A stretch of 64,000 bases of DNA from positions 21,757,537-21,821,536 of the forward strand of contig NC_091144.1 of NCBI RefSeq assembly GCF_041381155.1, read 5' to 3'. This document shows, piece by piece, positions 1-64,000 of the stretch. The notes beneath the pieces are model-generated. The model ran no database searches, had not been told where the DNA came from, and was given only the letters and a program-made list of their open reading frames with translations. The position numbers and the translations under genes are program-made. The DNA is from Argopecten irradians (lineage: Eukaryota; Mollusca; Bivalvia; Pectinida; Pectinidae). Each line of letters begins with the position of its first letter. Position 1 is the first letter of the stretch.

Positions 1-574
1 TTGTAGTTTTCTGTCAATTTTGTAACTTCTGTCAATGTGTTTTTTTACGTAGGTCTAAATGGCGAACCGTTTTTTTTTCTCAGTGGCGGTAGAAAATGGA
101 GTATAAACGGAGTAAAAATATATAAAATACCACGATGTTTATATCTAAATATTATTGTTAAATATTTTTATTTACCCTTTTTATAATTAAAATAACCAAT
201 AGTTATCTCCTGGATTGTCGTACTATTTATTAGAATAAAATGTAAACAAACATCGCAAGCGGCTGTTTTCCCTCTATGGTGGTTTATGTGTAATATACGG
301 AGTTGTACCTTTGAGCGCCCGATTGTACTTCGTGTGACGTCAGCGCCATCTTTTCTGAAATCTCTATTAACATTTCTTATTTGTCAAAATGTCTTCAGTT
401 ATTTTTATTTCTGAACAGCTCCAATTAAAGATCAAAACTTTCAACTATCACCGAGAATTCAACTACATCGGTTAAGTTTAATGAAAATGAGAGGTGGTTG
501 TTTATGGTCGACTAAACCCCTTTTTCCTGTTGGTGCTTTGATGTTAGATTCGTTTCTTTGCTTCTTAATATACA
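1..574. repeat. Left arm of a long inverted repeat
   Basis: These 574 bases match, with scattered differences, the reverse complement of 7459-8032. The outer end reads TTGTAGTTT and the inner end reads CTTCTTAATATACA, directly followed by the N gap. Arms this long suggest a foldback-type or other long-TIR DNA element of about 8 kb. No transposase was found, and a target-site duplication cannot be tested because the arm begins at base 1 of the window. A scaffolding artefact is possible. Confidence 0.75.
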
Positions 575-584
575 NNNNNNNNNN
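575..584. other. Assembly gap (10 N)
   Basis: Ten Ns. The left inverted-repeat arm ends on the preceding base, so the arm and the rest of the window may come from different contigs and the true distance is unknown. Confidence 0.98.
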
Positions 585-3500
585 AACTCACTCGGTCACA
601 TTTTACTGACAACGGATAAAACAAACTAATTGACAGATATCAAGATTATCTCTTTAATAGTCCGTGCCTACATGATGGTTATAGATTTCGGAAAACACTT
701 TGGACTAGTTCATATTGTATATCACAAGACAACTATATTCTATAACTATATTATATTACATGTACATTTTTATTCCTTTCTAAATTTATAAATCACGCCC
801 ATATACTGTCCTTTTTACTAGTAGATTTGTGTTTTTACAGTTTTTAATATACAACAAAACCATAGGTACCATAAAAAAGTAAGTATGACTAAGCATATAG
901 ATTACATATCACTCACCCAAAAGAGGAAAGAAAAAACGAAAAACATCAAAACAAATAACTTTGTAATGCTAAGTCTCAGTTATGGGAATAAAAATTTTTT
1001 ATATAATTTATTTGTCCTTCTTGTTTATCATCAGAAATTAAATCTTTGCTATACATATGGTGTGTTGTATATCCATAAGTTGTCTTAACAGTGTCTATTA
1101 TAGAGACATCTGTTAAACATCACAAGATGACAAATAATTGTCACCAAGTTTCTTTTTGGTTATCTGGCTCAGTCCTTGAATTGAATTTATAATTGTGAAA
1201 AATAATACATATTCTTCAATTTCGCATAAATTTTATTTAAAAAAAAAATTGTTGAACAACATCTGACCATAGCCTATATTGAAGTTTTACTCCCTAAGTA
1301 ACAACTAGTACATAATTCAAAAAACATTAGATTTTTTACAGTGTTGATCTATAATATATAAATCAACTATAAACATCAGTATATAATTAATCGATAAATG
1401 AAATTTGGAAGTTTGTGGTTACTCGGAAAATTTTTCAATGATGATTTAATTGCCAAAAACTGTTATACTATGTATATAGAAGATATTTTCCAGTTTTCAT
1501 TCAAAAGGTTTATAATTTTGAATCCAGTATTCAATGAAAAAGGTTCCCATCCACACATAAAGGTACAGACCAAAAAAATGTCCATTATCGGCTTATCAGC
1601 CATTGGTCATTTCCACTCCCCATACTGGAGTTTTGGATTGTATAGCATAAGTAGTTTTACTGTATTGATGCAATTCACTCTGAAAGATTTTTGTTTACAA
1701 TGCATACATATAGGTAAGTTACATTTAATTGCTAACATCAATAATTAGGTTACTGTTTTTGTATTTTGTATTTAAATTGTAAGATTGTTGTTTAGTGTGC
1801 AGAGTAAGCAGAGTAAGGTTATACTTAGGTTAAGTTTACTATATTTAAAAAAAAGTACCTGTATTGATGAAATTCATTCTGAAAGATTTTTGTTTGACAA
1901 TTACAATGTTATATACATAGCTTAAGCTACATTTAAACTACTATATGATTATATGTGGTTAGAAAATATAGGACATAAATTATAAGAACAATGGTTTATT
2001 ATTAATCCATCTCTCACAAAATTCATACTTATGTTTATAACTAATAATATTTTAGTAATCATCGATACAAACACAGCTTAGTAATTATTATGTTAAATAC
2101 ATAATGCCATACAAGTTATATTTGTCGAACTTCTTACCCGCCGTTATGTAAACGCTTACACTAATGCTTTAGGAAGCCATAAGCGAGTCGTATGAACTAC
2201 ATGTGCGTTTACTCCCGACGCACAGTTCATCCGTGGATGTTGATGACCTCTAGTCTTTCCTATGACGTACCAGTACACTGTAAATCGAAGTTTCCAATAT
2301 CAGACATGGTTTTGTATAAATATGAGGTAAGTTCCAACCATTTATCTAGTTTCCTAACGTCTAGCAACTAAGTACGGAGCTAATCAGAGCTAAAACATTT
2401 TGGTATTCAGACAGTGTAAAGTACTTACTGAGAAGTTTCACAAGATCGTTTAATCAAAGTAAAACAATATCAATATGTTGGAAACAGTGGTTTTTAATAT
2501 TTCTTTTTGTTTTTCCTTCTCGTCAATATATGACGTCAGGAAAATGTTGGACGATGTGGTAGTATCAGCGCCGCCTACCCCCGGGATCATTTGGGCTAAG
2601 GCCATTAATAGGAGAAACTGTGCAGCTTGCAATGCAGAAGGTGAGTGTGTTAGAACAATCGTTACATGTGTTACAAAGCATTGTTTAGGTTAGGCGGTCT
2701 GTTAAATATCGCTTCTAAGCATTTATTAATCACTAAAAATAGGTATTAAATCTTTACTTTTTACGTCGTTAACTAAAATTTTGTTTTAATATATTTTTTC
2801 AATCTTTCTGCTAAACTGTTAATATAGAATTATTACTTTGCAGTTTTCCTTATGTTTGAACGTATCGTTATCAAAATAAACTCAAGAATATGTTGTACGA
2901 AAACGGAAGAAAACATGAAAAGTGAATTATATAAAAACAAATTTACATATAAATAAAACTAATTTAGAGGTTCGTTAGTTTACACGGTAAACATTAGTCA
3001 CCAGGATAATGCAAAAACTAATACCAATTCTTTTGTGATGTTTAATTTTACAATACGTTTCTCAAAAATGTTATAGTGTTAAAGTATAGCTGGTTTAATT
3101 ATTCACGATGATAAAATGCATCAAAGTCGATCTTGAAATATATTAGCTTAAACAAAATTGTCCCAACCGTTTGAGATGCTCAAGATCACATTACTGCAAT
3201 GATGTTCTAATAAAACTAATATTAATTTTCAATATCTTATATATATATTTACTACATAACGGATTTTTGGGGGAAATGCAATCTAAAAATCTATCCATGT
3301 ACAAAACCTATCTATCGATAAATTGGATATTTTGACATATATCTTGTGTCATCAATGCATATAAGTAAGATATAACACATTTTATTGATTTCCAGGGCTA
3401 CCCTTTTTTCGGAGAGAGACGGAGACTGTATGGTAGAATATTCAAAAACGCATCTCCTAGGAAAACCCAGTCATCCGGGTAACTGGTAACAAAAACGTCC

Positions 3501-6500
3501 TGTGAGATACTACAAGGCGAGAACAAAACTGATGGAATCAAGCTATCTCATACATCCATTCGGACAATCCTAGGACCCTATGCTTTGAAGTTATGTCCAA
3601 TGGCGTCCTAAAAAGAGTCGCTAGGTCCAATTGATGAAGGTTATCTGCTCTCCGGAAATTCCTTAGAAAAACACCAAAGTGGATTTGTAGATCTCATCAA
3701 TTGAAACTCATTATACAGAGATGGTGTTGGGAGCCTTCCGTTGAACATTTATCTTGAGATAAGAGCCCTGTATTACAGAAATGGCAGCAAAGTTTCTAGT
3801 GTGACATGAATGTTTCCAATTGATAAAAAAATGGCCTAGAATCAAAGAACTGTACCAAACCTTCACTGATAATATCTTCTCCTGTGCCAATCAACCTACC
3901 AGGATTTGGCTTGTATTAAGGGTAGATACGTAACTTCAAGGTAAAAACCATAGATTTAGACTTGTTAGTGGGCAATAAGTTTTGGGGTGAAAACCAGCTA
4001 AGTCTAAGTGTTTTCATATTATATAATATATTTTAGTGATTTCGGAAAAAGAATTGCTTGTGTTGCAGTATTACCAGAATTTTGCAAATATCTGGAAGTA
4101 AATACATTAGTCAAATGCTAGAGTTACCAGATGCACGATTTAGGTGTATTATCATCACTTATGAACTCGTATACTGTTTCACTATACTGATTAATTTTAT
4201 TGAATGTTTTACAGGGCTTGCTGCGAAAAAAAGAACTTTAAGAAAAATCTTTGCTTCCCATCTTAAAAGAGAAAGAAGGGAGAAGTAAGCGAACTTCCAT
4301 CCGTGGGCCTACAGGGCTTACGGTGCTGACCTTGTGGCCGAACAACGCGATACCCGGTGTGGTGATGACAAGTTACTAGACGCCATTGTTGACCTGATGT
4401 GGAACGCATGTAGAGACCGTCAGTAGTGGAGCGTTTGTTGAATGTGTACCACCTTACTCCGGTACACGGTGGGATTTACAGAAACTACGTGTGGATTCTC
4501 GAAAACCAAAGCAGTGTTAAACTTATCAGGGGCCGAGTTATGTAGATTGTGTGGTTAACGGTAGCTTTTAGAACAAACGCCCCCTGTTGGTGGAGGCTTA
4601 TCGGAAAAATGATCAAAGCCGTTGTCATGGATGTAAGTGTTACCTCAGTGTTTCTTTGTATGAAGAACATAACTATTTTCATATCAATCTCCGTATAAAA
4701 ATAATTTTTTAGATCTTAAAATTGGCAAATATAATGATTTATGAACATGCATGTGCCGTCTTTTACGGATGCGTATTTAGGCTCAAATCGGAAAATATTT
4801 TTTCAGGATAACCGAAATGTTTTATTTGGCGCCGCCCATTTTAAGGATCTGACGGCCACCAGATAACTTATTTTGCCATATAGTAAATTTTTTCGTCTCT
4901 TCTGAAAAAATATTTTTCTATGTGAGCCTAATACACTTTCAGTAGTCTTTGTCCGAGTGTTCATGATATGTAAATATTATACTTTTTCTCATTTTCACTA
5001 ATGGTTGTCTCCCTTGAAATCTATTCAGGTTAACACATACTTCCTAAAACTGGTCAGTGGGTCTGCGGGTTTCGGGACACTCATGAATAATGACGTCCAC
5101 ACTTAATGAACGACTGAGTTTCAACCCTGACGGATGGCTGAAGCGAGTCGAGTGTGACAATAGGACAAGCATTCCTTCACATTTGGAGGTGGGGACTCGA
5201 ATATGCCCAGGGAAGAATTATGCTATGGCAGGTTCTTAAACTGTTTACCCGTGAACTTTGTGATAGATATACATGGAACTTTAATACCAAAATACCCAGA
5301 ACTTGAACCTTTTCCCAGCTCCAAAACCGAAAAAAACCTCTGCTGGCATGTTTCGGTGAAAGTGGACAAATCTCATTAATACCTTAGGTGATAATAAACT
5401 TGATACGGTGATATGTTTGGTAATATAAAGTGGACTAGGACCATTGTAAAAATATTTTAGAGAATTCTCACACGGTATTACGAATTTTTCCTACAATGGC
5501 ATTAATCACTTATGAATAGTTTGCCGACATGAACGACAGACAAAGGTACTAGTAATAACATCATGAGGCGTGGTCATGTATGTGCATACCAGTCAATAAC
5601 TACATGTATCTTAAGGCATTCAGTTGCACACAACTTTTTTTATTTTTATATTGCTAAGGGTTTTCGTGTGCAATCTATTCTTTTATTTTGCTTATTACCA
5701 GAGTTATTTGTACCATAATGGTAGGTACTGATTGGGACGTCAAGTGTTTGCGTGCTGTAACGCCCTCCTCTTTTCGAGGGGAAAAATCGACGTGAATTGT
5801 GCTCACAACATAAGATGGTCTTAACAATCGATACCTACCCGCATGGGAGCTAATCCTGCTAATACACAATGAGGGTAATAATTAGATTAAAATCTTCTCT
5901 AAAATTGTTACATTTTTATCAAGATACAACGTAATGTAAACGTTGTTCTGTACATTGGTACTACATTTCGTACTCGTTTGGTTACCTGATACATGTACAT
6001 GCCCATAATATATTTGAAATGGACAATTGCATTTATAATACGTTTGGTTGTGCCTTTAAATATAGGAAAGAAATCATTCGATTTATTGCTATTTTAAATG
6101 TGATATAGATGTTCCATTGATTGATAAAGCTGATGTAAGATTTTCATTGATTGATAAATGTTATTTAAGTGTTTATTGGTTGAAAATATAATTTGAAGTA
6201 TCTACATTGGTTGATAAATGTGTGTGTTTATTGACGTACATGTGTGATTTGAGGGTGATAAAGTGAAACCTGATTGATAAATGTAATATAAGTATGCGGA
6301 TCTTGATTAATGAATGTAATATAACTGTTAGATGAATGTAATTATGAATTTATTAAGAGCAATGTAAACACAGTGGGACGAAATTCATTTTCTCGTTTCT
6401 ACTCGAGACCTTAAATTTGTATGAAACATGAATCTCGCTACCGGTGTGATATTTTCATCTTTATTTTTTTTATATCCAAATATTTGAAATTCTTTATCTG

Positions 6501-7458
6501 ATTTCTTTACTTGTGTTTATCTTATTTGAATTTTCTTTTTTCTTTTTTTTTCTTTTTGTATCAAAAACATGGTCAGCGTTTGACCGAGTTTGACTAGTTT
6601 GACGAGACACACGTTCGTTTCATTATTTGCAATGACGTTCGCATCCCCTGTCCAATGAAGGAGCGTTAACGTTCATAACGTTTCCAATGGGGACTATGGT
6701 ACTAAGCATACACGAGGCACGATGACTTTGACTTGTATACTACGGCTGGGTGCTGTGAAATCACATTTTAACGTCTTCTATTGAACTTGAAGTATCCCTT
6801 TCTATTAACTATGTGCATAATTAAGACTTTTCAGACAGACCCTTGTATTTGCTTACATGATAAGAAATAACTTAAATACTACAAAGCTGTTTAGAATCAA
6901 TAAAGTGGTAATAAACTGTTATACTTATACAGAGTAACCCAAAATTACCATTACGAAGACTAATACCATAATGACTTATACGAGTGCGCGAACAAAATTA
7001 TCAGTTACATTATGATTACTTTTTAAAGACATATCCGAGATAAGTTCGAAATTTTGTCTATGTAATACCATGGGCGACTATGGCAACACAAGGTTTAGTT
7101 TTTTAGTTTGGCAGCAAAGGGTAATTAGATGGCGGCTCTCTCTTGTGCGATTATAATTGCGTCAGCTTCTGTTTGTTTTGATGATACAAACGGTACTATA
7201 TGGGTTGGTAAGCTGTAAGTTTTACTATGTGATCGAATTTGCGTCATCTATCCAAATTTTTACTTCTCTAAATTTATCAAAAATCGCTGGATATTGTCTG
7301 TGCTTAACTATGGACTAGACGGCTAGAAGATAATTACGTGAAAATATAAAACTCGCAGAATAAGTTTAAACGCGAAATTTTTACCTGCGAAATTTAACAA
7401 CTAGTCAGGAATCGTGTTGTGTTCTCTTGTAATAATTGGTACTCTTGGCAACACATCT
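585..7458. other. Gene-poor interior between the inverted-repeat arms
   Basis: No ORF longer than about 120 codons and no recognisable transposase, reverse transcriptase or integrase. The stretch 3390-4700 is less AT-rich and has a decayed-coding look with stops in all frames; I could not assign a family. A short ORF at 2475-2693 with a GTGAGT donor at 2641 is discussed under rejected items. Confidence 0.5.
6110..6345. repeat. Degenerate tandem repeat
   Basis: Variants of TTGATTGATAAATGT followed by a T/A-rich spacer recur about seven times, roughly every 30-45 bases. The units are too diverged for a clean period. Confidence 0.5.
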
Positions 7459-8032
7459 GTATATTAAGAAGCAAAGAAACGAATCTAACATCAAAGCACC
7501 AACAGGAATAAGGGGTTTATGTCGACCATAAACAACCACATCTTCATTCTTCATTAAAACTTAACCGATGTAGTTGAATTTCTCTTGTGAATAGTTGAAA
7601 GTTTTTGATCTTTAATTGGAGCTAGCTTCAGAAATAAAAATAACTGAAGACATTTTGACAAATAAGAAATGTTAATAGGAGATTTCAGAAAAGATGGCGA
7701 TGACGTCACACAAAGGTACAATCGGGCGCTCAAAGGTACAACTCCGTATATCTACACATAAACCATAGAGGGAAAACAGCCGCTTGCGATGTTTGTTTAC
7801 ATTTTATTCTAATAAATAGTACGACAATCCGAGAAAACTATTAGCGTTATTTTAATTATAAAAAGGGTAAATAAAAATATTTAACCAATAATATTTAGAT
7901 ATAAACATCTGGTATTTATATATTTTACTCCGTTTATACTCCATTTTCCTACCGCCACGAGAAAAAAACACTGCCGCCATTAGACCTACGTATAAACATT
8001 GACAGAAGTTACAAAATTGACAGAAACTACAA
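7459..8032. repeat. Right arm of the long inverted repeat
   Basis: Reverse complement of 1-574, running from TGTATATTAAGAAG to GAAACTACAA. The pairing covers the whole arm, including the segment GTACCTTTGAGCGCCCGATT, a piece of which recurs at 9205-9281. Confidence 0.75.
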
Positions 8033-9204
8033 ATTAAATTCCAGTTTCCCCAAATATTATACTGATATTTTAATAAGCAATTACTGTTTTGTAAGTCTTA
8101 CTTTAAAACACCTTACGATGTGTGATTATGACCAAATTAAAATTTGCCTTCGTAGATACCCCAAGCGCACGGCAGCCATTACGTACAGTACTGCCGAGAT
8201 CCCGAATTTCGTCATTTTTCATAGTCACAAAATTAGTGTATTCTGGTTAACTTTTTCGTTAGAAATTTTGGAATTTAGTTTATAACATTCAAATGAGTCA
8301 TTTTATAGTTACTTTTTATCATATTTTTAAACAAAACTTCGAGTATTTTAGAATTCTCAAAGCCATGCGCAATGTGTCCTGGTCGGCATTTATAGTAAGT
8401 ACGATCTACATTGTAGCTATATTCATAAATCTAAATGTAGTCTATCTAACATGTATTCAAATTATTTAAAAGTAATATCACCTCAATTTGGGACTTCACA
8501 TAACGGCACATGGAATAAAAGTGATTAAAAAATAAAAAATAAACTCATGAAATTGAACGATTTCACTATTTTATTTTTCGAGATATCGGCAGCCATACTG
8601 TACGTCTACGTACACATACATGTATATCTTCATTTATGTGTAACGGTGGTTTATAACATTCATTTAAAATAATATATACATGGGAAATAACGAAATATAT
8701 ATATATATTTTACAAGTACTTATTGAGATATGTGTTGGTAATTACGTATAAATATTATTAATTTCCCAACTATCGGCTGTTGCCCGAGGTGATCTACCAG
8801 CGAAGCCATGCACGAGCGGCCGTGGTCTGGCCAGGTGGTTCACATTTCGTTATATTTATATTAAATAGTGTTATGAACAGATTTTTCGTGTATAACAGAA
8901 ATATGATACATTGAAATCAATTATCTATTCATAACTTTTTCACAACATGGATTTCTACGTGTGAACAAAAAGCGGGTACGTGTGACGGCCCGGCACCGCT
9001 TCGCAAGCTGGCTTCAACACTAAATCTAAACAAATATATTTAGCAATAAACAATTGTAAATATAAATGTCTGTAACCTCTGAAACAATAAGAAACTATTT
9101 TGAAATCAGAATTTGCAAGTATGAAAGTGTATACTTTTGTCAACGTATCGATTGTGTATCAGGGATGTACGTATCTGTTATTGTTTTTATTAGTTGCCAT
9201 ACCG

Positions 9205-9281
9205 TGTTTGTACCTTTGAGGACCCGGATGTAAATTTTCTGTGACGTCACGCCATCTTTTCTGAAATCTCCTATTACCAAT
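9205..9281 (+). repeat. Solo fragment of the 1-8032 arm repeat
   Basis: About 77 bases resemble positions 300-375 of the left arm, sharing GTACCTTTGAG, TGTGACGTCA and GCCATCTTTTCTGAAATCTC in the same order. This shows that part of the arm is an interspersed repeat. Confidence 0.6.
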
Positions 9282-11098
9282 CTTCAATGCAATAGAAACG
9301 GATCGCGCGCAACATTGAATATGTAATATATATCCTATTGCGTTCACAACACCGTTGACGCGATAAAAGCGCTGTTCAATTCATATATTTATATGATTAA
9401 TCTACCTTCGCATGTTCGTTGTCGAGTTTCGAATTTAATGTTGGTTGCTACTTTGGTACATGTAACTACAGTAGTCAGTGTGGTACACAGTATAATCCGC
9501 CTGTTGAACGTTAAAGATGGTTTTAGATAATAAATAACAATGATAACTGTCATATGTTTAAGATTATGCTATAACAAATTTCAATATCAATAATCTATAA
9601 GGAATGGCTAAGAATCGCTGTCAAGGTGCCGCCATATTTGATTTTCACCCGAGGAGTATATTTATGGTACAGCTGTTATAAAACAGAGTCTGTAAACATA
9701 TCTGATAAAAAGGTACACGCCTGTGACTGCGTTATAGATACAAACTTTGGCCATGACTTCCATTGCGTTGTTCGGGTGAGACAACCGTGTTGGTTTAACC
9801 GTATATGTGTATGATATATATACTTTGCATGCAAAGACGAAAGATATAGCTCAGAAAAGTTCAGAAAATGCAAGTACTGTATGTTCGATCTGTTTATATA
9901 TACGTAACTTGAGTTATCGTTTGCTCCTAGCCTTGCCTTTCAATAAGATGTACTGTATAAGAGTGTCTGTGATTAAATCTATTGTTTATTACAGTAACAT
10001 CTTCTTTTTGTTGATATCAAATAATTGTTATAAGTTAATAAACATCGCGTTTATTATTTATTTGAAATCGATCAACTTTGAATGATCAGTCTACAAGACC
10101 AGAAACGTTTTTATCTGCGAAATCAAAGCCAAATCGTGAAAGATCAAAAGTAAGCAACGTTATGTTTATTACATTAGGATTATAATAATGCATCAATCGA
10201 AACGTGAATTAAAACTGCAAATGTAATCTTGCCTGGCACTAGGTTTGTATTTTCATTTACGGTAATTTAACGCAATGACATAAGCATATATTATGTAACA
10301 TAAAAGAGTAGTGGTACAATGTAATATATAGCCCATCACTTATTATTTCTCGAAGTGATTTTTGATGTCACTAAGTAAAATAATGTGTCTATTATGAGTA
10401 AGTACACGTTTATACCGTTCAACGCTATTTGTTATTTTCTTCCTTACAAAAATTATATTATGAGTAAGTACAATGCATTCATTTATTATTATAATATTTG
10501 TCTACTTTGTCCCGCATTAGCTGTTCGTATCCTATTATGTAATATCGTGTTCGTTTTGTATGCCTTGATAAAGGGGCAGATCGCCTCGAAAATTTGACAA
10601 TTTTGTTTTGTCCACACGGTTGGAATTACTTCCTTGTCCCATAAGTACAATGCATTATATGTTGATGTTTGGATGTTTGTGTTCCACACACAGTATATAC
10701 TACTTGCTTGATAAATCTCAACCATCAATTGGCCTAAAACGTTGGCTTCCATAATGCATTTTGTCACTCTAGCGTTTGATTAGTTTATTCGTATAATGAA
10801 TGGATCGTAGTGGAACATTTACTTCACATGCACACAAAGTACATTAGAAATCTGACCAAGTTCCCCGACACTTGACAATAAAAGATAATGAACTTTGGTA
10901 TGATACCAAAAGTGTAAGTTGTCTGATCGGTCTCATTAATGCTTACATAACCATATCATCTTTCTGACGTATACAGATGCAATAAAAAAATGTTTTCTCC
11001 CAACCAACCTACAGAGAAAAAATAGACAGGATGTCACACATTTTATCTAAAAACTCGGGTTCGAACAAAGGTCAATTGACTGTAATTCATACTTGGAC

Positions 11099-11690
11099 AA
11101 ACAAAACTTATATCTTTAAAATATGACCAATGGAATTTGATTTATTGATGGCCAAATACACAACTACAAACTTCAGCATGGGATTTTATTATTTAAGGAT
11201 TAACTTGAAATGATTTTTATGTTATGGAGAGATAACACAAAAATATGGGTGTACACTTAGATTTTTGTGTTATATTTCTATATTAAAAATCTATTCAAAT
11301 TAACCCTTATAATTCAATTGATAATAAATAGGCCTAATCTCTTCAAAATTTAAAATTCATTTTGGGACTCTTTTGTCTATGAAATCATTACGCCATTATC
11401 TCAGCCAATCAGAATCAACGTTACAAACAGCGACGCCATTTTTTCCTTTACGGGCTGATAAAGTAAATTATTTTTAAGCCAATGAAAACTGCATTTTTTA
11501 GTTTAAGAATTTAAGAATATATTGTACATAAAAAGATTTTCCGTAGTTTATGGGCAAACAAAATTATATCTTTAAGATATGACCAATGAAATTGAATATT
11601 TGATGGAAAATACACAACTATAATCCTCAAGATTTAACTTTTTATTTTTTTTAGTTTAAAAAATTAACAATATATTGTACGTAGAAGTTT
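11099..11690 (+). repeat. Local direct duplication
   Basis: ATATGACCAATG with its flanks at about 11099-11180 recurs at about 11553-11635. TTTAGTTTAAGAATTTAAGA at about 11497 recurs in diverged form at about 11650, each followed by ATATATTGTAC. Old imperfect duplication, no coding content. Confidence 0.45.
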
Positions 11691-13567
11691 TATATTTTCT
11701 AAAGTGGGTCGGCACTGCCCTGGATTATTTGAAAAGGCCAGTATTCCGCCCTCTTTATTGAATAGCTCGAAACTAGAAAAGGGACAAAACTCTGGTAGAA
11801 TAAATATTTTTACTAGTTTATTTATCTAGATCAACAACTCGTGATCTTCCACACTAAAAGGCGCCTATTACTCATGACAATAGCCGTTAATACTAGTACT
11901 GTATAGTTATTTATCTTAATACAATATCACTTGATGTAAACAGTTTGAAATCAAAGAAAGTGACAAATTATGGCTTGTTTGCTCTAAAGACATTTCGTTC
12001 TGTTTCACCCGGTCACACAAAGTTTCTGACGTATACAGAGGGTGGACTGAAATGTAAATGTAAACGATTAGATCAAAATACATACCTGTATAATTCATCA
12101 TTAAAACAAAACGAACAAATAAATAGTTTTGCATCTTAAACGCCCAATATCTGTCGGAAACAAACCCCATGAAGTATCTTAAAAGCAAAAAATAACACAA
12201 GTAAATTAATACCGATGGCCTAAGATAAGATCACAGCATCAAACAAATGCAAAATTTCCTGCATTCTCTACGATTTGTTAACAGTGAAGATTCATTTAAC
12301 TGTTTTGCCATCTGGCTCAGTCACGCGGTAAGCATAAGAAAACTAAAATTTGATTGAGTTTGGTTAAATTGTTCAGAAGGTGATAATAACTGTAGTATTA
12401 ACGTTAAGTTAATAACTTTTGCGACTCAATGAAATTATGAATCTCGTTTTACATTTACGTTTCAAAAATCAAAAGCTGTTTCGGAAAGGAAGTGGGCATT
12501 TGAGTGTTCCATAAAGATTTACATAGCAACATGCTTACAAAAACTAACTTAATTAAATGATATCTCTTTGACCGGAGAGGCTTTAGGATGTTTATTTCCT
12601 GAACAATAAAAAGGCGACACGACATCGATAAACACAGCTTACGTGTTGAGCATTAATCATACGAATTCAAAATATATCTTTTATTACTATAAAATCAGCG
12701 AGTCAAAATGTTTACGTCACATCTTTTTTCAAATCATCCGGTATGTATTATATGTAATAAAACATTAATCGCTAGTATTTAATTATTCGATCTCACTCCC
12801 ACGAAGACGTCCTCATTTTACTTTTGATCAATTAAAGGGGGTCGTTATAATGATTTAATGGTCACATGATCAACAAGAGTCTCAACTTATAAACCTTAGC
12901 ACGATATCACCTTTCCTTACATTTTTATAATATACATGTACAACAAGCGTCATTTTAGCATGACGTCAAATACATCTATCTATAATGCCATATCAATAAT
13001 TCTCTTACCCTGGATATAGATATCCGCAATTTTACGGGTGTGAGATTTTTTCTGTTTTAAACTTGCACGAGAGAAAGACAAAAAGTGTTGCAGAGAGCAA
13101 AAGAAAAAGAATCATTTACCCTCATAGGGATGAGACAGGAGATCTCAACCCATAGGTGATGAAAGATATTATTAGTCAATGACATCATTTTCTTGTCTTT
13201 CCGTCATATTTTTATAACGTCTCTCTTGACACTGCCTCACATTTGACCTTCAGTTTGAGCGTTCGTCATAACGGAAGTGGGCTGACTGGTCAGAGTTTTA
13301 CCCATTATTAGTATAATGTAATTAAGTAATGGAGTGTGTTGTTCGTTATCTCCGGCGGCATAATTCAGTCAGATAACACTATAAAAAGGGCAAAACTTTC
13401 ACTATTACAAGGAGACACAACACAAATATATCGCATCCTCCCTTAACAGAGGTTCACACATCCTACCCATTCCATTATTCCATACAGATGGGGTCGTCCT
13501 TAACTAACACTATATAGGACGTCCAATCTAGTACGCCAAACCAATCAACAATTTCTGCCGTTAGTCC

Positions 13568-16500
13568 TCACCTTAATCCTGGCTCTCCAAACCAACGTAT
13601 GGAATCGTCATGAGATATAAATCTGAAAGGACGTAACATTACATTAGACAAATATTGCAGTATATGATATTTCGTTGTATCAGCTATAAACATAGCATAT
13701 ATGCATATGTTTACATAGTAATCGTGTGTACACAAATACGTTTGACATTGAGCACCAATTGCGGAGGAATATTTGTAGTCCTCAAAATAGTGAAGGGGGT
13801 ATAGTAGTTTATGTTGTAGGTTCAAGGTACTGATAATATTAACATTTGAGATATGTGAGCAATAAAAAACACACTTTGAAATATAAAGATATGCAATCTT
13901 AAGTTTTAATGGATATGATAAAAATAAAAATAAATAAGATTTTGCTAAAGTATACATTATTTTGTCATAATGATTATCAACACGTTAAATACATTAACAC
14001 GTCATAAAGACGTCTTTAACTAAATAATGTGAGATGTTCCATTAGTTTCAATACAGTTGTCTATTGCAAGTATTACATTTTCAAATGCAGGTATTTCGCA
14101 TTCAAAATATACTTTGGGCTAAATAATTTGTGATAATTCAATTATAAAGCACATATGCAACATACTTAATGTGATACACAGTAAGATAAAAGTCTAGACA
14201 ACGGTGGCTACAGTTGGTTTAAGTGTGATAGGTTATGATATTAGAAGTGTATCAGAAACAAACTCCATCACTTACATTTCACAGTTTTCATGTCTGATAA
14301 TGACGTGATGTTCCTTGGTGATGTCGTCGAACTCTACACAGTTTCCGGTTCCTGTAAGAAGAAGATAGAGTATGATCGTCCATTGATTGGTTGGCTGATC
14401 TTAATGTCCTATTAACAGCTAAGGTGATTCATAGAACGTAACTCCTGCATGCGATGTGCTGCGTGTGATGCTAGCCTGTGTGCTTTAGGAGACTGCGATA
14501 TGTTAGTGTTTTCTCTCCTTGTAAAAATGGAACTTCTTTCCTTTTTATAGTGTTGTCAAATTCTGTCAGATATACGGAACAACACATCCCAGCCGGGTGA
14601 AACAGTGCTGGCTACGTACAAACCAGTCGTCTCACTTCTTTTATGCTAAACGCTAAACGAACGCAGAAACTGGCAATTTTACAGACTATGGTTTGTCTTG
14701 GCCAAGGAACATAACCCAAAGCATTCCTAACATGGGTAAGCGTTCAACGCAAATCCATACGTGAGGTTATGTCAATGGAGACGTTAGAAATCTGGAGAAA
14801 GTGAGACAGGATGAGACAGGATGAGACAGTCTTTTAATATATAGCGACAACCAGATAATTACGAATGCAAAAGTCCACAGCCTGAATGCTTTTTGTCTCC
14901 ATTTTATAATGAATCATCCATACAAACCTGGTAACTGGTCCTACACACCTGGTAGCTGGTCCTACAAACCTGGTAACTGGTCCTACACACCTAGTAACTG
15001 GTCCTACATACCTGGTAACTGGTCCTACACACCTGGTAGCTGGTCCTACAAACCTGGTAACAGGTCCTTCAAACCTAACAACTGGTCCTACAAACCCGGT
15101 AAGTGGTCCTACAAACCTGGTTCCTGGTCCTACAAACTTTGTAGCTGGTCCTACAAACCTGGTTACTGGTCATACAAACCTGGTAACTGGTCCTAAAAAC
15201 CTGGTAACTGGTCCTACAAACCTGGTAACTGGTTCTACATACCTGGTAACTGGTCCTCCGGCTCAACCTCCTCTGTTGTAGTGTAGTGCTGATCGAAGAA
15301 TGACATTGTCGTTCCTGCATGGTGGAACGCGTACGTGGATGCGTGCACGTTCATAGGTGGCGTTGTATGTGTTCCCGCGCTTGGGCTGAGATCGTGTTGT
15401 TCCACGGGATCCTCTGGAAATGTGAAAAAAATGAATGATATTGAATGAAAATTCTCATAAAAAAAATGACAAAACGTCATTTCATGTATGGATTTGCTCC
15501 ACAGGGGTCACTATACATGCCATCTTTCATAAGAAAGTCACCAGATAAAACAGATAATTCAAAATATTTTTCATAGAGATTTAGCGTTATCACCCTACCA
15601 GCTGGTGTCGGCTGTGGGATTCCACCCCGTACAGTCGTCATGTCCTCCCCGATTTCACGTTCTTCGGGGATGTCTGTTACAGACCCATGGGCTCGTTTGA
15701 CCTTCCTGGCTGTACCAGAATGAGGATGAGGATGAGGGGGAGGGGCGATAACTCCTGGTGACTCCAGTTGTGAAACACCACTTACATTGTTAGACTGTGC
15801 TGCTCCGGTGCCTATTAGACCTGAAACAGAAAATAATAAAAACAAAAATACGTGACGACAACTTAATAGTCCCCATGCATCCATTCCTGTTTGTGTGTCC
15901 TTCAACTCGTACAAACCGATCGCGAACTTTCGATATGGTGGAGTTAACGTTATAGACCTCTAATTTCGCTGTCATGTCTGCGCTTGTACTTGGTAACGAG
16001 TTAATTTTTTATTTAGTTAGAGATTGGTAATTTTTTCACATCGAAATTCCTTTTTAACACGGTAACGTAACATTTATATATGAAATTAAAACATACAGTA
16101 ATGCATTTACACATTATTATTTCAAATGTGTCTCCAATGTGCTAAAGATACAGATGTTTTTTGTTTTTTATTTCACAACTTTTATCTGTTTTACTCTCTT
16201 TCACTGAACGTAATGTCTCAATAATAAACTAAACAAAATGTCTGCCAACGTGAAAGTGTTGATGTACGGCAATCACTCTGAAGTTATCATTTATTGCTCT
16301 TCCCCACTTTTTTATTGATATGAACAAAAATGTCACCTTAAAGATGCTCCACCGCCGACAGAGCATAAATGATACTCATCATCTGAACAATAATTAGTGT
16401 TTAATCGTGTATACATAAGTCTAATTAACACAAAAAAATATATAAAATCATTTATTTTGCCTTTGGGTCATGAGCAATCAGTACTTCATTCCATATGGAT

Positions 16501-17368
16501 ATAGTGCAGCGGAATTTTTTCGAGATGCAATTAATTAGTTTAATTTTTATACATTTAACTTGAAGTAAAACCAGAAGCTCAAACTTTTCAATGGCGGTAA
16601 GGGTGTAAGTAAGTAATTTTTGTAACTGAATAAAAATACTAAATCGTCTGCTGTTGTTTTTGATAATGAAAAAATACCATTTGTCAGCGGTGGAGCATCT
16701 TTAATGTTTTTGTTATCATAAATAACTTTTAGAAATCAACACAATCTGGGTATCAACGTTAATTATAACATTTAGTTTAAACGAACAGAATAGTTCTTCG
16801 AACATTGCGTTATTTATAATCCTTATGAAACCATAGTCTAAAATGATTTTGCGATAAGGTTGGTAGTATATAATAAAAATATGTTTTAGAGAAAATAATA
16901 AAACGTGTTACTAGATTTTATGACGAAGCAAATCCCCATGTTTCACAACTAAGGTATTATCCCTGCTGTTGTTTGATAGTCACACATCAGTAACCTTTCA
17001 TCAGTAGGTTCCATTTTTAATTTTTCACTTCAAGCTGATGCATCGACTAATAAATGGATGGTCACAAATTATTCAATATCATAACAACGTTTTCCGTAAA
17101 TAGTAAACTTGCCATCAAAAATACGAGTACATTTGTAAATAAAAGTCATGAACTTAGTACACCTTGTTTGCAGTCTTACATTTCGTACCATCGTCAATGA
17201 TATCATTAGTATGATCAAACCTCTTTTGATATTGCTGCAACAAAAAATGCAATAAATCAAAATATATTTGTTTTAATAATAATACTGTAAATATGAACAA
17301 ACATACAAAGATAAGCTTTAATACTTACTAAGAACAGAAACTCCTAATATGACCAAGAGATACTCCAT
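13568..17368 (-). CDS. Secreted protein of unknown function, five exons, 187 aa
   Basis: I do not recognise the family. Coding exons, in transcript order: 17368-17329, 15820-15599, 15413-15243, 14351-14276, 13622-13568 (564 nt in all). Every junction is GT-AG and the phases (1, 1, 1, 2) agree. Exon 1 encodes MEYLLVILGVSVL, a signal-peptide core ending at a GTAAGT donor. The mature part is low-complexity: proline- and histidine-rich (HPHPH near residue 35), a basic RKVKR stretch near residue 54 that could be a prohormone-convertase site, then acidic and threonine-rich sequence. The C-terminal 45 residues (exons 4-5) look more structured, with two cysteines, in CVEFDD and HENCE, and the ending RWFGEPGLR. 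No membrane segment follows the signal peptide, so it is probably extracellular. Splicing was inferred by eye. If the exon-3 donor is skipped, translation stops at 15235-15237. Confidence 0.6.
14385..14560 (+). repeat. Interspersed repeat copy, possibly SINE-like
   Basis: Contains AATGTCCTATTAACAGCTA and GGAGACTGCGATAT in the same order and spacing as the copy at 22983-23185. I remember this motif as a common bivalve repeat. The class is not shown by the sequence. It lies just upstream (minus strand) of exon 4 of the secreted-protein gene, in intron 3. Confidence 0.5.
14917..15260. repeat. 21-bp minisatellite in intron 3
   Basis: About 16 tandem copies of a 21-bp unit built on TGGTCCTACAAACCTGGTA. 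The period equals seven codons, so the plus strand shows a spurious ORF repeating SYKPGNW. Read on the minus strand, the first unit gives the end of exon 3 and its GTATGT donor at 15242-15237, and it also carries an in-frame TAG. Confidence 0.95.
16338..16704 (+). mobile_element. Short TIR element (MITE), 367 bp
   Basis: Begins TTAAAGATGCTCCACCGC and ends GCGGTGGAGCATCTTTAA, perfect 18-bp terminal inverted repeats. No ORF. It lies in intron 1 of the secreted-protein gene. Relatives are at about 24050-24410 and 48061-48195. A TTAA target duplication cannot be separated from the TIR ends. Confidence 0.8.
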
Positions 17369-17581
17369 TGTTCTCGGCGCCTTTGTTGTAATTCGTACAA
17401 AACTGTTAATGCACGGCGAATACACAATAACGCCATGGGACCATATACAACACTGTATGTTCACGTCAACTTTTCATCGACTCGGGGTCTCCGGTACATC
17501 AAATGACCGCCATTTTTACCACCTCAATGTCTGTAGGTTTGCTAGCGCTCAATGAACTTAGATAAACATGTAAGCCAGGAG

Positions 17582-17588
17582 TTTTATA
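17582..17588 (-). promoter_or_regulatory. Possible TATA box of the secreted-protein gene
   Basis: TATAAAA on the minus strand, about 215 bases before the ATG at 17368. This would give a 5' leader of about 185 nt. No second support. Confidence 0.3.
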
Positions 17589-17599
17589 TGATGTCTAGA

Positions 17600-19016
17600 G
17601 TAGAAATTGTTTTATATAGATTAGATTATTTTTCCATTGTTTTATTTACGTATATCAATATGGGACTTGTGTCGCACTAAAAAGGACTTTTCGTGTCCCG
17701 CGTTCCTGCTCAGTATTTCCCGTGTATAACATTCTTTGATGCTAATATTTTTGTTTGTAAACAAAAACTGTCATCACACAAAACATGCCTGTAATTGGAG
17801 ATATATGTCACAAGTAATTACCGACATTATATGCATGTCCGACTTTTAGCCCGAAGGCCTGACTTCTGACCCTAAAAACCCTGAAACATACACAGCCTAG
17901 TCGGTCCGAGCAGATAATTCATAAAAGGCCGCATACGGCCAAACAGATAGCGGAAACTTTCATCACTTTTAACGTTGATGATACTTCAACAATATAATGT
18001 TGGACGAGACACTTTGGATCATTATGTCGTGTCAAAATTGTCTATCAGAAATTCCTCAATATCAGCATCTAACATTATTAGATTACGTTGATAATCGATA
18101 TATGTTTGTCTGTTTGCACAGATGTCACTATATATTGTATGATTGTTCAATTTCACGATTGTAAAATACATCCTCTGATAATTATGTCAAACAACGATTT
18201 AATTTGAATTTAAATTTGCACGACTTCGGATGAATCTGCGAATTCAGTGAAATTAAAACCCCACGAACATTTAGCAACTTTTCAGTATGTTTTCCTTTCG
18301 TATTAATGTTAGTTAAGCATGCACTGTTACAATCAAATTATATCTCACAATTATTTTCAAAAAGAAACAAGCAGTTTCGATGTAGTCATTTTTATATATC
18401 ATTACATGTAATTACTTAAACCCAATTTTCTATATACATCTGCAATAACACAGTTTGAAAAGAAACATGTATAAATTTTAACATTTTAAAGAAAATTGAA
18501 TAAGACAAAAATATTTTGTTGTAACAGAATTCATTTCATGTACTCGCAGCTCATTTGGCGTACTTTGACTTGCATAACACCTAGAGGACCAGCGTTCGAA
18601 TACCAGATCGGATATGTAGGATGTGGACTCTCAGGATATTCATTCATGGAAAGTCACACCATTTGTTGTGTCAAACAAGAGAATTGAATGATAGTACAAG
18701 TTTTGCATTGCTTCGCAAATGTAAAATTGATGCCAGGCTCTCTATGACCAATTCCGAGAGTGAAACCAATTGTGACCAAATATTTTCATATACACTCCAA
18801 AATATGTATACAATGTATCTCGTTTGTTTATACGTAATGTATAATAGATTTTATCTTTCTTGTAAATGCTTATGAAAGTTCTGTCTGGGCATCTGACGTA
18901 AGATGCGCCAATAATAGGCAAAAGAAAACCTGGCATGACAATTGCCGTTTGTCAGCTATAATTGCACGAAGTAAATTACAACAAAAACTTGAAATATAGA
19001 TTAAAGAGCAAGGTCA
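17600..19016. other. Intergenic, no gene seen
   Basis: Only short ORFs on both strands. The one notable item is a degenerate tRNA-like sequence at 18546-18612. Confidence 0.5.
18546..18612 (+). other. Degenerate tRNA-like sequence
   Basis: GCAGCTCATTTGGCGTAC resembles a tRNA D-arm and A-box, and GTTCGAATACC 43 bases later resembles a T-arm and B-box. The stems do not pair well and the acceptor stem is poor, so this is a tRNA relic or the head of a tRNA-derived SINE rather than a working tRNA gene. Confidence 0.3.
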
Positions 19017-19022
19017 TTTAAT
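19017..19022 (-). terminator. Possible ATTAAA poly(A) signal of MLKHVV copy 1
   Basis: ATTAAA on the minus strand, 139 bases after the stop codon at 19161. No AATAAA is nearer, so this is the best candidate. Confidence 0.4.
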
Positions 19023-19160
19023 AATTGGTATAAGCACATTATATATACAGGTACATTAAAGTGTCAACAGGGCAAAATGTCTTTTGTATTATGAAAGCAC
19101 ATACATCAGATGTACTTGTACTTATAAAATTCGATTATATCTGGGTATTTTATGTATAAA

Positions 19161-20300
19161 TCAGTCCACTTCTTCACAAAAAAAGTCAAAACCTTCACTA
19201 TAAATGGTAGCACCACATATTATAGGGGTAACCACAGTTCGTTGGCGAGTCAGTCTTTCTTTCAACACATTTAGAATCGTCTTTGAAATCCTCTTCTTAG
19301 AAAAAGCCACAGTCCGAGCTAGATGTGAGGTTAGCGAGGACTCCGATCGGGACTTTTTATAAGGTTTGTTGATTCTCATCGGGCTGACACCAAGGTTCAT
19401 AGGGGACACACGTTCGGCGAAACTAACACTCTCTCGAAGAGGGCTAATTTCCGGTTTCTTAATACGTCTAGGAGTGATTGTATTTCTGACACATCTGGAA
19501 CATTTCGGGAATTTGGCTGAAGACAGTGGGAACCTTTCTCCGACAAACGCCTTGAGCTTGATCACGGGAGTTCTGGAAAGTTCCTTTTCGACATTAGCAT
19601 TTGCTATATTTTTCATAGGACGACTCAACTCTTCATCTCCACGAAATGTATCGTCGGTTGTCTGGATTTGGTATTTAGCTGGTATTCGTAACTCTCTGTG
19701 CTCATGTCTGCTTCCTATTGTCGAATTCTCGTTACCCACAGTATCGCATTCCATCCTCTCATTTCCAATGACGTCACTTCCGGTTCCCATGTCCAACTTT
19801 ATCATGTCGTCTGTTGATTCATTTTCACACACCGCGATACGACTGCCATGATTATCGTGATCAACGCTTCTGGTTTCTTGCTTTAGCATAAGTATTATAT
19901 TAGTAGAGGCCGTAGCGGGAAACACTTCCGGTTGTTGACTTCCGGTATCGAATACAGATTTGCCATCCAGACACACTTGATTCGCCGACGAACTTTTTGT
20001 TATTACCTTGGTATTGCCGCGAACTTTCCCAAGACGTGCACGGATCTCTCTATCCCTCTGTCGAAGAGTTTCCGCTCTTCTTCTTATCACGGCGAGTTTC
20101 CGGTCCGACATTTTGGCGTGGAAGTGTAGTCCGTTGTAATTCTGTTCATTTTCTGCGATTCCGGCTGTCACCCTTAAAAGTGGCGATGATATTGATCCTC
20201 GTAATGAAGTCGCGTTTGTCCTTTGAAACTTAATTCCTGTTTTTAATGTGATAGAACCATTTTGTTGGTTCCCCGGTCTGTCCACTACGTGCTTCAACAT
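19161..20300 (-). CDS. MLKHVV-family protein, copy 1, 379 aa
   Basis: Unrecognised family; founder-like longest member, one exon. The start is set at MLKHVV because all four copies share it and the sequence upstream does not align. A lysine/arginine-rich segment at residues 64-96, around RKLAVIRRRAETLRQRDREI, is the best-conserved block and probably a long basic helix; it ends in RARL (87-90), a destruction-box core. Later come a variable acidic middle, KAFVGERFP (250-258), CSRC (267-270), TPRR (276-279), SPMR (306-309) and a basic tail with KKRISK. TPRR and SPMR match the CDK consensus S/T-P-x-K/R. A nuclear, mitotically phosphorylated protein is plausible, by inference. It has about 30 C-terminal residues absent from the other copies and lies in opposite orientation to them. 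Confidence 0.8.
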   Translation of the reverse strand: MLKHVVDRPGNQQNGSITLKTGIKFQRTNATSLRGSISSPLLRVTAGIAENEQNYNGLHFHAKMSDRKLAVIRRRAETLRQRDREIRARLGKVRGNTKVITKSSSANQVCLDGKSVFDTGSQQPEVFPATASTNIILMLKQETRSVDHDNHGSRIAVCENESTDDMIKLDMGTGSDVIGNERMECDTVGNENSTIGSRHEHRELRIPAKYQIQTTDDTFRGDEELSRPMKNIANANVEKELSRTPVIKLKAFVGERFPLSSAKFPKCSRCVRNTITPRRIKKPEISPLRESVSFAERVSPMNLGVSPMRINKPYKKSRSESSLTSHLARTVAFSKKRISKTILNVLKERLTRQRTVVTPIICGATIYSEGFDFFCEEVD

Positions 20301-20488
20301 GGTTATAACTATAATATATAGTGATATACGTACACGTTTTGATGATACAAGTCCACTATTTGATATATTCTTTTCCAGAAAAGTCAACTTCTTAATTGCG
20401 ATGATTTTTAACAGAAATGTATACAATTTTATAGAAGACTTTGAAATATTGCAGAGAGTGTGATGTTTAATTCTGGGAGCGGCCGTGG

Positions 20489-20495
20489 TTTTATA
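20489..20495 (-). promoter_or_regulatory. TATA box of MLKHVV copy 1
   Basis: TATAAAA on the minus strand, 195 bases before the ATG, followed by a leader without introns. The upstream minus-strand sequence carries GCTGACC twice, as in the promoters of the other copies. Confidence 0.6.
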
Positions 20496-20501
20496 CCGCA
20501 C

Positions 20502-22920
20502 CCTTCACGGCACTGTCATTATATTGGCATTGATCTTGAGTAGCACACGCCCGGGGGCCGGGTCAGCGGTCAGCATGTACACGAGGTAATTATAATTAGT
20601 TCCTCGTGGGCACGTGGCATCATGGCACGTCGATAGATATATGGCTATATTGTGTTATTAGTGTAAAACAACAGGTTTGTTTTCCGAGGCGGAATGTTTT
20701 TCACAGGAAACTCGTGTCTATAAACAATGAAGAATAAGAATGGCATTTAGAGTCCTCAGTTGACATTGTCAGACAGTAAATTCAAATTTCGTCTGATAAA
20801 TCTGATCTTAACCGCATAAACAATATAAAATTTATTAGGATCTTTTTGGAAATTGATGGATGTAGGCTGGAAGCCTCTATACCCTACCATCAATATATAT
20901 ATGTACATGTACACACAAATAAAGAAATGATCGATAACTAGTACATGTTTATCAATGTTTTCCAGTGTTTATTTACATTGCTTCAAAGTTGTATACTGTA
21001 TCTGCATCTATTATATATGTTGCAGAAATGATTCCATACATCTATTATTCTATTACTGAAGATTTGTTTTTCTTAACTTTAAATTACAAAGCTTCTTTAA
21101 AGTTGTATTTCTGGTAATTTTCATTGTAACGATATGTCGCTTTAATATTTGATATTTGAACATGGACATGTAACTTAATGATTAAGCTCCCCAAAACCAT
21201 ATGTCAGCCTGTAAGAGAGCCGAAATCTAGGGATCATATATTCCTGGTTTTGAATAAAACGCCTTCAATCACCGCCATGTTCAGTACCTTCGGGTTTTGT
21301 CGGAATTCCGAATCGCATCACGTGACTGACGTCCACACGTCCTGCACGTGGTGATCAAGGTAACTAGCGTAAGCGCACATGTGTTTGTTTACGTTTTCCT
21401 TCTGGCTAAAATGAGCAAATCGTGCTGGTATATGTATATGTATGTCCATGATTTATGGATATCCATCAAACATACAGACAATATCTGCCTTTTATATTTT
21501 CAAACAATCTTTCATAAAACAATTCTTATTAATAACGAGAGTAGTCAGATATAGGTTCACGGGAGGTAACTCCTATAAGAGGCAAACACTATATCGATCT
21601 GTACATGTGATCTCTGATTATAAAATATATATGGAATCGTTTGAACATTTTCGATGTCCGACGTCAGCGGTGTAGCGCCCGTGCATGCTTGCATGCTCCA
21701 TGCAAAAAAAAAAAAAAAACAAACAAAAAAAACCTGAGTAACATTTTAGTACAGTCAGAATATATGCATGTGTAAACACATAACGCTGCAGAATATAACT
21801 AACTTAACTTTGTGCAGCACATTTGAAAGACTTAGTGAAGATTTGCCATTCAGGTAGAATAATCTATAAATTTCCGGTTACCAATGTTAAATGTGGTTAT
21901 GTTTGAATCATGTCGAAGACAATATTAGACTTCACCAAAATCCCTCAAGCAAATGTGGATTTTGAATCGGCAAACGCTTACATTTTACCAAAATAAGTTA
22001 GAGATATTCTGAAAACAAATAATTATGTTAAAATAATAGCAAAACATCTAAAATAGCACTTGCAACATGTTTTTGGTTTTAGAAACGAAAACAAAAAGTT
22101 AATTTTCCAATTTTGGTTCCCTTCCCGCCCCGTTAAAACGGGTGATAATCCATGATTTCCGGTGTATTACTCACGAAATAGTATACGGGTTTTTTGTGGA
22201 ATATGAACAGGTTGTGCATTAGGTAGAAAACTTGTAGTCAATAAAATGTTTATTTAATTGATTGAGGTGTTCGAGTACTGGTCCCTTCTTACGCAATTTC
22301 CGCCATTTTGACAGTAGTCTTTGACTCGCCGTGGTAAACAAAGCAGCACGTGAACTTAATTTTAATTTTGTTGAAAATATTCGCCATAAGTTTGTCCTCA
22401 GTTAAAATAACACAAAATTCAAACATTGTTTATTATTTTTATTTTTACAGCCAAAATCCGTGCTTTTTGTTCGAGCACCGGTCAGGGAAGTCTAGTATAT
22501 TACGATTATATGTATATAAAATTACCGATGTTCTAATTTTGTGTAATATTTTTCCATGGTTATCACCTAAATATCATGACCTCAATTTAACCATTCGTAT
22601 ACCCGTTAATAGTTACCATAGAGGTAAAATGGTTACTACATTGTAACAATTTTCAGTCAACTTCTGGGGTGAAGGAGGCGGGGCGAAGCCCCTCATACCC
22701 CCTACTCCCAAAACCTAGCTACGCCGCTGATTTTGCATTTGTTTAATGTTGTTACCTCATTTTAGGACATCGATATGAATTTTCATTTGTTATTATTGTT
22801 TTTAAGAAAATGTGAATTTTTGTTTCGTAAACGTATGGGGCCGAAACGTTTCCGAGTGAAAAAGATATAAGTTTATTTAAAATTACGATATAAACGCGAC
22901 AAGATCTATTTCGGCTGCCT
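20502..22920. other. Intergenic, no gene seen
   Basis: Short ORFs only. There is an A-run microsatellite with interruptions at about 21704-21733, and a GC-rich patch at 22660-22735 (GGGCGAAGCCCC hairpin, then CTAGCTACGCCGCTGA) that looks like the end of an interspersed repeat. Confidence 0.5.
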
Positions 22921-22924
22921 TAAG

Positions 22925-23790
22925 AACAAGGTTATAACACTAGATCAATGTAAGATTCCCCGTGTTATAACACTAGATACATTCCCCGTTTTTTGTTTGT
23001 TTGTTTGTTTGTTTGCTTAATTAACGTCCTATTAACAGCTATGGTCATGTAAGGACGGCCTCCCATGCACGTGGTATGCCCGCGTGTATGCCGTTTGAGG
23101 TGCGTGTTTTGGGAGACTGCGGTATATTCATGTTATGTCTTCTTGTATAACGGAACCGTTGCCCCCTTTTTTAGTGCCATATAACACTAGATAAATTCCC
23201 TGTGTTATAACACTAGATAAATTCCCCGTATTATAACACTAGATAAATTCCCCGTGTTATAACACTAGATGAATGCCCCGTGTTATAACACTAGATAAAT
23301 TCCCTGTGTTATAACACTAGATAAATTCCCTGTGTTATAACACTAGATAAATTCCCCGTGTTATAACACTAGATAAATTCCCCGTGTTATAACACTAGAT
23401 ACATTCCCCGTGTTATAACACTAGATAAATTCCCCGTGTTATAACATTAGTTAAATGTCCCGTGTAAATACACTAGATAAATGCCCCGTGTTATAACATT
23501 AGATAAATGCCCCGTGTAAATACACTAGATAAATACCCCGTGTTATAACATTAGTTAAATGCCCCGTGTAAATACACTAGATAAATGCCCCGTGTTATAA
23601 CATTAGATAAATGCCCCGTGTAAATACACTAGATAATTTCCCCGTGTTATAACATTAGTTAAATGCCCCGTGTAAATACACTAGATAAATGCCCCGTGTT
23701 ATAACATTAGATAAATGCCCAGTGTAAATACACTAGATAATTTCCCCGTGTTATAACATAAGATAAATGCCCCGTGTAAATCTTTGTTAC
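22925..23790. repeat. 26-bp minisatellite with higher-order structure
   Basis: Roughly 25 copies of a unit containing TTATAACACTAGATAAA followed by a C-rich CCCCGTG. The first half is nearly uniform. From about 23440 two variants alternate, one with TTATAACATTAG and one with AAATACACTAG, giving a dimer of about 52 bp. A different repeat interrupts the array at 22983-23185. Not CRISPR: there are no unique spacers. Confidence 0.95.
22983..23185 (+). repeat. Interspersed repeat inserted in the minisatellite
   Basis: Starts with a (GTTT)n run, then TTAACGTCCTATTAACAGC, then GGGAGACTGCGGTATATTC. It shares motifs and order with 14385-14560 and separates the first two minisatellite units from the rest, so it inserted after the array had begun to form. 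Confidence 0.65.
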
Positions 23791-24049
23791 AATGAAGGTT
23801 TATTTCGCTGTGTGTTATAAAGTGATAGTCAAGTACCGCACGGTTATTAAGAGGACACCGGAAACATAAGTCGACCCGCATTATAAATAACATTTCATTT
23901 TTTATTAAGATTGTTATGGAAATGAATATGAGTGTAGTAATAACAGTAAACTTATAAATAATGTAACTCAACAAATTTATCAAATTTGTTTCACAGTTAC
24001 TTAAAGAATAATTTTAAATCAATATTTCCAGATGTTACTTAATTTTATG

Positions 24050-24410
24050 AGAACTCAAACCACCGCCGACAGAAACGAAAATCGTCATTTGAACAATAGT
24101 GATGTTTATTTGTGTATATGTGTCTAATTAACACAAAAATACATATAAAAAATATTTTGCTTTTGGTGCATGTACAACTGTACAATCAGTATTTCATACC
24201 ATTCAATACATGGTGCCATGTATTTGTTTCGGGACAAATTATTTTTTTTTAGTTTAATTTGTTTACATAATTAAAAGTAAAATAGAAGCGCAAACTTTTC
24301 AGCGATGTTAAATAAATAACTTTTGTAATAACTGAAGAAAAATAACAACTTGTCTTCTCCTATTTGTGGATAGCAAAAAATACCATTCGTCAGCGGTGTA
24401 GCATCATTAA
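24050..24410 (+). mobile_element. Second copy of the 367-bp TIR element
   Basis: Aligns along its length with 16338-16704: CACCGCCGACAGA, GTCTAATTAACACAAAAA, then CGTCAGCGGTGTAGCATCAT. The left tip is eroded. It ends just before the conserved promoter block of MLKHVV copy 2. Confidence 0.7.
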
Positions 24411-24416
24411 TTTCAA

Positions 24417-24735
24417 ACAGACCCAATTTGATGACATGTTCAATTAATATTGTCCTAATCTTGGTATCTCTCTATCATTACACTCTAATTGCCATTTACG
24501 ACGTTCCACTCTAGTTGTCACAGGTACGTACCACCGTACGTTTCCTGTAAAAACAGAACCGTACACCCGTTATTTATCCTAATTAATTACACGGTCAATA
24601 TGTAAAATGGTCATGTCAATAATTAATGTCACCTGCCCATCCCCATGAGGGACTCGACTCGCGTGCGCTGACCACATGACTGCCCTAGGCGTGTACTCGT
24701 GTCAATGGCCGTTTCCGTTCCGTTCCGTATATAAG
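24417..24735 (+). promoter_or_regulatory. Promoter of MLKHVV copy 2
   Basis: TATATAAG at 24728-24735, 163 bases before the ATG. Upstream are CTCGACTCGCGTGCGCTGAC (about 24653), CAATGGCCGTTTCCGT and a far block GACATGTTCAATTA. All recur at matching distances before copies 3 and 4. Confidence 0.75.
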
Positions 24736-24890
24736 CGCGTCCACTTTTTCTTCTCAATATCATTCACTGGATTATCTACAACATTTCAAACTATCAATAC
24801 CAGACGTTGTGAACAGCCTGTGAAATCTAACGTTATATAGGAGTTGTGAGCGTCTCTGACTTTTACCAGATATTACAAAACCTTATCAAT

Positions 24891-25793
24891 ATGCTGAAAC
24901 ACGTCGTGCCCAGATCTCAGGATTACATTGATATAAAGTTAAAAACTGGAATCAAGATAAGGAAATCTCTCAGTGAACCAAAAGTATCGTCAGATGTAAA
25001 GATGACCTTGTCCATTCCAGACACAGAACAGAACTACAACAGTCTTAATGTCCACGGGAAAATGTCGGAACGGAAGCTGGCTGTCATCAGGAGGAGGGCG
25101 GAAACTCTCCGACAGAGGGATAGGGAGATCCGGGCACGTCTAGGGAAAGTTCGCCGAAATAGGAAAGTAATAACAGAAGGATCAACGGGCAACAATGTGT
25201 GTCAGGAAGACAAGTTTACCGGAAATGGAGAATGTGTACAGCCGGAAATACTTCCAAAGAGTGTTGACGCTGCTTCGACTAATACTATAGCACTAATGTT
25301 ACAACATGAGACAAGAAGCGTAGATCATGAAGATCAAATAACTGACATTGTAGTATGTGACAGTGAATCTTCTGACAACTGTGTCATTGCAGAGCAAGAA
25401 ACCGGAAGTGACGTTGATAGAAAGTCCCAATTAGTGGGGTTGATTGATTCAGACCATGTAGATAATGAACAATCCACGATCCCCGTGATCAAACGGAAGG
25501 CGTTTGTCGGAGAAAGGTTTCCAATGTCTACAGGTAAAATCCCGAAATGCTCAAAGTGTATCGGGGAAACAGGAAACGATTTCATTTATAGACCTACCAC
25601 ACCGGAAGTGTTCTTGCTTCGAGAAAGTGTTTGTTTTACCGAACTTGTGTCTCCTGGGAACCTTGGTATCAGTCCGATGAGAATCAACAAAATGACAAAG
25701 AAAATTCGATCAGTTTCTAAGTTAACCTCGCATCTTACCCGGAGTGTGACTTTTTCAAGAAAAAGGATTTCGTCTGTGTTGAAGAAAGACTGA
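24891..25793 (+). CDS. MLKHVV-family protein, copy 2, 300 aa
   Basis: Single exon. An in-frame upstream GTG at 24846 is not conserved, so the ATG at 24891 is preferred. Residues 59-89 form the conserved basic block, ending RARLGKVRRN. Residues 143-176 are acidic and serine-rich. KAFVGERFP (203-211) and CSKC (220-223) are present, as in copy 1 but not in copies 3-4. SPMR is at 261-264 and a basic tail (SRKRISSVLKKD) ends the protein. Function unknown; nuclear location inferred from the basic clusters. It is an evolutionary intermediate: its N-terminus and promoter resemble copies 3-4, while its middle resembles copy 1. Its 3'UTR carries AGTGCT twice. Confidence 0.82.
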   Translation: MLKHVVPRSQDYIDIKLKTGIKIRKSLSEPKVSSDVKMTLSIPDTEQNYNSLNVHGKMSERKLAVIRRRAETLRQRDREIRARLGKVRRNRKVITEGSTGNNVCQEDKFTGNGECVQPEILPKSVDAASTNTIALMLQHETRSVDHEDQITDIVVCDSESSDNCVIAEQETGSDVDRKSQLVGLIDSDHVDNEQSTIPVIKRKAFVGERFPMSTGKIPKCSKCIGETGNDFIYRPTTPEVFLLRESVCFTELVSPGNLGISPMRINKMTKKIRSVSKLTSHLTRSVTFSRKRISSVLKKD

Positions 25794-26011
25794 CTCATCT
25801 GCGAAACTTGCTTACTTCTGCAATATGTGGTGTGACAATTAATTGTGAAGTTTAATTCATTCATAACTGATTCATTTTCATTAGTTCCCAGTATTTCAGG
25901 GAGAATTAAACAGGTGTTTAAGAAAGATAGAAATATCGACAAACATTTTCTGTGCCTGAACATAACGACATCACAATCATTTATTGTACTATGTTACGAG
26001 ACCTTTTGCGC

Positions 26012-26053
26012 AGTGCTCATTGGCAATGGTTTAGTTATTTGTCTCTTAGTGCT
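26012..26053 (+). promoter_or_regulatory. AGTGCT elements in 3'UTR of MLKHVV copy 2
   Basis: AGTGCT at 26012-26017 and 26048-26053, 219 and 255 bases after the stop and shortly before the poly(A) signal. The same hexamer recurs in the 3'UTRs of copies 3 and 4 and of all the CDC25 copies. Confidence 0.4.
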
Positions 26054-26121
26054 ATTCGTGATAGAAATGGAATGTAAGTGTCGTTTTATAATGAAAATGG
26101 TGCTAATATTTGCCTTTGTGA

Positions 26122-26127
26122 AATAAA
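26122..26127 (+). terminator. AATAAA poly(A) signal, MLKHVV copy 2
   Basis: AATAAATAAAAAATG, 329 bases after the stop codon. Confidence 0.65.
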
Positions 26128-26732
26128 TAAAAAATGAGATTTAAAACTATAAAATTATCGGGTCTTTTTCTTTTTATCCACCAAAAACCGTATTCAAAGT
26201 TGGAAGCTGCGGTTGCCAAGTCATTAAGAACACATTTTGTTTCAAAGTAAATTATCCTTCAAAGTAAAGTTGCTAAATTTACCACCTGAATTTTGGTCCT
26301 ATTTTCACTACAAATTTTGTTGGTATATCTTTTTCATAATGCATAATGAAAAGATATTCAGCAAAATTTGCAGCAAGAATAGGAAAAAAATGCGGATCGC
26401 AAATGCACTCAGCAATTTTGCTTTGAAAAATTATGTTTTAATGTGTAAAGTGTTCCGTCATACTACTCTGGACTGCGAGCCGAACACACATCTTGAAGAG
26501 TTGTCGGATACGGGTGGTAGCTCAGTGGCTTTTCTATGTGTACTCCAGCTTTTCTTTAAACCTTAACTTGACACGTCATTTAAACGCCCACTGCCTTTGC
26601 GAAATGGCCTTTGATTTTTAGCCCACCATCTGATATACACTGTAGTCCACCATCATCACATGGTTAATACTTGTTATCGCTATTTCTCAGAAAGTACTGA
26701 AGGGATCTTATTCCAATTTGATATGTTTGATC

Positions 26733-27050
26733 CCCTAGGCTCCCTTCCACGATACTCCAGGGGTTCCGATCACTTACGATCTCTTCACCCCTGGACTATC
26801 TCATAATGAAATTGAAGGCAGCTCAGCGGAAAACATTTGACCAATCACAGGGCAGAAAAGATTTTCTTTGAAGACTACAGAGAGCGCGACGCCCTACTTC
26901 AAAGCCACACAGTCAAATACGGTGAACCGTTTTACGGCTCTTTTTATGTACATCAGTTGCCTCCAGTTTTACTATTATATATAGTCGAGGGGTGTAGAGA
27001 TCGTAAGTGATCGGAACCCCTCGAATATCGAGAATGCTAGGGTCCTTGTT
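26733..27050. repeat. Inverted repeat with arms of about 70 bp
   Basis: GGGGTTCCGATCACTTACGA at about 26758 is repeated in inverse orientation at about 27000-27020. The flanks CCCTAG and CCCCT also pair. The roughly 170-bp centre has no ORF. Probably a small foldback or MITE element. Confidence 0.7.
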
Positions 27051-27084
27051 GTGCATATTGCATTTTGACCAGTATGACCAGTTG

Positions 27085-27181
27085 CATCGTCGAAGACCCA
27101 CGGGTGATCGCACTACACAACGCTACGTATACACTTATTGTAGCGTAGTGTAGTGCGATCACCCGTGGGTCTCCGACGATG
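27085..27181. mobile_element. Palindromic MITE, 97 bp, with 9-bp target duplication
   Basis: Runs from CATCGTCG to CGACGATG; almost the whole element is one hairpin (stem around GACCCACGGGTGATCGCACT). GACCAGTTG directly precedes it (27076-27084) and directly follows it (27182-27190), a 9-bp target-site duplication as made by Mutator-like transposases. Non-autonomous. Confidence 0.85.
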
Positions 27182-27700
27182 GACCAGTTGAGGAAATCGA
27201 AACTTTCACAGCATTGACCTTATATTTTATAGCGTCCAGAAACAAATGTGTTCAGTTCCCACGTCAACGTATTGACATGCAGCACTCGGTATTTTGAACG
27301 AATATATAATATACGTAATCGGCCGCCTACTACAGTACTTTGGCACTATATTTTTCACTATATATTTCCTGTGTGTTTGGTGGTTTTTTTGTTGGTTTTT
27401 TATTTTTTTTATTTTTCTGATCTCGTCTATAGATCAATTTTTACCAAACTTGGCAAACAAATAGAAAATTATGTACACTCTCAGCTCATAATATTTTTTT
27501 TTTAATTTTCCGATGATTCGTTTTAACAATATCACTTTTTTGTGTGCACCGCTTCAACTTTTTGACGTCATTTCCTTCATTGTTTTAACCAAAATGACAA
27601 CGAAAAAGTGTTGCTTGCTGATAAGTCAAGGTTTTCAAAAAAAAAAGGAAAAAAAACACATAAAGTGAAATTATTATGTGCTGAAAGTGAAAGCATTTCT

Positions 27701-28660
27701 CACTGGGGGCCAACTCAATGAAAATGGATATTGTCATACATTTTTTTGTATTTGATGGATGGGCTGATGAGTATATATGACAGTCATGTGATTTTTTTTC
27801 CAAAAATACCAGATTTGAAAAATTGTTAAAAAATCGGGATATTTAGCCTACTATAAAACAGAGAAAGGGACGACAGTCGCCATATTGGATTTTTTACCCC
27901 CACCTCGATTAAAGTTAATTTTTTCACAATAGTATACCTTTTTTCCTAGAGTCATAGTCACGCGTCAGTCCTCAGATAATCCATAATCACACACATACTA
28001 TGCAAAAACATATAAACGATGTCTATATAGTCAAACGCAATATTTTAATCCAAAATTACCGGCGCTTTCTGACTTATGACATCGAAAGCAACGTCCTAGT
28101 AAAGAGCGACTAGAGTGACTTCCTCTGCAGTGTAATTGAATGGGTTTAATCAGAAATATTCCGATACGTTTGTTTTCGCGGAAAATTTGAATATTAAAAC
28201 GTATCGGAATACCTCTGACTAAATCCATTGAATGACATTGCAGGGGAAGTCACTCTAATCGCTCTTCACTAGAACGTTGCTTTCGATGTCACAAGTCAGA
28301 AAGCGCCGGTAATTTTGGATTAAAATATTGCGTTTGACTATATAGACATCGTTTATATGCTTTTGCATGGTATGTGTGTAATTATGGATTATCGGAGGAC
28401 TGATGCGTGACTATGACTCTAGGAAAAAAGGTATACTATTGTGAAAAAATTAACTTTAATCGAGGTGGGGGTAAAAAATCCAATATGGCGACTGTCGTCC
28501 CTTTCTCTGTTTTATAGTAAATATCCCGATTTTTTAATAATTTTTCAAATCTGGTATTTTTGGAAAAAAAATCACATGACTGTCATATATACTCATCAGT
28601 CCATCCACCAAATACAAAAATGAATGACAACATCCATTTTCATTGAGTTGGCCCCCTGTG
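27701..28660. mobile_element. Foldback element, 960 bp, with 8-bp target duplication
   Basis: Two arms of about 460 bp, nearly perfect inverted repeats meeting near 28180. The ends read CACTGGGGGCCAACTCAATG and, inverted, CACAGGGGGCCAACTCAATG. GCATTTCT flanks both sides (27693-27700 and 28661-28668). An 8-bp duplication fits hAT-like mobilisation; counting one more base makes it 9 bp and Mutator-like. No transposase is present. Confidence 0.85.
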
Positions 28661-28668
28661 GCATTTCT

Positions 28669-29439
28669 CTGTTACTGAAACAAATTTGGTTGAATTTTGT
28701 CAATAGATGAGATCAGGAAAATTTAAAGAAAAACAAGGAGCCACAAAGCGTAGCATTATTCCCCGCCCCCACAGTTGGTATAAAAATCCAAATACATCAA
28801 GGTCAAATTAACAATTACTCAAGCATAAATTTGAATATATGCGAGTATTGTAAAACTGTAAAAAATAGCAGCAGGTAACAAAAAGAAACAGTAATCTGAT
28901 ATATACAGAAAGTTGCATTGAACGGTTTTGGAGTTAGAGCCCGGAAATAAAAGGAACAGTAATTTGGTATTTTTGACTAAGTTTCCATGGTAACGGAAAA
29001 GTATACAGAAAGTTTCAAGGAACTGCGTTGAACCACAGGGATCTGAGAATTAGTTACAGAATATATAATCATGGACCAACCAGAGTGCCCTAAGACCACT
29101 TTTAGACGTTTTAGAGTCTAGATAAAAAAGTGATAAAAATCATACTCTACATGGTACTATATACGAGAAGGGTGGAAACTCACAGACACATCTCTAACCC
29201 GCCTATCTTTAGCAGCTTAAAGCTATACGTCATAAAAACTGTTACTAACGTGTTACAAAGTGCCGTTATTAAGACGATATAAACCCCATTATGACAAACA
29301 TCTTGAAAATTATCTAATTAAAATTCATACTTTCTGTTCTGCTGATGTAATATGCATGAGCAAGGCTTCGGCTGCAATCTCATTGGCCGGCTGTAAAAAA
29401 GTCTCTTAAGGACTGGAAAATTATTAATGTGCAATGCAA
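28669..29439. other. Intergenic, no gene seen
   Basis: No ORF of note. It ends where the similarity of the segmental duplication begins. Confidence 0.5.
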
Positions 29440-30172
29440 TATTTTAGGCCAAACTTTTTAAATTCTAAGTTAGTATCAATTAATATTTAACACCTGGAAA
29501 TAAAAAAAAATAATTAGATGAAGCATAGATTGATGCAAAGATTAATTTGAAATCATAGTTTTTTGAAGAATGTGCAAGTTTTTGAATAGGTTTAAACTTT
29601 AAATATATTTCTAATTTTCTTGAACAGAGAAAATAAAGCAGTATTTTGAAATAAATTTATTTCTTAGAAATATCACTGAGTCATTTTCACATTTAAAAAA
29701 GTGATGGGAGTATACAATGTGTGCCAATATCTGATAACATAAAACTACAATTTCTCTCATTACGCGGAATACCAAGCCACCTCAGTAGGTACAGGCTAAT
29801 TTATATGAGCGCTTCTAAACTAATCATTTTTTCTATAATTTGATGGTCACACGGCAGATCTTTATAGTATCATAGTACACTTGTATAAGTTATAATTTGA
29901 GTAAAAAATCGGATGTCAATTTCCTTGAGAAGAAACTAATTTACTCTAACAGAGCCAATTTGGTGACATGTTCAATTATTGTTACAATATTAATTTTCTT
30001 ATCTTTCTCTAATTACATTTACAGTGTTCCTGTCAGCTAACGACTCTAGCTGTCACATTATGTACCCCCGTAGGTTTCCTGTAAATACAGAACCGTACAC
30101 ACAATCCCGTTATTTATCGCTAATTAATTACACGGACAATATGCAAATCAGTCGTGCCAATGTCACCTGCCT

Positions 30173-30263
30173 ACTCGACTCGCGCGCGCTGACCACTGAC
30201 TGCCCAAGGCGTGGACTCAGCCCCATGTCAATGTCCGTTTCCGTCCCGTTCCGTATATATAAG
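30173..30263 (+). promoter_or_regulatory. Promoter of MLKHVV copy 3
   Basis: TATATATAAG at 30254-30263, 161 bases before the ATG. CTCGACTCGCGCGCGCTGAC lies about 80 bases upstream and AATGTCCGTTTCCGT lies between them. Same order and spacing as copies 2 and 4. Confidence 0.78.
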
Positions 30264-30414
30264 TACGACCGTCTTCACTTTGAAACATCATTTATTGGAT
30301 TAACATTTAAAACTATCAGTATAAGACGTTGTGAACAGTCTGTGGAATCTAAGGTTATATAGAGGTTTTGAGCGTTTCTGTGACTTTTAGTGGATAAAAC
30401 AAAACCTTAACAAT

Positions 30415-31191
30415 ATGCTAAAACACGTCGTGCACAAATCTCAGGATAACAGGGATATAAAGTTAAAAACTGGAATCAAATTTAGGAAATCTCTCAGTGA
30501 TCCAAAAGTATCGTCAGATGTAAAGATGACATTGTCCATCCCAGACACAGAACAGAACTACAACAGTCTTAATGTCCACGGGAAAATGTCGGAACGGAAG
30601 CTGGCTGTCATCAAAAGAAGGGCGGAAACTCTCCGACAGAGGGATAGGGAGATCCGGGCACGTCTAGGAACAGTACGGAACAGTAACAAGGTAATGACAG
30701 AATGTTCCCCTGGCAACCATGTGTGTCATGAAGGCAAGTTTACCGGAAGTGGAGAATGTGTACCACCGGAACATGTTCTCGATAGCACTTGCAACGCCTC
30801 TTCAATAAATAATATGACACTTTTGTTACAACATGAAACAAGAAGCGTAGATAATGAAGATCGAATAACTGACGTTGTAGTATGTGACAGTGAATCTTCT
30901 GACACATGCGTCGTGTCAAACCAAGAAACCGGAAGTGACGTTGATAGATATCACAAAATTGCAAGCAATATTGAGGACAACGAAAACGTTAGAAACATTC
31001 CGAAAGCATGTCTGATTCCAGAAAGTGCCACATTTGTTGAACTCGTGTCCCCTCGGAATCTTGGTGTGAGTCCGATGAGAATCAACAAAACTACAAAGAG
31101 AACTCGATCATTTTCCACGTTAACATCGCACCTTACTCGGAGTGTGACGTTATCGAAGAAAAGGATATCGACTGTGTTGAAGAAACACTGA
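30415..31191 (+). CDS. MLKHVV-family protein, copy 3, 258 aa
   Basis: Intact single exon. Conserved basic block at residues 59-89 ending RARLGTVRN; R81, L84 and N89 fit the destruction-box spacing RxxLxxxxN. An acidic serine-rich middle follows (about 144-190). SPR (212-214) and SPMR (219-222) come before the basic tail LSKKRISTVLKK. Compared with copies 1 and 2 it lacks the KAFVGERFP and CxxC segment; the sequence jumps from a short NENVRN linker to the SPRNLG region. Function unknown. Its nearest relative is copy 4, its partner in the segmental duplication. The downstream neighbour is CDC25 copy A, convergent, about 3.1 kb away. Confidence 0.82.
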   Translation: MLKHVVHKSQDNRDIKLKTGIKFRKSLSDPKVSSDVKMTLSIPDTEQNYNSLNVHGKMSERKLAVIKRRAETLRQRDREIRARLGTVRNSNKVMTECSPGNHVCHEGKFTGSGECVPPEHVLDSTCNASSINNMTLLLQHETRSVDNEDRITDVVVCDSESSDTCVVSNQETGSDVDRYHKIASNIEDNENVRNIPKACLIPESATFVELVSPRNLGVSPMRINKTTKRTRSFSTLTSHLTRSVTLSKKRISTVLKKH

Positions 31192-31255
31192 CCAAAGTGT
31201 GTATCCCTTATAATATGTGGTGTAACCATTTGGATATTTGTGGGGAATTCACGTC

Positions 31256-31436
31256 AGTGCTCAGTATTTCGAGAACAATTTATAATGAGCTTAAAAAATG
31301 GAAATATTGGAGAACATTTCACATGCAAGTATATCGTGACGTCAGTATCTGTTGAGTTGGTGAGACTTATTGATACAGTGCTAATTGACAAGTCTGGTAT
31401 TTAATTAACATGCTAATTAACTTCGACTGTAGTGCT
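31256..31436 (+). promoter_or_regulatory. AGTGCT elements in 3'UTR of MLKHVV copy 3
   Basis: AGTGCT at 31256-31261, 31377-31382 and 31431-31436, the last two in the context AGTGCTAAT. Three copies in about 390 nt of 3'UTR is more than expected by chance. Confidence 0.4.
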
Positions 31437-31574
31437 AATGGGAATGGAATGTCAGAATGTGCTTTACTTACAATGTACTAAGAAGTGAAATGACATTAGT
31501 ACTGAGTGCATCAAACACTGCAATTGAGAAATCGTGTTTTGTGAAGTTTGTGCCAATTATTTTATCTTTGTGAG

Positions 31575-31580
31575 AATAAA
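31575..31580 (+). terminator. AATAAA poly(A) signal, MLKHVV copy 3
   Basis: GAGAATAAACC, 384 bases after the stop; the same signal and context are kept in copy 4. Confidence 0.7.
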
Positions 31581-34349
31581 CCAAAAATGACATCAAAAAC
31601 TTGCTATTTTGTTTTGTAAAAATCCATTACAGTATTAACTTCTGGGTTGCCAGTCGACCATCCGTGTCAGACAGTTGCAACCTACTAATAGTAGGTCGGC
31701 GGTTTTTCCATATGTACTTCGACCTTTCTCACTCTCCTTAACCTTACTTATCCTTACACAAAATTAATGGTTTTCTCTCTTAGCCTGTCAATTTCAATGG
31801 TATTTTTGCTGATTATTTGTTGTCGTTACTGTATTCTTGTCAACCTTATAAAATAATTTGTTAAAGGGATAATTCAAGGAGGCTAATTCTGTTACATAAC
31901 CACGAAGCAAAATACGACACAAATATATTGTTCTATTTACTTTTTGAAACATATAATAAGAAATATTGACAAATTCCACGACATTATAAAGTATTTTGAT
32001 CGATACCGTTGAAATTCAAAATCGCTGATCAACGATAAAGCAGGTATACAAAATGTTTGCTGTACCCGTACCCGATCCAAAGTTACGTACGTTAATCAAA
32101 TGCAATACATAACCACTGAGGAGTTGGTTAAGTTATATTTTGACAATACATGCACCTATTGTAATTACGTAAACACACTACTGCAAGAGCGATTTGAATA
32201 GTTCTAGGCAAAAACAAAATCTTTACCACACTGGCAAGGGTCAGCTGGGGTTCGGCATACAAGACGTCCGACCATATTGTGTAATGGCGGACAGCAAGCG
32301 AGTTTGACATACCTTTCACTACAGTGGGATTTTCTGGCATATAACTTTATAAAACCAACTAATCTAATTTCCATAAGAGATGGTTTGTTTCCGATATATA
32401 TGCAAATTTTAATGTACTCTGAATTGTCCCTTTAACTCCAGTGTTAATATGACCGTGATGTCGATTGTAAAGACAGTTTGACGTAATAGTTTGAAAAAGC
32501 TGGCAGAATTACTTTCGTGTATGTAGTCATCTGGTCCAAATAACACACCAAAGCTAAATGTATATGTAAAATGGGACGAAATGACGTTTTCACTTGATGT
32601 AATGTACATGTGGTATGAAGGTCATCCGAACATGACCCCTTATGGGATGTTGTCAGATCCTCTATTGAACAGAGTGGTTATAAGGATCGTTATTTCATCA
32701 GATTGGTATGAAACTGATTCATTTGTGTAGAAATATAAGTTCTGAGTTAGGTGGTGAAACTATGTTATCCCGAAACTGACGAACATACTGAGTTATCAAA
32801 TATGATTTTGTTCATCGACTGACGTACTACTTTAAAATCCTGGATGTCCACACGGATCTCAGAATTTTTAGATGAATTGTCCATATTCGGTCTTGGCATA
32901 TGACATTTATTTTCCTTGTGGGTAGGTATCTCTCACTCATTCGGCAGTTGGGTACCGGAATCGGCCCAGATTTGCCAAATGGAAAAGAATGACGTTACGC
33001 TCGATAACGCACGACGTCACAATCAATACCTACCTGCAATGGCAGATAACTTTGTAATGTGTAAACAGGACTACCATGTTTAGTTGTTTTAGGAGTCTAG
33101 ATCAAAAATCGGTACTGTGTTTTAAATGGCGTATGATACAAGAAGGATGGAAAGCCCGACGAGGCGAGCAATCTACCCCTACCTAGTTTACCTGCTAAAA
33201 GTCATATTTCTAGCAGATCTTCACAGTTATTACTGTTAGAAATATCGATAATTTTCCATTCAAGTTATTCTACAAAAAATGTCGTCACTAAGACGACAAC
33301 ACACCAGTTTCAACAAATGTTTTCAATCGGGTTTTGGAAATCGATTCTGGCACATCTTCATATCGCTGTCACAGGGGTAAAACTGCATGAGTTCCAGAAA
33401 TAGCAAAGCGACAGATTATTAAAAAGGTTTTCAGTTTCTAATATTTGCGGTTACTGTTAGTGATTATATAGACAAAATTGTAGAATTAGTCAAAGCAGAT
33501 TAATTTATTTGCGATCGATATATAGAGGTTACACAACGAGCAGTTGTTGGATAAGGAATTTATTCCAGACGAGTGAGTTATATTTAAAAAGTTACAAAAG
33601 ACACAGCAGTACTTACCTTAGAAACGAAGGGAAGCAACTCTTATAGATCAGAATGCCAGATACGGTGAACCCGGACTTATCGACCGACTTTAATATCAGA
33701 CTTTGTATACGTCAGCACACCGAGTGTAATTCAGATCATTTGTTACACACAAATTTTATTATAAAAATATTTAAAAAAATCGTTGACAAAAGGAACTGTT
33801 ATTTTTGATATTGTATGATTGTATCAGGAGGCCAGGAAACAAAGGTATCTACCGAACTATTTATTTATACTTTCATAACCGTCATTGTATTACACGAATA
33901 ATTAACAACTAACGATTTCTAAAATCAAGCTTTTCAGACATAAGTCAGAAAAAAACCCACTTATTTAGTCTGACAAATTCTGTTTTTATTTATTTTATCA
34001 TGTATGACATCCTCGATGCGACACCAGATGAGATTCGTACCTTTATCATTTGATTTGCATCACAAGAATTGAATAACTTTATACTGTGGTTGACTGTGTG
34101 ATATTGACGTAGGGTGTCAATGTCTCAGCAGACTTGTGATTGGTCAGGTTTTTTCTTCTGGTCTGCTTTCAGTTTTGCTATGACATATTCCAGAGGTGGA
34201 TACATGTATATCGATGTGATAGTAACCCCTTGAGTATCGAGGGTGCATGTACTGTAACCATGTCTAACGAACAGATACCATTTGAGTACCACCAATTAGT
34301 TAATTCAAAACACAAAAATACACACACAAAAGGGTTTTTGTAAGAATGT
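31581..34349. other. Non-coding stretch within duplication unit 1
   Basis: Short ORFs only, for example 32128-32340 (minus), preserved in unit 2 at 51047-51295 simply because the DNA is duplicated. That 70-codon ORF contains no motif I know and sits in generally conserved DNA, so I do not call it a gene. Small local hairpins occur (CTACTAATAGTAG at about 31682). Confidence 0.45.
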
Positions 34350-34355
34350 TTTATT
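34350..34355 (-). terminator. AATAAA poly(A) signal, CDC25 copy A
   Basis: AATAATAAAAC on the minus strand, 416 bases after the stop; the same arrangement as copies B and D. Confidence 0.7.
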
Positions 34356-34412
34356 ATTATTTTATATAAATAACTGAATTGCATTAGTATTCATGTACAT
34401 GTCAAAGATAAA

Positions 34413-34605
34413 AGCACTTCCATTGTAAATAGCACTTAATGTGAATAAACTAAAACTTGTCCATAAAACATACGTCAATCCATAATAAATATATTAATTT
34501 CATTGGATAATAAAGCACATATTTTTCTGGATACTAAATTCCAAATACAATAGGTCTCCGATGAGTTGTAAAAATAATTCATGCTATCAATGTCATTTAG
34601 CACTT
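34413..34605 (-). promoter_or_regulatory. AAGTGCT elements in 3'UTR of CDC25 copy A
   Basis: AAGTGCT (mRNA sense) at 34599-34605, 34431-34437 and 34413-34419. The middle one reads AAGTGCTATTT, an 11-mer also found in copies B and E (E reads AAGTGCTATTT at 62501). Confidence 0.5.
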
Positions 34606-34770
34606 TTTATGCGTTTCTAGCATCTCTTCAGCACAAATAATCGCTGATCCTTATTTTACGAGCTTTCTTATCCCGAATACACCTCTTTCAGCTAATAACT
34701 ATGAAGAGCCTAAAGTTGTTTTATATCACAGAAGTTGGATTAAAGTAAGACTTTTCTGATTGTTGAAACT

Positions 34771-37612
34771 TCAAACATGGCGCCGACAGTTGGTTTTCTT
34801 CTTGTCTCCAGCAGACCAAGACTTGGATTTCGACCGGAAGTGACGTAGATCTTTACCGTGACCAGGATGAAGCATGGGCTTGTATTCCATAGGATAACAG
34901 AGGGTCTACAAAGATAAATATAGTGATGTTTATAGACAAAAGTAAATTGATTATCTTACACAGGAATAGTTAACCTTATTGTAATGAATTGTTTCTTCAA
35001 TTTATTCAGTTATAGACAATCTTTATTTTGCTATTTCGTATCCGTTCATTTCAAATATCATATTTTCAATACATCATATAATTTCCACGATTATTTACTG
35101 TTTTGTTTTACTGTTTACACTCACCTTGTCAGTCTGATAGAAAGCCTTAAATCCGCCATCAAGGAGGTACATCTCGGGGTAGGTCAAGGACGGGTAGTTA
35201 GCCTCGTTCTGAGCACGGTCCTGGGTCCTCAAGAATCGCATCCTGTGAAAAATATAGAATAAATTCAGTTAATGATAGATGATATATATAGTTTGATATA
35301 TTGCGTTCATAGGCTTATCCATCTGTTCAAGTTTTCCATTTTAGCACGGCTGTTCAAAAAATTGAAAACGAGGCGCCGTAAAACATGGCGGAAGTACAAC
35401 AATCTTTGGAAGCAAAATTTCAGAATGAGGGAAAATAGCGAAACGACAATACTAAAATTATATTTACACGTAAATATCACGTTAATGTAAGAAAGCTACT
35501 TGTTTTCACTTATAAAATTTACTTAATTTAATTCGATGTTTTTTATCTTGATATAATCAGTCGAAATTCTTGTGTTTGACAACTTACATTTTAGGACCTC
35601 GTTCTGATGAAAATTCACAGTGGAAGATGAGAACAGTTCTCTTTCCGGTGACGTCACAACTCTGTCTGTTGTGGAGTAGCTGCTGAACCTGGTCACGTGT
35701 GTACATGTTCTCCGCATTCTGTGAAGAAAAAAAAAGATATTTTATAGGGGAAGCTAAAAAGGATCGCCCGATAAAAAATGTTTTTGAACTCGTATAACAC
35801 TCTTGGTCGATATATTTAATCTTGGTCGTTTTTTATTTATTTGATTTTACGTGTTATCTAATTAACAATATTGCATCAATTTGGAAACTTTTATGTTACT
35901 ATATGGTAACCAATACAGATCTACATACCTGGATATGACCTCCTTCGTACTCATACGGGTATCGACAATCAATGATTCTGTAATCATTGATGACGTCATC
36001 GTAACTTCCGGTCAAGATATCTGCCATCTGTGAAAATAAAAAAAATCTACATGTAAACGAATGAATCAAACGAATCGTTTTGTTAACAACATTTAAAACA
36101 GAAAAATAAACTTATAATGATACAAATCTATACAGTGAAATAAACAGTTTGATTAATTTCTATAGTTGTAAAGTAGATTTGCAGTGTACAATGTTCTCAT
36201 TTACATTGTGAATTTAGTAGGTTTTAATCATTTAATGTCTTCAAATACAAAATTGTAAAAACTGAGTTTAAACCGCTTACCGTATCAGCAGAAATAGATT
36301 TGAGGTCCTGGTGTTTGCCCCTGATGGTCGGCAGACAAAACGTGTCTTTCCCGTCCCCAATCAAATCCTCCTCCTCTACCAAACGGTTTACAGCATTCTT
36401 TACGTCAGGTGATAGTGGACTTTCCTGTAAAATACAAATATTATTAAATAAAACAAACATTACTATTTATTTATGATAAATAATACACTAGCTTTTGCAT
36501 TTAGAAGTCTTAGTGTTACAGATTATTTGCATCATTTACTTTTTTTGACGAAAAAGAGAGTGGTAAAACAGATCAAATACTTTCATTTGTAGAATTGATA
36601 AAGGAAGCATTTGACTTTGTACCTACCACAAACGACGATGATCCCCGGGACACGGGCTCGTCTCTCCTCTGTAACTTGGACGGAGTCGACAAACAATCCT
36701 CGTCGTCATCACGTCGCCGTTTTCCTGAGAAGAGAGATCGTCTGAAGCAACTTCTGTCGTTTTCATCAGCTGTCTGAAAGTCATAAACACAATTGAGTTA
36801 TTCATAGGTGTAAAACATTTATCTAAAAGATTCTAATACATTTAATAGCTAATCCCTAATAAAGTCTTATGCACTTTTATTGTATAAGAACTTAGTTGTT
36901 CAAATCCAATCAAATTTAACCCTTGTTTTTTTGGTATTCTGTCTATGATCCACTGATTCTATAAACGTGAATAAAGTATAAGATATATAAATGTATTACC
37001 TATGGTATGATTTATTGTGGATACTGTTAACCACTTCTTTCTTGATCTACATTATGATACTTATACATGTACAATACGATGAACAAAACGATGATACTTA
37101 TACATGTACAAAATGTTACGTTTTAATGTGTACTTAAGTATAATTACCTGTGATGTCGACGGGGAAGCAAACACGTTACTGAAATTAATTCTAGTAGAAA
37201 CTTTGTTGTGAACTGGACTCTCAAACTGAAACATAAACACAAAATGATTAGATAAAAAAAACACAATATCACGACTAAAAGATGTAATCGATAATATATA
37301 TAAATATTTAGTTCATAAAACCATCTTAATAATGCCATTGTATTATACTACATATATTCTATACTTATATCCGATAAAGATATGATTTTGAATAAGACAT
37401 GTAGCTTGTATATATGTAATTTAGTAAATAAGATCTTTATTGTCCTAAAACTATGGTTTACGTTAAACACTCACCCCGTCATCCATCCCTAGTCCAGAAT
37501 CCTCATCATCAAACAGTTGACAGATGTTCTTCTTCACTTCCGAGGTCATCAGAGATTTGACCTCGTCAAAGTCAAGGCTGCGGCGTGGGGTGAAGGTCAA
37601 AGGTGATTCCAT
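34771..37612 (-). CDS. cdc25: CDC25-type M-phase inducer phosphatase, copy A, 329 aa, intact
   Basis: Dual-specificity phosphatase that activates CDK1 by removing Thr14/Tyr15 phosphates. Coding exons, in order: 37612-37475, 37225-37148, 36773-36627, 36424-36281, 36027-35929, 35718-35588, 35242-35125, 34905-34771 (990 nt, all GT-AG, reading frame open). The catalytic loop [10 protein letters not shown] is at residues 235-244, with nucleophile C236 and R242. [15 protein letters not shown], the rhodanese-fold signature, comes about 50 residues earlier. The N-terminal part is short and carries CDK-type sites (FTPRRSL, LSTPSK) and a basic KRRR-QRR cluster that could be a nuclear localisation signal. 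At 329 residues it is much shorter than the roughly 470-570 of vertebrate CDC25, mainly in the regulatory half. Exon 2 lacks two codons (ED) present in D and B. Confidence 0.92.
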
Positions 37613-37881
37613 GACCTGAAAGTAAAAAAGAGAAGTGTTAACTTAATATGTACATAAACATGGTACATCAAAACATTGTCTAGTCTATCAGCGTCTAGGA
37701 AAATTCGGTTTACTTGATCTTGACCTAATTACATATTAATGAATATGTCACAAATGATTAAAATCCTTTAAGTGGTAATTAAAACACTTAATATGAAATT
37801 AAGCACATACATGTGTAGTGCATTTTACATTCATGATTGCCCTTATATGGATATTGAATATGACTTAGAATATATACTTAC

Positions 37882-38001
37882 GATATAAAATAGGTCACGT
37901 GAAGTGTAGATTTGTGGTTACTGTGGATTACTCTTTAAGACCTGTGGATGCTATGGAAGACAAAGTTGATATGGACAACAGAGACAGGTCGTATATTTAT
38001 A
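37882..38001 (-). promoter_or_regulatory. Promoter and non-coding exon 1, CDC25 copy A
   Basis: TATAAATA at 38001-37994 (minus). The untranslated first exon ends at 37882 before GTAAGTATAT and would splice to the AG at 37617-37616, three bases before the ATG. An E-box, CACGTG, lies near the exon end. B, D and E share this layout. Confidence 0.65.
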
Positions 38002-38848
38002 AGGTAAAGAGAAATCGACATCTACTTCCGTTGATATCCTCAATGTGTCTATGCCCATTTCCCTCACACCCAAGCCGTCCCGGGGCCCTGGGCAGAGGTA
38101 CATGTACTCGATCACCCGGGGTTTTATGTAAACAACGATTGGTGTTTTTACAACACCTCGCTTCATAGTTAATTAATTATGAAAACAAGCAATTACAGTA
38201 ATGACACGTTATGTACAGTAAGAGATGGTTTCTCTGTTGTCAAAAAGTATTATCTATCCATTTAATAATTATCATTAACTTATTCATACACTTACATACT
38301 ATTACGGTTTTAGCGATTTTTAAGATTAAGAGATCTTAGGAAACAACCAAAAACATATAAGACATGTGTTTTGTGTATTTTGCATATACTAATGTACATT
38401 TACGTGTAACACGGATTATTGATTATTATAATAATTTATTGAACATTTATCCTATATAGTCAACAAAAACAATCTAAAATGCCATCAGCAATTTGAATTA
38501 AATATTTCATTGATAAATGCAATCAAACACAGGACATAATTATTGTTTTCCGTCATCACCCCCTTGTTTGTCTATATACATGTAATCAACCAATGAATTA
38601 ATAGTGTTTTATTTGTCGACCAGGTACCGGTATAATGATTTTAATTACACCGGATATCCAAATCCATCAAATTGATTATTAAAACAATTACGTACAGACG
38701 TGTAGTAAAAACACCAAACAGTGTGTACATAAAACCTCGGGTGATCGAGTACCTCTCCCCGGGCCCCCGGGACGGCTTGGGTGTGAGTGAGATGAGCACA
38801 GACACATTGAGGATATTAACGGAAGTAGATGTCGATTTCTCCTTACCT

Positions 38849-38958
38849 TATAAATATACGACTTGTCTCTGTAGTCCATATCAACTTTGTCTTAAATAGT
38901 AATCCACAGTAACCACAAATCTACACTTCATTTTAAATCACGTGACCTGTTTCAGATC
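38849..38958 (+). promoter_or_regulatory. Promoter and non-coding exon 1, CDC25 copy B
   Basis: TATAAATA at 38849-38856, then an untranslated exon containing CACGTGACCTGT and ending at 38958 before GTAAGT. The acceptor is at 39471-39472. Mirror image of the copy A promoter. Confidence 0.65.
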
Positions 38959-39475
38959 GTAAGTAATCAATATAGTATACAAATATATAAATATAGTTTT
39001 TAAGCGATGAGGAGAAGACGATCTCTAATATAGTAATCTTGTTTTTTTTACTATAACTTGTAATATTAATTTATTCACATATATTGTCCATAATTTTAGT
39101 ACATTCTTGTCTCGAAAGCCATTTTTACTATTGAAGAATATTTCAAATTGTATATGTTGTGTAAAATGTGTTTGACGTTAATTAAATATATTATTATTAT
39201 TATATATTCAATGTTATATTTGATTTCCAGTTAAACAAACAAAAACTTACAGCTAGTCTTAAAGCAAAGGCCACATACTTATCTAATTAATTATGGTGAC
39301 TGATGATAGTACATATGATGTATAATTCATTTAAAATCAAATTCACACGTGCAATGTATTGAAAGATAAATTGAAATTTTGTTTGAGTGAATATCTTTTA
39401 TATCTTTTGCACTATTTTTACAATAGACCAGACGGAATTTTATCAGTAAATAATTTTATTTATTACTTTCAGGTC

Positions 39476-42299
39476 ATGGAATCACCTTTGACCTTCACCC
39501 CACGCCGTAGCCTTGACTTTGATGAGGATGAGGTCAAAACCCTGATGACCCCTGAAGTGAAGAAGAATATCAGTCAACTGTTTGATGATGAGGATTCTGG
39601 ACTAGGGATGGATGACGGGGTGAGTGTTTAATATGCAAAAATATAGGAGGGGAAAAAAGGAAAACCCCAAAAGAAAAACAACATATCTTTTATTAAAACA
39701 ATAAATTATACATACGATTTTTTTTCTCAAAAGAATGAAATAATACCACATTATTGATTGTCATTGTTATTGTTACATACATGTATAGTGTCTTGATCTA
39801 ATTTATATAATGAGCCTGTGTTTATGTTTCAGTTTGAGAGTCCAGTACACTACAAGGTTTCTACAAGACTGGATTTCAGTAACGTGTTTGCTTCCCCGTC
39901 AGAGGTAGGTAACTCGGAATATACGTAATAGTTTTTATACATATACACGATAAATATATAAGTACAAACGAAACAAAGGAAAAACAACTACATATAGGCA
40001 TGTCAATAACAGCTGTATACATTATAGATACGGACGTTACATGGACAGAAAATGAACTATTATATTTATACAAGATTCCAAATGTTTTACGTCAAATGGT
40101 ATCTTAATTAATAGATGTTTCTATGTTTGTTTTTACTTTCAGACAGCTGAAGAAAACGACAGAAGTTGCTTCAGACGATCTCTCTTCTCAGGAAAACGGC
40201 GACGTGATGACGATGAGGATTGTTTGTCGACTCCATCCAAGTTACAGAGGAGAGACGAGCCCGTGTCCCGGGGATCATCGTCATTTGTGGTAGGTACAAA
40301 GTTAAATAATCCTTATTAGTTCTACAAAAACATGTTTCATGGATATTTTTCTGTCCTCTTCTGCTTTGAAAGAGAGTCATAGAAAAATAACACCGATTCA
40401 ATTAATGTGCAGCAGAATGATTTGATACGATACTTTCTACTAAATTACATGTATTAATTACCAAAATTTATTACCAAACCGACATTGTAATGATAACCTC
40501 TATCAATAGCGATGCTAATTACCAATTTATATTTTACAGGAAAGTCCAGTATCACGTGACGTGAAGGATGCTGTAAACCGTTTGGTAGAGGAGGAGGATT
40601 TGATTGGGGACGGTACACACACGTTTTGTCTGCCGACCATCAGGGGCAAACACCAGGACCTCAAATCTATTTCTGCTGATACGGTAAGTGGCATATCTAT
40701 CATAATCTATTTAGAAATAACAAAGCGATAAATGCTCAGTAAGTTTAAAGAGATTTATTACACGAATATGATTGCACCAAAATACACCGTGCTATAAACA
40801 TACTTTATCAACGAAATCAACTAGAATATCGGCGAGACAAAAATTTTCCGAGATTTTTTCACAACACAGTACAGTTGTCATAAACTAGTATCTGCCACAA
40901 ATCTACAATCTGTCAGAACCAAATCATACAGTCCATACTTTCATCAAGGTACCATTCAATTTTGCTTATTTGTCTTAATTATTCATGTTATTTTCATATC
41001 AACAAGTGGCAGATATCCTGACCGGAAGTTACGATGACGTCATTAGTGATTACAGAATCATCGATTGTCGATACCCGTATGAGTACGATGGAGGTCCTAT
41101 CCAGGTATGTAGCTTTATAACGGTTTAAGTTGAAATAATGTTCACCCGATCCTTTTGTATTTTGTTTTTAAATAAAACATGTTTACACTGAAATCAAACG
41201 GTCACCATGGTAACATAGGATAGTGCAATTTCGAAATCAAGATTAAAAAATAAATCACATATAATAAAATGGATCCACAAGAAAAATTTTTTGCTCGGCA
41301 AAATTTATCCACGAAAACATTAATAACTTCGCAATACTAATTTTGATTTAAGAAGAAAAAAAAACTATTTTCTTCCTTTCCAAAGAATGCAGAGAACATG
41401 TACACGTACACACGTGACCAGGTTCAGCAGCTACTCCACGACAGACAGAGTTGTGACGTCACCGGAAAGAGAACTGTCCTCATCTTCCACTGCGAGTTTT
41501 CATCAGAACGAGGTCCTAAAATGTAAGTTGTCAAAAAAAACAAAAAAAAACAAAAAAAATGTTCGACTGATTGTACTTAGATTAAACACTTCGAATTGTG
41601 GAAAGCATAAAAGATTAAACTATTTTAACTATACACAATTGTAAATATGGATAAGCTTACACGCATACTGGTAATCACTGTCATTAAATGAATTCATTAT
41701 TTTTTATAGGATGCGATTCTTGAGGACCCAGGACCGTGCTCAGAACGAGGTTAACTACCCGGCCTTGACCTACCCCGAGATGTACCTCCTTGATGGCGGA
41801 TTTAAGGCTTTCTATCAGACTGACAAGGTGAGTTTAAACATTAAAACAAAAAAGTAAATAATCATGGAAATTGTAATTGAATATGATAAAATTAACAGAC
41901 ACGTTAATGGGAAAAGAGAGATGGTCTTAAAATTAATAAATACAAACAAAACCTCATAGCAATAAGATAAACGGTCCCTCAATCAGGTAATCAATTTACT
42001 TTTGTTTATAAACATCACTATATTTATCTTTGTAGTCCCTCTGTTATCCTATGGAGTACAAGCCCATGCTTCATCCTGGTCACGGTAAAGATCTACGTCA
42101 CTTCCGGTCGAAATCCAAGTCTTGGTCTGCTGGAGACAAGAAGAAAAGCAACTGTCGGCGCCTAGTTTGTAATTCGCCAATTAGAAACAAGCCCATGCTT
42201 CATCCTGGTCACGGTAAAGATCTACGTCACTTCCGGTCGAAATCCAAGTCTTGGTCTGCTGGAGACAAGAAGAAAAGCAACTGTCGGCGCCTAGTTTGA
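39476..42299 (+). pseudogene. cdc25: CDC25 copy B, probably defective
   Basis: Coding exons 39476-39619, 39833-39904, 40143-40289, 40540-40683, 41006-41104, 41386-41522, 41710-41827, 42036-42299. The catalytic loop [10 protein letters not shown] is intact. Three oddities. (1) At exon 6 the ancestral CACAG/ATGGCA reads CACAA/GTGGCA-like, so the AG has moved one base; using it gives an early TGA. (2) The conserved GGHI after CRYPYEY is GGPI. (3) The last exon contains three tandem copies of a roughly 126-bp block; the frame reads through two, duplicating about 42 C-terminal residues. Exon 7 also has a 6-nt in-frame insertion (YTYT). Expression could survive through a cryptic acceptor, so 'pseudogene' is likely but not certain. 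Confidence 0.75.
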
Positions 42300-42440
42300 A
42301 GTTTCGCCAATAAGAAACAATCCCATGCTTCATCCTTGTCACGGTAAAGATCTACGTCACTTCCGGTCGAAATCCAAGTCTTGGTCAGCTGGAGACAAGA
42401 AGAAAAGCAACTGTCGGCGCCTAGTTTGAAGTTTCGCCAA
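42063..42440 (+). repeat. Tandem triplication inside the last exon of CDC25 copy B
   Basis: Three nearly identical blocks of about 126 bp, each beginning CCCATGCTTCATCC and each containing CTACGTCACTTCCGGTCGAA. Copies A, D and E have one block. The period is a multiple of three, so the duplication of the first block keeps the frame; the stop comes at the end of the second. Confidence 0.92.
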
Positions 42441-42576
42441 TTAGAAAAGGCTAACTTTACACTGACTCCCAATTTTATACGATATATACATGTAACAACT
42501 TTGGGTCCAGAAAGCTATTGACCAAAGTATTTGATGGTTCGTGAAAAACATATATTGACGATTATTTATGATGAAG

Positions 42577-42761
42577 AAGTGCTAGAAACACATCAAAAGT
42601 GCTCAATGACATTGATAGCATGAATGATGTTACTCATTGGAGATCTGTTCTGTTTAGGATCCAGAATAATGTATTTTATTACCAAATGAGAATAGTTTCA
42701 CTTGTGTTGTATGAACAAGTTTTAGTTTAGTCACATAAAGTGCTATTTACAATGAAGTGCT
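42577..42761 (+). promoter_or_regulatory. AAGTGCT elements in 3'UTR of CDC25 copy B
   Basis: AAGTGCT at 42577-42583, 42597-42603, 42738-42744 (context AAGTGCTATTT) and 42755-42761: four copies in under 200 nt. Confidence 0.5.
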
Positions 42762-42801
42762 CTTATCTTTTACATGTATATGTATATCTATGCTATAAAA
42801 T

Positions 42802-42807
42802 AATAAA
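42802..42807 (+). terminator. AATAAA poly(A) signal, CDC25 copy B
   Basis: AATAATAAAAC, mirror image of the copy A signal; it also marks about where the palindrome ends. Confidence 0.65.
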
Positions 42808-42830
42808 ACATTAGGATAAAAAAGTATTTT

Positions 42831-44576
42831 TTTGTGTTTTAAACTTGGGTATAGGAAGTCAAACTAGAGACCTAAATAGGCTATCTGTTTATCTGGCAAG
42901 ATGCATCTTATATTTTCATGAGGTATCTCAAAGATATAAAAATATCTCTTTATCAAATAGAAGACAAACACAAAATTGATATTTACCAAGACTTAATTTT
43001 AATTGAAAATATCCAATCAATATTCAATCAATAACAACCTACATTATAATACTTAGCCTTCAATGGGAATATTAAACTATATTTGAATATATTTTTAACC
43101 TAATATGAATGGCAGAAGTTGGCCAAAGCTTCAACATGAGAATTAAAAACACCTAATATTAAAATGGAAACTGGGAACAGGAAATTCCACAAAATAGAAG
43201 CTGTTGTATAATAGACTTACAAATTCTATATCAGCATTTTCTGTTGCTCCAAGTGAAACACCGCCAAATGACAACATAAGATGTTGTCACCGCCAACAGA
43301 AATGCGTTACAGTCAGGACAATACCAAGAAAAAATGGTCAAAATATAAATAAATTTGCTGCGTAAAGCCATATCAAAAATGGCATATAAAAATGCTAAAA
43401 TAACAAGATGCACCATACAAATAAGTGCCAAGCCATATCAAAAATGGCATATAAAATGCTAACATTACAAGATGCACCATACAAATAAGTGCCAAAATAA
43501 CAAATATGAGGAAGAGCAGATGTCAAAATGAGCCAATTGCTCTGCTGGAAGCGTAACCAAACAAATGTACGCACAAAAATTATGCAAATCGCATAAAAGA
43601 GGACACCGACCCAACCAAAATTTTGGCGTATTAGGGCGACCACAAATAAAACCAGCAAAATCAAACTCTTCCTCCAAATATACAAATCAATGCAGCATAG
43701 CAAATCTATGGGAGCAAATATTGTGCACCTTCCCTGTACGTAAACTAGATTAAAAAGGATTTTATCCACCTCCCAACTGGAGAGTTCCACTGCTATAAAA
43801 GGACAGGGGGCGTAACTCTTTTGTCTTCATCTGATAAACTGAACTAATTGAGAGACCATTAGTTCTTATTAATTCATTCGACATCTTATACAATTTTGTT
43901 GTATCTTGAATGAAAAAAATATCCACAAATAACTGATAACTTTTCTAAGAATAACTTACTGCATGACATCTATATGGCCGCCACTCACGCATGAGGAAGT
44001 TACAAAATCTGTTTACCGCTTGACTTTGACAGTCATTTATATTACCAGACAGAGTATTTCCGGACTAGAAACACATAAATGATATCCTTAACATCAGGTT
44101 TTGTATATCCGGTATAAACATCTGCGTCCATACATGAACATACATCATGACGTTCCAAGAAATGAGAAAGCCATTAAGTAAACTAACAGCATGTACTGTA
44201 TCTCATAATTTTACCAATTTAACATTTCTAATAAAAATCCAATTTAGAGGCGGAAAATTACACACCAGTAGGTCTAACCGGTGCAATAGGAAAAGCTTTA
44301 GAAAAAACCTGTCAAAGTGATTCGGTTGAATTTCTAGAGGTAAGCTAGATGTACATTGACTTCATGAAGACATTGCCACATAGACGATTGCTGAAATCAA
44401 CTTATATAAGTAGAAGGAGTCAGCAAGCGAATTGTAGATTTAATCTAGACTCTTCTTATCAACGAATGTCAGAATGAAAATGATGAATATTAAATCATAT
44501 ATCCAGTAAACAGCGCTATCCGCACGGGGGCATACGTCATGAACATATAGCCAAAGTAAATCAAATAAATATTTAA
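42831..44576. other. Intergenic with a 65-bp tandem duplication
   Basis: At 43367-43492 a unit of about 65 bp (AAGCCATATCAAAAATGGCA...) occurs twice. A plus-strand TATAAAAGG at 43794-43802 is not followed by a convincing ORF. The minus-strand ORFs at 43395-43790 are hydrophobic in two frames because of base composition; I do not call them genes. Confidence 0.45.
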
Positions 44577-47370
44577 GATCAACGTTGCTCGGCAAATAAA
44601 TGACAACTTAGGGCCTAGCTTGCAATAATTAAGGAGGTTTTAAGCTCTTGGAAGTTGCGGTAGCATATGTTGCTATTCTGAAGAAAATAAGTTTCATTAA
44701 ACATAGATGCAGTAGGATGAGGTCTACAAGACCCTTTCTTTTTCACGCCATGGTAAGCTTTTCGCTAATTGTAGCGTGTTTGTATTATTTACATTTTAAG
44801 ATTTGTGGTTGTGCAGCGCCATAAAAACTGGGATATTTTCTGTTTTCTCTTGAATGTTGAATACAATCATGATGATGGATCGACCGGATTTATCTTCCAT
44901 TTCATTAAATCGTTTGTCTACAATAGTCTAAATTATCTTTGTCAATTTAAAACACGTCTTCCTTTAATTTGTTGTCATGTTCTTTGATGGTAAATTCCCT
45001 AGTTTGTGTTCTAACATCAGAACTTTCCAGTTTGTTTAACCTAGATGCGTTGGAGATCTTCATCTGACGTAAGGATTCGTCTATTTTAGTGAGTGTTGGA
45101 AAGGTGGTAGGACAACTTCACATGTCCACGACATTCCAGCCATGCATGTATTTCCTTCTTGCAATTCTTTCATGCTGTACGTATTCTTTACGATTAGAAC
45201 GCTTCCTACAAAAACCTACCTCACATCCATTGCAGAGGATAAACAACTGTGATTCCAGGAGAGCACTCACGTATTACACGATGATCAGGTGTACTCGTTT
45301 GTTCTTGTTCTATTTATATGCCATGTTTATACGGGTTAGTGTCGCCAGTTTAGTGTAAGGCAAGTGTACGTGTAGTTATTGTAGGTAATATATCACACAG
45401 ATAAACATAGTCCATGCATGGCAGCATTGCTTACACTATATACCGTACTTTATGTCCATTTCCATAAGTGGTAAAATATAAAGAGTCTTATCTCAACCAC
45501 AGATAACACTACTTGGTATAACCGTAATTTTAAAAATGAGCTAGTGCTAGTTTATTACACATATCACACAACCCATTTGGAAAATGTGACTTTGATGTAT
45601 CACGGGACAAAAAGTCAAATTAATCGTTTGTCAAATAAATGACAGTATCTCAACATCGAATATACAGATGTATGTTTTTCTTTCATTTATCTGGTATGTA
45701 CTCCCATTTCTAACTATATGTGAAAATGTTGAATATGGGAAATTGATGACTTTTGTTTTAGTGTTTATCCTTAATGTTGGGCAAAGATTCAACCAAAGAG
45801 AACACACATGACCAAACACATACTTGGTGAACGAGGAACATTTTCATACACGGCGATTTGCCTAATCGGTGGTTGAGGAACGGCACAGGTTGAAGAAATA
45901 AATCAAGTTCTGTATATCATTATTGTTAATGGAAATCCTGATTCAGCGTCTGTGAGTCTCCGATTTCAAATTTGATTATTATTAAAAAGTCGTTAAAACA
46001 CTAACAAATACCATTTTATCTCGATGTATATTTATTTTAATGTAACCAAATTTGGCATGAAACATCTTTGGGGGAAGTTGAACATATGTTGTATACATTT
46101 TGGCTCTGATCCCCACGGGGACAGGAGGGGCGGGGCTGTAAACAAACGAATAACCATATAATAAAAACACTTCCTTCTAATAGCACTTAAAATTGTCCAT
46201 ATAATATAAATGACACTAACCAATAATCACATCAATGACAAATAGCACTTTGAATGTGTTCAAGCACTTAGCACAAATAACCGTCAACTCGTTCGTCCAA
46301 TAACCAGAACCTATGGTTGTTCTACGACAGTGTAGAATAGTAGAGTAAAACTTCCCAGATTGGTGAAGCTTTAAGCACGGCGTAGACTGCAGTTCTCTTC
46401 TTGTCTCCAGCAGACCCGGACTTGGATTTCGAACGGAAGCGACGTAGATCTTTACCGTGAAGCATGGGCCATAGGATAACAGAGGGTCTACAAAAAAAGG
46501 ATGACAGAGGGTCTACAAAAATAAAATAAAAATATAGTAATGTTTACGATATTCATAAATCGATTTGAATATACAGGAACACTAAATCCCTTTTTGTGAA
46601 GAGGTTTTTTTTAATGTGTTCAGTTTAAGGTATATTTAACATTTCTTGTCCCAAAAGATTTCCATTCAGTTTTAAGATACCTCGTTATATCCGTATTTAT
46701 TATTACTGTTTATTCTACTGTATTGACCCACCTTGTCAGTCTGATAGAAAGCCTTAAATCTGCCATCAAGGAGATACATCTCGGGGTAGGTCAAGGACGG
46801 GTAGTTAGCCTCGTTCTGAATACGGTCCTGGGTCCTCAAGAATCGCATCCTATGAAAATGATACAATAAAATTCAATTAATGACAGAGGTAATACATGTA
46901 TTTTGTAGTTTGACATTATGCGTCGGTAAGCTTGCCCATTTGCACAAGTGATTTTGTTTTCTGGAGTATGATTTTGTTGGGAAGATAATAGTTTATACTT
47001 TTATGATTTATTCCATTCAAAGTTCCTAATCTAGCTACAATCAATCAATCTCATTACGTGTTTTAAGACTTACATTTAAGGACCTAGTTCTGATGAAAAT
47101 TCGCAATGAAAAAAATGAGGACAGTTCTCTTTCCGGTGACTTCACAACTCTGTCTGTCGTGGAGTAGCTGCTTAACCTAGTCACGTATGTATATGTTCTG
47201 CATTCTGTGGAAATGAAGACAATAGTTTTCTTAAAAACAGAAGTTAAAATGCAAGTTTTCTATTTTTTTTTGTCGAACAGAACACTTATTTTTGTACTGG
47301 TGATTTGAACAATTATTTTGTAGAAAATATTTTTAAAAAATTACAATGTACATTGTTACTATATGTGCCA
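44577..47370. repeat. Inverted repeat partner of 61370-64000
   Basis: Pairs inversely with 61370-64000: the CDC25 3' fragment C, its 3'UTR and about 1.7 kb beyond. The outer end continues past the window edge on the partner side. Identity is lower than between units 1 and 2, so this duplication is older. Confidence 0.85.
46360..47204 (-). pseudogene. cdc25: CDC25 copy C, 3' fragment (exons 7-9), decayed
   Basis: Only exon 7 (47204-47074), exon 8 (46849-46732, nearly intact) and exon 9 (about 46494-46360) remain. Exon 7 has an in-frame TGA after NAEHIHT, and the catalytic arginine codon is CTA (leucine) in the HCEFSSE motif. Exon 9 has lost about 25 bases between the histidine and tyrosine codons. 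The similarity to copy E stops in intron 6 near 47370, so the fragment was truncated by the rearrangement that created it. No function is expected. Confidence 0.9.
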
Positions 47371-48429
47371 TGGTTTATTGTTCCTTTTTTAAATTAGTAT
47401 GGTCAGGTCCATCCTCCATGTCCTACCAAAACTTTTGAAAAAACACGATTTTTCCAATGATTAGGTATGTGTACGTTTTCCCGGCATTGCATATGGACGA
47501 TATATTAGAAATATGTCGCTGACGTAGCGTAGGCCAAATCTGTTCTACGATTTCACGTTTATAAGAGGTACCGCGAGCTGACTATATAGTAGGAAAAATA
47601 ATTTAAAAAAGGCGTAATAATTCATGCATGTTTAACGGACTGCAATAAAAACTACTATTGGTACTAATATCACTGTGAAAATGTGAAATGAATATTTGAC
47701 TTCTTTGTTTGAACTTGTGTACTCATTCTACTTGCTGTAAACTTAATTATGATGAGTTTTTTTTTAACTTTTCTTTGACTTTGTGAAATTAAAATGTATG
47801 CATTGTAAGTATTGTAATATTCAAAATGTTGGTATTTTTCATGGTGAATAATATTTTAAAGATAATCAACCGCCCACGAATAGTACTTTTCTGTATCAAA
47901 AACAGGAGCAGACGAATTAAAATTTTCTTCAGATACAAAAGTTGCTGACTTTACACCAATACCACCATTGAACACTTTGAGCTTCTTATCTATATTCTAG
48001 ATCGAAATACTATGGCACTATATCCTATATGGAATAAAGTACATGTACTGATTGTGTAAGTATCAAAAGCAAAATGATTTTTTTATATGCATATTTGTGT
48101 TAATAATACACGTAAAACACAATTATACATAATTTATTGTTCAAATGATGGGTATCGTTCATGCTCTGTCAGCGTTAGAGCATCTTTAAAAGTCTTCTTG
48201 ATTCGTGAGTAGGAAAATTACGACACATACATGTAGTTCCTAATTAACTTACTAGGATTTGTGTCTTAACTTCTGAAATGCTTCCCGTGGATAATTTCAA
48301 TTAAATGAATTTCCTTAGTTGAATTGGGCCATATATTATATACATTTTGGAATCGACTATCTACCAGTATTTTGTAATATCAACAGACAACACTTTAACT
48401 TTTTCAATTGTAAATTATTATGTGCTAAG
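47371..48429. other. Intergenic, one TIR-element remnant
   Basis: No gene seen. The only recognised item is the inverted third copy of the 367-bp TIR element at about 48061-48195. Confidence 0.5.
48061..48195 (-). mobile_element. Truncated third copy of the 367-bp TIR element
   Basis: Ends with GTCAGCGTTAGAGCATCTTT and contains TTTGTGTTAATAATACACG-like internal sequence in reversed order relative to the first copy. Only one terminal repeat is clear. Confidence 0.5.
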
Positions 48430-49174
48430 CAACAATTTAGGCCAAACTTTTTAAGTTTTATGTTGTTTGTCAATAAATATGTAAAACCTGGAAATAAAAA
48501 AGACTTAATTAGATGAAGCATGGATTGATACAAAGATTAATTTGAAATCAATTAATCAACATATTTTTTTAAGAACTATCTATATAGGTTTCAACTTGAA
48601 ATATATTTCCAATTTTCTTGAACAGAAAAAATAAACCAGTAGTTTGAAATAAATTTATTTCTTAGAAATATCGCTGATTCATTTTCACATTTCAAAAAGT
48701 GATGGGAGTATACAATGTGTGCCAATATCTGATAACATAAAACTACAATTTCTCTCATTACGCGGAATACCAAGCCACCTCAGTAGGTACAGGCTAATTT
48801 ATATGAGCGCTTCTAAACTAATCATTTTCCTATAATTTTCTGGTCACACTACATCTCGTTATTGTATCATAGTACACTTGTATAAGTAATAATTTGAATA
48901 AAAAAATCGGATGTCAATTTCCTTGAGAAGAAACTAATTCACTCTAACAGAGCCAATTTGGTGACATGTTCAATTATTGTTACAATATTAATTTTCTTAT
49001 CTTTCTCTACTTACATTTACAGTGTTCCTGTCAGCTAACGACTCAAGCTCTCACATTAAGTACCCCTGTAGGTTTCCTGTAAAAACAGAGCCGTACACAC
49101 AATCCCGTAATTTATCGCTAATTAATTACACGGACGGTATGCAAATCAGTCGTGCCAATGTCACCTGCTGCCTA

Positions 49175-49256
49175 CTCGACTCGCGCGCGCTGACCACTGA
49201 CTGCCCAAGGCTGGACTCAGCCCCATGTCAATGTCCGTTTCCGTACCGTATATAAG
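49175..49256 (+). promoter_or_regulatory. Promoter of MLKHVV copy 4
   Basis: TATATAAG at 49249-49256, 159 bases before the ATG, with CTCGACTCGCGCGCGCTGAC about 75 bases upstream. Confidence 0.78.
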
Positions 49257-49407
49257 AACGACAGTCTTCACATTGAAACATCATTCATTGGATTAACATT
49301 TAAAACTATCATTATAAGACGTTGTGAACAGCCTGTGAACTCTAGGGTAATATAGAAGTTTTGAGCGTTTCTGTGACTTTTAGTGGATAAAACAAAACCT
49401 TATCAAT

Positions 49408-50199
49408 ATGCTGAAACACGTCGTGCACAATTCTCAGGATAACAGGGATATAAAGTTAAAAACTGGAATCAAATTTAGGAAATTTCTCAGTGAACCAAAA
49501 GTATCGTCAGATGTAAAGATGACAACTGTGACCATTTTTGACACTGAACAGAACTACAACAGTCTTAATGTCACCGGGAAAATGTCGGAACGGAAGCTGC
49601 CTGTCATCAGAAGAAGGGCGGAAACTCTCCGACAGAGGGATAGGGAGATCCGGGCGCGTCTAGGAACAGTACGGAACGGTAACAAGGTAATGGCAGAATG
49701 TTCCCCTGACAACCATGTGTGCCAGGAAATCGGGTCTACCGGAAGTGGAGAATGTGTACAACCGAAACATGTTCTCGATAGCTGTTCTCCGAGCACTTGC
49801 AACGCTTCTTCGATAAATAATATGACATTTTTGTTACAACATGAAACAAGAAGCGTAGAGCATGATGATCGAATAACTGACGTCGTGGTATATGAGAATG
49901 AATCTTCTAACACATGTGTCGTGTCAAACAAAGAAACCGGAATTGACGATACTAGAAATCACCAAATTGGAAGCAATATTGAGGACAACGAAAACGTTAG
50001 AACCATTCAGAAAGCATGTTTGATTCCAGAAAGTGCCAGATTTGTCGAACTCGTGTCCCCTCGGAATCTTGGTGTGAGTCCGATGAGAATCAACAAAACT
50101 ACAAAGAGAACCCGATCATTTTCAACGTTAACATCGCACCTTACTCGGAGTGTGACTTTTTCGAAGAAAAGGGTATCGACTGTGTTGAAGAAAGACTGA
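49408..50199 (+). CDS. MLKHVV-family protein, copy 4, 263 aa
   Basis: Intact single exon, closest to copy 3. Basic block at residues 60-90 ending RARLGTVRN, with the same RxxLxxxxN spacing as copy 3. One alanine of the block is proline (RKLPVIRRR), which would bend the predicted helix. A 5-residue insertion (around SCSPS) and several acidic-region changes distinguish it from copy 3; most differences are amino-acid replacements rather than stops or frameshifts, so the protein looks maintained. SPMR and the basic tail FSKKRVSTVLKKD are kept. No CxxC segment. It lies 3.5 kb from, and convergent with, CDC25 copy D. Confidence 0.82.
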   Translation: MLKHVVHNSQDNRDIKLKTGIKFRKFLSEPKVSSDVKMTTVTIFDTEQNYNSLNVTGKMSERKLPVIRRRAETLRQRDREIRARLGTVRNGNKVMAECSPDNHVCQEIGSTGSGECVQPKHVLDSCSPSTCNASSINNMTFLLQHETRSVEHDDRITDVVVYENESSNTCVVSNKETGIDDTRNHQIGSNIEDNENVRTIQKACLIPESARFVELVSPRNLGVSPMRINKTTKRTRSFSTLTSHLTRSVTFSKKRVSTVLKKD

Positions 50200-50331
50200 C
50201 TGAATCTACAACAAAGTGTGCATCCCCTGTAATATACATCAGCACTTAAAATATGGAAATATTGGAGAACATTTCACATTTAAGTATATCGTGACGTCAG
50301 TATCTGTTGAGTTGGTGAGACTTATTGATAC

Positions 50332-50391
50332 AGTGCTAATTGACAAGTCTGGTATTTAATTAACATGCTAATTAACTTCGACTGTAGTGCT
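50332..50391 (+). promoter_or_regulatory. AGTGCT elements in 3'UTR of MLKHVV copy 4
   Basis: AGTGCTAAT at 50332 and again at 50386. Its first copy-3 counterpart (31256) is missing because that part of the 3'UTR is deleted here. Confidence 0.4.
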
Positions 50392-50529
50392 AATGGAAAT
50401 GGAATGTCAGAATGTGCTTTATTTACAATGTACTAAGAAGTGAAATGACATTAGTACTGAGTTCACCAAACACTGCAATTGAGAAATCGTGTTTTGTGAA
50501 GTTTGTGCCAATTATTTTATCTTTGTGAG

Positions 50530-50535
50530 AATAAA
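50530..50535 (+). terminator. AATAAA poly(A) signal, MLKHVV copy 4
   Basis: GAGAATAAACC, 331 bases after the stop, identical in context to copy 3. Confidence 0.7.
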
Positions 50536-53302
50536 CCAAAAATGACATCAAAAACTTGCTATTTTGTTTTGTAAAAATCCATTACAGTATTAACTTCTGG
50601 GTTGCCAGTCCAACATCCGTGTCAGACAGTTGCAACCTACTAATAGTAGGTCGGCGGTTTTTCCATATGTACTTCGACCTTTCTCACTCTCCTTAACCTT
50701 ACTTATCCTTACACAAAATTAATGGTTTTCTCTCTTAGCCTGTCAATTTCAATGTTATTTTTGCTGATTATTTGTCGTCGTTACTGTATTCTTGTCAACC
50801 TTATAAAATAATTTGTTAAAGGGAAAATTCAAGGAGGCTAATTCTGTTACATAACCACGAAGCAAAACACGACACAAATGTATTGTTCTATATTCTTTAT
50901 GAAACATATAATAAGAAATATTGACAAATTCCACGACATTATAAAGTATTTTGATCGATACCGTTGAAATTCAAAATCGTTGATCAACGATAAAGCAGGT
51001 ATACAACATGTGTGTTGTACCCGTACCCGATCCAAAGTTACGTACGTTAATCAAATGCAATACATAACCACTGAGGAGTTGGTGAAGTTATATTTTGACA
51101 ATACATGCACCTATTGTAATAACGTAAACACACTACTGCAAGAGCGATTTGAATAGTTCTAGGCAAAAACAAAATCTTTACCACACTGGCAAGGGTCAGC
51201 TGGGGTTCGGCATAAAAGACGTCCGACCATATTATGTAATGGCGGACAGCAAGCGAGTTTGACATACCTTTCACTACAGTGGGATTTTCTGGCATATAAC
51301 TTTATAAAACCAACTAGTCTAATTTCCATAAGAGATGATTTGTTTCCGATATATAGTCCCTTTAACTCCAGTGTTAATATGACCGTGATGTCGATTGTAA
51401 AGACAGGCTTTAGACAATGAGGTAGTGTGAATTCAATTTGATTAAAACCCATATCCTTATTATCACTTCGTTTGATAAGAGGATCTGACAACATCCCATT
51501 AGAGGTCATGTCCAGGTGGCTTTTGGAAATGGCCAGTCGCTACCATCAGAATCTTGAATGTGAATTTCAGGGGACGAAATAGTTTGAAAAAGCTGGCAGA
51601 ATAATTTTCGTGTATGTAGTCATCTGGCCCAAATAACACACCAAAGCTAAATGTATATGTAAAATTGGACGAAATGACGTTTTCACTTGATGTAATGTAC
51701 ATGTGGTATGAAGGTCATCCGATGATGACCCCTTATGGGATGTACTGACGCACATACTGAGTTATCAAATATGATTTTGTTCATCGACTGACGTACATAA
51801 ATGTACTACTTTAAAATCCTGGATGTCCACACGGATCTCAGAATTTTTAGATGAATTGTCCATATTCGGTCTTGGCATATGACATTTATTTTCCTTGTGG
51901 GTAGGTATCTCTCACTCATTCAGCAGTTGGGTACCGGAATCGACCCAGATTTGCCAAATGGAAAAGAATGACGTTACGCTCGATAACGCACGACGTCACA
52001 ATCAATACCTATCTGCAATGGCAGATAACTCGGTAATGTGTAAACAGAACTACCATGTTTAGTTGTTTTAGGAGTCTAGATCAAAAATCGGTACTGTGTT
52101 TTAAATGGCGTATGATACAAGAAGGATGGAAAGCCCGACGAGACGAGCAATCTACCCCTACCTAGTTTACCTGCTAAAAGTCATATTTCTAGCAGATCTT
52201 CACAGTTATTACTGTTAGAAATATCGATAATTTTCCATTCAAGTTATTCTACAAAAAATGTCGTCACTAAGACGACAACACACCAGTTTCAACAAATGTT
52301 TTCAATCGGATTTTGGAAATCGATTCTGGCACATCTTCATATCGCTGTCACAGGGGTAAAACTGCATGAGTTCCAGAAATAGCAAAGCGACAGATTATTA
52401 AAAAGGTTTTCAGTTTCTAATATTTGCGGTTACTGTTAGTGATTATATAGACAAAATTGTAGAATTAGTCAAAGCAGATTTAATTGATTTGCGATCGATA
52501 TATAGAGGTTACACAACGAGCAGTTGTTGGATAAGGAATTTATTCCAGACGAGTGAGTTATATTTAAAAAGTTACAAAAGACACAGCAGTACTTACCTTA
52601 GAAACGAAGGGAAGCAACTCTTATAGATCAGAATGCCAGATACGGTGAACTCGGACTTATCGACCGACTTTAATATCAGACTATATAAGATCATTTGTTA
52701 CACACAAATTTTATTATAAAAATATTTCAAAAATCGTTGACAAAAGGGACTGTTATTTTTGATATTGTATGATTGTATCAGGAGGCCAGGAAACAAAGGT
52801 ATCTACAGAACTATTTATTTATACTTTCATAGCCGTCCTTGTATTACACGAATAATTAACAAATAACGATTGCTAAAATCAAGCTTTTCAGACATAAGTC
52901 AGAAAAAACCCACTTATTTAGTCTGACAAATTCTGTTTTTATTTATTTTATCATGTATGACATCCTCGATGCGACACCAGATGAGATTCGTACCTTTATC
53001 ATTTGATTTGCATCACAAGAATTGAATAACTTTATACTGTGGTTGACTGTGTGGTATTGACGTAGGGTGTCAATGTCTCAGCAGACTTGTGATTGGTCAG
53101 GTTTTTTCTTCTGGTCTGCTTTCAGTTTTGCTATGACACATTCCAGAGGTGGATACATGTATATCGATGTGATAGTAACCCCTTGAGTATCGAGGGTGCA
53201 TGTACTGTAACCATGTCTAACGAACAGATACCATTTGAGTACCACCAATTAGTTAATTCAAAACACAAAAATACACACAAAAAAGGGTTTTTGTAAGAAT
53301 GT
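50536..53302. other. Non-coding stretch within duplication unit 2
   Basis: Counterpart of 31581-34349. No gene seen. Confidence 0.45.
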
Positions 53303-53308
53303 TTTATT
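53303..53308 (-). terminator. AATAAA poly(A) signal, CDC25 copy D
   Basis: AATAATAAAAC on the minus strand, 416 bases after the stop. Confidence 0.7.
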
Positions 53309-53723
53309 ATTATTTCTTATAAATAACTGAATTGCATTAGTATTCATGTACGTGTCAAAGATAAAAGCACTTCCATTGTAAATAGCACTTAATGTAAATA
53401 AACTAAAACTTGTCCATAAAACATACGTCAATCCATAATAGATATATTAATTTCATTGGATAATAAAGCACATATTTTTCTGGATCCTAAATCCTAAATA
53501 CAATAGGTCTGCGATGAGTTGTAAAAATAATTCATGCTATCAATGTCATTTAGCACTTTTTATGCGTTTCTAGCATCTCTTCAGCACAAATAATCGCTGA
53601 TCCTTATTTTACGAGCTTTCTTATCCCGAATACACCTCTTTCAGCTAATAACTATGAAGAGCCTAAAGTTGATTTATATCACAGAAGTTGGATTAAAGTA
53701 AGACTTTTCTGATTGTTGAAACT

Positions 53724-56484
53724 TCAAACATGGCGCCGACAGTTGGTTTTCTTCTTGTCTCCAGCAGACCAAGACTTGGATTTCGACCGGAAGTGACGTA
53801 GATCTTTACCGTGACCAGGATGAAGCATGGGCTTGTATTCCATAGGATAACAGAGGGTCTACAAAGATAAATATAGTGATGTTTATAGACAAAAGTAAAT
53901 TGATTGTCTTACACAGGAATAGTTAACCTTATTGTAATGAATTGTTTCTTCAATTTATTCAGTTATAGACAATCTTTATTTTGCTATTTCGTATCCGTTC
54001 ATTTCAAATATCATATTTTCAATACATCATATAATTTCCACGATTATTTACTGTTTTGTTTTACTGTTTACACTCACCTTGTCAGTCTGATAGAAAGCCT
54101 TAAATCCGCCATCAAGGAGGTACATCTCGGGGTAGGTCAAGGACGGGTAGTTAGCCTCGTTCTGAGCACGGTCCTGGGTCCTCAAGAATCGCATCCTGTG
54201 AAAAATATAGAATAAATTCAGTTAATGATAGATGATATATATAGCTTGATATATTGCGTTCATAGGCTTATCCATCTGTTCAAGTTTTCCATTTTAGCAC
54301 GGCTGTTCAAAAAATTGAAAACGAGGCGCCGCAAAACATGGCGGAAGTACAACAATCTTTGGAAGCAAAATTTCAGAATGAGGGAAAATAGCGAAACGAC
54401 AATACTAAAATTATATTTACACGTAAATATCACGTTAATGTAAGAAAGCTACTTGTTTTCACTTATAAAATTTACTTAATTTAATTCGATGTTTTTATCT
54501 TGATATAATCAGTCGAAATTCTTGTGTTTGACAACTTACATTTTAGGACCTCGTTCTGATGAAAATTCACAGTGGAAGATGAGAACAGTTCTTTTTCCGG
54601 TGACGTCACAACTCTTTCTGTTGTGGAGTAGCTGCTGAACCTGGTCACGTGTGTACATGTTCTCCGCATTCTGTGAAGAAAAAAAAAGATATTTTATAGG
54701 GGAAGCTAAAAAGGATCGCCCGATAAAAAATGTTTTTGAACTCGTATAACACTCTTGGTCGCAATATTTAATCTTGGTCGTTTTACTTTATTTGATTTTA
54801 CGTGTTATCTAATTAACAATATTGCATCAATTTGGAAACTTTTATGTTACTATATGGTAACCAATACAGATCTACATACCTGGATATGACCTCCTTCGTA
54901 CTCATACGGGTATCGACAATCGATGATTCTGTAATCATTGATGACGTCATCGTAACTTCCGGTCAAGATATCTGCCATCTGTGAAAATAAAAAAATCTAC
55001 ATGTAAACGAATGAATCAAACGAATCGTTTTGTTAAAAACATTTAAAACAGAAAAATAAACTTATAATGATACAAATCTATACAGTGAAATAAACAGTTT
55101 GATTAATTTCTATAGTTGTAAAGTAGATTTGCAGTGTACAATGTTCTCATTTACATTGTGAATTTAGTAGGTTTTAATCATTTAATGTCTTCAAATACAA
55201 AATTGTAAAAACTGAGTTTAAACCGCTTACCGTATCAGCAGAAATAGATTTGAGGTCCTGGTGTTTGCCCCTGATGGTCGGCAGACAAAACGTGTCTTTC
55301 CCGTCCCCAATCAAATCCTCCTCCTCTACCAAACGGTTTACAGCATCCTTCACGTCACGTGATACTGGACTTTCCTGTAAAATGTAAATAGATAAAATAA
55401 ACATTATTATTATTTTACGATACATAATACACTTGCTTTTGCATGAAGAAATCTTAGTGCTGCAGATTATTTGAATCATTAACTTTTTTGACGAAAAAGA
55501 TCTAGTGGTAAAAAAGATCAAAACCTTTTATTTGTAGAATTGATAAAAGAAGCATTTGACTTTGTACCTACCACAAACGACGATGATCCCCGGGACACGG
55601 GCTCGTCTCTCCTCTGTAACTTGGATGGAGTCGACAAACAATCCTTGTCGTCATCACGTCGGCGTTTTCCTGAGAAGAGAGATCGTCTGAAGCAGCTTCT
55701 GTCGTTTTCATCAGCTGTCTGAAAGTCATAAACACAATTGAGTTATGTATAACATTTATCTAAAAGATTCAAATACATTTAATAGCTAATCCCTAATAAA
55801 GTCTTATACACTTTTATTGTATAAGAACTTAGTTGTTCAAATCCAATCAAATTTAACCCTTGTTTTTTGGTATTCTGTCTATGATCCACTGATTCTATCA
55901 ACATGTATAAAGTATAAGATATATAAATGTATTACCTATGGTATGATTTATTATAGATACTGTTTACCACTTATTTCTGGATCTACACGATGATACTTAT
56001 ACATGTACAAAATGTTACGTTTTAGTGTGTACTTAAATATAATTACCTGTGATGTCGACGGGGAAGCAAACACGTTACTGAAATCAAGTCTTGTAGAAAT
56101 TTTGTAGTGGACTGGACTCTCAAACTGAAACAAAAACACAAACTGATTAGATAAACAATATCATGGCCAAGGGAGATAATATCTATAAATGTATAATAAG
56201 TTCATAAAACCAATTTATATACATTCTGTAGTTATATCCGATAAAGATATGTTTTGGAATAATGCATGTAGCTTGTATATATGTTATTGAGAAAATAAGA
56301 CTTTAATATCTTATAACTATGGTTTACGTTAAATACTCACCCCGTCATCCATCCCTAGTCCAGAATCCTCATCATCAAACAGTTGACAGATGTTCTTCTT
56401 CACTTCCGGGGTCATCAGAGATTTGACCTCATCCTCATCAAAGTCAAGGCTGCGGCGTGGGGTGAAGGTCAAAGGTGATTCCAT
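53724..56484 (-). CDS. cdc25: CDC25-type M-phase inducer phosphatase, copy D, 331 aa, intact
   Basis: Coding exons, in order: 56484-56341, 56124-56047, 55718-55572, 55374-55231, 54978-54880, 54670-54540, 54195-54078, 53858-53724 (996 nt; frame open; canonical splice sites). Catalytic loop [10 protein letters not shown] at residues 237-246 (C238, R244); [13 protein letters not shown] in exon 6 supplies the rhodanese-fold core; the C-terminal FRSKSKSW tail matches the basic CDK-docking tail of the family. The N-terminal third carries [15 protein letters not shown] and LSTPSK. Relative to copy A it retains the extra ED pair, and in exon 5 its [10 protein letters not shown] reads like copy B, not A, pointing to gene conversion between arms. 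Two conservative changes (a lysine for glutamate in the DDDED run, RKS for RQS in exon 7) are specific to D. Confidence 0.92.
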
Positions 56485-56763
56485 GACCTGAAAGTTATAA
56501 TAAAACGGTAAACTGAATATGTACATAAACATGTTACATCAAAACATTGTTTAGTCTATCAGCGTCTAAAAAAATTCAATTTACTTGATCATGGCCTAAT
56601 TACATTGTATATAATGCACTAAATTTACGACAATATGCATAAATGAGAAAAAAACCTTTCGGTAGCAATTCAAACACTTAATTTGAAATTAAGTACATAC
56701 ATAGTGCAAAGTGCAATTTTGCATTAATGTATGCCCTTATACGGATATTGAATATATACTTAC

Positions 56764-56893
56764 AATATGAAACAGGTAACGTGATTCGTAATGAAATGTA
56801 AACTTGTGGTAACTGTGGATTACTCTTTAAGACTTGTGGATGCTATAGAAGACAAAGTTGATATGGACTACAGAGACAAGTCGTATATTTATA
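56764..56893 (-). promoter_or_regulatory. Promoter and non-coding exon 1, CDC25 copy D
   Basis: TATAAATA at 56893-56886 (minus); the untranslated exon ends at 56764 before GTAAGTATAT. The E-box of the other copies is mutated here (CACGTG to AACGTG). Confidence 0.6.
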
Positions 56894-57129
56894 AGGTAAG
56901 GAGAAATCGACATCTACTTCCCTTAATATCCTCAATGTGTCTGTGCTCATCTCACTCACACCCAAATTGCAAGCTGTCCCGGGGGCCCGTTGAGAGGTAC
57001 ACGATCACTTGGAGTTTTTATGTAAACACTTGGCGGTGTTTTTACAACACCTCGTTTCATAGTTAATTGATTAATTCCGAAAACAATCAATCACAGTAAT
57101 TATACGTTTTTTTGTATAGTTAGAGTTGA

Positions 57130-57840
57130 CAATGACATTTTTTATTCTCATAAACTGAAGTTTACAGTGCATAGAATTATACATATCAATTTTACAATTA
57201 AGTCAATGAGTAGTAATCTCTTTTGCGCATGCATCTCTAAATACAGTAACAGTATATATATGTATGTTTACAGATAAGATACAAAATAGTAGACAAGATG
57301 GACATCAAATATTGTTACCAATAGTCTGTGTAATTATAATAATAAATGTAATCAGTGAAATGAGCTCGTTTTCTATTACATTGAATTGCGTTTGAAATTT
57401 AAAAGTGTTTAGTCTCTCGAAGTAATATCTGGACAGTAGTTTTTTTCTACTTGTACGAATAACTTCAATTTCACATTGAAACATATAATGGAATTCGTCG
57501 CCTAACTCATTTTTGGTACATAAATTACATATTCTTTCCATTCTTGGAATATTTTGCCATCTACCGTATTCAACAGGAAGCTTAACATTACATGTTCTAA
57601 CTTACAATAACCTACAGCCAGTTTAGTAGGGAGTTCAATAAGATATCTTTCTAGAATAAGATATTGTTTATATATTCTATAATTTGTTCCTTTCGGTGAA
57701 TCAAATACCTCTTGTCTCCAATTGTGTATGAATTTAGTTTTTAGTCTTTGGAAGAGTTGGTTTCTGTGGTGGTACCCTACACACTTCGGGCAAATACACA
57801 ATGAAGTGAGGGAGAATACAAATAGTATGTAGTCATTTAC
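57130..57840 (-). mobile_element. LINE 3' fragment (ORF2 C-terminus), frameshifted
   Basis: Two minus-strand ORFs (57801-57502 and 57541-57305) are the parts of one decayed coding region in different frames. The second holds RICNLCTKNELGDEFHYMFQ followed by C, the C-x2-C-x8-H-x4-C zinc-binding motif found near the C-terminus of many non-LTR retrotransposon ORF2 proteins. The reverse-transcriptase domain is absent, as expected for a 5'-truncated insertion. It lies in the spacer between CDC25 copies D and E and is absent from the A-B spacer. Confidence 0.7.
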
Positions 57841-58480
57841 TAAATAGTTTTATTTTAATTAATGTACACTGTATATACATGTACTTGCATCTGTTTCTCT
57901 ATATAATGTACATCGTAAATGAAAATTATAATGTAGTTGAAAGTTAAAAGAAATAATTCACAAATCAATTATTAATGCTATTGTCGTTGCCGTCACCACC
58001 CTCTTATTCCCCTATAGTATCTACTAATTATCAATTAATTAACCTTTTATTGTTTATACTGTAGAATGGTATCTTCATTTTAAAGAAACGTTGTTGTATT
58101 TATTATGTCGTGTTTTTAATTGAAGATGAAACCTAATTGAATATTTGAACTTGAACTACATGTATATCTAGACACTTAACACGTGCTACTGGTTACTATA
58201 ATTATTTACATTGTATTAAACATTCGGTTAATAACAAAAATAAAAGGATATGCCACCAACAATTTAAAATTAAATATATTATTTATCAATGTAATTAAAA
58301 CACAGGACATGATAATCGAGAACAGTGTCCGTCACCACCCTCTTATTCCCCTATAGTATCTACTAATTATCAATTAATTAATTAATTAATTAATTAATGG
58401 TATTTTGTCGACTAAGTACCGATATAATGGTTTTAATTGCACCGGACATCCAACTTCATCAAAATTATTATTAAAACAAT
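57841..58480. other. Spacer between CDC25 copies D and E
   Basis: 58150-58440 matches the A-B spacer (38370-38640); the remainder is unique. A (TTAA)n microsatellite lies at about 58372-58398. No gene. Confidence 0.5.
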
Positions 58481-59285
58481 ACAATACAATACAATACAAT
58501 ACAATACAATTTTTATTTATTAGAGTGTCACACATTTTTACAACAGGGTAAAAAAAGCAGCCATGATAAATAATTTACCAATTAGAATAAAAATGCCCAG
58601 CCAGATCTGACTTACGAGACACTTAAAAGAATATATATATATTTAAAAAGTATCAAATTATCCAGTTAAAAAATTCGTCACGATCGTAAAATGGTGCCTG
58701 TTCTATCGTATATCGGTAAGGAGATACCTGATCAGTATCATTATATAGGTTGGGATTCTTAAAAGCATGTACTAGTACATATTATTATTAAACAAAATCA
58801 AAACATAATCTTCGTCTGTACATGTTATATAATGTGGCCGCTAACGTGGATTGAAGGTTCGTATTCTGCATAAGAAATTGTAATTTAAGAGAAGAATCAA
58901 GGTTTGTGAAGTTTGGTAGATAAAAAGATGCTTTGTTGTATAGAGAAAGTTTCAAATCTGAGTAAAAGTCACAATCTATCAGAAAATGAGTCTCATCTTC
59001 TATAGAGCCTGAATTGCACAAAGTACATTTTCTCTCCTGTAAAGGTATAACAGGATGAGAATACCGTCCCGTCTCTACTTTAAGTTTCAAGCTCCCACAG
59101 CGAAATTTGGCTAAGGTTTGTCGATGTTTATAGTTCATTATTAACGTCACATATGGTTCCGGAGCAAGATTATTTTTATACGTTCGGTAGGTCCTAAGCT
59201 TATTTCTGTTGTCTTGACCGGAGTCGTTCCACATTTGTCTATACCAGTTAGTTACATCCTCCTGTTTGAATACTAGTTTACAATT
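58481..59285 (-). mobile_element. 5'-truncated LINE insertion, about 805 bp, with (ATTGT)n tail
   Basis: Encodes on the minus strand (59321-58788) a 178-codon ORF2 C-terminus with KCTLCNSG...DETHFLIDC, the same zinc-binding pattern as the fragment at 57.1-57.8 kb. The minus-strand 3' end is a tail of (ATTGT)n, seen as ACAAT repeats at 58481-58512. The pre-insertion sequence survives before copy B: AAAACAATTACGTACAGACG at 38681-38700. Here AAAACAAT and TTACATGTACGTCCAGACG flank the insert, with ACAAT at both junctions as a likely target duplication. Confidence 0.8.
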
Positions 59286-59447
59286 ACATGTACGTCCAGA
59301 CGATTTTAGTAAAAACACCAATCAGTGTGTACATAAAACCTCGGGTGATCGAGTACCTCTCCCCGGGCCCCGGGACAGCTTGGGTGTGAGATGAGCACAG
59401 ACAGATTGAGGATATTAACGGAAGTAGATGTCGATTTCTCCTTACCT

Positions 59448-59578
59448 TATAAATATACGACTTGTCTCTGTAGTCCAAAATCAACTTTGTCTTCCATAGC
59501 ATCCACAAGTCTTAAAGAGTAATCCACAGTAACCGCAAATCTACACTTCATTTTAAATCACGTGACCTGTTTATTAAC
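59448..59578 (+). promoter_or_regulatory. Promoter and non-coding exon 1, CDC25 copy E
   Basis: TATAAATA at 59448-59455; untranslated exon with CACGTGACCTGT, ending at 59578 before GTAAGT; acceptor AG at 59861-59862. The LINE insert ends 160 bases upstream. Confidence 0.6.
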
Positions 59579-59865
59579 GTAAGTACATGTATGCACTAGT
59601 ATATATCCAATGTTATATTTGATTTCCAGTTAAATCAAACACTGCTAGTTTTGAAGCCAACACAACATACATACATTGCATATATCTACATGAATTTAAC
59701 ATGTAACAGTGTACATATGTAAATGTATCTAATTAACGTGAATTGAAATTTTCATTTCATCGAAGTCTTTTGTAACTGTTGCTCACTCCTAATAATAGAT
59801 CAGACATTATTTTGATTCAAATATATTCATTATCAGTTCATCATTTTATTAATTACTTTCAGATC

Positions 59866-62378
59866 ATGGAATCACCTTTGACCTTCACCCCACGCCGCAG
59901 CCTTGACTTTGATGAGGTCAAATCTCTGATGACCCGGAAGTGAAGAACATCAGTCAACTGTTTGGTGATGAGGATTCTGGTCTAGGGATGGATAATGATG
60001 AGGTGAGTGATTAATGTGTAGGAGGAAGGGAAAAATGAAAACCCAAAAAGAAAAACAACATATTTTTACTTGAACAATAAATTACGTATACGATGATTTT
60101 TTTAATTTCTTCTGAAAGTATGAAATAATCCCTCATTATCGATTGTTTATGTTATCGTTAAATTGTCCCTGTATCTAATTAGTCTGTTTATGTTTCAGTG
60201 TGAGAGTCCAGTGCACTACAAAGTTTCTACAAGACTGGATTTCAGTAACGTGTTTGCGACACCGTCACAGGTAGGTAACCGGAATATACGTAATACACCT
60301 CATATATCCATACACGTAACAGATAGAAGAATATACATGTATATATGGTGATGACGATGATGATGACGACATTGCTGATGATATGATCACAGCATGAGCA
60401 GTATTTTAAATTATAATAACATCAACAATAAATATACATGCAGTTTTACAATATCCCTATTCGTATTTTGGTTCGTCAATTGGCATTTAAATGAATATTT
60501 TGAATATCATAAATGTGTTTATGACTTCCAGACAGCTGATGAAAACGACAGAAGCTGCTTCAGACGATCTCTCTTCTCAGGAAAACGGCGACGTGATGAC
60601 GACGAGGATTGTTTGTCGACTCCGTCCAAGTTACAGAGGAGAAACGAGCCCGTGTCCCGGGGATCATCGTCGTTTGGGGTAGGTACAAGGTCAAATCCTC
60701 CATCTTATAAAGCAATTATATTATAACCATTTATTTTATAAACCTCAACTGTTCATAAGATTTAACGCTATCCTCTCTCATCAAAATAGGAAAAAGATAA
60801 CGACTCAAATGAAATGTAGCACTGTGATATACATGTACTATAAATTATCATGGTAAATGTAAATAACGATTAACGTCAATGAAAGGCGACGTGGATTTTC
60901 ATTTGTATTTATATATTACAGGAGAAAATTGTGTCACGTGACGTGAAGGATGTTGTGAACCGTTTGGCGGAGGAGGAGGATTTGATTGGGGACGGGACAG
61001 ACAAGTTTTGTCTGCCGACCATCAGGGGCAAACACCAGGACCTCAAATCTATTTCTGCTGATACGGTAAGTGGTTTAAATATATAAAATATTTTAGAAAT
61101 AACAAGACGATAAAGCTCATGAAGTCTGGATACATCAATATAATTATTTTATTATTAAATGAATAAAATATACCAATATATACATGTAAACCGAACCAAC
61201 TTGAATATCAAAAATGAATGAACTTTTTTATATTGGCATATGTTTTCATTTTATAGATGTCAGATATCTTAATCGGAAGTTACGATGACGTCATCAATGA
61301 TTACAGAATCATCGATTGTCGATACCCATATGAGTACGAGGGAGGTCATATCAAGGTATGTAGCTCTGTAACTGTTACCATAGTAACAAAGAACAATGTA
61401 ATTTTTGAAATATTTTCTGCAAAATAATTGTTCAAATCACCAGTATGAAAACAGGTGTTCTGTTCGATAAAAGCTAGAAATGTATCACTAATATTGTTCA
61501 AATTTGCAAATAAGAAATCTTAACTTCTGTTTTTAAGACAACTATTGTCTTTCTTTCCACAGAGTGCAGAAAACATGTACACACGTGACCAGGTTCAACA
61601 GCTACTCCACGACAGACAGAGCTCTGACGTCACCGGGAAGAGAACTGTCCTCATCTTCCATTGCGAGTTTTCATCAGAACGAGGTCCTAAACTGTAAGTC
61701 TTAAAATATGTAATGAGTTCGATTAATTGCAGCTAGATTAGGAACTTTGAATGGAATAAATCATGAAAGTGTAAACTATTAACTTTCCAACAGAATCATA
61801 ATCTAGAACATGTGCAAATGGGCAAGCTTACCGACGACTTATGACAAACTACAAAATACATGTATTAACTCTGTCATTAATTGATTTTTTTTTGTATTTC
61901 ATAGGATGCGATTCTTGAGGACCCAGGACCGTGCTCAGAACGAGGCTAACTACCCGGCCTTGACCTACCCCGAGATGTACCTCCTTGATGGCGGATTTAA
62001 GGCTTTCTATCAGACTGACAAGGTGAGTCAATGCAGTAGAATAAACAGTAATAATAAATACGGATATATCGAGATATTTTAAAACTGAATTGATATTTTT
62101 TTGGGACAAGAGATATTAAATATACCCTGAACTGAATACTTAAAGAAACCTCTTCATAAAAAAGGAAAGTGTTCCTGTACATGCAAATCGATATATGAAT
62201 GTCAATCTAAACATTAAAATATTTTTATTTTTATTTTTGTAGACCCTCTGTTTATCCTATGGAGTACAAGCCCATGCTTCATCCTGGTCACGGTAAAGAT
62301 CTACGTCACTTCCGGTCGAAATCTAAGTCCTGGTCTGCTGGAGACAAGAAGAGAACTGCCAGTCTACGCCGTGCTTAA
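59866..62378 (+). pseudogene. cdc25: CDC25 copy E, two frameshifts
   Basis: Exons 59866-60002, 60199-60270, 60532-60678, 60922-61065, 61257-61355, 61563-61693, 61905-62022, 62243-62378. Splice sites are all intact and the catalytic loop [10 protein letters not shown] reads open. In exon 2 a net loss of four bases relative to B gives TGA shortly after MTRK. In the last exon an extra T (CTGTTTATCC versus CTGTTATCC) shifts the frame and replaces the basic C-terminal tail. Had the frame been kept it would end KKRTASLRRA-stop, a tail different from A, B and D but shared in type with fragment C. Recent pseudogene, or two consensus errors in the assembly. Confidence 0.8.
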
Positions 62379-62481
62379 AGCTTCACCAATCTCGGAAGTT
62401 TTACTCTACTATTCTACACTGTCGTAGAACAACCATAGGTTCTGGTTATTGGACGAGCGAGTTGGACGGTTATTTTGTGCT

Positions 62482-62579
62482 AAGTGCTTGAACACATTCA
62501 AAGTGCTATTTGTCATTGATGTGATTATTGGTTTTTAGTGTCATTATAAACTATATGGGCAATTTTCATTTTAAGTGCT
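62482..62579 (+). promoter_or_regulatory. AAGTGCT elements in 3'UTR of CDC25 copy E
   Basis: AAGTGCT at 62482-62488, 62501-62507 and 62573-62579. The surrounding 3'UTR is otherwise hard to align with that of A and B. Confidence 0.5.
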
Positions 62580-62634
62580 ATTGGAAGGAAGTGCCTTTTT
62601 ATATATATACATGGTTATTCGTTTGTTTACGTTA

Positions 62635-62640
62635 AATAAA
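62635..62640 (+). terminator. AATAAA poly(A) signal, CDC25 copy E
   Basis: GTTAAATAAATAT, 257 bases after the ancestral stop codon. Confidence 0.65.
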
Positions 62641-64000
62641 TATACATCGAGATAAAATGGTGTTTGTTAATGTTTTAAATGACCCTTCCACCAAATAGGC
62701 AAATCGCCGTGTATAAAAATGTTCCTTATTCACCAAGTATGTGTTTGACAATGTTTGTTCTCTTTGGTCGAATCCATGCTCGACATTAAGGATAAACACT
62801 CCAAAGAAGTCATTAATTTCCTATATTCAACTTTTTTTCTCTCATATAGATGGAAATGGAAGTACATACCAGACAAATGAATGAAAAAGCATACAGTTGA
62901 ATATTCGTTGTTGAGATATTTCCATTTATTTGACAACTGATTAGATTTTATGGTAATTTGACGTTTTGTCCCGGGATACATCAAAGTTATATTTTCCGAA
63001 TGGGTTGTTTGATATGTGTAATAAAACTAGGAGCAGTCAATCTTCAAAATTACGGTTATACCAAGTAGTGTTATCTGTGGTTGAGATAAGACTCTTTTTT
63101 ATTTTTTTTACCAGTTATGGAAATGAACATAAAGTACGGTATAGTGTAAGCAATGCTGCCATGCATGGACTATGTTTATCTGTATGATATATTACCTATA
63201 ATACCTACACACTTGCAATTGCCTTACATTGGCGGCACTAACAAGTATCAAGATGGCATATATTCATTTTCAAATTCTTTTATTACTTTTGGTTTCACAG
63301 ACAAATATAAACAATAGATTACAGTTGTTTATCCTCTGCAATGGATGTGAGGTAGGTTTTTGTAGGAAGTGTTCTAAACTTAAAGAATACGTACAGCATG
63401 AAAGAATCGCAAGAAGGAAATACATGCGTAGCTGGAATGTCGTGGACCTGAACGGCTGTTCTACCACCTTTCAAACACTCACTAAAATTGACGAATCCTT
63501 AGGTAAGATGAAGATCTCCAACGCATCTAGGTTAAACACACTGGGAAATAAAGTTCTGATGTTCGAACACAAACTAGGGAATTTACCATCAAAGAACATG
63601 ACAACAAATTAAACGAAGATGTGAACGATACATTAGACTATATTGTAGGCAAACGAAATAAAGAAATGAGAGATAAATCCTGTCGATCAACCATCATGAT
63701 TGTATTCAACATTCAAGAGAAAACAGAAAATATCCCAGTTTTTATGGCGCTGCACAACCACAAATCTTAAAATGTAAATAATACAAACATGCTGCAATTA
63801 GCGAAAAGCTTACCATGGCGTGACAGAGAAAGGGTTACGCAGACCTTATCCTACTGCATCTATGTTTAATGAAACTTATTTTCTTCAGAATAGCAACATA
63901 TGCTATCGCAACTTCCAAGAGCTTAAAACCTCCTTAATTATTGCAAGCTAAGTTGTCATTTATTCGCCGAGCAACGTTGATTCGCCGAGCAACGTTGATC
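62641..64000. repeat. Partner of the 44577-46360 inverted repeat
   Basis: Non-coding except for the ORF at 63253-63612. Runs to the window edge; the last bases contain a short direct repeat, TTCGCCGAGCAACGTTGAT, twice in tandem. Confidence 0.8.
63253..63612 (+). pseudogene. Possible mobile-element ORF1 relic with cysteine motif
   Basis: 119 codons from ATG. A hydrophobic N-terminus (IHFQILLLLLVSQT) is followed by LCNGCEVGFCRKC, which resembles the first half of a PHD or zinc-finger domain as found in some retrotransposon ORF1 proteins, then a predicted coiled-coil-like stretch (TLTKIDESLGKMK). The inverted counterpart near 45360-44980 has stops and a different N-terminus, so conservation as a gene is not supported. 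A host gene fragment remains possible. Confidence 0.3.

Follow-up and report, generated by a model that had tools for sequence, protein, structure and literature searches.

The window, that is, the whole 64-kb stretch of DNA analysed, holds five copies of CDC25 as neighbours in 34.7-62.4 kb, in the order A(-), B(+), C(-), D(-), E(+), with A/B and D/E standing head to head and C inverted. With a confidence somewhat better than even, we explain the array as a whole by inverted and tandem duplication together with ectopic gene conversion limited to the exons and a conserved 5' block. Concerted evolution confined to these segments is the best reading of the comparisons given below.

For copy number, the exons of A, B, D, and E were submitted one by one to blastn against the 64-kb window (E up to 1e-3). 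The search matched 37 exon pieces, every one between 34771 and 62378 and none in the rest of the window: eight each in A, D, and E, three in C, and ten in B, whose last exon is tripled. A tblastn search with D as the query returned one extra match at 15.9 kb, at chance level (E=6.6). The local amplification into five copies with head-to-head pairs, proposed by the first-pass annotation, is borne out by this exon search and by the repeat layout. The tRNA and Rfam scans gave no matches, and a scan of viral contigs turned up no relative among its 13 pattern matches. None of the papers listed for a CDC25 cluster concerned a CDC25 array, judged by titles and the openings of abstracts.

Two copies are intact. 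Copy A (34771..37612, minus strand), supported by splice sites, an open frame, and Pfam, encodes 329 aa in eight coding exons (37612-37475, 37225-37148, 36773-36627, 36424-36281, 36027-35929, 35718-35588, 35242-35125, and 34905-34771), and copy D (53724..56484, minus strand) encodes 331 aa, also in eight. The exons are 72-147 bp each, and both spliced sequences are open with GT/AG at each coding intron. The Rhodanese-like catalytic domain aligns to a solved CDC25, human CDC25B (PDB 1cwr; E=1.5e-57, residues 140-328 of D as the query), and both A and D score against the Pfam family Rhodanese (E about 4e-12), carry the active-site HC(X)5R as HCEFSSER, and have the second CDC25 signature region.

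The other three copies are broken. Copy B (39476..42447, plus strand) lost the acceptor of exon 5 (ACAG/ATGG to ACAA/GTGG, 41006), reads GGPIQ for GGHIQ and hence GGPI at the CDC25 signature region, lost the first stop of its last exon, and has that exon as a tandem triplicate of a 130-bp unit (42058-42447). Fragment C (46373..47204, minus strand) retains only exons 6-8 (47204-47074, 46849-46732, and 46487-46373). Copy E (59866..62378, plus strand) has a -1 shift in exon 1 and a +1 shift in exon 8, the remaining exons being open. Only A and D are still able to encode a full CDC25 phosphatase, and B, C, and E are pseudogenes in this assembly, in agreement with the earlier description of two full reading frames and three decaying copies.

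The A/B arms are homologous from about 34317-38151 to 38705-42840, with 5' block and 3' flank included, and are separated by a 553-bp spacer (38152..38704). Their exons differ by about 5%, the introns scarcely align, and outside the exons and 5' block the arms are 18-32% different even in the best local alignments; for introns 2, 4, and 5, the best of 30 shuffles aligned at least as well. The "true palindrome" of the first-pass annotation thus holds as homologous inverted arms that include the 5' block and 3' flank, but it is an old palindrome and not a high-identity one. The palindromes of the primate Y have gene-carrying inverted arms that exchange arm to arm and are near-identical throughout. 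The A/B arms share the inverted, gene-bearing layout, whereas they are old and diverged outside the exons and 5' block. We therefore rejected overall A/B identity as evidence of arm-to-arm conversion, since the arms are near random in places.

The 5' blocks lie at 37882..38151 in A (minus strand; TATAAATA at 38001), 38705..38958 in B (plus strand; TATAAATA at 38849), 56764..57045 in D (minus strand; TATAAATA at 56893), and 59309..59578 in E (plus strand; TATAAATA at 59448). The block of A ends at the splice donor GTAAGTA. The conserved block is a probable promoter plus non-coding first exon, and part of it may be untranscribed, as a TATA-like motif lies in its middle. Between the blocks, the A/B spacer (at 38388-38688) and the D/E spacer (at 58155-58480) share a stretch of 70% identity, which probably makes the divergent arrangement older than the duplication of the larger unit.

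That duplication is a direct repeat, 29.4-38.2 versus 48.4-57.1 kb, in which A and D sit; it duplicates an older unit of gene X, CDC25(-), and CDC25(+). The homologous parts are 29418..38227 (plus strand; gene X copy X3 and A) in unit 1 and 48412..57128 (plus strand; X4 and D) in unit 2, which extends to the end of the window, inside the 3' flank of E. Gene X copy X3 (30415..31191, plus strand) gave no Pfam match and served, with X1, X2, and X4, as a local control. In 150-column windows, A and D are 95-100% identical across 5 kb (31337..36315 against 50292-55265) and 80-98% identical on either side; on the right, the tract breaks off sharply at 36396-36397, within coding exon 4. We infer that this tract of kilobases results from a recent conversion or crossover.

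Copy B is a mosaic. For intron 1, E is the best match (score 183 versus 63-66); for intron 7 (229-233 versus 78) and the 3' flank (317-325 versus 76), A and D are. Fragment C with its 3' flank (44578..47362, minus strand) is inverted relative to E and its 3' flank (61380-63981) and is about 84% identical to them with gaps; C and E differ by 11-15% in introns 5-7, which is compatible with the age of the unit duplication. C may be the displaced 3' end of the partner gene of unit 1, with B having acquired an A/D-type 3' end. A single crossover does not explain both B and C because introns 5-6 of both lean to E, and the idea that one inversion involving B left C as its exact reciprocal was retained only as an inference.

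An assembly artefact seems to us quite improbable; in that case the genome would be highly polymorphic, units 1 and 2 would be haplotypes or wrongly joined contigs, and the true copies would be fewer. The A/D tract would suit it, as the allelic range of polymorphic animals takes in 95-100% identity; the same window has a contig gap at 575-584 with an adjoining inverted repeat, and unit 2 is seen only as far as the window's end. However, there is no N from 585 to 64000, and the A/B inversion falls inside one unit. Divergence across the repeat is not uniformly at the allelic level, the windows ranging from 80 to 100%, with values as low as 80% to the left and to the right of the tract. Ordinary allelic difference is smaller than in these flanks, and smaller than between X3 and X4 (Ks 0.105, Ka 0.077) or between the introns of B and E (15-33%).

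Conversion among the copies is also supported by a conflict between exons and introns. Columns separating A/D from B/E amount to 10/980 in the coding exons and 2/239 in the 5' block versus 268/1507 in the introns (exons versus introns, Fisher 5e-49), the intron counts being noisy because several of the A/D versus B/E intron alignments are close to random. For all CDC25 pairs except A-D, Ks is 0.10-0.18, with introns mostly aligning worse than the flanks of gene X. In the control, X2-X3 and X2-X4 have a Ks of 0.37-0.39 and flanks that align clearly better than shuffles, and the X1 pairs have a Ks of 1.1-1.3 and weaker flanks. Synonymous exon divergence was below that of the intervening noncoding DNA with gene X as the control, a single and fast-evolving gene (Ka/Ks 0.28-0.73).

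Such a contrast could also be ascribed to purifying selection with no conversion between lineages, a selection that would have acted even on synonymous sites, on splice signals, and on the promoter/5' exon. It would then have weakened following the last duplication, which would make the terminal branches look nearer to neutral. We regard this as rather unlikely. The conserved segments are indeed the functional ones (the exons, and the 5' block with its TATA-like motif), and Ka/Ks among A, B, D, and E is 0.25-0.32. Additionally, identity falls almost to chance within 20-30 nt of the splice sites; conversion spilling into the introns could leave such a fade, and so could splice signals and indels. 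Along the branches of A and D, coding exons 1-3 changed more slowly than introns did (9/353 versus 49/561, p=1e-4), as constraint predicts. However, selection would need several-fold conservation at synonymous sites, since only 5/271 third positions synonymous in all four copies carry the separating pattern against the intron count above, and the adjacent gene X lacks such conservation (Ks 0.37-1.3 for pairs except X3-X4).

On the terminal branches of A and D, the 5' block changed at 29/239 columns versus 39/372 in the 5' intron plus intron 1 (p=0.60), and it was faster than introns once introns 2 and 3 were added (51/776), yet it is near-static on the shared branch. Shared versus private changes are 2 versus 29 in the block and 92 versus 49 in the 5' intron and introns 1 and 3 (p=1e-9). 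This first test omitted intron 2, where A and D hardly differ (2/215 columns); with intron 2 added, the introns gave 137 versus 51 (p=1e-12), and the contrast was stronger, with the A plus D rate of the block exceeding that of the introns. Introns 4-7, inside the 95-100% tract, were excluded. Constant constraint therefore fails to account for the near-zero shared branch of the block, as its A/D terminal rates are not below those of introns. Counting against conversion, tree-contradicting patterns (AB versus DE, or AE versus BD), its usual mark, are few: 2/980 in exons and 1/239 in the 5' block. Biased gene conversion raising GC met with mixed evidence, third-position GC being higher in CDC25 than in X (0.53 versus 0.41-0.43) and four-fold-site GC about equal (0.43-0.45 versus 0.40-0.44).

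Copies C and E repeat the exon/intron conflict in exons 6-7 and less so in exon 8. The pattern CE versus ABD occurs at 1/248 columns in exons 6-7 versus 53/359 in introns 6-7, whereas private changes of C and E are 24/248 and 30/359 (p=0.57), a shared/private contrast of p=7e-8. About eight shared changes are expected in exons 6-7 from synonymous sites alone (P=0.004). Exon 8, omitted from this first test along with intron 5 and added later, has the pattern at 8/115, seven of these in its last 26 bases. With it, the test was weaker (p=7e-5), and the nine shared changes were not clearly below the synonymous-site expectation. Exons 6-7 of C and E changed at the intron rate after the two separated; we therefore dropped an exchange of exons between pseudogenes after decay, and exchange seems to have ended for both copies upon their decay.

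Overwriting of the exons and first non-coding exon by a spliced CDC25 cDNA, sparing the introns, is very improbable in our judgement. The homogenised segments do stop at splice junctions, including that of the probable non-coding first exon ending GTAAGTA. However, the 3' flanks (AE and DE, p 0.27-0.30) and the end of exon 8 are the least homogenised, where reverse transcription would start, the 5' block may be partly untranscribed, and no intron is lost in any of the four full-length copies (0/4).

Gene conversion had been suggested by the first-pass annotation partly on the ground that D carries the exon-5 residues of B. We took this exon as coding exon 4, which becomes the fifth when one counts the probable non-coding first exon. 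The residues shared by B and D, SRDVKD, are also present in E, and the site patterns are four A-only, zero D-only, and zero AE versus BD; A is therefore derived, no B-to-D transfer is needed, and the proposal that B converted exon 4 of D was rejected. Conversion itself is supported by the A/D tract, the mosaic B, and the exon/intron conflict.

Under the reading that we favour, an inverted duplication of CDC25 would first have produced two genes transcribed away from each other, after which the larger unit of gene X, CDC25(-), and CDC25(+) would have been duplicated in tandem and the array rearranged further. During part of their past, these copies may have swapped sequence by ectopic gene conversion. 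It would have stayed efficient only at the remaining homology, in the exons and the 5' block; the introns would have gathered substitutions and indels until they could no longer be crossed. Within the younger A/D direct repeat, a kilobase tract would recently have been converted or crossed over. The direction and timing of these exchanges are equally part of this reconstruction. We advance more tentatively, as a possibility short of even, that concerted evolution was exon-sized, keeping 72-147 bp exons and a non-coding 5' block alike across inverted and direct copies, with nearly all introns of the two older lineages almost unalignable to each other. If so, effective conversion tracts would be near or below 150 bp.

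Drosophila Amy-p and Amy-d are described in a review as linked paralogues in palindromic orientation, and D. kikkawai as having two palindromic amylase pairs (PMC3924832). The CDC25 copies are likewise inverted linked paralogues. They differ from Amy as described there in that eight exons with diverged introns between them make up the coding sequence, homogenisation extends to an upstream non-coding block, three of the five copies are pseudogenes, and the comparison covers one species. Mammalian BMP8A/B, DDX19A/B, and TUBG1/2 are reported to be multi-exon paralogues kept alike by conversion, one pair being inverted, with tracts that cover exons and introns together and mostly raised GC (PMC2720389). 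In contrast to those pairs as reported, the CDC25 array excludes introns except in A/D, and its GC evidence is mixed. In its inverted linked paralogues and its low synonymous divergence relative to the noncoding DNA between exons, the array resembles the Amy type of palindromic pairs with coding-limited concerted evolution.

CDC25 times mitotic entry, and animals generally keep few, dispersed copies, such as CDC25A/B/C in vertebrates, string and twine in Drosophila, and cdc-25.1 to.4 in C. elegans. Here the same phosphatase family, also in several copies, is clustered within 28 kb in inverted and tandem arrangement. With two of its doses intact and three copies in decay, the local array therefore represents a copy-number change under way in a core cell-cycle switch, with two working CDC25 doses as the likely outcome predicted from the sequence. 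The exon/intron conflict poses a testable question, namely the minimum homologous island that conversion still homogenises, and it calls for caution, as exon trees and intron trees from the CDC25 locus can disagree.

Exon-level blastn with the exons of A, B, D, and E as queries returned 37 exon pieces in the 64-kb window, all within 34771-62378 and none outside it. The search recovered the five CDC25 copies proposed in the first-pass annotation: A (34771-37612, minus strand), B (39476-42447, plus), C (46373-47204, minus), D (53724-56484, minus), and E (59866-62378, plus). The annotated split into two intact and three decaying copies also agrees with our results. A and D each have eight coding exons, their splice sites are intact, and their products are 329 and 331 residues long; both copies matched Pfam Rhodanese and keep the 10-residue active-site sequence plus a further 13-residue region, and D matched human CDC25B (PDB 1cwr; E=1.5e-57, residues 140-328 aligned). 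Exon 5 of B has no AG acceptor (ACAG/ATGG became ACAA/GTGG); the closest downstream AGs trim one or seven bases and thus break the frame, and skipping this 99-nt exon would preserve the frame yet delete the part that carries a 10-residue sequence. B also has GGPI in place of GGHI, and its last exon is tandemly tripled (42058-42447, plus strand; 130-bp unit, 96% matches) with the first stop lost, so reading continues into the second unit. E is frameshifted twice, by -1 in exon 1 and by +1 in exon 8, and C consists of exons 6-8 only, with additional lesions in them.

The copies A/B and D/E are arranged head to head, as annotated. A direct repeat containing A and a neighboring gene, X, spans 29418-38227 (with copy X3) and recurs at 48412-57128 (with D and X4). 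The A/B and D/E spacers resemble each other in part, with 70% identity between 38388-38688 and 58155-58480, so the divergent pair is probably older than the unit duplication, with B and E as positional partners. The D/E spacer, of ~2.3 kb, gave a weak, sub-threshold Pfam hit to zf-RVT (58788-59321; E=0.0068) that is perhaps a retroelement insertion. C plus its 3' flank (44578-47362) is an inverted copy, about 84% identical, of E plus its 3' flank (61380-63981); this homology may extend past 64000, where the window ends, and unit 2 may contain a C-like fragment of its own. The A/B pair had been described as a true palindrome. Its inverted arms (about 34317-38151 and 38705-42840) do include the 5' blocks and 3' flanks; however, the introns differ by 41% (400/975; global alignment, 4-base trimming around gaps), against 4.8% (47/984) for the coding exons. 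Best local intron alignments differ by 18-31%, and for introns 2, 4, and 5 the best local score did not exceed the best of 30 shuffles. Judging from these alignments, A/B is an old inverted duplication rather than a near-identical palindrome.

We then counted, in gap-free columns, the sites at which A and D agree and differ from B and E, which also agree. The 5' intron and introns 1-7 contained 43, 31, 45, 18, 48, 44, 24, and 15 such sites, respectively (268/1507 in total, a noisy count because introns align poorly between lineages), whereas coding exons contained 10/980 (p=5e-49) and the 5' block 2/239. Patterns contradicting the copy tree were few (2/980 exon columns and 1/239 block columns). 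We favour ectopic gene conversion acting only within surviving islands of homology: purifying selection would first keep the exons alignable, and the introns would drift beyond the reach of conversion. Constraint without conversion is the main alternative. In exons 1-3, changes private to A or D were fewer than in introns (9/353 and 49/561; p=1e-4), as coding constraint predicts, but shared against private changes were 2 vs 9 (p=0.003), and constraint by itself would have to be strong at synonymous sites. Of the 271 third positions at which all four copies remain synonymous, 5 separated the lineages; the intron rate predicts about 37 at 210 synonymous sites. Ks was 0.113 for A-B, 0.104 for B-D, 0.174 for A-E, 0.165 for D-E, 0.181 for B-E, and 0.044 for A-D.

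The 5' block (A, 37882-38151; B, 38705-38958; D, 56764-57045; E, 59309-59578) is 254-282 bp long in every full copy, includes TATAAATA, and ends 3' in the splice donor GTAAGTA; a diverged intron follows, ending in CAG directly before the ATG. From this layout, we read the block as comprising a putative promoter and a putative non-coding first exon. Private changes in A or D were as frequent in the block (29/239) as in the two nearest introns (39/372; p=0.60), and more frequent than in these plus introns 2 and 3 (51/776; p=0.009). The block is therefore not frozen, and the missing shared A/D branch needs another cause; constraint only would require relaxation of the block after the A/D split. 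In the block, 2 changes were shared and 29 private; the 5' intron together with introns 1 and 3 had 92 shared and 49 private (p=1e-9), and adding intron 2 raised these counts to 137 and 51 (p=1e-12). For B or E, private changes were rarer in the block, at 7/239, compared with 54/372 in the two nearest introns (p=8e-7); a later exchange of sequence between B and E would predict such a deficit.

The C/E comparison gave a similar contrast. Columns grouping C with E against A, B, and D numbered 1/248 in exons 6-7 vs 53/359 in introns 6-7, and changes private to C or E were equally frequent (24/248 and 30/359; p=0.57), so that shared against private differed at p=7e-8. About 8 shared columns would still be expected in these exons if every non-synonymous change on the shared branch had been rejected (P=0.004). 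Exon 8 departs, with 8/115 columns, seven falling between positions 110 and 131 of 135; with it included, the counts were 9 vs 28 against 53 vs 30 in introns (p=7e-5), and the shared total was not clearly below the expectation from synonymous sites only. The clustering implies that any homogenisation did not reach the last 26 bases. Conversion may instead have been RNA-templated, but homogenisation is weakest at the 3' end.

Two further patterns point to exchange between copies. In 150-column windows, A and D are 95.3-100% identical across 31337-36315 and 80 to 98% identical on both sides within the repeat, with the tract edge at 36396-36397, in exon 4; a possible assembly error would chiefly affect this tract. 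B appears mosaic: the 250 nt upstream of its ATG and intron 1 match E best (scores 113 and 183, vs 44-66 for A and D; best shuffles 47-53), whereas intron 7 and the 3' flank match A and D best (229-233 and 317-325, vs 78 and 76 for E). The earlier argument for conversion, that D carries exon-5 residues of B, fails. In the exon presumably meant (coding exon 4 here; the fifth if the putative non-coding first exon is counted), SRDVKD is common to D, B, and E, making A the changed copy and a B-to-D transfer unneeded. Four sites are A-only, 0 D-only, 2 B-only, and 12 E-only; one separates A and D from B and E, and none groups A with B or A with E.

Gene X served as a local control. Its four copies, X1-X4 (19161-20300, minus; 24891-25793, 30415-31191, and 49408-50199, plus), are apparently intronless and encode 258-379 aa (MLKHVV...); a Pfam scan returned nothing above cut-off, and Ka/Ks between copies was 0.28-0.73. 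X3/X4 had Ks 0.105 and flank p distances of 0.02-0.05. For X2 vs X3/X4, Ks was 0.37-0.39, with flanks (p distance 0.15-0.17 upstream and 0.27-0.28 downstream) scoring well above shuffles; for X1 vs the others it was 1.1-1.3, with upstream flanks above shuffles and downstream flanks within their range. Most alignments of CDC25 introns between lineages are poorer than those of the X2-X3/X4 flanks. On this yardstick, a thin one given a single, fast-evolving gene, CDC25 would be expected to have a Ks of at least 0.4. GC evidence on conversion is mixed: third-position GC was 0.53 in A, B, and D vs 0.41-0.43 in X, and four-fold GC was 0.43-0.45 in CDC25 vs 0.40-0.44 in X.

Other elements were observed elsewhere in the window. 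A fold-back element (27701-28660) has 323-nt arms, 95% complementary, around a 25-nt centre, and further outer arms 103 and 45 nt long; the outermost arms start CACTGGGGGCC and finish GGCCCCCTGTG. A 21-bp tandem array (14825-15959; 16 copies), translating as YKPGNWS-like or LVTGPT-like peptide repeats, lies next to a reading frame on the minus strand that includes a signal-peptide-like stretch, and a 26-bp satellite (23180-23777; 23 copies, 85% matches) shows weak inverted self-matches. The 574 bp (1-574) directly before the sole N run (575-584, 10 N) are an inverted 92% copy of 7458-8032, possibly a haplotig or join artefact.

A scan of viral contigs gave no relative. The nearest match to the array is the Drosophila amylase palindromic pair, as presented in PMC3924832. 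Conversion tracts in mammalian gene pairs span exons and introns, according to PMC2720389. The CDC25 array differs from these known cases in that the putative homogenisation is cut up exon by exon and would also include a 5' non-coding block.
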